Of a stretch of 64,000 bases of DNA, positions 1 to 64,000 are shown piece by piece. The DNA is from Muricea muricata (Eukaryota > Cnidaria > Anthozoa > Malacalcyonacea > Plexauridae): assembly GCA_963855995.1 (NCBI GenBank), contig OY979728.1, forward strand, positions 8,233,330 through 8,297,329. Reading direction: 5' to 3'. The notes beneath the pieces were generated by a model. The model saw only the letters and a list, made by a program, of their open reading frames with translations. It did not search any database and had not been told where the DNA came from. The translations under genes were made by a program, and so were the position numbers. Every line of letters starts with the position of its first letter. Position 1 is the stretch's first letter.

Positions 1-1925
1 ACCGTTCATAAAATCCAGCTGATGTAAAACACGAGGATGTAATTTTCTTTCACAAAGAGACAACGTGCTAGTGCAAGCACTTCAGCCGTATGAAAAACAC
101 CGTGTTGTTTAAAAAACACACATCGTTTTGTTTTTTTCGGATCGCAGTGTTTTGGTTAAAAACTATTAACTACCTGTAAAAACAGCCGCTCAAACTGACC
201 TGCAAAAACACTATTTCTTACGGTTTTGCACACGAAATTTGTGGAGCATTTAACAAAAGTGTGGCAATAATATATATATACTGCGTATTTGCAAGTGTAT
301 CAAAGAAAGGCAAATTTAGGTCGGTAAGGTTGTGTAAGTGAATATCAAGGAGCTAAATTAAGATGTTTTTCTGCCTCCCACGCGCGGCTGCAGAGACTGG
401 TACAAACTAGGCTAGAGTGCGTTTATAGCTGACCAGATTTTAATTAAATATGGCGTTCTGTTTATATTATTATCGAGGCAAATATATTTTAACAAATGCG
501 TGTAGCACGGTTGTAAATTTGAACAATACACGTCTGAAATACTTGTCTCGAATCTTATGCGGATGTTCTTCCAGAGTTTTGGCAAACTCTGAATCCAAGC
601 TTCAATGTTTTTTCAAGTTCTAAAGGTTTTTTGCTGGGTTCATTAATAAATAACAACTTCGTTCACAGCTTTCCGGAGAATATACCGCCCAGACAACGGT
701 CCTATTTTGAAACAGACAACAATTTTGCCTTTAAAATTCATGTGAGTTTTTTAGCTAATGCATCGGTTCGGTCAAAATTTGCGCAGATAGGAGAATTGTA
801 TGGAATTATTTAGCAGTCCTTGCACGGCAATTTCTTGCCAAGGAATGGAAGCATTTCCAGATTTTAGGCTGCGTGACATCAAGAGCAAAAATAAGCGCAA
901 TAACAGTACACAAAATCATTAATTATGAATGATGTGGACAGTGAATTTGCCAAACAATGGCCCGCCGTTGCATGGAATATATAAATGTACATACAACTAA
1001 ATATAGTTTATTTATATTATATTGGGAAAGATTTGAACCTGGCTGAAATCCAAGCCACAGCTTCATACATCCTCCAATTGTCTGAAAGGTTTTAAAAACA
1101 ATTTCAAGGTTCTCAACCTAAAGCTCCAAAATAAATGGCACAAGTCTGCAGAAACGTTAACCGCGTCTGAGACAAATTTTTTAGGGCGCAATAAATTTTT
1201 TGACATGTTTTCTGCCCGTCCATCGCAGCAATGTTACAACAGGGTCCTGAAGGTGTTAGGTAAAATGGGAGCTGGAAGCCTATTGTTTTGCTAAGAAAAT
1301 GAGATTCCATGTACTGGGACTGGGACTCATTGGTGAAAAACAATAGAAAATGAGAATGGGATTAAGATTTGAGGAAGACAGCCATAAGGACTATGGAATT
1401 TGTGCTCTTAGACAACGGGACTTCAAAATTTGAAACAACCTCGCAAGCCCTGGGTACGAGGCTAAAATTGAAATAGACCCTCCTCTTCTGGGCATTGTTA
1501 CACTAAAATATTGATCGCTCGCAAATCTAGATCTGTGCGTGTCATCGACAAAAATTTGTCAAACAAAGAAAGTCATCTGGGAATCTTGTCAAACACGCAC
1601 TGCAACTAGTTTCAAACCTGAAATCTAGTTATTACACTTGAAATTACATCAATGACTGCATTGTAAATGAAACAAAGTCGAATATTATTTCTTCATGAAT
1701 ATATTAAATGTGTTTGACAAACATTGTGTTACTGTTGCTAAATCTGCTTGTTTGCTGGTGCCCAAACTAATTTATTGTAATTGCATTCAAAAAGCGAAAT
1801 ATAGTTCAGTCAAAATAAAAATGTTCAAATACCGACAGCGAGGACCCTGAGCTTAGGACGTGACTGGATTAACTAACTTCTAGATTGGAAATTATAGCAT
1901 GATTAGAAATTTACCACAGTTGGTT
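1..1925. other. Intergenic DNA beyond the 3' end of the giant gene
   Basis: AT-rich, without a convincing exon, RNA gene or named repeat. The short open frames at 631-813 and 1113-1343 have no domain or splice support. Confidence 0.5.
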
Positions 1926-1931
1926 TTTATT
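1926..1931 (-). terminator. Candidate polyadenylation signal of the giant cadherin gene
   Basis: First AATAAA on the minus strand downstream of the stop codon that I could find; it implies a 3' UTR of about 650 bases. Positional support only. Confidence 0.35.
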
Positions 1932-2596
1932 CCATTTTATTTGTCGTAGTTAAAGTCTGAATTCTTACAATATAAACTTGAAGTTACAAAATACATGATT
2001 AATTATTAATTTCAGGACTATATTTCACACCATCATGAGAGAATAAATATGAAAATTATTATTAACTACTCGCACGAATGATTGAAGCGCCGTAAAGCGT
2101 TAATTTGTATGATCAAAGTATAATATATTTCCAACAATTAAAAACAAAATTAAGCACCCGAATACCATATCATTACTTCAGACTGAGTATCTATGTTTTA
2201 CTGTTCTATGTGCTAATTTCGAGTCATCTATCCTTCGTCGTGTCTGTGACTTGTCTGAGAATATCCTTTATGTAAAAATTGCTTAAATTCGCATTGCTAT
2301 ATCCCAACTGCTTGTTGTCTTGTTTCTTTAATTACCTTAACGACCTTAGAGTTAACGTCAAATTTCTTTCGAAACGTCCAGGCTGGTTTATATTAGCTTG
2401 GACAGTAATCTTGTGTGGATAAATAGTTTTGGTTCTGAAGTTTTGAAATGAATGGACGTGTAGAAACACGGAGACTGAAACAGTAGGTTAAACTTCAACC
2501 CAGGATTAGTTGCTAACCCAGCTTTGAAAAACCGCCCCAGAACGAAATCTCAAAAAATGAAGCAATTTTTACATAAGAATGTTCCTAAATCACACG

Positions 2597-3657
2597 TTAA
2601 TTAGCTTCCTTTCCCACGGGCTTTGCGCGCAGACCTGGCTGCCGTTCCAATGTCCCGAACAGAGGATTCTCAAACGATCGAGCATGGCCGACCTGTGGCG
2701 ATTCCACACTGCGTTTCGTACCGTACAAAGGATTTATAACCATCGCAGACTCATCTTCCTGCTCATCAAATCCATATAGGGGATTGATTTCCGCACTCGT
2801 TGAGAGGTGATGACGAAACATGACGTCACGGTAATGTTCGTCGTCCTCTTCCGGCAATCTCACGTGATCATACTGCTCACGATTACGTAATGCTTGTTGG
2901 AGATTAAACTTCTGAGAGCGATCGGCATGACAGGCGAAAAGAACAACAAACAAAAATAACGCTGCTCCTAAACTGGCCAGAAGGTAAATAGACCATAGGG
3001 GTAGTTCACTTGTACTTCCTCCAGTCGAGGCTGATGCATCCAAACACTCCGATTTACCCAAGCTATTTAATGTGGGGCATAAGAAATACGTGAAGGAGAA
3101 CTTTTTAGATGTATAGGGCGGATAGCCGTGCTTTTGAGAGCAATTTTTCAATGCATTTGTTCGACCGAGAGAGCAAAGAAAGTCCGTTCTTGAAAGAGCC
3201 TGGCGACCCACTCTTGCAATCACAGGTACTGAAATATTGTCGCCCGAATTAACTTTAACACTCTCTAAGACACTAACGTCGCTCAAATTGGAAGAGAATC
3301 CCTCTTTATCATAAACTTCGATCACATTCTTCAGCCAATCTTCCAGTTCAATTCTCATATCAGCGATAACTCGAGAGCTCCGAACATCAACCCCTGCCTT
3401 CCTTAAAACGTCCACCAGCTGTTTACCATCAAAATACAAGATGGTCACATACTTACTCGAAAAGCACACATCTTTACTATTTTGCTCACGAATGTTTCCA
3501 CCTTCACTCTCTTCAGATTCCTTATCATCTTCATAACCGAAGTTTAATGGGTACGGGAGGTACCACTGACCGTTCGCACAAATTCCTTCACTCTCGTCTT
3601 TCTTTCGCTCACAACGTGAACCGTTATATGCCCCATTGCACGTACACTCATACGACC
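2597..3657 (-). CDS. Common exon 32 (terminal): EGF-4 end, membrane-proximal domain, transmembrane helix, NPLYG tail
   Basis: Starts GSYECTCNGAYNGSRC, completing EGF-4. About 215 residues follow without a recognised domain; they hold several cysteines and I see no SEA cleavage motif. One transmembrane helix (IYLLASLGAALFLFVVLF) leads into an intracellular tail of about 110 residues. The tail has NPLYG at 2771-2785, NPLYG at 2720-2734 and NPLFG at 2654-2668. These resemble PTB-domain docking or endocytosis motifs. Stop codon at 2597-2599. Confidence 0.88.
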
Positions 3658-6600
3658 CTAGAAAAATATCATAAAAGTTAGTTCAAAATAGCTAGAACTG
3701 CGGCCCTAGCATGTCTTTATAAGCCATGAGGCTGGAATCTGTCAAAAGATATTCCTAAAGTTTAAGAGATCAGATTAAGGGTTGACACAAAACATTTACT
3801 TTGATTCATTTGAAAAAAATAACTACTAGTAAAAACTTTTACAGCTTTGTTGAGCAAAACTGCGAGTTGTCCGCCATGTTATACAAATTCTTATGATATA
3901 ATATCACAAATGGGCTAATCGTGATTTAATACAGTAATGCGTGATTTAAAATAGAAAGTAGAAACGAGTTTTTGGTTCATACAGATCACCGCTTGTCAAC
4001 ATTAAAATGCTCAATGACCCAAATTGTGACGAACATGCATATGACCGTCATGTTTCTGGTATATAAGAAGCAGGTTACAAGATCAGATCACTCCTGACGA
4101 AGACACTGGACCGAAGTGTCCAACGTTGGGTGGTGAATGCAATTCAATCGGGCTTTTTATTCATTTAAACATAACCAGAGTCGCGAGTGAAAGATGATGA
4201 AAATCCAAGATGGCGAACAGTTCACATGTTTCTTCATCTCAAGAATGAAGGAAGATATGGAAAGCTTGTAGTAACTATAACATCCATTGTTATATTTTTG
4301 ATAACATGCTTAGTTTCTTAAATATTGAAGGACAAAAAAGGACAACGACACTGATCCCACAAAAAATGTATGACGTAACAACAGAGTAATTTTTTTCTTA
4401 ATCAAAGAAGCAATCAGCAAACATGTTTAATGTTATAAAATCCATCTGGATTTGTATGTATATACTTTTTACGTGAATTACGAAGTGTTCAAGAAAATTT
4501 CATTGAGATTCAATTTCATTGAACTAGTGACGTCATTGAAATAGACCTGAATAATAAAACAGCTAGCATTAATCCTTTAATTCGGTAGCTAAACATGCCA
4601 CGCAAAATTTAACAACGGATTCTGTTTACTTCAAAGTTTCTTATAGATAAGCCAAAAAAAGAAATATATTGCCATATCCTTTAAAATTTGCATTTTATCC
4701 AAGTATTCAATCGTTTCCTTAATCACCACCAAAAAGAAACTTACCAGGATGATCCTTACAATGACCGTGATCTCCACACGGGTTAAGAAGACAATCGTCA
4801 ATGTCTTTATCACAGAGCCAATTGGTAAAGCCTCGATGACAATCACACGTAATGTTATTAATACCATCCACGCAGGTGCTGTCTTCACTGCAATGGTGTT
4901 TAAAACTCTCCAGATGGCATTCATCGATATTTTCACCGCACTGAGTTCCCTTAAACCCAGGCAAACAAGTGCAATTGAACGTCAAGTGCTTGTCATGGCA
5001 TGTTGCATTATTCTTACAAGGAGGGCATTCCGGATTTTCCGTCGTTTCATCGCCTTCGCAATACGCAACCGAGTTGACACAATCATCAATTTCAGTACAG
5101 TTGTAGCCGTCGCCAGTGTACCCATCAAGACACCAACACTCGTATGTAAATCCATCAATCCTACTACAGCTCGCATTCTCGCTACAGTTATTCAACGGAA
5201 CACACGGATCAACCCTTGAGACATTCACAGAAACGCTATCAATAAAGGATTTCGGCGGTTCGCCATCGTCTGTGACTTGAACGAGAATATCGTACGACGA
5301 TCGAACGTCATAATTGAGGAAGCTCTCGTTCAAAAACAAAAACGACTTGTTCAGCTGAAAACTGCCTTGCTTCACGCCAAATTTGTTCAAAATCGGAGGA
5401 TCATAGATCGCAGTGTACGGGGTTTCGACAATTTTGAAAATTGTATGATTTATGGTGTATTTCAACGTTTGCCATTTCTCGGGATTATTGCAAACTAGCT
5501 CGCTAATATTTGTACCTACCGGTGCCGTTTCATTGAATGTCACGTTAGCTGGATTCAAACTAATTTCACTCGCTCTTTCGTTATTGTCGTTTACCGTGAT
5601 ATTTAGCTTCTTAATAAAAGATTGTCTGGGCGAACCATCGTCTGTCGCATTGATTTCTACTTGTATTGTAGGAGAATCTAATCTCTCATAGTTCAGTTTC
5701 GCATTTGAGATCACCTTCAGCAGGTTTGTCAAGTTACCTGTAACCTACAAGAAAAAACGGACAAATAGTAAAACAATAATTTTATAAAGTATCATAAAAT
5801 CAAAGTCCAAAATAGTGCTTTTAGTAGAGTCTTGATAATAGTTTTTGCTACAAGTATTACCAGGACTGTCATGTATAAGCGTTAAAAAAATTTAAAAAAA
5901 AAGAAATCCGACTTAGCCTGGCTATTTTTTATATAAAATTTTATATAATTTTTGCAACAGGAAATAGAAAACTCGGATATTTTTTGCCTTAGAAGTACAT
6001 CATAAGAGTCGTTCATATTAATCTCACACTGCAGAGAACAACGAAAAATTTGTTGTCTCGAGCGGGATTCGAACTCGCATCTTCGAGTTTCTAGACCGCC
6101 GCTCTACCAATGGACGATTCCCCAATTAGACAAACTTTTAAATTTGTCAACAATTTTAGCACAGTTGGAAAGAGCTTCCTAAATTTAGTGAAATTGTGAA
6201 GTTTGGTTGGAAAGTATTGTAAACTGTTGAAAATATAGTAATGTATACTTTTGTATTACGCGGGAAAAAGCGTTACCACATTTCCACATAGTGGTAACGC
6301 TTTTCCGTTCGTAATACAAAAGTATACAAAATTTGCAAACTTTACACGACTATATTTTCCACATTTTACAATATTTTACAACCAAACGTGAAAATTGCGT
6401 GAAATTTAGGATGTTTTTTCCAGCTGTGCTATAATTGATTTTCCGAATTCAAAAGTTTGTTGAATAGGGGAATGATCCATTGAGCTATCGAGTCAACTGG
6501 GATTGGTAGCGAGTCTTATCCAATTTAAGTGCACGAAATATTTTCGTGACGACTTAACGCATGTCTTTGAGGACGCGCAGTGTTTCAATTCTATTTCAGA

Positions 6601-9600
6601 ACCACCCTCAGAGATATGAAAAATTAGATTCATATTAATATGAATGAATCTAGTTTTTTATGATTAAATTCATATTAATATGAATGAATCTAGTTTTTCA
6701 TATCTCTGAGGATGGTTCTGAAACAGAATTGAAACACTGCGCGTCCTCAAAGGCAAGCGTTAAATCGTCACGAAAATATTTCGTGCACTTAAATTGGATA
6801 AGACTCGCTACCAATCCCAGTTGACTCGATGTCAGTTAATATGAATCTAGTTTTTCATATCTCTGAGGATGGTTCTGAAATAGAGTCGTTCATACGTAAT
6901 CACAATTTTAACCAGCACCGAAAAGAAAGTTTCTGCCAAACTATGCATCACTTACATCAAATGTATCATCAAACTCTCCAATAACATCGAACGAACATGT
7001 TTGATTCGCATCTGGGTCTGTGCAATTTAAATCACCAAGCTGATAGCCGACAACAGCGATTTCATTCACTTGAGGTAATCCGTCCAAAATAATACCTGTT
7101 GGTGGTTCATTTACATCGTTGACTTTTATATCAAATGATTTTGAAATATACAGAGGAGGAATGCCATTGTCGGAACAGTTGATGCTGACTAAAAAAGTCG
7201 TGAGAGAAAGGTCAGCAAAAAAGTAAAAATTACATTAATTTTTACTACATTACACTAAATGTAACAAGATGCCTTGCAAATTGCCACGCAGTTCTACTCC
7301 TGATAGATGTGAAATTGCCAAACACGAGTCTTCATTACATTATGCTGTCTTCTTCGCATGTCAAACATTTTTCAGTAGAATGAGTTGCAATTACATCACA
7401 TATTAGTATTTTTACACAAGTGAATATAAGAAATCCGACGTTGTGATTGGTAAAACTTGACGCGACATTCCTTACATTCACCTACAGGTGAATGTACAAT
7501 CTACAATATGGCGACTAGCCGCTAGCAAAAATTATAAAATTTTATAAAAAGCCAGTTGTTTTGTAAATCCACTTGTGTAAAAATAAGAGCATTCCACCGG
7601 CAGGCGCAGATTCTATTCCCGCCGGAAGGCCTACAGTCACAAAGCATACAGAGGTTCAACTTCTCAAAGCTTAGCCAGTACGCTAAGGAGAGGCCTTCTC
7701 CCCCCTGGCCATTTTTAATATCCATGATGAGTATTTTCAGGGGGGGGGGGGAAATGCCTCTATTTAGCGCCCTGGCGCTCTACAGGGTGTATAAAAAAAA
7801 AACGGAGTCCATGTTTTGTGTCTTGTCAAGCCTTAATTCGTATTTTTACTCCGCGTAACGTACGTGCTATGACAAATTTAGTAAAAGCTATCGATTTGAG
7901 ATGCCCTCCAATTATGCAAATTCACTGGTCTTTCATGGTCGCCAGTTAAATTTTTAATTTTTTCGCTTATTACATAAATGGTATTTCTGTTAAACTTAAT
8001 AAAACTTGTTATAAAACTTTACAGAAGATAACGGACCGTTAACATCAACAAAAACCTTAGATTTATGCCAAAATAATGATCGAAATTAGCGTTTTGTTTA
8101 TCCGCGCGTGCACAATGTTGTCGAAACTGCATAATGTTAATATTCATGAAGTCGATACAAGCTTGAACTATCCGTTCGTAGTGCACGTTAACGGTCCGTT
8201 ATCTTCTGTAAAGTTTTATAACAAGTTTTATTAAGTTTAACAGAAATACCATTTATGTAATAAGCGAAAAATTAAAAATTTAACTGCCGACCATGAAAGA
8301 CATAGTGAATTTGCATAATTGGAGGGCATCTCAAATCGATAGCTTTTACTAAATTTGTCATAGCACGTACGTTACGCAGAGTAAAAATACGAATTAAGGC
8401 TTGTTCGAAAGAGAAAAGAACGTGGTTTAAAACAAGTCCAAAATTGTTCTATAAGCTTCAGTAATTTAGAAATAATTAGACACAAAACATGAACATGGTT
8501 TTTTTTATACACCCTGTATAGCGCGCTCTATAGGTACGCCTAATTAATGAGAAGTTGAACCTCTGTATGCTCTGTGACACAGCTCAGGATGAATTTCTCC
8601 CAACTGTTTCCAGTTCGAATTTCGACATGTTTATGATTTTCATTTGTATGACAAGGCCTTGTTTACTTGGAGCTAGGGTAACCCTTTGCTTCTTCTACTC
8701 CCATCCAGTCTCGGGTTTTCGTGGCCATCTGCACATCGTTCACTCGTATTTAGTTCTATTTCTTTAAGCTTTCCAAATTCGACCATTGGTTTTCGAAAAT
8801 ATGACACAGCACTAAAAACATTCGATTCAGGCAGGGAACTTTGTTCGCAAAGACTTTTTGAGTTAGCCCACTCAAATCATTTTCATCGCTGCTGTACGCC
8901 ATTGCCTCACCTTGAACAAATATTTGCAGCACAACGTGCTTCCTCAAAACAAACAGGGTGTCCCACAAAAAGCGGACGCTATTGAATTATTGTTAGAATT
9001 TCAATGGCCTAGCATAACCCGAACGCAAAGTGTGTTAAACGACTTATTAACAATCGTATTGCTAATAATTGTTTAAGGCACGTAATTTTTCTGGCTGAAA
9101 CAATCTGTTTTACGGTTTTTTGTGTTCAGCTTAGTGCTAGACCATTCAAAGTTCTAATAGGTGATTTTCAAGGACGCTCTGGAGCACTTATAGTGGAGAC
9201 CATTCAAATTTTAACAATAGTTGAATTCAATAGCGTCCGCATTTTGTGGGACAGCCTGTACATAAACATCGTTACAAATTTTAATCTCCTGAACAAATCG
9301 TTCCTCTGAGAATGTTTTAATCTTTCACTTATCCAACACTTATTTGTTTTCTCTTGTAAATGCAACTCATCATTACCCAAGCGCTTTCAAATTATCTCCT
9401 ACCCATGGAAATTAGTACAAAAGAATGATCCAAAGCTACTTAATCAAAACATGAAAACAAGAACTTGGATTCTGTTAAAAAACCTTGTCAATTGTGCAAC
9501 AAGACAATTAAACACCTCGGACTCGGGATGTATGCATATACAGACCTCAGGCGCTGCACGCCCTCGGTGCTGTATATAGCATACATCCCTTGTTATCGGT

Positions 9601-12600
9601 ATTTAACTCTTGCTTTTCAAACGACAAGGAACTAAGGAAGTGCAATTGATTTGATTGGAATTGATTTACGCTCAAAAAGAATTCTTACTTTGAATCGTTG
9701 CGTTTCTTTCATGATCGAGCACCACATTACTCTTCACCTCAAGAACTGAGTGATCACGTGTGTTGTATATTTTGAAGGGCGAGTTTGGGTCTGTGATACG
9801 ACAGAGATGGGTTTGTTTTGCATCTTGATCGAGAACTTCAAATGTAACATTGGTTACTCCCTGGGTGTTTTCATCAACGGATAACGATGAAGATTTGATA
9901 TCAGATGGCTTGTCGTTTGCATCAAGTATTTTCACTGTGATATTTTCCTAAAATTACAAAAAACATTGTGAATATTAGTTTCATATTAATCTGACGTTCG
10001 AGAGAACAACGAAGAATTCGTTGTCTCGAGCGGGATTTGAGCTCGCATTTTCGGGTTTCTAGACCGCCGCTCGGCCCATTGAGCTATCGAGTCAACTGGG
10101 ATAGGAAGCACGTCTTATCAATTTAGGTGCACGTAAAATTTTCGTTGTTCTCTGCAGCGTCAGATTAATATGAATCTAGATTTTCATATCTCTGAGGATG
10201 GCTCTGACTTTGGGGATAAATTCATAAAGTGCCTACATATATAGGAGCTGTTACACTATGCAACTTGCGCCTAAACTTGTCTCGCAATTTTGTTGCGACA
10301 CAAGTTGCAAGCGTAACATGCGTAACAGTTGCAAACATAACATGCCTCGAAATCATAAACTCAGGAGACATTTTTGTTGCTAGAAGCATTGCACGAAGTA
10401 GAATCAGGTTCTACTTTTCGCAATGATTCCCGCAAAGCTGCAATGCATTTTCCATCCATTCACAGAGTAAGACCCCTCTTGCAACTTGTCTCGCAATATT
10501 TCTGTTGAGCAGCCAATAGAAACACGCTCTTTAAAAATAGATCCGAGACTCTGCTGAGTTTGCGAGACGACTTTCTTTTTTTTCTTGAGACTAATTACAC
10601 TTTGAATAATATGGCTTAAATTTTGATTCCACAGTTTCGTGTTAAAATACTTCTTGGCAGCAGCAATATTTGTATTGTTCCATTGTACCTGTGTAAACAT
10701 CCGTGGAGATCCATTGTCTGTTGTACGAATATGAATTGTAATTTGGGTCTGCTTTTCGTAGTCAAGACGATCCGAGTCTTTCAGCAATAGTTGACTTTCT
10801 TCGATGTAAAACGTCACTAAAACGTATCGAAAACTTCGTAAAGATCACACTCGACTACCACGCGAGACTTCTGTGTTTTAAGATGAATTGTTAGGCGCCG
10901 GTTAAACGAAATTTTTTTATAGAATTATGGGGAAGAAATTTAAAACTGTAATAGAAGTTCTTGTGTACTTTTGCGGCCCAACACTTTGTTCACGAAATAT
11001 TTAAGCCTGAATTCTTGGTTTCCCCACTTATTACGTCACAGTTTGCATAGTGAATAATCAGAATGCGGACTATTAAAACAATGGTGGGATTGTTGTCCTT
11101 AACCTTATATACCATGTCAATGTTTTACGAATGTTGCTCATTAAGGACAAAGATAACTGGAAATCAATCACAACTCATAATTCAAAGTAAGACGTTGCCG
11201 TTGGCAAAATAAAAAAGAAATTCAACTGAAATATCTCAGAAACGCTGAAGTGTAAATGACCAGAAAAGTGTACTGCAATTTTACAAGTTCTAGCAAATCA
11301 TGTAATAAATTTTGTCGTTTCATGAGGTTAGTATCCTGTAAGCTCACAGTTATAATCCAGAAGGGTGTAGAAATAGGTTTGATTTGTGTCTTCGTCAATT
11401 GTTGTGAAGATTCCAACCGTAGAACTATTCTTTGCGTTCTCTTTAACTCCTGTAGAATTGAATATTATCGCCACAGGCTTATCATTGACATCAATAACCT
11501 GAAAGAAATATCAATGAGAAAATATTTATATCACTATTATTTTGGGGAAACACCAGGTAAACATATTATCGCAAAGTTTTCGATTCATGAGCTCGTATTA
11601 TTATTAGCAACGATCACGCTCAAAAACTGCACACAGGATTCTTAATTGGTCGAGTACGCATGCTATATCTATATTATTACCATGACGTTTTTACAAGGAG
11701 AAATGAATGAGCATACCTCGATTTTGAATTCTTTAGTTTGGTTTAGAGAAGGCTCCCCGTTATCTTTTGCGACCACCTTAATTACGTAGCTGCTTTTCTC
11801 CTCGTAATTCAAACTTTCTGACGTCAGCAAGCGAGCTCCATTGATAATGAAATTCGAAGAATCACTGTTTTCGCTGGCAAACTCGTATGTTATGTGCTAT
11901 GAAGACACATAAAGAAATAAAGAACATAAATTGAATTCAAAAGTCCATTTTAATGGATACGGTGTGGTATAGTATGGTATGGTATGTAGCATGGTATGGT
12001 AAAGTAAGGTAAGGTATGCAATATACATGGCATGGTGTGGTATTAGGGCATGGTAAGGAATGTGGGGCAGGGCAAGACAAGGTAAGATAAGATAGGATAA
12101 GGTAAGAAGAAAATAAGATAGGATAAGGTAAAGTAAGGTAAGGTAAGGTAAGGTATGGTAAGGTATGGTAAGGTAAGGTAAGGTAAGGTAAGGTAAGGTA
12201 AGGTAAGGTAAGGTAAGGTAAGGTAAGGTAAGGTAAGGTAAGGTAAGGTAAGGTAAGGTAAGGTAAGGTAAGGTAAGGTAAGGTAAGGTAAGGTAAGGTA
12301 AGGTAAGGTAAGGTAAGGTAAGGTAAGGTAAGGTAAGGTAAGGTAAGGTAAGGTAAGGTAAGGTAAGGTAAGGTAAGGTAAGGTAAGGTAAGGTAAGGTA
12401 AGGTAAGGTAAGGTAAGGTAAGGTAAGGTAAGGTAAGGTAAGGTAAGGTAAGGTAAGGTAAGGTAAGGTAAGGTAAGGTAAGGTAAGGTAAGGTAAGGTA
12501 AGGTAAGGTAAGGTAAGGTAAGGTAAGGTAAGGAGAGGTCAATTAAAGTAAGGTATGCAATATACATGGCATGGCATGGCATGGTATGGTATGTAGGGCA

Positions 12601-15600
12601 GGGCAAGGCAAGGTAGGGTAACGTAAGGAAAGGTAAGATAAGATAAGATAAGATAAGATAAGATAAGATAAGATAAGATAAGATAAGATAAGATAAGATA
12701 AGATAAGATAAGATAAGGTAAGGTATGACAAAGTATGGTATGACAAAGTATGGTATGGTATGTTATGTTATGTTATGGTATGGTATGGTATGGTATGGTA
12801 TGGTATGGTATGGTATGGTATGGTATGGTATGGTATGGTATGGTATGGTATGGTATGGTATGGTATGGTATGGTATGGTATGGTATGGTATGGTATGGTA
12901 TGGTATGGTATGGTATGGTATGGTATGGTATGGTATGGTATAGTATGGTATGGTATACTAACGTCTTTAAGATCGTAGTCAGACGCAGATAGGTTGCCCA
13001 CCAATGTATGGTTTATTTGATTTTCCTCAACTGAACTCTTGGATATAGTGAGGTTGTAAGGAGCTTCGTTTACGTCGGTTACTTCAACGCGGAAAATGGA
13101 ATAAATGTAAAATGTTGAATTGCCAGTTTCGGTGCAGTTGATCTGAGGGAAAACAAAAATTGTAGGGAATAAAAAACATGAAAGATACGAAGTTCACGAC
13201 ATAAAATTTAGTACTACGAAATATTACGTAACAATCTCATAAAGCCAGGTCCTCACTAGCGACATCAGGATAAGCTGTTCAATCTATTTCGTACTAATTT
13301 AACACTTATTGACTGAGACCGAGGGAAACAGTATGTTTTGTGGACCAGAGACTGTCGATGTTTCCCGAGGCGAAGCCGAGGGAAACATCGACAGTCGAGG
13401 GTCCACAAAACATACTGCTTTCCCGAGGTCTCAGTCAATAAGTATTTTATTATATACTGAGTGTCAAAAGAGAAGAAAAGTACCACAAATCAATCAAACA
13501 TGTGTAAAAAGGATTACCTTTTACCTGACATGGCTCCGTGAGGCTCTGTGGATTTGTTATTTACCGGTGAATAAAAGTAATGTCCACCGCTTAGCTACGT
13601 TGCCAGGGAGACAGTAGAATTTCTCCACTATCACGTGATACGTTCTTAACCAATAAGAAACAGGAATAAATGAACTTTGACACTCAGTATATAATAATTA
13701 TATTTATTTCATAAAAACAACCTAAGCTTTACTTAGGTTGTTACATAAGCAACATAACAAAGGATGGCTTTTCCTCAGAGGTTTACGAAGACAAAGCAGC
13801 AAGACTTTGAATTTGCTTTTACTCCAAGCTATTGTGCTCATAGTCTTATGCTTGTATTTGTGCTCATGTCGACGCTTAGGTCACACACTTCACAGCATTT
13901 CTATGTTTTGTCTTTTCTTTAAGCTTGCTAGTCAGGACCAGGCTTGAGTAGGTTGTGTATAAGTCCTAGCAATATAACGTTACCGTTACGCGATAATCCG
14001 ATCGCTTTTCGAGATCCAAAATTGCATTTTTAACACAAAGTTTCATATTTGAAACCTACAGAAGAAAGGAAAGAACAAGCGTCATATTAATGTTATCTCA
14101 GTTTGGTCAGTTGCCAAACATTCTAGGCGAAACTTGGGGATAAACAGGGAGAGTGTGGGATAAAAATTAATATCAAGCAAACCTTGAAAGGAACATCATT
14201 GACAACTTTACAACTATAAAATTGTTTCTCTTCATGACGATTATCAGGATCAGACACACTAAGATCTCCAATAACAAAACCTTCTTCGCTGTTCTCTGGT
14301 ACCTAACACAACATTTAGTTAGTTTAGCGATGATAAACTGGACTTAACAGCCCAAGGGTCGGTTCTACAAAAGTTGGATGGAGCTATCCATCAGATAGTT
14401 ATGTTGCTTCGATTCAACTGCCGGAGAAAGGCTTAAAAGCAATGACACCAGGGATACTGAACGCGCAAGAGGTGAAGACTTTAACTTGAAAATGCTGAAC
14501 TTTAATACGGATTTTGCCAGTTACTAAACATGTTTAGAAAATTTAAGAAAACTACTATCTGGTGGATATTCATCTTTCGTACAACCGACTCACGTCGAAA
14601 GAACAAAGGGAATTTACAGCATTTTCAAACGAATGAGACATGAAATTCGATACCTTGGAGTTATCCAATATTAAATTATCTGGCAGTTCATTGACATCAA
14701 GGACTTTAAGCGTAAAGCTTTTCTTGAAGGAAAGTCGTGGATATCCGTTGTCTTGCGTAATTATCTCCATTTCAAATTTCGTGACATTCTCGTGGTCGAG
14801 ATGAGATGCTACCGTCAGTTTCCCGGATGCAGCATCTAACTCAAACGCTGTTCGATAACCTGGAATTCTGAAGAAAGAAGGTCATAAGCTATACCCAGAA
14901 TTCAGCAAAGTACTCAAACTTTGTACTTAAGTAAAAGAAAAAGTAACACCTCAATTTTTACTCAAGCAAGCAAAGTTTTACCAAGTACTGACTGAAAGCT
15001 TCACTGAAGTAAAACTAAAGATAATTAAGAAGTTAAAGTTCTATTGGAACAGAATTTAATAGAACATTTATTTGGGCGGAAGTAATCCGGAGTTAACAAC
15101 CCTGTACCACAGCCTGGCTGAGCCAAGCACATTCTCACTACTCTGCTCACCAATGGCCTTCGTTTGTACTTACCTCGCCAAAGTATAACTACCCCCAACA
15201 AAGTAAAAAATATTAACCTAATATCAACCAAAAATCGTACTTCGTTACAAGTAAAAGTAGCTCATAAAAATTCTGTCTTTACATCTTAATACTGATTTTA
15301 GACTAAAGTAAAAAACATGATGCAACCATGTTGTTGGAGCAACATTTCTCAATGTTGTCTTATGTTGTCAACAATATTGTTCAGCATTGTTATACTTGAT
15401 GGAGGTTGATTTACGCTCAAAAAATATTCTTCAGTATTGTTGACAGCCAGGAAAAATGTTCCCACAACAACATTGTTGCATCCTTTTTTCAACAACCTGT
15501 TACAAGTTGTAATTCTCGGCCGTAGTAACGCTGACCACCATTGCAAGACGCGTCAATTACCTGTTCAAATTGTAATCATATGCAGTCATACTGTTCATGG

Positions 15601-18600
15601 AAAAGCGATGCGTTTGACCAGCGTCTTCATCCTCGGTAGTAAATACAACAACAGATGAGCCCAATTTAGCATTTTCGAAAACAGACAGAACTTTCTTTGG
15701 AAAAATATCAGTTGGTCTATCATTTGTATCTCTGACAGTGATCTTGAAGGTCTGAGTTAAATTGAGACCTGGAAAATAACAACAATAAGTTATCACGCTG
15801 CTTGCACGTGATCAAGGGATTGAGGCAGCACAAGATACACATGTCAATTAGCTTTCAACAAGTTGTCTCCGCAATGCTTGTCTTAAGTTGTCAACAACTT
15901 GCAACAAACTTGATCGGATTATCAGACTTGTGACGAGTTTTTCTCGACAACCCGTTTCAGCTTCGATATAACGATGTTGTTACAGTCTTTGCGTTGTCAA
16001 CCTTGCTACAGTCTGATGTAACAATATTGTTTCAAGTCAATCGCATTTTCTGGCAAATACGAACGCTAAACTGGCTGCTCGCAGCCTGTCAATTGCATAA
16101 AAATAGTGCGGCACGTTGCACTGCTGAGTGGTCCTACTGTCCATTCGCTATACCATAGTTAGTGGAAAAGATGGTTTGGAAACCCGTTAGAACTACAATA
16201 TAAGTCAATATCTATGTTTTTGTTCTGGTTTATGCAGAAATAAAGGTTCCTCATCGTCACGTCACGTGCGTATTGCATTCTCGCTTAACCAACCAATACC
16301 AACGTTTTAGGAAAATTAGCCATCCGCGACATTAACAACTGGGCAATTCAAAAATTTCTATTGGTGCTAGATTTGGCAAAAACACAGTAAACATGTGCCG
16401 ATGAAGGACTATATTTTTGCATAAAGGTTGACCAGCATACATAATGAGTTATATAATTCTTATTCTGATGAGTGTCATCTGTAAACATTTTCTATCAGCT
16501 GGGGCTATGCTGGATCTTTGCTGCGAGTCGTATCCTACCTCCTTGATCAACGGTTCTAATCGTCAAATCCCACGAGCTTCTGTTCTCATAATTCAAACTT
16601 CCATACGTCCACAGTTGACTGCCATTAATATGAAACATATTCTCCCTACTCGCGGATATTAAGTCATACACAAACGACTGCGCCGAATCTGGATCTCGGG
16701 TACTTAATTCCCCTACGAACAACGGACCCCCATTCTCTGGCAGCTCGTCATTCGACAACAAGATTTGCTCCGGCTTTTCGTTAACATCAACGACTTCGAT
16801 CTCAAATGACTTTTCTACGGTTAACGGCTTTGTACCAGAGTCAGCGCATTGGACGATGATGCTATGCCTGTTTGACAGTTCGTAATTTAGGATTCCACTA
16901 GAAACGACTAGTGTGTTCGTGATAGAGGAAATATTGAAGCGATCTTGCGCCGAGTCAATGAGCTGACATCTGTGTGTTTGCCAAACACCTTTCGGGCCAT
17001 GATTGTCAGGGTCATGCACGGTGATGTTAGCAACAAACGTTCCAGGCCGACTGTTTTCAGGAACTGTTAAATTGCTGAGGTGAATATCATTAGGCGGTTC
17101 GTTGACATCTTCAATCTAAAACAAAAGTTACTCAATGAGGGATATTCTGGGACGGCGAAGACATTACATGTTACATGAGGTTTTGACAAGCGTGACAGTA
17201 TTATGAATACTAATAATCTATACCCTCCCAAGTTGTCAGCAAGTTTGCAACAACTTGATGTCAACTTGCAACAGGCTTGACGGGAATATCAGACTTGGTG
17301 CAAGGTTATCCTAACAACTCTGATGCACAACACAAGATAATGCAGTTTAATTGAATCATGAACCGTGACAAATAAAAACACACAAGTTGTGACAAACCTG
17401 AAAAGAAATTGTAAGATATATGTTCACAAGGTTTTGACAAATTTTGAACAAGCTGTTAACAACTTCTAAAACCTTCATAAGGATTATCAAACGTGTTACA
17501 ATGTTGTTTCAACAAGATTGGTACAATCATGATGTAACAATATTGTTACAACCTTGTGTTGTCAACAGCCTTGTTACAACAGGTCTGTATCAGAGTTGTT
17601 AGGGCAACCTTCTAAAAAGTCTGTTCAAATCATCCCGCCACTCATTCCGTCCCGACAAAGCGGAACCATTGTCAACAGCCCTAAGGAATCGCTCGCAGAC
17701 GTTTGATGTATAACTCACCACAACAGTCAAATTTTGCTCTACATTGAGCTGAGGGCTACCGCTGTCTGTGGATACCACAACAATTTCAAATTCCTGCTGT
17801 CTTTCGTAGTTTAAATTCGCTCCTCCTGACGAATACAGCTTACTTCCTTTTATAGTAAACCTCGGACTGTTTTTCAGAGCGTAGGTATGGATCTGAGAAG
17901 GATCTTCATCCCTAGTTACCAATTCTCCGATAAGTTCATCGTTCGCGTTCTCTTTCACCCGGCAGGATAATGATCCTTGTACGGTGACATTCTCCGGGGG
18001 GTCATTTTTATCAAGAATGGTAATGGTAAAGCTAGTGATCTTGGAATGGTTACCATCAGAAACTTCAACAATGATTTCGTGACTGGTTTCACTTTCATAG
18101 TTCAGGTTTCCGCTCACAAGAAGCTTGCTAGAGCAGTTTGTTTTTACGTGAGGATTTGAAGTGATATTATGACAAGTGACTTTATTATCGACTGAAAAGC
18201 GACCACCTAGAGTAGAAGAACAATTTTTATGATTTAAACCAGTTAAAAAATTTAAAAATCCATGGTGCGATGTACCTCCAAATCCAAAATGGACAACACA
18301 CATACTCAAAATTATAATTGACTACAAATTCTGAGCTTATTTATTGTGTTTTCCACTCTTGGATGAGCGTATTTACCCAACAGGATATTGCCCAATGGAT
18401 AGCCGATCCGTGCTAGCCGCGGTTTAGCGTCCTTATCCTAAGCTTGAACTCAGGCCTCCCAGCTTGGAAGACAAGAGTGGTGACCACAATACCACACGTT
18501 CTGATCACCAAAGCTAGTTGCATATCTCTTTGAATTTTAACTGGAATTACTTGTAGAAATATAATACAAAACATAATCCGAAGATTAGCAGACTAACTGA

Positions 18601-21600
18601 GTCTGATGATGATTTTGTAATAAAATCGAAATATTACTTGCTTAATTTTCTTGCTAAACTCATATTTTGGGTTTCAAGAAGCTGATCTTGGGATGATGTT
18701 TTGTATTATATTTTTTGAAATTTTTGGCTGGTATTGGTTTTTTATAACTTGTAGATTTTATACAGATTTATATACTTTGAGATCTGCAACGAGAGCCAAA
18801 CAATAAGAGCATAATAGGATTTCACAGAAATTTTAATAGTCACATGTTGTCTTTAAATCCTACTATATTGATGGCTGTGTTAAAAGTTATGCTAGGCTCT
18901 TATATTTTTCATAATAATAATAAATACAAATCTCTGGCTACGAGACTAATATACTGACCTGCATCATCATCAAGAGTGAAAGTCAAATGTTGTCCAGCAT
19001 CTTGATCAAGAGACATCAAAGTTCCTACTATTGTCCCGCTAGCAGAATTTTCGTCAACTTTCGGATTGTCTTCGTCAAACGATTGCTGACCACCAGTTGA
19101 TGTTAAACTGGTGTTCAATGGAGCTTCGTGGACGTTCTTAATGATGATCGTGAACCGTTTATCCATCTATAAAAAAGGCCAAAAAAATGTTTGAAAAGAA
19201 AGCTCAGTTCTCTGACATTAGCACAGTATAACAAATAAACTGTGGGTCACTTCGCAATGCACCATTCCCCCCTCCCCCATTTTTATGCACTGGCCAGAAT
19301 AATGACGGAAAAGCCAGTTCAGCATTTTTATTGGTCAGAAAATGCATGTGACCGGCCAGATCCTGCATAATGAACATGTGTAATGGGACATGCGTAAAGG
19401 TTCCGAAGTGAGGGGGCCTTCTGCTAGTTCATATTCTGTGCTCAGTAGTAACGATCGACAATCGACTGGGGGTACTTACCCATTCCACAGGGTCTCCGTT
19501 ATCGCTTACTCTAACTGTCACGTGATCAACGCTTGATTCTTCATGATTTACCGGTTTAGCAACGAATAATCGGCCGCTGTCGCCATCAACTCCGAACAAC
19601 GCACGACCGTCATCAACTAAAGAAAAATTCAACTGCTGTCCATCTTCGTCAGAAGCGTTAAAACATCCCACGGTTGTATTAAGAGCTACGTTCTCTTTGA
19701 CCCAGTACTTTGACAGCATCAGATCGCGCGGTTGATCGTTGACGTCAACAAGCGTGATATTCAAGTTCATAATCTTTTGCAGCGGAGGCGTCCCATCATC
19801 CTTGGCGCGCACACGTATTGTGTGGACAGGATTTTTTTCGTAGTTCAACTGACAGCTTCCAGCGCCGTGAACTAAACACATTTTATTTGATAGAGCTACT
19901 CTGATTTCGGAGTTGTTAACTAGTTTAAACCTTCCACCCGCGCTGTCAAGTAACGTAAACTGATGTTTCTGATCATGGTCTTCATCTTTGGCGCTAAGTC
20001 GCCCCACCAAGCGCCCCTTTTCAGGATTTTCGGTCACGTTGTTTGGAGAGAGAATAATCTCAGACGGTTTCTCGTTGCGGTCTGAAATAGGAAACAAATC
20101 AATGCAAACAAGCACTCTCTTACCTCAACTCAAAGACTCAAGTATCTAGATAACTACAGCAGCAATTGTGATTTTTGTGACACTTGACAATTTCTAAAGG
20201 GTAAATGCTTATTAATCTCAAGTGGAAATCATACACATGGCGAAATTTACACCGTGAACAGTTGAAAAAAAATTCATCATCAACTATACAAAGGTCCCCC
20301 GGCAAGAACAGAAGCTACATCATAGCAATGTCAGTGTGATGCTCTGAACACTAGGATATTGAGGCAGCTCACAAGAGCAAACGTAATGTGTACTTTAGGG
20401 TGGTAATACTTCCACTCAAATAGGCAAATATAGAGTCAAACTCTTAATAAATGGTGCCAGGTGGCGATGACAAAGAAATAATAAATATAGAATGTTACTC
20501 GGTCAGGATAGATGTCGCCTCAAGATGTCCAGTCAAATACTCTCTTAATTCAATCTAATGGATTGAATTTTTAATCTTTTTGGGATTGTTTTTAGGGATC
20601 ATACGTTTTCTATTGAAAAGTAATCCAATTGAGTGACAAATTTCAATCGATTGGAACACTGAAAGAGTATCTCTCAATCTATATTCAATCTATTAGATTA
20701 AGAAATAGTCTATTAAACTGAAAAATTCTTCTGAAAAAACTTTTGAAAGACCGAAAAAATCCCTCAAATCAATGTTTTAATTTAAGAGAGTAGGCAAATA
20801 TAGAGTCAAACTCTTTAATAAAAGGTGCCACGGGGGAAGGGGGACAAAGAAATAATAAATATAGAATGTGTACTCGGTCAGGAAACATGTCGCCAGTCTT
20901 TGCTGAGCGTCGCCTTCGAATTCACCATATTGGATTTGACCAAGAGTGCAACGAACTCTTGACTGCGCGAAATTCCTTGCCACAGAACTCTGAGACGAGC
21001 CAAAAATGCCTTAAAAAGATCTACCATTCTGTGGAGAGCAAATTTTTACCGAAAAAAAGACAGAAGTACGCATTATATGTCTATTACATCCATAGACCTC
21101 ATGCATAAATTTTGATTGGTACCATGTATCCTAGGAAACAAGAATTTACGCATTGTTATTGGTCACTCTTCGCGAATCGTGACCAATAATAATGCATAAA
21201 TTCCTGCTTCCTAGGATACACGGTCGGGATCACCATTTATGCATAAGATCTATGCGGGATGGTAATCTCCAACGTTCCCACTAACCTTGTACAGAAATGG
21301 TAAAATTCCGATTAATACTCAAGGTAGGATTTCCATTATCTTCGGATTGTACGGTAATATGCCACGATGATTTATTTTCATAGTTTAACATTCGTTTGGT
21401 ACTCAAATTATGTCCTTGAATCTGGAATGGAAGATCTCCGTTGGAGACAAGACGATATACAAAACTCTGCCGGGTATTATTGATCACGTTGTCGGGATCG
21501 ATAGTTGAGATTGTGGCTGAAAGTAAACAAAAAATAGAAAAACTTGTATCCAACAGCCTATATGCAATCTTTGGGAAAATTATATTCTTTGAACTCACGA

Positions 21601-24600
21601 AACAAAACATGCCTAATTGAAGCGCTAGGTATATCTTTCAAAACCTGAACTTAACTATTTGAATATAGAAGGAAACGTTCTGAGCTGATGGAATTTTTAA
21701 ACTTTTTTGAAGGGTAGACAGGTTAAAAATCACAATTGAATGTTTTCGTAAAACGTTTTGAACAATGTGAGTGGCAACATTACTGGATACTAAAAAAGAA
21801 GGCAAATATTCAGCGTTTTTACACCCAAAACAAGTTTTAAAGCCAACAGTTCCATAGACATTGTTTTTCCTGAAATATATTTAAAGTGGAGCTAAGACCT
21901 TATATGATTTTTTGTATGTGATATCTTTGGATCATTCTAAGAAATGGAATATATCTTTATAGTCAAAATCCTCATGTTCATCAACTTTTCACTAATAAAG
22001 ATTGTGGATATGATATCACAAGGTGAATTTTTGGAGCAAAAAAACAAAGGAAAACTTATTTGCAATTCACCTAATGACATCATATCCGGAAGTTGATGAC
22101 GATGAAGATCTTGAGTATAAAGATACATTACATTTTTTCTTAGAATGATCCAAACATGTTAGTTGCACTTTAAGTGAAGTTGCAGGGGGTTAAACTAGTA
22201 AAGCGTATCAGGGCGTATCACGGGTATCGCGATACCGCTTCAGCTCGCGTTTCCAGTCCACTCCTTTCATTTTCCATGACTCAACTTACCAATCACTCCG
22301 CTTTCCTGATTTTCAAGAACACTTAAACTTGACAAAATAATGTCGCTTGGGACTTCATTTTTATCTTCGACAATCACAGTAAAATCTTGAGAGTATTTCA
22401 AGCTCGGAGTGCCAGAGTCAGTACACTGTATGGATACATTAAGAAACGGCATCTTTTCATAATCAAGCACTGTACTGCTTACTAATTTTCCAGAATCGAC
22501 CCTAACTTTATTGTGGCCAAGCACAATGCAGGAATGGCTCTGTCTTGGTATTGCCAGATTATCCGGATCATCGACCCTGAGATCAGCTATTATGGTCCCT
22601 TCTACAGAGTTTTCAAAAATTGTTTTATTAGACAGGGTTATCTTCGTCGGTGCTTCGTTGACATCTGCCACGCTGATTGTAAAGTTTCGTGACACTTCGT
22701 ATGAAGGCACTCCGCTGTCTACCGATTTCACTCCGAGGGTATACGAAGATTTCTCCTCGTAGTTCAAGTGCGAAGCTGTTTTAACGTAAATATTTTTGCC
22801 AATAATTTTAAACTTTCCAAAATCATCGAGGAGACTATAGGTCCAACTTTGAGACTTATCTTCATCGCTCGTTTCCAGTTCCCCGACAAAGGAGCCGTCA
22901 ATATTTTCGTAAACGACCGCTGACACACTTCCGCTCAAAGTGATGTTCGTGGGCGCATCATTACAGTCAAGCACATTGATAGTAAATTTCTGCACAAAGA
23001 ATAAGCCATGATTGTCTGTCACACGAACTGTGATGAGACGTTTAGAGTTTTCTTCATAATTCAGAGTCTTCGACAGTAAAAGTGTTATGGTACATCTCGT
23101 TTTATTACCATCGTTTACGGTCGATTGACATTGTGAACTTGAAGGATTCAATGAGAATTCGCCTGCCGAATCATCGTCCAGTGTAAACGTGAGAGCCTGA
23201 TTTGCATCAGAATCTACAGCAACTAATGTTCCAATAATACTTCCGGTCGTGGTGTTTTCAAACACTTCCGGGGTCTGGGCACCAGTAAAGTTCACGGCAA
23301 TAGGAGCTTCGTTGATATTCATCACTTCAATGGTAAAGTTTTGTTCAAGCTGTAACAAAGAAAGTAATCAAAGTGCCTATGACATGAGATTTTGTCAAAC
23401 TACTTTTAATTGCATTGAGAAAATCGCCTAAAGACAAGATAAGTTCCATAGTCGAATTTCATGTCGTAATGTCTCACGTTTACTCCTCAGAAATCATTTA
23501 ACATCGACAAAAATCCTAATAGAATGTCACAACTTTTAAAAGAACATCATGAATTTGCAACGTGATGAACATATTCCGCACAAACAAGCAAACACCAGAC
23601 ATTTAATCGCAGTTTACGGATGTACAGCGAAGTTTTTTAAAACTTATCTCACAGACGTCATCAGATACTCACTAATTAGTGATGTCATAAGTCGTGTAAT
23701 TTGCATATGGAATAAAGTTGAATATCTCAAAAAGAAAGAGAGTTATAGAAATAGTATCAAAGAAGCTATATTTTCATTTTAAGCAACATTTCTAATAATT
23801 ACTGATTTGTAAATCAGATACAGATCGGATGCGAATGCTTTATCGTACTTATGAAATGTCTGCGTGAAAACGTTCGTATTCTTTCATAATCTCAATGATA
23901 TTTGGTTAGAAAATCAAACTTAAAGTTTATGTAAATCAGAGCAAAATCTTTATCGGACTAACAAATATTCGTTACATATGTATTTCATTTAAATGTAAAA
24001 TGACGCTCATGACACAACTTACTTTCAAAGAATTAAAGCCATTATCACGCACAGCCACAGTAATCACATGTCTTTTATCAGCTTCGTGATCGAGTGACTT
24101 TGCTGTGACCAAATTATTACTCTTCAACGCAAACCTTCCACTATCGTTATTAACTAACGAGAAGATTAGTTTTTGTCCCCTATCTTCGTCACGTGCGTTG
24201 AAAGAACCAACCACGGTGCCTGTTGTTGCATTCTCCGGTACCCTGTCATTGGTCAGACTTAGATCACGTGGTCGATCGTTGACATCATTAAGGTAGATGG
24301 TAAACGTTTGGTTGAAACTTTTGGCGGGAACACCACTGTCTGTTGTTCGTATTGTAATATTGAAGCTTGGTTGAGCTTCGAAGTTTAGAAGGCATGAAGC
24401 GCCTCCCTTTCGAAGACACACACTGTTTGATATGGCGACCTTTAATGGAGATAAACAGTGTTACGCAATTTTGAATGACAACAAGATGTCTGTTAAAGCG
24501 TTCACACAACCTGGCGAGAACAAAAGTCGGCTCAAGAACAAAGTGGTCTTTGGTAAAAAGTAAATATATGCCGCCTTATACAGAATTGTTCAGGAGACTT

Positions 24601-27600
24601 AAGCTGTTAACTGGTCCTCTAAAAGACTATCTCATTATGCAGTGACAGAATCGCTGACACCCTGAGTTAAACAAGTAAACTTTACAGTTTATACAAGATG
24701 TGTTTGCAAGTTTGCAGTTTCGTAGGCAGAAGCATTGTCTTTTGCTTAATTGGAACACATTTCGTAGAGGCTGTGAAGCTCTATCCTATCCGAACGTTGT
24801 AACCCAGAAAGATTATTTGGCCCAATAAAAAACAGGGATTTTTACGGTTAGGGTTGGAACTTGGGTCAAGGTTCATTTTATATGCATGAAATTACAGTTC
24901 CAATAAGTACTGGAATTATTCAACGTCAATTTTATTAGGTTACAACGTTCGGGTTTGGCTGAAAGCTGACAAATGGCAATGGAATCTATCAACGTTTGAC
25001 ATCTAAAACATTTTCAGTAGGATGTTTAAAAAATTTTCAGTGGGATGATTTTCAGATATAGATCCTAATATAACCTATTGAAAGATACCTGTAAACTCGA
25101 GGCTATAACTAAAGCGTTAATTGAAGGGGGGGGGGGGATTCACATCTTCTTGTTTTGTCTGACGAATCCTACCTTTCAAATAAGTTGTTATTAGGATTGA
25201 CTTCAATAGCGATTAGTCAGGCTCTACCCTCCCTCCCCCTCCCCATTTATCTCTAGTTACGGCCCTACAGACCCTCTTACCTTGACTAATCTTCCATCAA
25301 TTTTAAAGCGACCGCTGGCACTCTCTAACAGCATATACGTGTGGTTTTGTGTAAGGTCTTCATCGCTTGTTGCTAGGTTACCAACAATAGTATTAGCATC
25401 ACAATTTTCTTTAATTTGCAAGTTCGACAGCTAGAATCAGACAGAAAACGTTTAGATTTTGGGCTTTATATTCATTAAAGATTATTCCGTGAGTTACAAA
25501 AGACCATTCATATGTATTAAGGCTGGATAGTGCATCGTAATACAAAACCCAAATAAAATTGAAGCCGGAAACACGTCATATTTTGTGATCGGCGGCCATG
25601 TTGAATGGCTTCACTCAATGAGTGAATCGATGTAGTTTCTTTCCGAAAACTGATTTCTCTGAAATCTTTTGCCTTAAAACGTAATTTTTTTATTTCAAAA
25701 TGAGAACTATACATCCTGTAATAGAAATCTATATCATTGCTACTCAAATGGGGCCACCCAACATGGCCGCAAGTCTAAAAATATGACTTACGATACTTCT
25801 GGCTTCAAAACCTAACAATAGATGTGCTTATCCTAGCTTTAATACATATCAATGCAATCGCTTACTGTTACGTGTTTACCCTGTTCAAATAAATAAATAA
25901 AGTTTATCAACAGACAATACGCAGTTTAAGAAATTTTGGGCCCGCAGCTGAACAATGTTTGGCTGCCCATATTCTTTATACTCTAAATAAGGTGTAACAA
26001 TGCTCTACAATATTGTCGACAACGAGGCAGCAAAGCATTTTTCAATGCTGTTTTTATTAAATTTCAGCGAGTTGTTCAATTTTTGCTGTGAACATGATAA
26101 CCCCAGGTGAAAGCTCATGTGCAATAGCGTAGCCAGCCCGATGATTTAGTCCTGCTATGCAAATATTTTTATATCCATGGACTGCGAAAACAATCGATTT
26201 CTAAAGAAATGAATAATGGGAATAACTTGAAAATAACTGGGAATTTGCATAGCGGGACTAAATTGTTGGGCTGGTTACGCCACTGACTCCAGGTGAAAGC
26301 TCATGTTTCGGTGAGGCCAAGATGACGGAAATTGACGTTCAACAACTACGAATGTCGTAAACGGTTTTAACACCATTTTCCCCAGCTATTTTCTTTTTTT
26401 CAAACAGACTGCATCGAAAACCAGGTTAATATAAGACTATAAGTTCACAAACCATAACATCACTTTTGAAATCAAAGTTAAAACATTAAATCTCTGTATA
26501 ATCCTGACAAAATGGCGTCAACCGCGCCGAGAAAAACAGTAGAAAGGGACTGGCGCTAGATGGTCAATTTGGCTTCAAACTGGTGGCCAAGTTATTGTTC
26601 CAGTTTAATATAGAGTACACGGGTATTCTCTTACCTGTATTGCAGTTGGTTTATCATTAACGTCTAGCACATCGACCACGAAAGTTTCATCCCGATACAA
26701 CGAAGGATTTCCATTATCTCGGGAACGTATTATCACAGTCCAAGAGTTCGTGTTTTCGTAATTCAACCATCTGGTCGTTCTTAGAACATTTCTAGTCGCA
26801 TCGATCTCAAAGGGACTGACTCCTAAAGATTGAAGCGTATAGTTGAAATGTTGTTTCGATTTGTTTCGGGCATTATCCGGGTCTTGTGTAGTTAGCGCGC
26901 CAACATCCACTGGGCCGTTGTTTTCTTGAACTTGAGTGTTGTTCAGAAGTACTTTGAGTGGCGCTTCGTTTACATCGCTCACATTAACAACAAAGTGTTT
27001 TTCATCGCTCAAGCCACTAGGGTCACTGCAAAGCACACTAATTCTATGTGAAATAGCTTGCTCGTAATCTAAAGACTTCGCAGACTGAGTTAGAAGATTC
27101 TGTCCGTTTCTTGAACTGATTCGAAACTTGCCCCGAGCTGAGTCCGTTAGGCGACAAACATGAATTTGCCTTCCCTGAAAATTACCAAAGTTATCGGGAT
27201 CTGTTATGTTGAAATTCCCAATCGTGGTTCCTGATGCACTGTTTTCTGCTACTGCGGTATTATTAATAGTTATCTCAACTGGCGCCTCGTTTATGTCTGT
27301 CACGTGGACAGTGAGTGTTTGGTTAGGTGACGTCATAGGCGGGGAGCCATCGTCGGTAGACGTTACGATGACAATGTATTTATTTTTGATTTCAAAATCT
27401 AACGATACATCGTGCTTAAGATACAAAAACCGACCGCGTCGAACTTGGAATAAGTTTGAGTTGTTCAAGACATTATAACTATGACTTTGGGCGCCATCTT
27501 CGTCACTAGTTACCAGTTCACCAATAAGCGCACCCGGACTGTTCTCGGCAACACTAGCCTCCAGGCTTCCAGAAATTGTCACATTGCTCGGCTGATCATT

Positions 27601-30600
27601 GTTATCCCTAACAGTGATGTTAAAGTTTTGAACTTTAAACAAACCCTGACGATCAGTGACTCGAACTGCGATTTCTAAAATCGGCGCTACCTCGTGGTTC
27701 AAATGACGTGCTACTTCCACGTTTGTTGTACAACTTGTTGTTGTTTTGCTGTCGCTGGTACAGTGTGATGTCGTTAAACGGAATGACTGTAAGGTATTAA
27801 TGTCTAAATTGAAAGTGAGGTTTTGTGACGGTTCATTATCTATAGCTTTCAACGTTCCCACTACGGTACCGATACTTGAGTTTTCATTCACGTCAACATT
27901 GTTTTCTATCCACTGGACGGTGACTGGGGGTTCGTGAACATTTAATACCTCAATGACAAATGATTTCTCCATCTGGAAGAAAAAAAATCGATGAACTAAG
28001 TGTGATTACATTCATAATCTTCATAAAGGTCTTCAGAGGATAGGCAGCCAAAAACGCACAAGTTCCAGCAAGCTTTGCTCCAGGCTTGTTACCTGGCAGT
28101 CATCAAAGTTCCAGCAAGCTCTGCTCCAGGCTTGTTACCTGGCATTCATTAAGCTGATATCAGGATGCGTTCGCTTCGCTTGCTTCGGCTTGATGCAAGT
28201 TGATTCTCAAGACTTTTTATTCGCAAGCTTGATGCAAATTGTTGCAACAATTTCATACTTCAGCAAATTCGCTATCGTACAACCCGTTTTGTAAAATGCT
28301 ATCTCGCTCGACATTAATATCACCTTAATCTCGTTTTAGCTTTGATGGTATTTTGTACAAGGGTTTTTTGTATAATTGCATGTTTGTAAGCAGGTACGTA
28401 ATACTAGAAGCAATAATTTAGTTTATATACAAATGTATTAGTAGTTATGTATTTGTACATGCTCAGCTACTGCTGAAAAGGCCAATATGTTCAAGGCTAA
28501 TATGACATACCTTTTTATTCGGGCGGCCATTGTCTTGCACGACAACAGTGACTGTATGAGTCTTGTTTGCCTCGTGATCTAGTGCCAAAACTGTAATCAA
28601 ATATCCATCCGGAGTGACATTGAATCGCCCCTGATCAGTATTAGATAAACTATACGACAAACTCTGTCCCCTGGCACTGTCTTCGTCATAAGCTGAAAAT
28701 TTCCCAATTAATGTTCCTTTCGTAGCATTTTCCTTCACAAAGTTTCCACTTAAATGAAGTCTTCGGGGTTGATCGTTCTGGTCGGTAAGGGTGATCGTGA
28801 AAGAAACGTTAACGGATTTAGCAGGATTGCCACTGTCTGTACTTGTGATGGTAATTGAATGGTTAGATTGCTTCTCGTAGTTTAATTTACAAAAATCTCC
28901 ACCGTGTCGAAGACAGTCGCCATTGCTCAGAGCCACCTAAAAAGAAATATCAAAGTGGAAAGATTAGAAACGACTACAAGTGAAATTTTGACTTTTTATG
29001 TGTCATGGTGTTATGTACTGGGATGAAAACGATGTTATATTGTCAAAATGTTCATTTTACAACTTTTGTCTTCAGAAAGTGTTGTAACTGAAGTTTAAAA
29101 AATACAGTTCATGTCGAAACCAAAATTTCACAAATCTACGAGTTTCGTTCATGATCTGGCAACATTGAATGTAATTCAATTGATACCATGATGTAACATG
29201 AATTGATACCATAGAGTGACAGTAATCTAGCATGTAGGTTGATGGTTATAGAGACTTCATTAAATATCTAGCTAAATACTGACCTTAACAGTTTCGTTAT
29301 CAATCTTAAAACGTCCAGACGCCGTATCTGTTAAGACGTACGAATAGGACTGCCCAATATCTTGATCTGTAGTTGACAACAATCCTACGACCGTGCCAAT
29401 ATCTGAATTTTCTGCAATCCGATGGTTCGACAACTAAAATAACACCAAGTATCCAATTATGATTAGATAATAACAAATATTAACAGCGTGCCGCGCAAAA
29501 ACAAACAACCTGTTCAGTGCCGATGAAAACAGTCTTAAACAATGTTTTGCTGCCGACATTGTTCAATATTGTCAACAATATTGTTCAGCATTGTCACACC
29601 TGTTCTACGTTACTAGAAGAACGGCGGCAGCAACATAGATCAATCCTGAATAGGTCGACGTGTGTTTTTGCCGTGAATACACGGCATAAAATTAAAAATT
29701 GTTCCAGGTTGTTAAAAACGGGATGCGACAATGTTGTCGAGGTAACAGTATTCCTCGTTTTCAACAATATCTTAACAATACTGTTGAGTCTGAATTAGCC
29801 TGCAATCAGGTATGAAAATGTTGCATAATACTGTTGACAACATTGAACAATCTCCGCACAACATTGTTGCTCCTGGTTTCAACAACTAACTTTTAACTGT
29901 GTAGTCGGGAAATTATGCCACAATTCTTGTGTTACAACCCTGAGCAATTTGTGTAGCTTTCATGGTAAGCTCAGGAACGTGAAGGATAAACAGCGATTAG
30001 TTAAGATTATAACGTCTTACTTGTATGGATGTTGGTCTCTCATTGAGATCACTTAAAGTGACTGTGATAACTTTCTCCATAAATAAAGGAGGATTACCAC
30101 TATCTGTGCTTCGTATTCTCAAATCATATCTGTATAATATTAATGACATTATAAATTCATTGCTACCATACTTGATTTTTATACATACCGCGACCTTTAA
30201 AAATATTGTCTACTATCAGAAAAAAGTTTAATGCTTGAATGTAAAATTGGTCAACGTTTGTCGATTTCAATTTCTAGAAACAATCAACTAGGTTGATAAG
30301 AGTTCTGGTGTCTACAGCGCTATCCCCACCGAATAGTGATTTTTCAAACGTTTTAAACATGTTCAGTAACCGGCAAAACCCATATTAAAGTTTAGCATTT
30401 TTGAGTTAAGGTCACTTTTTATCTCTTGAAAATTCAATATCCCTGGTGTCATTGCTTTTTATGCATTTCTGTAGCACCTGAAAAAACGGGTCCCTATTAT
30501 ATCATAGAATAAGAATACATAGAAGGGCCACTCGCGTCGGAGCCTCTGAAGTTTTTGAAGCCGCGCATGTCGCATTACGCACGTTATTAGCATTTTCTCA

Positions 30601-33600
30601 GCCAGTCAATTGCATTTTCTGGCCAATAGGAATGCTGAACTGGCTGGTGGCAGCCAGTAAACTGCATAAACATAGGGAGACATGTTGCACTGCTGAGTGG
30701 CCCTTCTATTCATTTCTTATTCTATGTATTATATGTTCTTAAAAAAGATTCACAAGAGAATGGACATTATTCATGTATTCTTATCGGTCGCATTCATTCT
30801 AGGTTGCTATCGACGATAATTCACCTTTTCTTACCGTCTACTCATGGTTTCGTAGTCTAGAACAATTGCCGTATATAATCTATCTCCTATGATGGAAAAC
30901 TTTCCTTCTCCACCTCTAATCAACGTATACGTGTGTGAATCTTGACTGTTCGGGTCCACTGAGCTCAATACTCCAACAAGTGAACTCCAGGGTTTGTTCT
31001 CAGAAACACTATGAGATCCTGATAATAAAATCTGGGAAATAAAATAGAATTGTTACACACATTATGAGCTTTTCTCTATTACAACCAGTGGCGTAGCCAG
31101 CCCTAAAATTTAGTAGTACATAGTCCCACTATGCAAATTTCAAATCATTATAATTAATTATTTCTTGAGAAATTGTTATTTTCACAGTCAATGAACACGA
31201 AAATATTTGTATAGCGGGTCTAAATCGTCGGTAAAATACGCTACTGATCATAACATCAGAGAGTTTAAGATGTAAGACTTCAATTATTAATGATAACAAT
31301 TCATAGGGAATTTAGCCAATAACAAAGGTCCATTTGGTAACGAGATGGCCTTTGGATAAGCCGGTGAAAACCCATCAAACAGAGAAGAACAATTGGTTTT
31401 TGTCGCATGCGTAGTTACGGTATTTGATGAAAACCACTAGTGATCTTCTTGTAATATCTTTAATTATGTACTACCGCAAATTGTCATCAAACAATGAGCC
31501 TGTGTCATGAAGTCATGCATTAAATCACAATAAATATTGTTCTCATTCTTTTCAGGCAAAGTTTCAAGCTGTCAGGTAGTTCTTGCAAAATGTAATTATA
31601 AATGTTGCTGACGCGACAGAAAGTTTTCCCACTAAGTTGAAAAGTTGTGTTCATGTGAGCCGAACATTTCCCCTGTCTCGATCTGGGTACACGGGAAAAC
31701 TTTACGTCTCTATGAACGCGAAACACGGCTGAAATTTGTGGTTATCGTGTTAAATGCTACTAACAAAAGTAGAATAACTGGAATAAACGAAATTCATCCT
31801 TCATCATACCTGAGTTGGTGGGTCGTTAATTCTTCGACAGTATGTTGCAGATGTCGACGTCCATGTACCAGCCGCTGTACATTTGACACTGCTGACGCCT
31901 TTCAGGGCGTAATGACTGGGGCAGAGTATAGTACACGAGACTGGGAAGGTTGTTTGGTTGTTAGGACACAATACAATAGCATGTTTACATGTTGTTCCTA
32001 ACAGGGTTCCTGGAAATTAATGAATATGGTATGAGTATGGTATTAGTATTGTACGAGTATGTTGTGATTTGGTATGGTGCTTATAAGAATGATAAGTTAT
32101 AATATCATATGTTATGGTAGGTTATGAGTATAGCATGGTGTGGTATAGTATGGTATGGTATACTATAGTATGATATGGAATAGAATGGCACGGTATGGCA
32201 TAATATGGTATGCTATAATATGTATAGAATACAAACCGAAGAAGGAGGTTGTAAGCTAGATAAATTCTGAGGGGCCGCAGGCCCCGAGGGATTTATCTAG
32301 CTTACAACCGACTTCTGATGGACTTACAACACGTATCGGACTTACAACACAATCAAGGAGGTTAGCGGTAGTAACTGTAGAAAATATAGCCTTGCAAATT
32401 TGGCAAATTTTGTAGACATTTGTATTAAGCGTAGGAAAATGATAATCAAAAGTGTCAACTGATTATCACTTTTCCGCCCGTAATACAAATATATACAAAA
32501 TTTGCCAACTTCTCAAGGCTATATTTTCTACATTTTACAACATTTCACAGCCGAACTTGGCAATCTTACTAAACTTAGGATGCTCTTTCAAGTTGTGGTG
32601 ATATTTTTGTCTATTTTGAATTTTCTCAAAATTTCATGTAAAAGGGAAAAGGTCCATTCAAAAGCCACCCCCAGCTTTTCAAACAGTTGAAGGTTTCTTG
32701 GTCAAATACATCCCGAGAAAGAACAAACGATACCGACTTGATTGTGTTGTAAGGTATGGTTTGATATGGTATGGTTTGATAATGAAATGGTACCTGGTAT
32801 GGTATAATACTTCATGGTAGATTATGGTATACCACGCATGTCTACAAACCTGGAGCGCAATAAGTTAATGAAACTGTTCCACAATCTTTTGCTACACATT
32901 GTTTCCTTCCAACCAGATTGTACCCAGCGTTACAAGAACAAACACCATTCGTACATTTATGCTCACAACCATTGTTTGTTGAGCCACACTGGGCAGATTC
33001 CTAGAAAATAAACGATACGATAAAACAGTTCAAAAAGTCTATTTATAAAAAAATATTGTTTGATTTTTAAGGCAACCTTCTTATCAAGCTAAAAACCATG
33101 AAAACAGTTTCTAGTCAGAAGACAAGGCAATGAGAAGGTAAAAAAAATTTAGCATAACTGAATACCTGCAAGGCAGGACATGCGCTCCCTTGACATTGCT
33201 GGTTTTGTGTGATCCGTCTTGTCCTTATTTTGTTCCCAATTGCACATTTCTGATCACAATTACCCCACGATGACCACTGTCCAACCTGAAATAATTTTGG
33301 TCATAATGAATGGTCTATCCCAGAACAACTTTATACAGAAGTCTCACTCACAAGTACATAATGTGGGCCCACTTGTCAATTGGGCATGTTGAATCTATGC
33401 GTATCCGATTTACTTGCGAGAAAGTTTACCTGACAATTTCTGTTATTTCTATAATCCGTGCACGTTTGATGTTCCTCAACAGCTCCACATTTTGTCCCTT
33501 GACACACTGGTTGTTGCGTAATCTTGCGAGTTCTTCGTTGTCGCCCCTGTCCGCAACCATTGTCACAAATAGACCAAGAACTCCACGCTCCCATCTGACA

Positions 33601-36600
33601 GTCGCTGTTGATATACTGCGTACATACTGTAGTATTTCTTAAACTAGCGCAGGCCTGACCTCCGCAGCTTGCAGGCCTTTGTACGGTACGGGTGCGAAAC
33701 GAGTTGCCTAAACGATACATATATAAGGAGTTTTATTATTGAACTTTATTTAACTGCAAATCATAATTTACGAATGTCAATGCTCTTTGCAACGCAATTA
33801 ATCCTAACCCACCCTGTCCACATGTTGAAGAGCACGAAGACCAAGCACTCCAGCTCCTCAACTGGCAATTAACAGGACAACAACTGTGTACGCATTGACG
33901 ACTCTCTGACGTCGCTGGACAAGGTGAACTGCAATAACTCTGACGCGTTATCGTTCGAGTACGTTTTTGCGTGCCTCCACCACATCTGCCATTTGTTGGA
34001 ACACACGCTTGCCATCTGCTCCAAGAACTCACCTAGGAAAACAAAAACTAATAATTATACGCCAGTCAATGGTTTGCCCCAGACGAGGGTGTGCATTATA
34101 GCATGGTAATCAAATGCATGGTTTGGCAACGCGACAAAACACAATACTGCTAATACTACTTATTATCCATTGATATGTATCAAAGCTGGAAAGCCCATCA
34201 ATTGTTGGGTTTTGAATTGCCAAAAGTACGTCATGTTTTTAGACTTGCGGCCATGTTGGATGGCCCCACTTGAGCAGCAATTCAGTTACAGGATGTATAG
34301 TTTTCTTTTTGAAATAAAAAGATTTACATTTTAAGTCAAAAGATTTCAAAGAAATCAGTTTTCTAACAGAAATGACATCGATTCACTCATTGAGTGGAGC
34401 CATTCAACATGGCCGCCGCTCTCAAAATATGACGTGTTTCCGACTTCAATTTTATTTGGGTTTTCTATTACGATGCACTATCCAGTCTTAATACATATCA
34501 GTGTTATTTAGCCATGTTGGGGTTGGTTTATGCAAAAGTTGCGTAACGTGTATATTGTATTTACTTCGAATAACCAATAGTAATCTCTAGTTTGGCAAAT
34601 TGTTCCCGTTATGCATGAACAGCCGAATCCTACATTCAGCTATTAGTCATTTACGCAAAATACACTAGACACGAGATAAGATCGGTACCGATTTTTGCAT
34701 TAACCTGGACAATAACACAGATCATTATGTATGTTCTATTGTTTTGCAAGAAAGCCTACAAATCATGTACAATTCTATTCATTCTTCCAATATGATTATA
34801 GCTACAAATATATGTTGTCTGCGGTGGGTTCATTTTGGTTTATACTCTGACAAATGTTCACATGTCAAGCATTGTCTGCCAATGTTTCTCAATTCCTAAA
34901 GGGTAAATATGTTTTAATTCGAAAACCATATACATGTCAAAATTCAAGCCGAGAACAGCTCAGAAAAATCCATCATCAACTGTAGGTCCTACAAAAGGAA
35001 TCAAGCCCGCGTCTTGCTTGAATTTCGACATGTGCATGTTTCCCACTCGAATTAAAACACATTAACCCTTTTATCAAACATTCAACATCCAATGCAAGGT
35101 GTCACAAAATAATACAAAGGTTATCTAACTCTGAACTTACTTGACATGTTATAGGTATTGGAGTGCATCGTTGACTGGCTGATTTCGACAGACCACACGT
35201 TCCCCCACACGATGCTGCAGTTGTAACACGCCTACTTCTTGTTTGCGTACCACTATTCACTGAGCAACTACCTACAGAAAGAAGCCTCTTCGTATGATGG
35301 AAATCGTTTTTTATGATAACAATATGACCTTTCAAAGCTGCTTTCCACTCAGGATTATTTTCCCACGGATAGGAACGAAGAGTAAGGATTCGTTTGTAAG
35401 GGGTAGTTATGAATCTAAATTGAGTTTCACGTCCGAATGACACTTCAGATATACATGAGAGATTGAATAGATAATGGGAATCAGCGTTTTCATCTAACAA
35501 TAAATATATCTGACAATTAATTGATTCGAGGATGGACAGGGGAGCTTAGGCCCCCATTTCACTCGGTTTTTAATTTTAGGGGGCTTTAGCCCCCAGTTCC
35601 GCCGCCTATGGCTTTAGGCTCAAGTACACTATTTACTGTGCAGTTTTGTAACTTACTGGAAGAACACTTGCTCCACGCAGTCCACGAAGACATCACGCAG
35701 TTGCGTCGACAACACGGACCGGTACAAGACTGAGTGCTGACCGTGCTCGGACATGCTCTGCCACCACAGTAAGCAGACGTTGTGATTGCTCTTCTTCGTG
35801 TCTTGGTTCCAGTTCTCTCGCACGCAGCATTACACGAACCCCACGAACCCCAGCTACCCACAACGCAGTTCCGTGGGCAACATCTACATCCAGAAAAAAT
35901 AACAGATCAGATTCTGGCTTCGCCCATTGTGCGTACAGTTTACAAATCTCTGTACATATATCACTGGAACTGCACAATGAGTTAGGCCGCCAATGATCTG
36001 GGACCGGTTATACGGAAAGTTGATAACGCTATCCACCGGAGAGTCATTTTTTCGGCTTCCGTAGAACACTTCAACTTGAAAATACCGAACTTTAAGACGG
36101 GTTTTACCAGTTACTGAACATGTTTGGAAAGTTTGAAAAAATCACTATCCGGTGGGTAGCGCTGTTCACCTTTCGTACAACCAACCCCAGACAGGGCATA
36201 TCACTTAACCTTCAATATCACATAAAAATTCAACCAATTTCATAGGTTAATCATGCACCAAGCCTATCTAATTCAAACAAGCTTAAATAACTAAAGGCTA
36301 TATTAATTTACTTTAGATTCAGTACATGAACAGTCCGATATCTTAAACAGGGCGAACATTTCAATTTTAATTTAAAAACATTCCTTAATAAACGTCGGTA
36401 GGCTTTCTACAAAATCCCTTGACTAAAACTATTTGCACAGTTTAAGCGAACACATTGATGAGAAATGTCAACGACCCAAGGGGTTTATTAGCTCAAGGAA
36501 ATGTAAACAGCATACTGGAAGTAATGAAACTTTGATGTTGACAAATTTGTTAATTGATGAGTGCTGATCACCAATGGCTAGTTATGAGTCGCATTCCTTT

Positions 36601-39600
36601 TGATAAATTCAAAACAGGACTTTTAAATTTGATTTCAGGTCAACTGTTCAATTTCGAAAAATCTTGAAAACTGAACAGTCTGTTTCTACAGGTGGATTAT
36701 TCGGATTCGATCATAAACTATATCGGGACTGTGACCGTCCCTTTTGCAATAAGTTCGAATATTCGCCCGCTTTCGGGATGCGTGACATCCACTTGTAGGA
36801 TGATAATCACTTGTAGGCAGATAATCATGCAAGCTAAGATCGTAGCGTGCGAAAATCTTATACAAAGTACTCAACATTTTGCGAGAGGGCCTGCAACTGC
36901 CCGCAATAAATTGAACTCTTTAACCTGCCCTGCCTTCCATTTGTATAAAAAATCTGAGTAGTTAGAATCCATGTAAATGAACACGGAAAATAGCAATACC
37001 AGTATGAAATAAAAAAAACTAGAGCTGTATATTCTGTTTTATAGTTTCGGGTAGTGAAAGAATCTATATCTTTCGAGTGCTTTTCACTGCACTACCTACA
37101 CTGGCAGCAATTACCATATAATGAACTATCGTTTGGTTGCAGTTTGCGGGATATATATATGTATGGTTTGATTTAAAGTCACGTAACATTTATTCAAGCT
37201 TGCCTGTTCATATTTATAAGACAAAACACACTCCAAAAAACAACATCTTGTAAACTCAAGATTCGAGCTTTTAAAAACAAGAGCACAATTTTGCGGTGAC
37301 TTTGGAATAGAGTCGAAATATCACCGCAAAATTGTTGTCTTGTTTTTAAAAGCTCGAATCTTGAGTTTAAAAGATGTTGTTCGAAGTGTGTTTTTGCTTA
37401 TATTTTATTAAATTGTCTGCTGGTAATGGTTTTTTGTTCATATTTGCCCAAGCAACGTCTGTATTCAACAGATTCTGTTTAGTGTAAGACAATCTTGGTC
37501 ATTTTTCAAGAGTGCATATCAGTTACGTCGTAGAATGGGTTCAATTCAATGACATCAAATCAACTATTGAATATTGATGTTATGATATCCAATGTTTGCA
37601 TCCAACAAATTCTTGAGATACTTCCTAGTTCACAATAAACTCTCACTTAGTAGCAGCAGAACAACAGAACATTGATTTATTACATAAATTTTGTTTGATG
37701 TCGTCAAAGCGTTTATTCATTCGATGAACACTCAAGATTAAGTGATGTGGTAGCCAAGTTTACAAATAATGATATTCCCAACTTCCTGACCTTGTCACCT
37801 TGAACAAGTTCAGACAAGCCTTGGTACTTCCAGAAGAATTTTTATTTGTCGAAAATAAACACTTGCTTTATTGTGGTTTCTGGCAAGCTCGTATTGAGTG
37901 TTTGTATTCAAATAGACTACAATGCTGGACGCATTAAAACGACAGACGAGTAAGTTTGTGTAAAGCGAATCATGATTTCCTCATTGTGGTTTAATTTCTC
38001 ACTGGCTCTAATGAATGTTTGTATGAATTGATTCTGAATCTTGAATCTGAATCTTGAATTCTTGAATGGACAATAATAATTTCTTGAGAATACATATCTG
38101 GACAAGCTATTCACCACTAGCAAATTATGCTGACATTTCAACAATAAAAAATGCCCAAAGCCGCCCGGTATGACGCAGCATGAAACCGCGCGCTCTTGGG
38201 GTTCCCCCAACACGCAACGAAATTTCGCGAAATCAGAGAAATTGTCGAAGAAATCGTAAATAATAGGGGAATTATATCCGTGTCATCCAGCATTAATTTA
38301 AGTTTTTAACTTTTAAGAAATGTCAGTCATTTCATTGCGTATTTTTTTTTGTTATGTCTGAGCTCGCTTATATCAAAATGGTCATGCAGTAGGTAGTGTT
38401 TTTATCGTCTTGACATCTTGCCTGGTTAATTCAAGACGTGAAGGCCAAAGCGAGATTTAGTTCAGCCAAATTAGTTTGATCAATTTTCTACTCTGCGCGG
38501 ACGAAATACTATGTTTCACCGCCCAATTGTTTTCGGGATGTTATTGAAATCTTTTTATAATCTCATTCTGCCTGTCAGCGTTCCCTGTTAGGGAAAACAA
38601 GATTACCTAGAGTAAACCCACGACTAATTGCAGCAGAGCGCTGGCTAACTCAAATAAAGCTCAAAAAACGACCTTTGACGTACAAGAAGCACACTAAGGC
38701 CACAGGCATGTCTATTTTCGCATTCATTTTCGTAAGAGCAATCCTTCGCACAACGCCGCACAGTATATATTACATTACATCGAGCTATTTTAAGAAACTA
38801 TAGAAAATTGTTTTTCGCTTGAATTTTGTTTCCTCACTAAAGACCATAAACTTTACGCACTACTGGCGTTTCAAATTTGAGTTTTAGATCCCTTCAAACA
38901 TACAGTATAGTACAGCTGTTCTTCTTCAGAAAGAAAGATTAGACAAAAATCATGCCCAATTACAATATTGAGCATAAACAAAGCCAATAGTTTTGAGCGC
39001 ACGTAAAACAACAAGAACTGAAAAAAGCTACTAAGCTTTTGGGAGGGTAGGGGGTTGTATCCTTCTTTCCGGCCCATTAACAACATATCGTGTAACAGAA
39101 ATTATATTGATCAAGTTATGATTTCCACGCAATTCAGACACGCCTACCGTCCATTCCCGCATTTGCTTTGTTGAGTTCTTGTGCTCGGACATCGCCGCCC
39201 TCCACATCGTTCGCTCGCATCAATCCTCATATTGCGCGAGCGAGTACCATAACCACAGGTGACGGAACAAGAGGACCAACTCAGCCAGGTGTAGCGACAG
39301 TTAATAGGACAACACGTATTGGGACATCGAGTTGAATCTTTTGTATAATAACTGCATCGTCCACCGCAAGATGCTGAAGTAGCGATACTTCTTGTCCGTG
39401 TTTTGACGCCACCATACCCGCATGTTGCTGAACAAGAACTCCATCGACCCCAACCGTAATAAGTGCAGTCCCTTCGATAACACGGTGGGGGCGATCGCCT
39501 CCGTCGACGAGGGCAAGCATTGGTGTGGGTAAAAACGTACAGTAATATTACAGCGAAAAGCGCTAGTCGCCGAAAGCTCATTCTCTTGTAGAAGTAACCA

Positions 39601-42600
39601 AGACTCTCGGATGTTCTTCGCAACTGTCAGTCACTTTGAGTTGAATTATGGGTCGAAACACAGCTTTTCCACACAGTAGGATTGACACGTGATTGCAAAA
39701 TGATGCTGACTCGCAATTGGTTATTTCCCAACCAACTATTTATCCAATAAAGATAAAACTATCGATTAGGTAGGCCGGTTTCCCAATCAAGTAAACACAC
39801 AAAGTTGGAGTGCGTTGCCAAAAAAGTGTGAATTCGTAGTACAGTAAAAGTCCGCATTTTTCAAGTTAGCCTAAACAGGTATTATATAATTGTAGCTTAT
39901 TATACAACTTTGTTAAAAAGTGTCCAAATAACTCGCAAAACGAGTACAAATATACAGCGATATTCGGACAGTTGGTTATTGGTACACATGGTTATTTGTA
40001 TAGTAGGAAACCGGTTTGACAAACTGACGTGTTTTGAATAAAATTCAAATTTAATGAGCGCACAATTCTTAAACCGGTTTGACGAGTGAATTGTTTGGCC
40101 AATCAAATTTTGCTTCAGCGCCTCGGTACTTCATGTATGCTAATTGGGTTGTCGACATCTCAAGTTTCTTTATAGGATTCCTTTTCAAAAGCACTGAGTT
40201 GTATAATAAATAGCTTATGAGATGTTTTGGTGTACAATATCGCTCGGTATATTTTTACTCGTTCTTTTTATTTTGACTCGCCCTGCGGGCTCGTCAAAAT
40301 ACTGCAGAACTCGTAAAAATATACAGCGATACTGTACACTAAAACATCCAATAAGATATATATATATTGTACTTGTTAGGAGGCAGTGTTTGTCTCTTTA
40401 TACGCTGGAAAACAGATTCTTGTGGGAAGAAAACGTACATATATGCAGTTTCTAATAGAATTAGCATGTTCTGAGACAAATCTATGGCGAACAAAACGTA
40501 ATCTCAGTCTAACAGGTTCATAAAATTTGTCAAATTTAATGGTGGATGGTAATGTTAGTATGCTGGATTTCGCCAGAATAACCGAATTTGCCAGATATTT
40601 TTCATAGTGTGGAATATACAATTAAACGACATATGCCAATATTTTCCTATTATACACTGGGTAAACAGGGACACCGGTGGTTAACCAAATGCTGAGCTAG
40701 GTTATTACCAAGAATGTTTGTCTGAACATATCAGACCACTGGACACAGCCACACAGGCCCAAAGATTGTTTTGTTCTCGCTAACGAACGTGTCTGTGCTT
40801 GCATCTTAAAATAAGGCGCTCAAATTTGATAATAGAGTTCGCTTGTTTGCCCAGTTTGTTATCTAAGAAGTCAATATTTGGCCGAAACGATAACAAGTTT
40901 TATCAACGTTTTAGTTCACACAAAGGCACGTTATATAGGAATGAATCAAAACCAGTATGTGGTTATACGTAGGTTACCTCCAATAGCTACGCCTTTGGGC
41001 GATTTGACTGTAGAGATCGTCCATGTACAATCATGTCAAATAAATGAGATAATCAAACTTACTAAGTTGTAATATACATTCAAGACGACAGAACTAAAAC
41101 AGGTGTAAAGGGCTTCAGTACTCCTCAAATGTTGGGTCTGACCCACTCTCGCCCCATAAGCCAAAAATGATAACCCAGTCAACTCCCGCCTTGTGAACAG
41201 CTCGTTAAAGAAACCCCGCAGTAAAGGACACTTTGTCAATCCCCGGCTAAAACTGTCATAAATTGTAATGCAGTAGCACTCTCAATTACGGACTATATTA
41301 GGGCATAGTGAACATTTTACGCGGTCTCCAACAAAACATTTTCATTTTTCTTCTCTGGTTACAACGGACAACTTGAAAGTATTTTTCTCTAAATGCAACA
41401 TGATGGTAGTTACAGTTTTTGTTTATTAGAAAAAGTACATGACAAAAAGCTCAACTAGAAGTTGGAGAAGGTTCCTTGTGTGTTTGCGGGGTGATTGAGG
41501 ATCCGGGTTTGCGGACCGAAAACTTTGCGATGATAAATTTACGTGGTGTTTCCACAAAATTATACTCTGATTTTTAAGCTGGAATAGACTCAACATTTTT
41601 AGGCGTGCCCATGGCGTGCTCGTTATAACGACTTTACAAACGTGTCTCTGATATATTTCAGGGTGAAGAACATCAGTAAAAAATAGTAATGCTTTTTGTC
41701 TTAAAAATGTCCAGTTCATTGCAACTTCTATAGGTAGTTGAGGTTTGTGTGAAAGTACTTCAGCAAGAAAGAAGACAATGAAAGTATGTTACTGTACGAA
41801 TAAAAAATCAACTTGCTGTCATATCAAAAGATTGTACAATGTGAGCAGTTAATATTGACCCCTCCCCCAAAATGATCGACTTGTTGAAGGGCATTTCCTA
41901 CAAATGCTGAAACGCTATTGAGAGTAAAGCAACAAAAAACAGTGCCCGCAGTGTCGTAATAGCTAGAGTCCGTAATAGCGAGAGCAATCAATTGCAATAC
42001 AATTTACAATAGTTTTGCCTAGGGATTTACGAAGTGTCCTAAATAGCGGTAATTCAATAAGTATGTGACAAAAACTATACTGATCAGGTTGTGATTTAGC
42101 TACATGCAGTTCAAACACGCCTACCGTCCATCCCCGCAACTGCCTTGTTGCGTGCTTGAGCTCGGACATGGTTTGCCTCCACATTTTTCACTCGCATCAA
42201 TCCTCATCGCGCGCGTACGAATACCATTTCTACCACAGGTGACGGAACAAGATGACCAACTAAGCCAGGTGTAACGACAGTTAATAGGACAACATGAGTT
42301 GGGACATTTAGTTTGATCGTTTACTTTATTACTACACCGTCCATTGCAAGTTGCAGCCCTATCAACACTTCTTGTGCGTGTTTTGATGCCACCAAATCCA
42401 CACGTTGCTGTACAAGAACTCCATGAGCTCCAACTGGTATAAGTACAGTCCTTTGCCTTGCACGGCGGGGGCGAAGGGGATCTTCGACGACTCGGGCAGG
42501 CAGATGTGCGCGTAAAAACGCAGAATAATATTGTAGCGAGAAGCAATAGCAGCCGCAGGCCCATATGGAATAATTCTGTGGTAGAAGTGATGTGAAGCTC

Positions 42601-45600
42601 TCGAATGTTCTTCGTATGAACTGTCAGAATGTTGCTCGACACACAGCTCTTGTATAAGATGATTGCCAAATGATATTGCCTCTTAACTATTTATTTCACA
42701 ACGCTAACAAAAGTGACTGTACCTTATGGAAATACTAAACCAATGAAGGTAGACTATTGCATAATCCAGTTTACAAATTCACAAAACACTTGAGTAGCGG
42801 TCGGTTCAAGGCCGTTTACTATCAAACGTTGTGCCCAACTCTGCCGGATTTAACTATAGTTATTGTCCATTACTGTTGACAGCAGAAATCTTATTCGTCT
42901 TTTTTCTTTCTATCCGAACCAGTTTTTTGTGCGGGACAACTCACTTGATGCCTTGTAATGCTGTGACTGAATTGCGTGCACTACAATCAGTGTTGTATCT
43001 TCTATGTTCGCTCAGCGTTTTATAATATTAAAGCGCGTACATTCACTGACCACAGAGACTCTCCGCCCAGCTTGCAGCTCAAACGAGAAATGCCAATACT
43101 TTCCTATATACACCAGGTAAATACAGACACCGGTCATTAACCAAATTCTAAGCGGGAATATTATAAAGAATCTTCGTCTAAACAAATCGGACCACAAAAT
43201 ACCAGCGCTACTGATTGGTTTATTCGCGTCGACGAACATACCCGTGCTCATATTTCAAAATAAGGCGCTTCAATTTAATATCACAGTTCGCTTGTTTGCC
43301 TAGCTCGTTTTGTAAGAAGTCAATATCTCGCCGCAGCGATGAGTTTAATCAACGCTTTAGTTCACACAAAGGCACGTTATTACAATATACTGTATGCGGT
43401 TATGTTAGGCTATCTCTAATAGCTTTGCCTTTACACATTTTGACTGGTGAGAGGCTGAACGTGTATGCACCATCCCATTCAATAATACCTATGCGCTATG
43501 CTGGATTAAATGTTTAATTAACTATTTATAGACTTTTTTGGCGACGAAGGTCCAAAGCCAGGGAGATAGTTGCAACAATTAAAGGTGAATATAGACATGG
43601 ACTACTCATGTCCGTCTCTTCACGGTCCGAGGGAATAGGGGCTGTCCTCCAGATACGATAGTGATTTTCTAAAACTTTCTACATATTTCAGTAACTGGTA
43701 AGACTCGTATTAAAGTTCAGCATTTTTAATTTTTAGTCAAAGCTACTCTTTATTTCTTGCTAGTTCAATATCCCTGTTGTCAATTGTTATTCATGCCTTT
43801 CTCCGGCCGTTTGAAAAAATCACTACCCAGTGGATATCGCTACCCACCTATAGTACAACTGGCCCCTGTGCAACCCCCCCCCCTCCCCACAGGTTGGGTC
43901 TGACCCTCTTTCATCCCAGTAACCAAAAGTGACAGACATGAAAAACCATGTACAAACTTCTCTGATACAGGAAGGGGGCATCTCTCTAACAAATTAAGTT
44001 ACCTCAACATTATGGATACCCCTCTAATGCCGTTTCATCTCTAATACAGACAACTCTCTAGCTTAATACCTCGAATTAACGTTACCAGTGTCGCTAGTGC
44101 AGTCAAATGCGCACAAGACCATTGGATGCTTCACGACCTAAAAGACACAAGGCCCTACTAACTTCCCGACGAAGAGCGTTCGCTTGTTTAGGTTGTAAGA
44201 GATCCTGATGGTTTTGTGTACTCCTAACTTCCCTCTTATATACGATTATCTTATTCAATGTGGTCACCTTTCTAAATCAATCACTTCCAGCATTTCTCTA
44301 TTACGTCTCTTGAACATTGAAATGCCCCCGTTATGGACGATTATCTTATGCGGACAAATTTTAATGCAAATTTCTGTAAGCGGGAAAAACTGCAATATGA
44401 ATGCGGCCTTTGGATATACGAAGGCCTTGCAATACGGAGAATTCTAATATGGACAAAATATTAAAAAATTACTGCACGAAATAACAGGGACACTTATAGT
44501 TTATATCAATTTCTCGTGCGATAGCACTCTTCATGTTTTACATAAATCGACGTTTTAAGCGAGGGGCCTTCACTAAAAAGGCCGAATTTCGCTTTATCGT
44601 TTCGGGTAGTGAACGAACCTATGCCTTTCGTGCACCAAGATACTATGTCTGATTTAGTGGCCACCCTGACAGGGTAGGCTCAAAAACTGTGTGGTGATAC
44701 TTGATTAAATTGCTGAAAGCCTTAAACTGGACAAGTCTAGGCATGATTAGGTAACAATAACACCGGAAGTACACACTTGAGATTACCTGAAGACAGGACT
44801 AAAACATTTATTGAAAACCATTTTACTCGAATGCTCTCAGTCAGTGCATAAATCAGCTTATTATAATAAAGTTCAGTAGTTATTATAGCACTGATGAAGA
44901 TCCGAGCTTACGGATCGAAAGCTCTGCAATAATAAATTTACGTGGTGTTTCCACAAAGCTTAACAAGTATATTGTATTCACCATGCAAACGTACAAGAAA
45001 CTTATCAAAGTACAGTAGGCTATAAAGCCTATAAAGATTTCGGGCACTAATAAAACTGATAATCTCACATGTGAGATATTTATGATAATTTCACATGTGA
45101 AAATTATCGCTTCTGAACATTTTATATTGGTGGAAAACCTGTAGTTTATATAATAAACAGAAAAATACATGGGTGCTTAGAAATACCAGATTTATTTCTC
45201 GTGTTGAACATGATATTTCACACTCGTTCGCTGCGCTCACTCGTGAGATATCATGTTCAACACTCGAAATAAATCTGGTATTTCAGCGCACCCATGTATT
45301 ATTCTCTATTTATTACACAGCGAGTGTAAATATTTATTTGGAAATTTAAAGATAAAAATATCCAACCAGACACGATCATGTCGAATGACTATTAGCCGAG
45401 TGATGCTACCTAATCAAATATTCCTAGTTAGGATTGGTATGACATTATGAATGTTGCATGGTTACAGTAAATATTTTGGCGACTGTCACCTTCGATTTCT
45501 ACCTCATACTGTTACTTCCTTTTGGCATGGTACTCGAACAGCAAGTTTTGCAAGACGTCAGTTCTTCGCCTTTTGCAGTGAGTTAGACGATATGTGCTGA

Positions 45601-48600
45601 TTAAAAAGTTAAAATATTATATTTCACATGCATGGTGACGCAGCAGAATCGTGTGAGCGCGCACTGAGCAATATCAACTGGGTTTTTTTTTGAAAATATC
45701 ATTTTTAGTCAAACTTTCAATTCTTTCCGGCGACAAAGCAATTGCAAAAATCACGGCAAAAATATCATAAATAAAAAAAAACACGTATTAACTGACACAA
45801 CAGATAAAAACACGTATTATTTAACTGACACACACGAGAATGGAAGTTGATGAGAGTTGGCGCCAGGAATTGTCGCAGGCGACGTTTTAAGCTTCATATT
45901 GAGAAATAAATGGATTCAATAAAATACATGATTGTGTTGGGAAAGCATCAAGTACAGCGGCCAGCCAAAATCGCGCGAGTACCAGCTCACATCGTTTCAG
46001 ATAATCACGCAGCATCAACGTGCACAGACAAATTAACTATATAGGACTTTGACCTGTCTATATAATTACATACAGTTCTAATAATAACATTGTCTGTGTC
46101 GAAAATCACTGAAACTGTCAAGGTCAACTTTTATCACGATATAATCATACAAAAGAACTGTATACAACCTATAACGCTGACAGACGAATATTCGCTTCTA
46201 TATGTATGCATTAGTGCAATAACAATAATGCATGATAAATCATTCTGTTATTGCTTCCACAATGCAGAAGCTAACTTGCACGGCAAAAAATCATCGCAGT
46301 GTTCGGGCTAGTCGGAAGTGAATTGACCTTTTCACACAAGAAGTGCGTTCATTTGCTCGACTGTAACTGTAAGTAACCGGCGAAAAGGAAAAGATCAAAA
46401 ATGCGTATACATAGCATTACCACCCAGCTATAGAAAATTAGCCAGTTGTTGAGAATTATTGTGTGCTGTTATACATAGCAGTGTTTATTTCATATAGTTA
46501 ACTCCATTTTTTTTGGTGCGTACCCCATTGCATGAACAGATGAAGTCAAAATTATACATGCTACAACAGCCGCGTTTAAATTTGTGCAGGATATAGCATT
46601 ATATATAGAGCTGGTAGAAAACACAAGATATTGACAACAGGAAGAAACCGAGAATATCATCTGACAGCGCAGAGAAAAATGAAAAATTGGTTGCCTCAAG
46701 CAGGATTTAAACTCGCATCTTCGGACTTCAAGACTGTCACTCTACTAATTGGCGCTATCGACCCAACTGGAATTGGTAGCAATAAAAAGCTAAACAGTAA
46801 TCATATATAGTGACAGGCTATAATGACAGCTAACTATACATGATGTCAGAGAAAGCTTCTTCCGTTTATAATCCTCCCCCTAAAGCACCAGCTACGCAGG
46901 CTAGTGCCATTCAAGCGTGTTTTACACGTCGCATTACCGTCGCGTCGAATGCAATTCAAACAATAGATGCGGCTATCTATCGTTTCAATCGCATTCGACC
47001 CGACTGAAATGCGACATAAAAACAAGCCTTGCACATAGTCATAGACAAAAATATACGTTTTTTCATTACCTGAAACGATATAACAACAGAATTTGACGTT
47101 TCGAGGCTCTCGGCACTCCATGAAGGTAAGATACTTGAAACGTCAAATTCTGTTTATATCGTTTCAGCGAAAGAGCAGTAAGAACCTATATTTTCGAGTG
47201 CTTCGACACTGAGAACATCAGTTCAAAGAGAAGAATACCTTCCATCCCCACAGCGCCGGCTTTGCGAGCTGGCTGGACAGCTTGTGCCACCACAACTAGG
47301 GTTTCTCCAAACTACCGTACTTCGTGTTTGGGTCCCGTACGAACACGTAGCAGAACATCTACTCCATGCTGTCCATGAATAGGAACAAGCAATCGGGCAA
47401 CATGTTCCAGGACAGCTTGTTGACTGTGACCTCGTATAACACCTGCCACCGCAGTATGCGTAACTTAGAATACGACGAGTTCTCGTCTTTCTTCCATAAT
47501 AGCCGCAACTGGCCGAGCAACTCCCCCAGCTACCCCAAGACGACATGACACAATTGCGAGCGTAGCATCTTCTTCGTCGGCGGCGTCTGCGCCAAGCGTC
47601 AGACAGTTCAGTGAGGAATAAAATCCCGAAAAGAACTGCGATAATCAGAGACCTAGGAATACGCATCTCGTTGCTTCGTCCTGCTCGCAGATAGAAAGTG
47701 CGCAACACCTAATCCTGATCGATATGAAAAAAACAATGCGTGTTTGGGCAAGGTGCGTTTACATATGACGTCATGACATTGACAAGGAAATCAATGACAT
47801 ATTTCAGAGTCAAAAACTTCTTTCATTGTCAATGTAATACATTATATTATTCTGGAAGCTTAGTATCTATTTGTGTGTCTGTTTATACTATTCTGGAAGC
47901 TTAGCATGTATTTGCGTGTGCTTAAAGCAATTGCTTCTGACAATTAATTTAGGACATTTGTGTTACGTAACATGGTCAAATCGTTAGCAAGCTCCCAGTT
48001 TCAATTTTAAGCCATCAATATTAACAGACAGAACTAATCAAGGTACATTTTGCCCAACTACTAGCCAGCTGCAGATGCTTATAGGCGTTATTTCCTCTAG
48101 CTTTGCGAATGTTTTTTAAAAATCACCTGCTGACTATATGGTAAGTCGTCACCAAAATATTTCGTGCACTTAAATTGGACTTGCTACCAACCCCAGTTGA
48201 CTCGATAGCTCGATTGATAGAGCGGCGGTCTGGAAACCCGAAGATGCGAGTTCAAATCCCGCTCGAAATCGACAACGAATTTTTCGTTGTTCTCTGCAGT
48301 GTCACATTAATATGAATCTATATGGTAAAACATCTGGATTTTCGATATCAAATAACCACGAAATGTAAACATGTAAATATAAAGTATTTTACCTTGGTGC
48401 AATTTTAGTATAAGTAAACATGTGATGGCGAGTACAATTTGAGATTAATATAATACGAGTGATGTTTGAAAATATTGCCAAAATTTGGCAAGCCACTGGG
48501 GTGAGTCCAATTTGGCGACGTTTTCAAACATCACGAGTATTATTAATCCCAACTTGTACGAGCCACATCCCATGATTATTTGTTTAATATTACTATAACA

Positions 48601-51600
48601 AAATTATGCACCTCAACCATAAAGGATACACAGATATGCAACTCGGGGTGTTTATTGTGTTACGAGATGGCTTGGGTACGTCATACGCATGCTCGTTTTT
48701 GGCAAGTACACAAGCGAGATTTTCATGAGGAATTAGATAGGAAAATGTCAAATAAACGGCGATTTTAAGAAAACTTTCCGCTAGAGTGCCTTGGTTGACA
48801 GAAATATATAAAAAGAAGTTGCCCTGTATATTTCAAGCAACAAATGAATTCATTCACCAAGTTATGTTTTTGTCCTGGTCGCTTTATTTTTCTGTAATAC
48901 ATTTATATTGAAATTTGAACTAATGTACTTGCCAGAAATGCGTGTGGATATGACGTGAGAAAACGAAATCATGGGCCAAGCATCCCCAGTTGCACATCTA
49001 TGTATACTTGATCTATGCCTCTTGAACCGCGATCTTAAAGATCCAAGCGTTGGGAAATTATTAGCACTGATGAAGATCCGAGCTTACGGAACTAAAGTTT
49101 TGCGAAAATAAATTCCACAAAGTTAATGTGATACAGATACTTACTATTCAAACTCATTAGAAGGAACTAAGAACTCGTGTTTGTTATTTCGTGAAGGTGT
49201 TAAAGCGTTTTGATTAAAAAACACCGCAACGCCACCGCGAGTTTCGCACGCACAGTACTTGCAGGAGCCAATACGGAACCAGTGTCAGCAGGTAATCTGG
49301 TAAATATTTTTACCCGATCCAGCGGCTGGTTGCTCAAAGCCGGGTTAGCACTAACTCTGGGTTAGAGTTTAACTCAATGTTTCAGTTTCTGTATTTCTAC
49401 ATATCCGTTTATTTCAAAACTTTACAAACCTAAACTACTATTGATCCAGACAAAATTTCTAAAGAAATATCTCTCAATACTATTAACAAGCTACTGGAAA
49501 GTTTGGAAAGAAATTTTACGTTAACCCAGGGTTAAGCTAACCAGGTTTTGAACAACTGGCCCCAGATGGATAGGTATGGACATTCTTCCCCTGCTTTAAA
49601 TAATTACAACATTTAGAACAGGAGAAAGTGGTTCTACCTGATCCAACCAGCGTTGGTAAAAAAATGCATCGCAATGTGCGGCCCACCGCCCACCTTTCTC
49701 TCGAATGTGGTGTATTGTTAAGCCCCGTACAGACGAGCAAGCTTACCTTGACAAGTTTCTTAACGAGTTCACTTACGCGTCTGTACGACAAACAAGTTGT
49801 CCTTGACAAGTTGTCCTTGACAAGTTGTCCTTGACAAGTTGTCCTTGACAAGTTGTCCTTGACAAGTTGTCCTTGACAAGTTGTCCTTGACAGGATTTAT
49901 TTGTTCCTGTGTACGCGAAATTTGACAATATTTTTATTGACAACTTTTACGAGGCCGCGTGAATTAAGTAGGTAAACCAGCAATTCCCTTGTCAAGTGTT
50001 CCTTGTTGCACGTACACACGAGCAAGTTTCCTTGTCGAAAAGTTGGTACGACTAGCTTTTAAACCAGGCTCCCTAATTGTCAAGGAAAAATTATCAATTT
50101 TTTCGCGTACACACGAGCAAATAAAACTTGTCAAGGAAAACCTGTCAAGGAAAACTTGCTCGTCTGTACGGGGGACGTCATACATAATCGAGGGCTAAAT
50201 AATCAACGGTGGTCCACTTTAAAAGAGCTTACCTTCCATCACCACATCTTTCAGTTTTGGTAGAACTTGGGCAGGATGCTCCACCGCAAACAGGACTCCT
50301 GCTAATGATCAGTTTACTTTTTCTTACGCCATAACCACATGTGACTGAACAAGATGACCAAGAGCTCCAACGATATTCACACGGTATTGGACAACACGTT
50401 CCTGGGCACGGCAACGACTCACTAAAACTGTATGGACACTTTCCACCACACCAATTTATATCGAGCTGAAAAAAACAGATGATCAAGTTATGAATTAACA
50501 TAATCAGGCTAGCAGATTTCTTGATACTACTGTTAGTTTCTAATGTTCTACAATGGGCAGTTTCGAAAATTACAACAACTTACAACTTTCGAAAATACTA
50601 ACATAAGTGTTTAATGTTAACTAAATTTACATCTCGCAGTCAAAAAGAAAGACTGAATTACATGTAAATTGTACATTTAAAAACTGTATAAAATTACTAA
50701 CAATATAATATATTAAAATATGAAATACAAATAAATAAATATTATTACTAAATCCAAATATCAATACTACAATATTAACTATTTATAAAATTATTATCTT
50801 TTAGCTTCTAAAGCGTAGTGATTTATAAAGGAGTTCTTAAAACGGTTTGTCTTAAAAGTAGGTAAAATGTATTTAGATCTGAGGTCAAATTCATCGTTAT
50901 TAAGGGGTGGTTATTTAGGTTGAATAGTTTATGATTATTGTTCTCGCTTATAGATTGGAATGATGGTTTACATAATGTCTCTCTTCTCTCATACAGAGTC
51001 AGCATTCCCGTCTCTTCTAAGGTTTTCTTATAACTTGATTCAGAAAACAACAATCGGAGAGCTCGTTTTTGTATTCTTTCAGTCTGGTTTGATAAGTAAT
51101 CCGGTAAGCTACTATGGAATACTTGACAACTCAAGGGTACATACAGTATCCCTTTTTCTCAAAAAGTTATTTAGCTCTGTCCAGTATATGTTGCCCCAAT
51201 AATAGAGATAATAAACCTGTTTTATAAGTCAAATAGTTATGAGTTAATGCATGTATAATGCTGGATAGTATACTCCAAAAAAAGCTTTCCACGCAAGCCA
51301 AGGACGTACCCAGAACTTTGAAAGGGAGTGGAGAGTTCTATGGAAACTAATAATTCAATTTGACAGCCACGGAGTCATTGCCGTCCAGCCATTTCGGTGT
51401 CAATGACGAGGTAAAAATCGCTTCAATATCCATCGATGGAGGTGCACATGACATTTTTGATCGTTCTCACCCTGTCTTTGCCATCGTATCGTCTTTCCTG
51501 AACTTCTCGGCTGCCCCCCCCCCCTGGTTACGTCCATGGCCCGAGGACGCTTGGGCTAACGAATTATTTAAAAATATCATTTCCTTGTTCTTTCAGGATT

Positions 51601-52573
51601 CAAACAAGCATTTAAGTACCGAGAAGGATCTTGATGACATATAAAGACATTTATGACGTAAGATCAACGCCACAATTTGAAAAATGAAGACATGCCTAAA
51701 CACGACCCTGGGCCATCGCAATTATACAGCGAACTTCAATCAACCGAGTATTACGGCGAGATTGCAAGACATTCGTGGACAGGCAGAAATAGAAATCTAA
51801 GCAGCGAGATGTCGTAGCATTACCATAGATACGTAATATTTTAAAAGCGCTTGGAAATAAACCTGACTGTTTCTTAATTGAAGACCTTGTTTCCCTTAAT
51901 ACCTCAGGCTTTTTAGCAAACTCGAAATCTGTTGGGGTCTTCAAGGCCAATTAAAAAACCATGTCAACAAGAGGCCAGGGATGTTTTTTTTTAATTTCAG
52001 TACCGAGCATGCACCCAGTCGACTCTCGCGGACGTTTTGGCGGAAAAAAAAACTTGACCCTCCATAAACTTACAAAGGGCTTTTTGGTGATCCCGCCGAT
52101 GATTTTTATGTATTGAAATAAGTCGCCAGACTTAATTAAAGTTCAAATCACAAGGAACTAAAATGCTGGGTATATATATGACGTCCCGTATTTCTCATTA
52201 CTGTTGCTGCTTAAACAACCTTTAGCTTGTCACTTTACTGTGTTCTACCACTATGAAACTAATGCAGTTCTTATGAGAGGCACCATGTAAACAGTCCATA
52301 AATTTTTAAATAATGTGACTCAAGCGACGAGGCAATCATCGCTATTCATTACACAACTCGTGCTTTACATCCTACCATAGTACGACTCCTTTGTTTTCGA
52401 CCAGAATTCCCACACGTTTTTGAACATTTTGACCATTTACTCCAATCGCTTATAACACAATCTGAAGGAGTGCAGATATTTCCACCAGAGCCACCGCACC
52501 CAAGTGTAGAAGGAACAACAAAAAGAAAGCTGATTGCGGCGGATAAGATTACCGTACAATCACGGAAAGCCAT
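2597..52573 (-). CDS. Giant TSP1-EGF-sushi-cadherin-EGF transmembrane protein gene with alternative first exons (whole locus)
   Basis: This entry spans the gene; exons are listed separately. Thirty-two common exons (35883 down to 2597, 11,086 coding bases) join with GT-AG borders and consistent phase throughout. With any one of four 5' cassettes the product is about 3,837-3,841 residues. Domain order: signal peptide, 8 TSP1 repeats (2 variable, 6 common), one EGF-like, one sushi/CCP, about 26 cadherin repeats, 4 EGF, an unassigned cysteine-containing domain, a transmembrane helix and a short tail with NPLYG, NPLYG and NPLFG. Cadherin repeats show the calcium-site signatures L(N/D)YE, D.D and D.NE.P. 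By family knowledge it should be a cell-surface adhesion or receptor protein. No catenin-binding tail, laminin-G domain or GPCR module is seen. The gene model is strong; the biological role is unknown. Confidence 0.88.
4745..5744 (-). CDS. Common exon 31: cadherin repeats 25-26 and EGF modules 1-4
   Basis: 1,000 bases. LNYERLDS and LNYDVRSS close the cadherin array. EGF modules follow: DPCVPLNNC..., DDCVNS... (long and atypical), NIDECHLESF... and DIDDCLLNPCG.... The D-I-D-E-C starts are the calcium-binding EGF signature. Ends in the fourth EGF at G|GTAAGT, phase 1. Confidence 0.88.
6011..6111 (-). mobile_element. tRNA-derived SINE, first part (interrupted)
   Basis: On the minus strand a pol III B-box-like GAGTTCGAATCCCGC and an A-box-like GTAGAGCGGCGG are seen, followed by the family tail (GAACAACGAAAAATTTG). 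The copy is cut at CCAATGG and resumes after 6477, so a hairpin element has inserted into it. Confidence 0.7.
6112..6482. mobile_element. Hairpin MITE inserted in a SINE
   Basis: Long imperfect inverted repeat with a near-perfect core at 6240-6340 (GTATACTTTTGTATTACG and its complement). A related copy lies at 32345-32640. The flanking SINE is split by it. Confidence 0.7.
6478..6890. repeat. Inverted pair of SINE 5'-flank/tail segments
   Basis: Arms at about 6478-6655 and 6670-6838 are inverted copies that share the CACGAAATATTTTCGTGACG and TAGATTCATATTAATATGAA segments. They form a potential 170-bp hairpin next to the interrupted SINE. Confidence 0.65.
6956..7188 (-). CDS. Common exon 30: end of cadherin repeat 24, start of 25
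   Basis: SINCSDNGIPPLYISKSF, then VNDVNEPPTGIIL and a repeat with an extra cysteine pair (LNCTDPDANQTC). Donor GAT|GTAAGT, phase 0. Confidence 0.8.
7781..8518. mobile_element. Large hairpin MITE with Tc1/mariner-like ends
   Basis: Ends TACAGGGTGTATAAAAAAAA and its inverse TTTTTTTTATACACCCTGTA, with TA at both borders. The arms (about 7781-8043 and 8183-8518) are nearly perfect inverted copies. No coding capacity. An outer inverted pair (7637-7665 with 8549-8577) encloses it. Confidence 0.8.
8952..9260. mobile_element. Hairpin MITE, CAGGGTGTCCCAC ends
   Basis: Inverted arms starting ACAGGGTGTCCCACAAAAAG and, inverted, ACAGGCTGTCCCACAAAATG. About 300 bp, non-coding. Shares terminal bases with the elements at 7781 and 57465. 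Confidence 0.75.
9505..9608. repeat. Short hairpin element
   Basis: Inverted arms around GGGATGTATGCATATACAG and CTGTATATAGCATACATCCC, with a GC-rich loop. In the intron between exons 29 and 30. Confidence 0.6.
9689..9947 (-). CDS. Common exon 29: cadherin repeat 24
   Basis: ENITVKILDANDKPSD, then a divergent cadherin repeat with LDHERNATI. Ends A|GTAAGA, phase 1. Confidence 0.78.
9978..10215 (-). mobile_element. tRNA-derived SINE copy
   Basis: Same family as 6011: minus-strand GAGCTCAAATCCCGCTCGAG B-box region, A-box region near AGCTCAATGGGCC, and the tail ATTCATATTAATCTG. Complete but diverged. Sits in the intron between common exons 28 and 29. Confidence 0.65.
10689..10816 (-). CDS. Common exon 28: rest of cadherin repeat 23
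   Basis: LTFYIEESQLLLKDSDRLDYEKQ, ending CAG|GTACAA. The junction with exon 27 gives TTG (Leu). Confidence 0.75.
11348..11498 (-). CDS. Common exon 27: start of cadherin repeat 23
   Basis: VIDVNDKPVAIIF, then VKENAKNSSTVG. The donor AACT|GTGAGC (phase 1) is needed to avoid a stop codon further on in this frame. Confidence 0.74.
11717..11896 (-). CDS. Common exon 26: rest of cadherin repeat 22
   Basis: 180 bases, phase 0-0, with LNYEEKSSYVIKVVAKDNGEP. The acceptor follows the repeat-filled intron. Confidence 0.8.
12120..12537. repeat. Pentanucleotide array (AAGGT)n in intron 25
   Basis: Near-perfect AAGGT repeats, about 73 uninterrupted copies between roughly 12165 and 12533 with imperfect edges. 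It lies in the intron between common exons 25 and 26. Open frames across it are artefacts of the repeat. Confidence 0.95.
12631..12716. repeat. Pentanucleotide array (AAGAT)n in intron 25
   Basis: About 17 copies of AAGAT. One base differs from the neighbouring AAGGT array, so it is probably a variant spread by slippage. Confidence 0.93.
12726..12957. repeat. Pentanucleotide array (TATGG)n in intron 25
   Basis: About 38 copies of TATGG, with TATGA/TATGT variants at the left edge. It ends three bases before the donor consensus of common exon 25 (12962). Confidence 0.93.
12963..13142 (-). CDS. Common exon 25: end of cadherin repeat 21, start of 22
   Basis: 180 bases, phase 0-0: INCTETGNSTF, then VTDVNEAPYNLTISKSSVEEN. 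Its donor GAC|GTTAGT borders the pentanucleotide arrays directly. Confidence 0.78.
13304..13443. repeat. Near-perfect hairpin element with GC-rich tip
   Basis: Arms ACTTATTGACTGAGACC...CAGTATGTTTTGTGGACC and their inverse, meeting at a cccgaggcgaagccgaggg tip. About 140 bp. Confidence 0.75.
13449..13697. mobile_element. MITE with TATATACTGAGTGTCAAA ends
   Basis: Terminal inverted repeats of about 18 bp (TATATACTGAGTGTCAAA and TTTGACACTCAGTATATA) bound a 250-bp non-coding segment next to the 13304 hairpin. Confidence 0.6.
13984..14055 (-). CDS. Common exon 24: 72-base exon with the degenerate calcium motif of cadherin repeat 21
   Basis: Very short exon (24 codons) with LDLE in place of LDYE. 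Acceptor CTGTAG; the donor is ACG|GTAACG at 13984 or CGC|GTAACG six bases earlier, both phase 0. Least certain exon of the chain. Confidence 0.6.
14183..14302 (-). CDS. Common exon 23: start of cadherin repeat 21
   Basis: 120 bases, phase 0-0 (VPENSEEGFVIGDLSVSDPDN). A typical cadherin first half, followed by an unusual YSCKVV strand. Confidence 0.76.
14340..14575. repeat. Interspersed repeat family R1, copy 1
   Basis: Shared by segments at about 30318-30490, 35976-36190 and 43612-43866. Marked by gttactgaacatgttt-like and atatccctggtgtcattg-like blocks and by mirrored ends (gctatccaccgg-like). Probably a MITE family. Confidence 0.55.
14654..14867 (-). CDS. Common exon 22: rest of cadherin repeat 20
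   Basis: Contains LDHENVTKF and the linker LDVNELPDNLILDNSK; phase 2 in and 0 out. The donor AAG|GTATCG is modest. Confidence 0.75.
15328..15536. repeat. AACAATGTTGTC-rich hairpin repeat
   Basis: Mirrored caacaatattgttcagc blocks. Related copies near 25960-26080, 29515-29890 and 54240-54360. Non-coding, self-complementary. Confidence 0.5.
15561..15768 (-). CDS. Common exon 21: end of cadherin repeat 19, start of 20
   Basis: Encodes GLNLTQTFKITVRDTNDRPTD and the first strands of repeat 20. Ends phase 2 at AG|GTAATT, a weaker donor but the only in-phase choice. Confidence 0.75.
16539..17115 (-). CDS. Common exon 20: cadherin repeats 18 and 19
   Basis: Begins IEDVNEPPNDIHLSN. Repeat 18 carries the HRCQL / VQCADSG cysteine pair. 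Repeat 19 has LNYENRSSW, as in repeats 7 and 13. Ends phase 1 at G|GTAGGA. Confidence 0.83.
17225..17600. repeat. ACAAGTTGT/CAACAACTTG-rich low-complexity repeat
   Basis: Many short mirrored words (caacttgcaac, acaagttgt, ttgttacaac). A related stretch lies at 15850-16045. Probably remnants of one hairpin family. Confidence 0.45.
17719..18206 (-). CDS. Common exon 19: cadherin repeats 16 (rest) and 17
   Basis: GRFSVDNK..., then two LNYE motifs and the linker TILDKNDPPENVTV. The cysteine pair of repeat 16 matches those in repeats 4 and 10. Phase 1 in, phase 0 out. Confidence 0.84.
18385..18512 (-). mobile_element. Second tRNA-derived SINE family
   Basis: On the minus strand: GTGGTATTGTGGTCACCACT (A-box-like), then CTGGGAGGCCTGAGTTCAAG (B-box-like). 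Different from the 6 kb family. It lacks a clean acceptor-stem pairing, so it is not a functional tRNA. Confidence 0.45.
18959..19166 (-). CDS. Common exon 18: end of cadherin repeat 15 and start of 16
   Basis: Starts MDKRFTIIIKNVHEAP and ends LDDDAG in phase 1. Aligned with the starts of exons 12 and 15. The donor is GTCAGT. Confidence 0.8.
19480..20081 (-). CDS. Common exon 17: cadherin repeats 14 and 15
   Basis: Starts DRNEKPSEIILS. Repeat 14 has the VALSNKMCLVHGAGSC loop and LNYE; repeat 15 has NHEE. This one exon equals exons 10+11 (or 13+14) fused, so an intron was lost here or gained in the other copies. Ends TGG|GTAAGT, phase 0. Confidence 0.84.
20420..20895. repeat. Direct duplication of about 100 bp around a hairpin
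   Basis: TAGAGTCAAACTCTT...AATAATAAATATAGAATG occurs at about 20430-20510 and 20795-20880. Between them lies a sequence with mirrored CTCTTAATTCAATCTAATGG-like words. Suggests insertion with flank duplication. Confidence 0.5.
21085..21262. repeat. Hairpin element with GCATAAAT ends
   Basis: CCATAGACCTCATGCATAAA... mirrored by ...TTTATGCATAAGATCTATG, with ATCCTAGGAA and CCAATA blocks in both arms; about 175 bp. Confidence 0.6.
21286..21516 (-). CDS. Common exon 16: rest of cadherin repeat 13
   Basis: 231 bases (ATISTIDPDN... LNYENKSSW). Phase 1 in and out; donor G|GTTAGT. Confidence 0.8.
22290..23349 (-). CDS. Common exon 15: cadherin repeats 10-12 and start of 13
   Basis: 1,060 bases. Encodes the end of repeat 9, three full repeats (LNYE, LNYE, LDYE) and the first strand of repeat 13. 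Ends VIG with donor G|GTAAGT, phase 1. Confidence 0.88.
24023..24439 (-). CDS. Common exon 14: cadherin repeats 8 (second half) and 9
   Basis: Begins VAISNSVCLRKGGASC and then LNFE; repeat 9 has LDHE. 417 bases, phase 0-0, with donor AAA|GTAAGT. Confidence 0.86.
25281..25430 (-). CDS. Common exon 13: cadherin repeat 8, first half
   Basis: 150 bases, phase 0-0 (LSNLQIKENCDANTIVG). Equivalent to common exon 10; starts supermodule 2. Confidence 0.82.
25505..25855. mobile_element. MITE family R2, copy 1
   Basis: About 350 bp with TGATATGTATTAA-type ends and internal cggccatgttgaatggc blocks mirrored on both sides. The same element lies inverted at 34160-34505. Confidence 0.65.
26112..26287. mobile_element. 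hAT-like MITE, copy 1
   Basis: Inverted ends around GCGTAGCCAGCCC and GGGCTGGTTACGCCACTG, about 175 bp, hairpin forming. The CAGTGGCGTA-type end resembles hAT transposons. Confidence 0.6.
26635..27972 (-). CDS. Common exon 12: end of cadherin repeat 3 and repeats 4-7
   Basis: The largest cadherin exon, 1,338 bases in phase 0-0 and uninterrupted. It carries the calcium motifs LNHE, LDFE, LDYE and LNYE of four repeats, with D-N-E-P-type linkers between. The corresponding parts of supermodules 2 and 3 are split by introns. Confidence 0.9.
28059..28150. repeat. Tandem duplication of a 49-bp unit
   Basis: AGTTCCAGCAAGCTTTGCTC...TTACCTGGCA occurs twice in a row with few differences, in the intron between exons 11 and 12. 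Confidence 0.65.
28511..28936 (-). CDS. Common exon 11: cadherin repeats 2 (second half) and 3
   Basis: Begins VALSNGDCLRHGGDFC, a two-cysteine loop before LNYE; repeat 3 carries LDHE. 426 bases, phase 0-0. Homologous to common exon 14 (417 bases). Confidence 0.86.
29284..29433 (-). CDS. Common exon 10: cadherin repeat 2, first half
   Basis: 150 bases, phase 0-0 (LSNHRIAENSDIGTVVG). Same length, phase and position as common exon 13, so it marks the start of the first six-repeat supermodule. Confidence 0.83.
29515..29890. repeat. AACAATGTTGTC-rich hairpin repeat, larger copy
   Basis: Arms GCCGACATTGTTCAATATTG and a mirrored TTGACAACATTGAACAATC end enclose about 330 bases, in the intron between exons 9 and 10. 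Confidence 0.5.
30021..30129 (-). CDS. Common exon 9: cadherin repeat 1, C-terminal part
   Basis: Completes cadherin repeat 1 (RYDLRIRSTDSGNPP) and its SDLNERPTSIQ linker. Phase 2 in, phase 0 out. Confidence 0.82.
30318..30490. repeat. Interspersed repeat family R1, copy
   Basis: Contains TCAGTAACCGGCAAAACC and AATATCCCTGGTGTCATTGC, in the inverse orientation to the 14340 copy. Confidence 0.5.
30497..30725. repeat. Hairpin element with ATAGAATAAGAA ends
   Basis: ATAGAATAAGAATACATAGAAGGGCCACTC is mirrored by GAGTGGCCCTTCTATTCATT...TTCTATG. A related fragment with TGCACTGCTGAGTGG lies near 16060-16150. Confidence 0.55.
30835..31031 (-). CDS. Common exon 8: cadherin repeat 1, N-terminal part
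   Basis: Begins ILLSGSHSVSEN and includes a DPNSQDSHTYTL strand and the LDYE calcium motif. Donor CG|GTAAGA, phase 2. Confidence 0.82.
31086..31254. mobile_element. hAT-like MITE, copy 2
   Basis: CAGTGGCGTAGCCAGCCC at the left with a decayed inverse at the right (TACGCTACTG). Same family as 26112-26287. Confidence 0.6.
31810..32009 (-). CDS. Common exon 7: rest of sushi domain and link to cadherin array
   Basis: Continues the sushi domain (GTLLGTTC...C.LKG....C...GTW......YC), with the usual four cysteines and the Trp. Ends with INDPPTQ, the usual lead-in to a cadherin repeat. Confidence 0.8.
32025..32225. repeat. Degenerate TATGG/TATAG repeat patch
   Basis: Imperfect runs of tatggta-like units in the intron before common exon 7. 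A decayed relative of the TATGG array in intron 25; a second small patch lies near 32750-32830. Confidence 0.6.
32345..32640. mobile_element. Hairpin MITE, second copy of the 6.1 kb element
   Basis: TGTAGAAAATATAGCC...AATTTTGTA is mirrored by TACAAAATTTGCCAAC...GGCTATATTTTCTACA. A small GC-tipped hairpin (32250-32310, GAGGGGCCGCAGGCCCC) precedes it. Confidence 0.65.
32850..33000 (-). CDS. Common exon 6: EGF-like module and start of sushi domain
   Basis: Encodes a cysteine-rich EGF-like module (NNGCEHKCTNGVCSCNAGY...C), then the first part of a sushi/CCP domain (DCGTVSLTYCAPG). The end is phase 1 inside the sushi domain. Confidence 0.78.
33166..33285 (-). CDS. Common exon 5: TSP1-8
   Basis: A 120-base, phase 0-0 exon that encodes one short TSP1 repeat (GQWSSWGNCDQKC). 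It sits between a TTTCAG acceptor and a CAG|GTATTC donor. Confidence 0.82.
33430..33707 (-). CDS. Common exon 4: rest of TSP1-6 and TSP1-7
   Basis: Completes TSP1-6 (NSFRTRTVQRP...CGG) and encodes TSP1-7 (GAWSSWSICDNGCGQG). Ends CAG|GTAAAC, phase 0. Confidence 0.83.
33813..34032 (-). CDS. Common exon 3: TSP1-5 and half of TSP1-6
   Basis: Starts phase 0 with VSSWSRWQAC and contains one complete repeat plus the WSAWSSCSSTCGQG half of the next. WxxW motifs typical of C-mannosylated TSP1 repeats are present. Donor G|GTGGGT, phase 1. Confidence 0.83.
34160..34505. mobile_element. MITE family R2, copy 2 (inverted)
   Basis: Inverted homologue of 25505-25855: TTGATATGTATCAAAGCTGG end, GCGGCCATGTTGGATGGCCC block, and a CAGTCTTAATACATATCA end. 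Confidence 0.65.
35141..35271 (-). CDS. Common exon 2: rest of TSP1-4
   Basis: Acceptor CTGTAG, phase 1. Completes the WSKCSSSCSVNSG...TRSR part of the repeat and its last cysteines. Ends CAA|GTAAGT, phase 0. Confidence 0.83.
35657..35883 (-). CDS. Common exon 1: TSP1-3 and start of TSP1-4
   Basis: The first exon shared by all cassettes. The acceptor GTAG|A supplies the third base of an Arg codon, then CCPRNC and a TSP1 repeat (GSWGSWGSCNAAC). The next repeat starts CCRRNCVMSSWTAW and is cut in the middle at donor A|GTAAGT, phase 1. Confidence 0.85.
35976..36190. repeat. Interspersed repeat family R1, copy
   Basis: Contains GTTACTGAACATGTTTGGAA and a GATAGC-type mirrored end; similar to 14340-14575. 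In the intron just upstream of common exon 1. Confidence 0.55.
37205..37420. repeat. Long hairpin element
   Basis: Arms of about 70 bp: AACATCTTGTAAACTCAAGA...CGGTGA and the inverse TCACCGCAAAATTG...TTTAAAAGATGTT. Lies between cassette V4 and common exon 1. Confidence 0.7.
39148..39581 (-). CDS. Variable cassette V4: signal peptide plus two TSP1 repeats
   Basis: Single exon of 434 coding bases, the cassette nearest the common exons. The start at 39581 gives a signal peptide (MSFRRLALFAVILLYVFTH), then a basic/Pro linker, TSP1-1 (YGWGRWSSCSATCGYGG) and TSP1-2 (YTWLSWSSCSVTCGYG). It ends CGNG plus CG at donor CG|GTAGGC, phase 2, the same arrangement as V3. Read-through gives CGG TAG. Similarity to V3 extends past the donor and into the upstream DNA, so the pair arose by tandem duplication. 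Confidence 0.78.
39735..39744 (-). promoter_or_regulatory. Candidate TATA-like element of cassette V4
   Basis: On the minus strand this reads ATAAATAGTT, about 155 bases upstream of the V4 start codon. The same ten bases occur upstream of V3, and both lie just beyond a stretch of shared upstream sequence. The transcription start is not known, so function is inferred from position and conservation only. Confidence 0.3.
40190..40360. repeat. Hairpin element with GC-rich tip
   Basis: GAGATGTTTTGGTGTACAAT...TTTTGACTCGCC is mirrored by GGCTCGTCAAAA...GTACACTAAAACATCC. It helps explain why the V4 upstream interval is longer than that of V3. Confidence 0.65.
40655..41045. repeat. Duplicated upstream block of cassette V4
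   Basis: Clearly similar to 43108-43500. Shared words include TTAACCAAAT, AATAAGGCGCT, TTCGCTTGTTTGCC and TTTAGTTCACACAAAGGCAC. With the V3/V4 exons this marks a tandem duplication. Confidence 0.75.
42125..42564 (-). CDS. Variable cassette V3: signal peptide plus two TSP1 repeats
   Basis: Single exon of 440 coding bases. The start at 42564 opens a strong signal peptide (MGLRLLLLLATILFCVFT); an in-frame Met at 42669 would put 35 mostly polar residues in front of it. A basic/Pro linker leads into TSP1-1 (SSWSSWSSCTATCGFGG) and TSP1-2 (YTWLSWSSCSVTCGRNG). The end is CGDG plus CG at donor CG|GTAGGC, phase 2; CG+A from the common exon restores Arg. Read-through gives CGG TAG, an immediate stop. 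Close paralogue of V4. Confidence 0.78.
42685..42694 (-). promoter_or_regulatory. Candidate TATA-like element of cassette V3
   Basis: ATAAATAGTT on the minus strand, about 121 bases upstream of the V3 start codon and identical to the element upstream of V4. Conservation between the duplicated cassettes supports a separate promoter for each, but no transcript evidence is available. Confidence 0.3.
43108..43500. repeat. Duplicated upstream block of cassette V3
   Basis: Counterpart of 40655-41045, in the same orientation. It begins about 545 bases upstream of the V3 ATG versus about 1,075 for V4. May hold shared regulatory DNA. Confidence 0.75.
43612..43866. repeat. Interspersed repeat family R1, copy
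   Basis: Contains AATATCCCTGTTGTCAATTG and CAGTAACTGG blocks, like the copies at 14340 and 30318. Lies upstream of cassette V3. Confidence 0.5.
44887..44965. repeat. GATGAAGATCCGAGCTTACGG repeat tail
   Basis: One of three related 70-base segments (also about 41490-41560 and 49063-49130) ending in TTTACGTGGTGTTTCCACAA. Likely the 3' end of an unidentified retroelement or SINE. Confidence 0.5.
45135..45320. repeat. Long hairpin element with GC-rich tip
   Basis: AATACATGGGTGC...AATACCAGATTTATTTCTCGTGTTGAACATGATAT is mirrored exactly around a CACTCGTTCGCTGCGCTCACTCG tip. Confidence 0.75.
46655..46793 (-). mobile_element. tRNA-derived SINE copy (diverged)
   Basis: Minus-strand GAGTTTAAATCCTGC B-box with the family's flanking sequence (TGCCAATTCCAGTTGGGTCG side). 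Older, more mutated copy in the cassette region between V2 and V3. Confidence 0.55.
47066..47170. repeat. Short hairpin, TGAAACGATATAA ends
   Basis: CTGAAACGATATAACAACAG...GACGTTTC and its inverse. It lies about 60 bases downstream of the V2 donor, within the intron. Confidence 0.65.
47239..47666 (-). CDS. Variable cassette V2: signal peptide plus two TSP1 repeats
   Basis: Single exon of 428 coding bases. I chose the second Met (47666) because it directly precedes a clean signal peptide (MRIPRSLIIAVLFGILFLT); an upstream in-frame Met at 47708 adds 14 polar residues. After the signal comes a run of about eight Arg, then TSP1-1 (SSWGSWGSCSASCGYYG) and TSP1-2 (YSWTAWSRCSATCSYG). It ends CGDG plus AG at donor AG|GTATTC, phase 2. 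Without splicing it would add Tyr-Ser-Ser-Leu and stop at 47223. A TGACGTCA (CRE-like) site lies about 100 bases upstream of the ATG. Confidence 0.78.
47766..47773. promoter_or_regulatory. CRE-like palindrome upstream of cassette V2
   Basis: A perfect TGACGTCA palindrome about 100 bases upstream of the V2 start codon. It matches the CREB/ATF consensus. A single 8-bp match can be chance; its position gives modest support. Confidence 0.25.
48140..48320 (+). mobile_element. tRNA-derived SINE copy
   Basis: Plus-strand copy: AGCTCGATTGATAGAGCGGC (A-box), GCGAGTTCAAATCCCGCTCG (B-box), then ACGAATTTTTCGTTGTTCTC and the ATTAATATGAATC tail. Lies between cassettes V2 and V1. Confidence 0.7.
48422..48566. 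repeat. Hairpin element
   Basis: GAGATTAATATAATACGAGTGATGTTTGAAAA is mirrored by TTTTCAAACATCACGAGTATTATTAATCCC; 145 bp. Confidence 0.65.
49722..50178. mobile_element. MITE with internal 14-bp tandem array
   Basis: Inverted ends CCCCGTACAGACGAGCAAGC and CTTGCTCGTCTGTACGGGGG. The left interior holds about seven copies of TTGACAAGTTGTCC (49795-49890). About 455 bp. Confidence 0.75.
50233..50465 (-). CDS. Variable cassette V1, exon 2: rest of TSP1-1 and TSP1-2
   Basis: The acceptor (polypyrimidine tract then CAG) at 50465 opens in phase 0 and completes TSP1-1 (WCGGKCPYSF...CPGTCCPIPC). A full second TSP1 follows (YRWSSWSSCSVTCGYG) and ends CGDG plus AG, at a strong donor AG|GTAAGC in phase 2. 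Joined to the common exon at 35883 this gives an Arg codon and then CCPRNC. Read-through of the donor gives AGG TAA, an immediate stop. Confidence 0.78.
50700..51240 (-). pseudogene. Truncated non-LTR retrotransposon (LINE) 3' end
   Basis: A minus-strand frame at 50823-51134 reads VFHSSLPDYLSNQTERIQKRALRLLF...SYKKTLEETGMLTLYERR. This matches the familiar C-terminal region after the reverse transcriptase of CR1/Jockey-type LINEs. No catalytic YADD region remains; the frame is broken upstream and the 3' flank is AT-rich. An immobile relic in the V1 intron region. Confidence 0.65.
52376..52573 (-). CDS. Variable cassette V1, exon 1: signal peptide and start of TSP1
   Basis: First exon of the most distal cassette, 66 codons from the ATG at 52573. 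A hydrophobic signal peptide (residues about 7-24) precedes a short Gly/Cys segment and the first half of a TSP1 repeat (SDWSKWSKCSKTCG). The exon ends ATG|GTAGGA in phase 0. Joined to the acceptor at 50465, the TSP1 strand aligns without gaps to the other cassettes. V1 is the only cassette with an intron inside its TSP1 repeat. Confidence 0.75.
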
Positions 52574-52576
52574 TCA

Positions 52577-55000
52577 ACCGTTCTTTATGCGTTCACAAAG
52601 CTTGAATGTTTTGCGCTGTCGTAAAAAGGCAAATGTCTGAATATATTCGTGCAGGAAACTACAAAGATCAAAAATATGAAGCATTAAAACATTGACTACA
52701 TTTCCAATAGAGGGTCGAACAAATTACTGAAAAACATACCCGAGTGATGCAATATGCAGTAGAACACTACAAGAACGGTAATGATCGAAGCAAATATCGT
52801 CGTCAGACAGGATATAAAAAAAAACCCAGTGAGAATTGAAGATCTCCTTCTTGAAACGATACCAAAGCTGGATAAAAAATGAAAGAACTAGGAAGATTCA
52901 GGTAAACCGACCTCAGTTTATGCACATCATTCGTTAGTTCATCGCAGAGAACACTTTACACTATCTTCTTGTTATGTACAGAATGTCATTTGAGCTCTCG
53001 CTAATTCTTTTCATAGCGTCATTTTTTCACCGCATGCCTCACCCTAGATTCAACCCAGGACTCCTTTGGATGGCCATACAGTCGTGAACCAACGGTTGTT
53101 TTAAGAGATGCGGGCATGTTGGAACATATGTCTCTAACCTCTGCGGGCATGCGGGTAAAGTTCTACCGCGAAGATGACTAGCTAATGCTCAGAGAATAGC
53201 CAAGTGAACCAAGACCACATTTTGCATGATATCCATGTTTAATAGTCAATCTAGTCGACACGACTGTTTTGTACGAGTGTCATTCTGGTGTATGGAATAA
53301 ATAGTTAATGACGAACACTGAAATACGTCATTGCTGTCTATTCTCATGCGACTTATCGTATTATTACCAGCATACATTTTTCTGATCAAGTACACACGCA
53401 TGTGATTGTCTGGGTAATCTTCACTTGATGCTAGCCGTAGTGGCCAGTCAAATTTAAAGCTCATTCACTTCACTGAAAAAAATGAAATGCCACAGCAACG
53501 AAAAAATCGTCGGTCAAAATTTCCAGACGACCCTTAATGGCGTCTTTAATTTCTTGCGAAACATGCAAATTAGGGCGCCTGGCGTCATCGACTCGCAAAT
53601 TGATAACTAATCGTATTTATAAAATGGTGAATATCTCTGGAAAGAACAGGTCTTTGCACGAGTATGGAAATGATGTAGCAACACACGACTATTTCTATTG
53701 TTTGGCTACAGCATGTACAGTTCTGGAACAGTAGCTTCTAAACTGCAAGATAAATTTTATTTAATTAATTTTTATTATTTTTTTATTCTGTATGACGATT
53801 TAAAGTGAAGAAATACGACTAAAATGTACATATAATAATTCACAGCTGTGCATCGTAGAAAATGTTGTTTCATAGGTAAGAAATACCGGGTTTTTTTGTT
53901 TAAAATACAAGACATGTGCATCCGAACGCCCTTCATGGCAACAGCATGTTGTGGACAGCGATGAGGGCTTACCTAATCCCTTCTTCACTCATGCGAAGGG
54001 TAGAAACAATTCTGACAAATGAATCCAAAGATATTCATCACTTTCTAAAAATAATTGGCGAGTAAATGACGTCGAAAGACACCTAATTTATATACTTTGA
54101 AAGCCTTGAAAACGCAATAAGATATCGAAAAAATGAAAACGCCATTCAGGCTCATCTGGAAATGTCGTGTTGTTTCGTTTAGAACTGGCTAAACGATTTT
54201 TTGTTGCAGTGGCACCTTAGCTGATGAAAAAAGCATTGAACTATCACCCACATTATGCAATGTTGTCAACAATATTCTTCTCCATTGTTAGACTTGACTT
54301 AATACTGTTCAATATTGTTGACAACATTAATCAAGCAATGTGGGCAGCAAATTATTCATTGGTTCAATCCTGTTTCCCTCAGCCCTGAACATGTTGACAA
54401 TGTGTTGCAGTGTACTTTCAAAACTCATCATAGCCCTCATAATTTTCATTAAGACAACGGTTGTATATATTATGTATGCACGCAATTATATATTAACAAT
54501 GCGGTGTGGCAGGAAGCATAAACTACCGCAACCGGTTGCATAAATAAGATGTATTGTTGTTGATCTAACGTTACGTAATCTAGCGGTTCAAAAATCTACC
54601 AAATAAATGTTTATTAGAAGTCAGCAGAAGCCACTACAGCAGAGAAAAAACATTGCAAAGACACACATATGAATAAAATAGAAGCTTCGCGATATAACTC
54701 CCTATTTGACATCCCTGATAAATATTCATCGACGACAGGTGTTCAAGGTAAACCCCAAAGATATCACGACGTTTGATTGGTGGAACAGCGCATGGCGAAG
54801 CTCTACGATTGGCTAATGTTTGCATATGTTTACGTACAGCGTGGAAGCAACACTTCCGACAAAAACATCAACATTCGAAACGACGCTTTGACAACTGCAG
54901 ATAAATGTCACGATAGATTGAAGCAGAATTTTACTAGAGATTTTATTTTCACGCAAAGAGCTTTTCAGCTCTGCGCTCCAGTAGACACGCCGCGGTCAAG
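52577..55000. other. Intergenic region between divergent genes
   Basis: 2.4 kb between the V1 start codon (minus) and the CCPG1-like start codon (plus), so it must hold both promoters. I see an AACAATGTTGTC-type hairpin copy near 54240-54360 and no supported exon. A GATTGG/CCAAT box lies at about 54771-54778. Confidence 0.5.
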
Positions 55001-55078
55001 ATGTCCGCTCCCGAGAGCAGTGGAAAAAATCTAGCTGAGGACGATTGGGCGTTTGTGGACGTGCAAGGAACAGTGGTC
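55001..55078 (+). CDS. CCPG1-like exon 1: start codon and first LIR-like motif
   Basis: 26 codons from ATG at 55001 (context AAGATGT) to donor GTC|GTAAGT, phase 0. Contains AEDDWAFVDV, an acidic run before W-A-F-V, which fits the LIR consensus [WFY]xx[LIV]. The W lies at residue 16, close to where the CCPG1 LIR sits. Confidence 0.72.
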
Positions 55079-58000
55079 GTAAGTAAACCTAAAATAATTG
55101 CGTGCTCTTTACATGGCAATTCCTGGGCTGCAGATCATCTGCACTAGATTATTAGAAATGTTTCATAAAACGTTTGTGGATAGAGTAACTTAATAATCTG
55201 CAGTATATGATGCTGGGACATTTGTAAATATATGCAAGCGCAAAACAAACTGGAATGGAAATATTCACGTAATGCGTTTTGCAACACAAGAAGTCGGTAA
55301 CACAGCATTAAAACAAAAAGTTTTGGACAGTGTGTACATCGAGAAGCAATTCGTATTGTGTGTGAAGTGCAAAGTTTATAGCTGTATCGTTTACATCAGC
55401 GATAACAACACATCCACCTGTTGTAACCATGGCAAGAATTTGCATATTAACCTGTCGTCTGCACTTTGGCTTATATACTTAATGTTTGAGTGTGTTTTTG
55501 AAATTTTCCCCGAGCTCTATAGTGTTGTATGTCTGATACTTTCCACTTGCGCTGTGAATTTAGCCGTTAGCCACGCGCATGCGTGCGTACTAAAGGTATC
55601 CTTTGCGAAAAAGACCGCTTGAGTATGAAACAAGACGCGTGTTTCTATATCGAAAACCTGTAAATATCTTTATTCCGCAGTGGGTGTTTACAGCTTTGCA
55701 GGCGTGGCTATTAACTACGCTTGCTGTCAAGGAGGCGCACTGAAACATGCGACATGTTCGGATATTGTTGAAATTACTCAAAGCTAAAAGATCTGAAAAC
55801 GAAGCACAATAAAAACAATAAACTTGCAAATTGTTTTGGTAATAAGTAGTAATTGAGACATGTCTCATTAAATCTCGATGTTGAGCCCTTAACAATACCA
55901 CGAATTTAAGCAAACCACTGGGCAACTAAACACGTGTCTATAACCGACTGTTTTCTTAAGGGTAAAATGTTAACCATATTATTGCGGGCTTAATTACCAG
56001 TAGCTGCCAGCTGTAGTAGACCTTATGCGAGTTATTAACTTTACCACCAATCCTCACATTGACGCAATACATTATCTTACATTCTCTTAACGGTTTTCCT
56101 TCATATACCGCGGTACCAAACTCCGATAGTGATATTGTATAAATATTTAGATGAAACTTTTAAGAAATCTCGAAAAATCTTGATCTAAAATCTTTAAAAT
56201 CATGAGATTCTCGTTGGAAAACTTTATCATAAATGAATTAAGTCAGATCGATATCTGAAAAGTACTGGTCTGGACATATGTCAGATACACTTACTCCAAG
56301 GACGCGTTCTTAGATGATTATGACAGGTTCTGGGTGCAAAAAAACATAACAGTCTAGAGATTACGTTATGAACACACATAAACAACAATTGCTAATTTGC
56401 TCTTTCCTTTCGTCAGGATGAAATCAGCTCTGCAAAGCCAGCTAGGACAAAAACCTGCTCACATCTATATACACAACACAAAATTACGCGAAGGATTGGA
56501 AAATATCGTAAACAAAATTATTAGTTATTTTCAATAAATCACCTCATATGTTGTTCAACTATTTCTAGGCGAATAAGAAAATAAAACCTCCACGAAGCAA
56601 AAACAATCTACAGAGAAAGAAGAAAGCGCAAGCTCGCAACGAAAATTCTGAAACAGATTTCGAAGTTATCAAAGATGGCGGACTGACCATGTCAACCATC
56701 ATCGCAACAACGGAGGTCGCACCTTTCCAGAAAGAAATGTCCGATGGCGAGGAAGACTGGGGCATAGTCAAAGCCTCTGATCCAGGACAAGGTCTCGCAC
56801 CGACAAGCAAGGAGAGCGTAAATACGGGCGTGGAAGCAAAACCTAAAGATCGTATCGGAGACGACATTGAGTTCATTCAGATCTTAGATCCAGATCGCAA
56901 AGAGGGCATAGCAGAGTCAGATTCATCATCTACGTGCAGTTTTGATGTTATCGATGAAAACAAGAAAGCAGTTTTAGATAATGTAGAAGATCCTGATCGC
57001 CACGAAGAAGAAGGCGATGGTGATGACGTCGATGGTGATGAAGACGGTGGTGATGAAGACGGTGATGGCGATGGTAATGAACATGTAAATGGCACAGAGT
57101 TTCATTTCGACTTCCCCACAATGGTTGCTTTGTTTTGTTTGACTACAGTTCTTGGCTTTGTTATTGGGCATGGTAAGCAAATATCTAAAAATTTTGAGTC
57201 TGTACTGAAAACAGAATTAAACAATGTTTGGCTGATTATAGATTCGTGTCTCGTTCTTTTTTTAATTCTGGTCAGCGGTTTACTAAATTTCACGGTATAC
57301 TTATTGCTAAGAACTCAACATCGAGATTTAGTGAGATACGAATCGTTTTGCTGCCCACATTATTTGTATCGTCAACAATGTTGGGCAATGCTGTTGACAA
57401 CTGTCAAGAATGTGGCCAGCAATACATTATTCAAACGTAATTCCAACATGTTTTTTAGTGTGCATACAGGGCGTCCCCTTCCAAAAAAAAAAACAAACGG
57501 AGTCCGAAGTGACCATTATTTTGTTTTGTCGCTTGTTCATTTGCCTTTCGAACAGTATATCAGTATACCACTTGTGTACTTGAAACAAGCAGACGTACCC
57601 AAGTGGTCATATTGAGATGCCCCAAATAAGTACATAATTTGCCGCCACGTCGGTAGTTTGAAAATGACCAATGCTCAATAAAGGTTTCACAAAAAAACAG
57701 TTCTCGTTGAAAATTATCTTATACCGATATTTTATACCGGATAGATGTTTTTCTGATTGAAATTAAATGGCCTTTACACTCAACGCATTTTATTACTTAA
57801 TGCATGTGACTAGTACTGTCTTTTGAGCTGTCTCAAACACAAACTTTACTGCATGTTACCTCAAACACAAATTTTTACTACGAAGATAACCAAACTACGA
57901 CGAAAGGATAAAAAATAAAGCAACACATATGAAATCAAGATGGTCACTTTGAATACAGGTTGTGAACAAGCCAATACGTCATTAAAACCTTATCTCAATT

Positions 58001-61000
58001 TTAAAATTTTCCAATCGCGATCGGTCAATGCACCACCGTGTGACATACATAGACAACCTATCCAAAGAAAGCTCAATGAATATTCTTGGGTTTCACTGAA
58101 ATCTTTTTCAGTGTTTCACTGAAATCTTTTTCAGTAATTCGGAGTGGGGGTCAACCCAAAATGTATTGATGATTGCACCGCACTGGAGCAAGCAAATCTC
58201 ACGAAATTGCACACATTTGCTGCCAAACACAAGGTCAACACATGCAGTGAAAATTTTTTTCAGTCTGATGACAGTGTATCGATTTGGAGTTGACCCCCAG
58301 TGAAATTTATGACGTCACGTGAAACCCAAGAATACTTTTAAAAACAATTCGTTCGTAAATTTGAAAGCCGAACTCCGCTTTTTTTTGGGACACCCTGTAT
58401 AGCTAGAACTGCACACTCTAATGCAAGGAGAGTTTGATGGCTGGTGATATATAAATTGCTGTTAAATTGATCGTCAGTTTTATCCACGGGTATCAAAGGT
58501 TACCAGTGAAGTTATCTAATTCAGTGTCAACCTATGATTGTGTTTCTCCAGGTGTTGGAATTGCAACAAGTCTTTTGGTGGTAAAACCTTCCACCCTCAA
58601 AGTTCCCAGCGAAATGACGCCGAATAATCCAGCTCAAGCTGAAGAAAACAGTGAAAAGAACGAAAACTGTCAACTCGAAGGAAAAATTCAGAAGTGGAAG
58701 TCTCTGTACAGGAACGAGAAACCGGTTCTGGAAAAAAGCGATGATTCAAAAAATTCAGGACATTTGCCCGGATTGAAGGAAGCGCACAAGCAGTTGTCGC
58801 TGGAAAACTACAAACTTAAGAAAGCGTACAGCGATATTCAGAAACAACTCGATCTCATGAAGGTGATGTCTTGGCATCGTAGAGCACAAGTTGACAAGAT
58901 GAGACAAAATGATCAATTGAACATGAGCTATGTTGTGGGCATGTTAAAGAGAGAGTTACAGTATTTGGAAGAAGTTTACTTTAGAGAGAAGAGACTGGCG
59001 GACAGGTGGAGAAATGAAGAGAAAGACAAATCAGAAAGCTCCCCCAACACATGGAAATATTTCAAAGATCGATGGAATAAAAAATATCATGGAGAACAGA
59101 TGGACGAAGTGTGCATGGATAACCAAGAATGTGAAGGTGAAACTGGATTAGCCGACGATACAAGTGGATCTACCAAAGAAACAACAGATCACATTGGTAC
59201 AATAGCTACGCCAACCAAAGATAGTGCATTCAGTAATTATGCGAGCGAGCCAGACAATATGTACAATGGAGAAAAGGGAGATTTTGGAACGATCGATGAA
59301 GCCATGGTGCAATATAATGAAGACAAAATAAAGCAGCATGAGAAACGTCAAGCTTCGACTGATCACGGAAACGTTTCGAAAGAGAATTTGTTGTGGCGAC
59401 ACTTGAGATTGGCAAACGCTGTTGAAGATGAAGATCTGAAAGATATCGAACAAGAAGAAAATCGAGGGACATCATCATCATCGGATGAAACAGAAAGTGG
59501 TGATCAGAATGAAGAAGCCTCGTCGAGTAATAACGAACAACCAAATGTTACTAATAAAGGATCCGACATAACCACAAATAAAGAGATCAGCTCACGACAG
59601 GAATCTGACTGGTTTTCTTATGAAATCTTAGAAATGGACAGTCATATCATAATTGCGTACGAAAACGTGGATAGCGTTCCGCATGTACTCTATGGTTTCC
59701 TGAACGGCGAATTTCGAGAAATAGAATCAGGCCCAGGAGATATTTTTGTTGCGTCTATCAAGAACGAATGTTTCGATGTTGTTAACAACAGCTTTGTTGT
59801 GTCTTTGCTAAACAGTTCTCCGAAACCCATCGAGTTTTTCGCATTTCTGCCGAACGGAAAAGTAAATCACCAGAAAATAAACGAGCAGGTTAAGGTGATT
59901 ATGGTTGGTTCTAAAGATGGAGAAGAAATTGAAGATGAACTGTTGGTCTACGATGCAACTGTAATGGAAGATGGTAATCTGAAAGTAGAAAAACAGAATG
60001 ACGGTGAATCTAGTGAAATCATTGATGAAAATCAAGATGGAGGAGCGAAAAGTAGCGATGAATACAGTGATGACAAACTCGAGATAAACGAAAACCACGG
60101 AGAAGAAAGCGATGAAGATCAGGAAAAGGACTCCACAAATGACGATCAATCTGGTGAAGAAAACAAAATAGAAAATGAAGATCAACAAGACGTACAGGCA
60201 GAGTCAGGAAAGACATCTCAACCAAATCAAGAAGTGCCGCTATCAGAACTCCAGCCTGGCGAGAGTTACATCTTTGAACCGCGTACTGGAAAGATCTACA
60301 GACGTAGAGTATCACTACATCAATATCCGATCAGTGATTACGAGATGGTTGTCGCGCAAACCCCGACGAAACAAGAAGAGGTTTATTACCGATTTCCAGA
60401 TAACATGATCATTGAGAAGTTTATTGTGAAAGACAGCATGGTGGAAAGGACTGCTCATGCATCGATAAGTGAAGACGAGGAAGACTCTCAAAGGAAGAAC
60501 ACTGAGACTGTAAACGATATTGACGATATATCCGATACCCTTCAGCAATACCTGCAACAGAATACGTGGACATATGGCGAAAAAACATCCATACTGATGA
60601 CGTTTGACGGGACAACCGGGATAATTACCACAGTTTTTGTGACACTCTTCAAAATCGACCCGGATGACGTAATCTCACACGACGTGTTGAACAATGGCAG
60701 AATAGAAACAACAGAAGAAAACGTCAAAATAACATCATATCTTTTATACCAAAATCAGCTGTTGCAAGTTATACGTGAAGATAAAGTGTTCCATAGTCAT
60801 AATACGATCGATGACGAGGAAACAGATGAGACGCTCGATGAGACAGGAGAAGAAAATCCGAAAAATCTTAAGGACAAGGTCAATAAGTCCAGTGATTCCG
60901 AGAAAGAAGACAATATATCGAGTGATAACATGGATAACCAAGAACCAGATGCTGATTCACTAACAGACAGTTCAGAAGCGACGTTGCACGATGACAATGA

Positions 61001-63410
61001 AGAAGAGACCCATAACGAAGAGTGCACATTGCAGTTAGGTGATCGCGACACGACGGAGTATTGGACGTACGATGAGGCGACTTTCGTTCGTGAGACGGTT
61101 GAACGTGTAATCCCAACACCAAAATACAGAGAAGAAGATTTTGAGAAACTCGGCTTGACCACAAATGATATAGAAGAGTCTGTTTCTTATATCTACTGCG
61201 ACGATGGCAGCGTGCAAAAAACATGGCGACGAGTTGAAAAAGATGTACAAAATGGCGCACCAGGGGAAAATATCGAAAGCTACGTTGGTGGTCCAGAGAG
61301 CGTAGAGGACGATGATGAAAACTTGCATGATGATTATGAATACGATGATGAGGAATATCGTGATGATATCGATGATGATAAATATCATGATATCGATGAT
61401 GAGGAATATCGTGATGATATCGGTGATAAAATCAGCGATGATGATAACGATGATGTGGGCCATGATTCGCATGATGACTCTGATGATGATATTGAATACG
61501 AGAGTGAAGATTATGATTCAGATGACCCTAATTATGCTGATGTTGATATCGGTGATGATATCAATAACAGTGATAACACTGATGATGGGAGATCCAATCC
61601 TGAATCAGAACTAGAAAACGAGGTAGGACATGCACAAAATGTAGACAAGGAAAATTACGAAGTGTTTATATTAAGAGAATGGCAGAACTTGAAATTGCGT
61701 CAACAACAGTTTGAAAACAGCAGGAAAGAAAACATGAAGTTACAACAGCAGATGCTGGAAGAATGGAACAAAATGAAACAACAGTATAAAGAATTCCAAG
61801 AAAATCTCCAGAAAAAACAGATATCGGAACTTGACGTAGAAATCGCAGGGAAATGGAATGAATTAAAACATCAACAGAAACAGTTTGATCAAATGAAAAA
61901 GGAAATCGAAGATGAATTAAGGAAAAGCTTGCAAGAGGAATGGGAGAAATTGAAGAAAAAACAGGCAGAAATTGAAACGAGAGAAAAGCAGACTTATAAA
62001 GATGATGAAAACATAGTACGATATGATGAGATTATTGGATATCGCATGAAAGGATTGAATATTCATCACCAACAGGAAGAAGCAGGAGAGATGCAAGTAG
62101 AAACAACTCGAGACGAGCTCGATAAATATTATTTTGACACTGAATCACTAAGTAAAACTACAGAAGAAGATGAAATGGAAGAGAAGAATGATGACAATGC
62201 AGAAGAAGAATCCATTCGTGAAAGATTACATGTTCAAGGCGAGAAAAGTTATGTTGACAAAATAGAAAGTGATGCTTGGGAATTGAGCGATTCAGATGGA
62301 GCTCAAGACATGGATATCGAGGAGAATCTTCCACATGAATTACCGTATATTCCAAAGGCTGATGAAACGAGCCATGTTGATAAAGTCTTCAGCGAGTCAT
62401 GGGAATTAAATGAGGAAACTGGAGAAGAAGAATACACTACAGAAGGGAACCTCCCACACGAAGTGTCCTATATTCCACTACGAGACAGCGATGCAACAGT
62501 AGAAACCACTATCTTTAAAAACCCTGAAACTACAGAAACGTATCAAGCCGAAACCTTCTCATCGCATGCATCATCCACTGAGAGCAATAGACCACATATT
62601 ACAAACGATGGTATCTTAATGTTAGGTGTAAATGATGACGATGGTTACGCTGAGGAGACAGGTGAAGAGGCATTCATAAATTTTCAGATCGAAGACACCG
62701 AACCTTCCTCGCAGTTAGAACTGCAAATCCAGAAGCTTCGTGAAGAGCTTGATAGGTTATATGAAGCAAAACAATCCCAAAAGAATAAAATACAAGTATT
62801 CAAGAACGACATGGAAATATCAGCATCAGAAACAGATAACGTTCAACCAAAATGTCAAGCCAAATGTCCTATAACTCCAAGTGACTCTGAGTGCCCACCT
62901 AAATGTTCCGAAACTGATTCCACGGAGGATGTTAGTCCAATTTATTTTACCCGTCTACCGTTTGAAGTACCCGAACATAACTCAAAAACACAGTCGTTGT
63001 CGGAGAGGCCTGATCAGAAGGAAAAACAATCAGCATTTTCGAAGATATTCCATCAGGAAACGAAACAACCAACGAACAACAAAAAGAATAAAAAGAAATC
63101 TGAAAACCTAGCCTTTATGGATTACGTGGAAGGACATGCCTACCTTCAACAGCTCGAGCCAGAAGAAAAATACGACGAGAAGATTCTTGGTTTGAAAAAT
63201 GGCCCACTCGTTCCAGGAAAGAACAGGAAAAAGAAAAGTAAAAAGAAAAAAAATGATTTCAAAAAGAAAACAAAACAAAGCGAATACTTGAAAGCAGAAG
63301 ATCGCGGAGAACATGAGCCATACAAACCAAAAAAAGAGAATGGAATCAAAACCGTGAAAAGAACAGAAATAGTCAAAAATCAAAGAGAAAAAACGAGAAA
63401 ACCAAATTAA
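55001..63410 (+). CDS. CCPG1-like single-pass protein, candidate ER-phagy receptor (whole gene)
   Basis: Three exons (55001-55078, 56569-57172, 58552-63410) join in phase 0 and phase 1 to give about 1,846 residues. There is no signal peptide. The N-terminal 205 residues carry five LIR-like motifs: W16-V19, F57-I60, W90-V93, F128-I131 and F151-I154, mostly preceded by acidic residues. One hydrophobic helix lies at about 208-238. Beyond it come a coiled coil, long Asp/Glu-rich stretches, a second coiled coil and a Lys-rich end. Human CCPG1, an ER-phagy receptor, has the same layout: N-terminal LIR, one membrane helix and a lumenal coiled coil. Here the body is far longer. Orthology is proposed from layout; it could be an unrelated coiled-coil membrane protein. 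Confidence 0.7.
55856..55928. repeat. Interspersed repeat copy in CCPG1-like intron 1
   Basis: Inverted match to 57273-57346 (CTCAACATCGAGATTTAGTG-type core). The two copies lie in neighbouring introns in opposite orientation and explain two similar spurious open frames. Confidence 0.55.
56569..57172 (+). CDS. CCPG1-like exon 2: LIR-like motifs 2-5, Asp-rich linker, transmembrane helix
   Basis: Acceptor TTTCTAG|GCG, phase 0. Encodes a basic segment (KKIKPPRSKNNLQRKKK), then ETDFEVI, EEDWGIV, DIEFIQI and CSFDVI. An Asp/Gly-rich linker and the hydrophobic segment PTMVALFCLTTVLGFVIGHG follow. Donor G|GTAAGC, phase 1. Confidence 0.75.
57273..57346. repeat. Interspersed repeat copy in CCPG1-like intron 2
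   Basis: Partner of 55856-55928. It creates the hydrophobic-looking extension that follows exon 2 when intron 2 is read through. Confidence 0.55.
57465..58399. mobile_element. Tc1/mariner-like non-autonomous element in CCPG1-like intron 2
   Basis: Ends TACAGGGCGTCCCCTTCC and the inverted TACAGGGTGTCCCAAAAAA, with TA borders. About 935 bp. A separate hairpin with TATTCTTGGGTTTCACTG ends (58081-58336) is nested near its right side. Confidence 0.65.
58552..63410 (+). CDS. CCPG1-like exon 3: coiled coils, acidic modules and basic C-terminus
   Basis: 4,859 bases; acceptor TTTCTCCAG|GTG, phase 1. The frame is open upstream to an ATG at 58467, but the acceptor and the continued hydrophobic segment (VGIATSLLVV) favour splicing. 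A charged coiled coil follows the membrane helix. Later come four ordered-looking segments with aromatic starts (near 59610, 60265, 60565 and 61060) separated by acidic linkers. An Asp-rich tract lies at 61306-61570, a Trp-marked coiled coil at 61650-61990, a tandem pair containing WEL and LPHE at 62248-62490, and a Lys-rich tail after 63050. Confidence 0.85.
61306..61570 (+). repeat. Coding GAT-rich imperfect microsatellite (poly-Asp tract)
   Basis: Repeated GATGAT-type triplets inside exon 3 encode a run dominated by Asp with Tyr, His and Ile interruptions. Both the DNA and the protein are repetitive, so length variation is likely. Confidence 0.75.
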
Positions 63411-63468
63411 TTTGACATTTGAACGCAAGACTTAATACAATTTTAATCAAAAATATTAAAAAACAAAG

Positions 63469-63474
63469 AATAAA
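63469..63474 (+). terminator. Polyadenylation signal AATAAA of the CCPG1-like gene
   Basis: AATAAA 59 bases after the stop codon, in AT-rich DNA; a normal position for a short 3' UTR. Confidence 0.5.
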
Positions 63475-64000
63475 AAGTTTCTCATCTTGGTTATTTTTGG
63501 GTGTGGTTGAATGTTAATACATAGCAAAACTGTAAATTTACCGCTTGTAAATAGCACATGCAAAAACACGTTGCATAAAATTTTAAAAATAATCTAAAAT
63601 TTGAATTTATTTTAAGCTATATAGAACTTTTTTATCATATTAAAATTGCGCACAATCACATCGCACGACATTACTCACTCTTGTACATTTGCATTTATTA
63701 ATAAAGAGATTTCACACACAAACATGATGTAAGTAATTTTATTTATCAGAAATCATTACGGAAAATTGGGACTGTGACAGATTTTAGTCAACAGGTGAAA
63801 TGAAGGAAGGGGGGGTGATTCATTCCACCTTATGTTCAGAAATTCGAGCCCAGCGCTCCAGTACATCTAGTTGATGTGGTTGAAATAGCCAATACTATAA
63901 TATCCTAATTTCACAGCCTGAATACCGATATCTGGTTTTTTTTCATGACAGTACGATTTTTAATAGTTTGGTGGTTTGGTACTCAGGCCCTCAGTTGTTC
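63475..64000. other. DNA downstream of the CCPG1-like gene
   Basis: AT-rich sequence with no supported feature; a second possible AATAAA lies near 63700. Confidence 0.4.

Follow-up and report, generated by a model that had tools for sequence, protein, structure and literature searches.

Four tandem TSP1 cassettes as candidate alternative first exons of a single-copy TSP1-cadherin adhesion gene in an octocoral

The locus described here raises the question of whether four similar units on the minus strand serve as interchangeable first exons of one adhesion gene or are small genes of their own. We analyzed a window of 64,000 nucleotides from Muricea muricata (C13:8233330-8297329) and give coordinates as window positions unless a contig is named (Table 1); the genome searches covered one assembly of this one species (453 Mb, 74 contigs). 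From the sequence, we have good confidence that four open, homologous, and phase-matched 5′ cassettes stand before one single-copy adhesion gene, and we consider it probable that the four are alternative first exons joined to that gene.

Table 1. Features of the cassette locus and of the common gene, in window positions
Feature	Position	Strand	Description
V1 exon 1	52376..52573	(-)	Start codon, signal-like start, first part of TSP1-1
V1 exon 2	50233..50465	(-)	Rest of TSP1-1, TSP1-2, phase-2 donor AAG|GTAAGC
V2 cassette	47239..47666	(-)	Single exon, two TSP1 repeats, weak phase-2 donor AAG|GTATTC
Noncoding block upstream of V3	43081..43452	(-)	76% identity with the V4 block, gaps excluded
V3 cassette	42125..42564	(-)	Single exon, two TSP1 repeats, phase-2 donor ACG|GTAGGC
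Matching noncoding block upstream of V4	40624..41016	(-)	Counterpart of the V3 block
V4 cassette	39148..39581	(-)	Single exon, two TSP1 repeats, phase-2 donor ACG|GTAGGC
Acceptor of C1	35883	(-)	GGATGTAG|ATGTT, phase 2
C1, first common exon	35657..35883	(-)	Phase-2 acceptor, CCPRNC, TSP1 and start of next TSP1
Further common TSP1 exons	33166..35271	(-)	Model 35271-35141, 34032-33813, 33707-33430, 33285-33166; ends provisional
Open frame with Sushi domain	31807..32016	(-)	Model exon 31898-31810
Cadherin-repeat exons	4745..31031	(-)	Last of them has EGF domains (5744-4745)
Last exon	2597..3657	(-)	Hydrophobic membrane-span-like segment and tail

Anatomy and history of the cassettes

Four homologous units, V1 to V4, lie on the minus strand, each opening with a start codon and a hydrophobic, signal-like segment that is followed by two TSP1 repeats; coordinates, Pfam matches, and hydropathy reproduced what the first-pass annotation had described in this respect. 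The coding lengths that it had given were also recovered (198 + 233 = 431 nt in V1, 428 nt in V2, 440 nt in V3, and 434 nt in V4, all 3n+2), and all four cassettes end in C-G-(D/N)-G plus AG or CG, followed by GT in the same register. V1 consists of two exons separated by a 1.9 kb intron, and V2, V3, and V4 of one exon each. Placing the V1 junction at 52377/50466 instead yields identical letters but leaves no GT. Two TSP1 stretches in every cassette scored above the curated cut-offs of PF00090 and PF19028, and the Pfam families found in the units were of the TSP1 type only. Peak N-terminal hydropathy was 2.58 in V1, 3.28 in V2, 3.10 in V3, and 3.02 in V4; the remaining 12 of the 16 minus-strand ATG open reading frames (ORFs) with 60 aa or more between 35900 and 54500 stayed at or below 2.24, and on the plus strand of the same interval one of six ATG ORFs reached 3.40 (the ORF at 40222).

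The linker is Arg-rich in V2 to V4, and the paired TSP1 repeats inside the cassettes are connected by CCPIPC, CCPIAC, or CCPINC, the CCPRNC of C1 being of a similar kind. The cassettes contain WxxW and C-x-x-(S/T)-C motifs, which we take to match the sugar-attachment sites of TSP1 repeats and which fit with the cassettes being secreted folded modules. By sequence, the solved structures nearest to the V4-C1 join were TSP1 repeats of properdin and thrombospondin-1. Genome searches with V2 and V4 gave no extra two-TSP1 unit on C13 besides V1 to V4 and the common exons among the best matches listed, and a TSP1 profile built from the common repeats found nothing else credible in the window (best additional match, E 0.14).

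The homology of V1 to V4 ruled out chance look-alike units. V3 and V4 are a segmental duplicate with 75% identity over 565 columns, a dS of 0.46, and a dN of 0.23; their dN/dS was 0.50 (bootstrap 0.30-0.82, 144 codons), with values of at least 1 in 0.2% of 2000 replicates. By part, dN/dS was 0.58 in TSP1-1 and 0.48 in TSP1-2, neither alone significantly below 1, and 0.44 (0.16-1.06) in the 33 codons of the signal-peptide part, where 3.5% of replicates were at or above 1, a value suggestive of constraint there. The similarity of the pair (39091-39630 versus 42064-42627) was highest at the start of TSP1-2, with 88% in one 60-column block, which could stem from gene conversion or constraint. In a tree of TSP1 repeats, the second repeats of V1 to V4 grouped together (94/95, slightly below the tool's 95/80 mark for firm support) and the first repeats of V1 and V2 paired (82/88); firm support was reached by just 1 of 17 inner branches, and the placement of the cassettes relative to C1 was not settled by the tree.

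If a single cassette (V1 or V4) were used and the others were decaying duplicates, the weak donor of V2 and the moderate constraint on V3/V4, significant in neither TSP1 repeat by itself, would find an easy explanation. We nevertheless regard this as very improbable, as all four frames have stayed open despite saturated or near-saturated synonymous change among V1, V2, and V3/V4. The five cassette pairs other than V3/V4 had pS values of 0.73-0.86, four of them beyond correction, and when a frame like V4, ATG included, was left to evolve neutrally in sets of 2000 simulated runs, 0.1% of the frames were still open after 0.46 changes per site and none after 1.0.

The noncoding block shared by the upstream regions of V3 and V4 contains a 25-nt identical run and stops in all frames, and the stretch between this block and the ATG was unalignable (50%, 374 gap columns). 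The block is the best candidate for a promoter or a 5′ untranslated region (UTR). No 11-mer, allowing one mismatch, was common to all four 1.5 kb upstream regions; since 15 of 30 control draws likewise had none, this result is uninformative. Long imperfect palindromes, possibly MITE-like elements, occur between the units and before C1 at 37215-37402, 40206-40363, 45151-45315, 46915-47027, 47048-47194, 48412-48581, and 49863-50158, with a self-match of 73-84% in six and 68% in the last. A divergent neighbor of V1, the plus-strand open frame at 58467-63410 (1647 aa), encodes an acidic protein with Glu/Lys/Gln-rich stretches.

The common gene and the junction at C1

Exons downstream of the cassettes were assembled with a dynamic-programming gene finder, a home-made toy whose exon ends are provisional; its splice weights, like those of all the splice scores below, are approximate. 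It was trained on cadherin-type codons, to which 13 Cys-rich exons from other contigs were later added; the first training overlooked the TSP1 exons and placed the gene start in a spurious frame at 39220, which was rejected. One model chain starts at 35883 and runs through TSP1, EGF-like, Sushi, cadherin, and EGF domains to a membrane-span-like segment and tail, ending at 2597. Sushi, cadherin, and EGF were above curated Pfam cut-offs, and the cadherin family PF00028 was above its cut-off in eight scanned exons (starting at 28936, 27972, 24439, 23349, 21516, 20081, 18206, and 17115) and below it in exon 5744-4748. The common gene belongs to the cadherin superfamily, its tandem cadherin repeats exceeding the Pfam cut-off. 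Exon 33000-32852 was below Pfam cut-offs, exon 9947-9692 had no Pfam match, and the last exon had no significant Pfam family; its tail, inspected by eye, carries two NPLYG motifs and one NPLFG motif. In the subset of exons scanned, no Ig or FNIII domain was reported, and TSP1, Sushi, cadherin, and EGF were found instead. C1 had one 100% match in the genome, itself, followed by V2 at 57%, and the tail of the last exon had one genome match, again itself. A simple repeat array at 11937-12771 (-) inside the cadherin gene gives rise to spurious long frames (PYLTL, PYHTI).

The A at 35883 turns the terminal AG or CG into Arg in all four cassettes, with CCPRNC next. The first-pass annotation had proposed 35883 as the only acceptor of fitting phase; the phase and the completed Arg bear this out, but the word "only" has to be dropped, as weak in-phase AGs lie inside V2, V3, and V4 at 47586, 42481, and 39498. 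The acceptor at 35883 stands at the 95.2 percentile of all AGs and that of V1 exon 2 at the 98.9 percentile. Scored against all GTs on the strand, the donors reached percentiles of 99.9 in V1, 98.7 in V3 and V4, and 92.2 in V2. The V2 donor score was 0.13, and just 1 of the 25 donors modelled in the constant gene was lower (-0.29). The strongest donor is that of V1, and the cassette closest to C1 is V4.

The internal AGs could, in principle, serve a serial inclusion in which a long V1 transcript would use all three and add up to six TSP1 repeats, perhaps with exon skipping. An unconstrained gene-finder parse does use all three, each in phase 2, and prefers a V1b-V2-V3-V4-C1 chain (score 631.3), whose entry point is a spurious frame at 51537 instead of V1 exon 1. 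However, a gene finder limited to one parse has no means of representing alternative first exons and gains from every coding stretch, which is why chaining is preferred. The three AGs reach only the 89.4, 63.6, and 71.1 percentiles, compared with the values given above for C1 and V1 exon 2, and the start codons and hydrophobic starts of V2 to V4 would become purposeless intron, yet the suggestive dN/dS of V3/V4 falls in that very part. Serial inclusion thus appears quite improbable. When one cassette was permitted upstream, each was joined to 35883, with scores of 528.0 for V1, 532.2 for V2, 536.5 for V3, and 547.1 for V4, versus 491.0 without anything upstream of C1.

Early stops, separate genes, and the paralogs

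Read through past the GT, V1 and V3 continue as CGDGR-stop, V4 as CGNGR-stop, and V2 as CGDGRYSSL-stop, so that an in-frame stop, absent from the first-pass annotation, follows immediately after the GT in V1, V3, and V4 and four codons further on in V2. These stops would be expected if V2 to V4, and perhaps V1, were separate small genes for secreted two-TSP1 proteins of ~145 residues ending in CGDGR or similar, with at most one unit feeding the cadherin gene. The similarity of V3 and V4 continues over 56 aligned nt past the GT (82%, with 77% in the coding part, gaps excluded) and could represent a 3′ UTR as well as an intron. We consider separate genes unlikely on several grounds. Phase-2 donors reading G|GTAA or G|GTAG generate an early stop of their own accord, so the stop is not decisive, and V2 preserves the GT register although the immediate stop is missing there. 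The GT is conserved across cassette lineages whose synonymous sites are saturated; if these bases were a mere Arg codon and a stop, the letters seen there would arise with a probability of roughly 0.003-0.005, one factor in this estimate being guessed.

Polyadenylation-type signals and coding scores also speak against separate genes. AATAAA or ATTAAA occurred 4, 1, 1, and 5 times in the 1500 nt after V1, V2, V3, and V4, respectively, versus 3.4 expected, showing no enrichment, with the nearest at 294, 749, 697, and 1152 nt. The gene finder slightly favored the donor over the single-exon reading (25.3 versus 22.8 in V2, 26.1 versus 24.0 in V3, and 34.7 versus 32.7 in V4). Were the V units removed, no minus-strand ATG ORF with 60 aa or more and a similarly hydrophobic start would be left between 35900 and 54500 to serve C1. 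Finally, a tblastn search with 12 common-exon peptides against 36000-56000 found no copies of downstream exons between the units, all of the matches (34/34) falling inside V1 to V4, whereas paralog pairs elsewhere in the genome have private downstream exons.

Those paralogs provide a precedent for the early stop. Seven paralogous TSP1-EGF genes, two on C2, two on C16, one on C3, and two on C8, were traced downstream; a related first exon on C18 was left out. Like the cassettes, their first exon contains a signal-like start, an Arg-rich linker, and TSP1; unlike the cassettes, they have predicted junctions in phase 1 and one TSP1 followed by EGF, and the pairs on C2 and C16 were duplicated as whole genes, their own downstream exons included. 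The C3 paralog matches V4's place with an E value of 2.0e-11. By protein fit, the next exon begins with ag|A(C/T) in all seven, completing an Asp in phase 1 (e.g., DVNEC). A stop nevertheless stands at the second codon beyond the GT-spanning codon in five of them, both C16 members being without it, so an early stop is compatible with a real first exon, which weakens the case for separate genes. One paralog first exon, at C16:6541426-6541842, lacks a GT where the donor would be expected. The C2 pair (C2:16253732-16259329 and 16288144-16294749) consists of two tandem copies of a Cys-rich TSP1-EGF gene, downstream exons included, that lie ~34 kb from each other. The alternative first exons put forward in the first-pass annotation have survived the tests of phase, single-copy target, absence of private exons, paralog precedent, and V3/V4 purifying selection, the splices themselves being predicted.

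Proposed mechanism and known parallels

We propose that the locus holds a single-copy gene of an octocoral, which encodes a large transmembrane adhesion protein of the TSP1-Sushi-cadherin-EGF type and has four duplicated alternative 5′ cassettes, each of which would contribute two TSP1 repeats together with a start codon, signal peptide, and linker of its own. Transcription would begin upstream of one cassette, most likely from one promoter per cassette, and the phase-2 donor of the chosen cassette would be spliced to the common acceptor at 35883. The outermost TSP1 pair would thereby be exchanged while the remainder of the protein stays constant, and this exchange may alter what the outer end of the protein recognizes. 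A cell- or tissue-specific choice among the cassettes could plausibly be made by the promoters.

The closest parallel to V1 to V4 is the chelicerate sDscam family of spiders and scorpions, sDscam-β in particular. Two reports on sDscam describe tandem 5′ cassettes that encode the N-terminal one or two extracellular domains, have a promoter before each, and are spliced to common exons of a single adhesion receptor, and also mention intron loss within cassettes (PMC4835542, PMC5775551); the two exons of V1 and the single exons of V2 to V4 look like such a loss. However, sDscam cassettes encode Ig domains of Dscam, number up to dozens, and occur in arthropods, whereas here there are four TSP1 cassettes in an octocoral, and cassette use is backed by transcripts in sDscam but predicted here from the genome sequence.

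Clustered protocadherins come second. Pcdh-α and Pcdh-γ, of the cadherin superfamily, have variable 5′ exons with a promoter each, spliced to one constant exon set, and the Pcdh-β cluster consists of tandem single-exon genes without constant exons (PMC7811963). In Pcdh-α and Pcdh-γ, it is the cadherin ectodomain that the variable exon specifies, the constant exons being intracellular, whereas at this locus variation would be confined to the outermost TSP1 pair and the cadherin repeats belong to the common part. The first-pass comparison with protocadherins thus holds for the variable 5′ exons before shared exons but not for the variable part, and is a loose one. The Pcdh-β cluster, with its tandem single-exon units and no splicing to constant exons, would be the model if the cassettes were separate genes. 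Vertebrate clustered protocadherins are under CTCF/cohesin control. Among cnidarian extracellular proteins, coral skeletal mucin4-like proteins have N-terminal TSP1 repeats but mucin4-type domains in place of cadherin repeats, and a cassette arrangement is absent from the passages describing them (PMC4890752).

Tandem 5′ cassettes are a described route to adhesion-receptor diversity in vertebrates (Pcdh) and chelicerates (sDscam). Among the top-listed matches in the open-licence PMC literature, alternative 5′ cassettes were not described for any cnidarian adhesion gene, nor was a TSP1-cadherin gene of such a layout, which does not establish absence from print. To our knowledge, this locus may represent a third independent origin of 5′-cassette adhesion-receptor diversity and the first non-bilaterian one, with the octocoral using different promoters in different cells, tissues, or polyp types to swap the outer TSP1 pair, which might act as a code for recognition or substrate binding; we put the chance of this somewhat below even. 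If true, the cassette layout would have arisen again outside Bilateria, on a different receptor with a different variable domain, and would depend neither on a complex brain nor on variable domains of the Ig or cadherin type. The locus offers a concrete place to study adhesion-receptor diversity in an early-branching animal.

The assembly itself fits its octocoral assignment. The mitochondrial contig C74 (19,292 bases) carries cox1 and a MutS domain (PF00488, E 2.3e-32), with cox2-like and atp6-like frames, named by eye, on the opposite strand, a gene order that presumably agrees with the octocoral order. Mitochondrial MutS is reported in all octocorals (PMC8438181), and its presence on C74 agrees with an octocoral genome. 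No relatives were confirmed in viral and bacterial/archaeal collections, where animal genes are not expected and a negative carries little weight. On the large contig named C1, distinct from the exon C1, another COX1-like frame (C1:38414782-38416095), almost full-length and containing one TAA, is either a nuclear copy of mitochondrial DNA or foreign DNA, and the same contig has a single GFP-family match at C1:100068659-100069087 (E 9.2e-12) with three TAA in its read-through frame.
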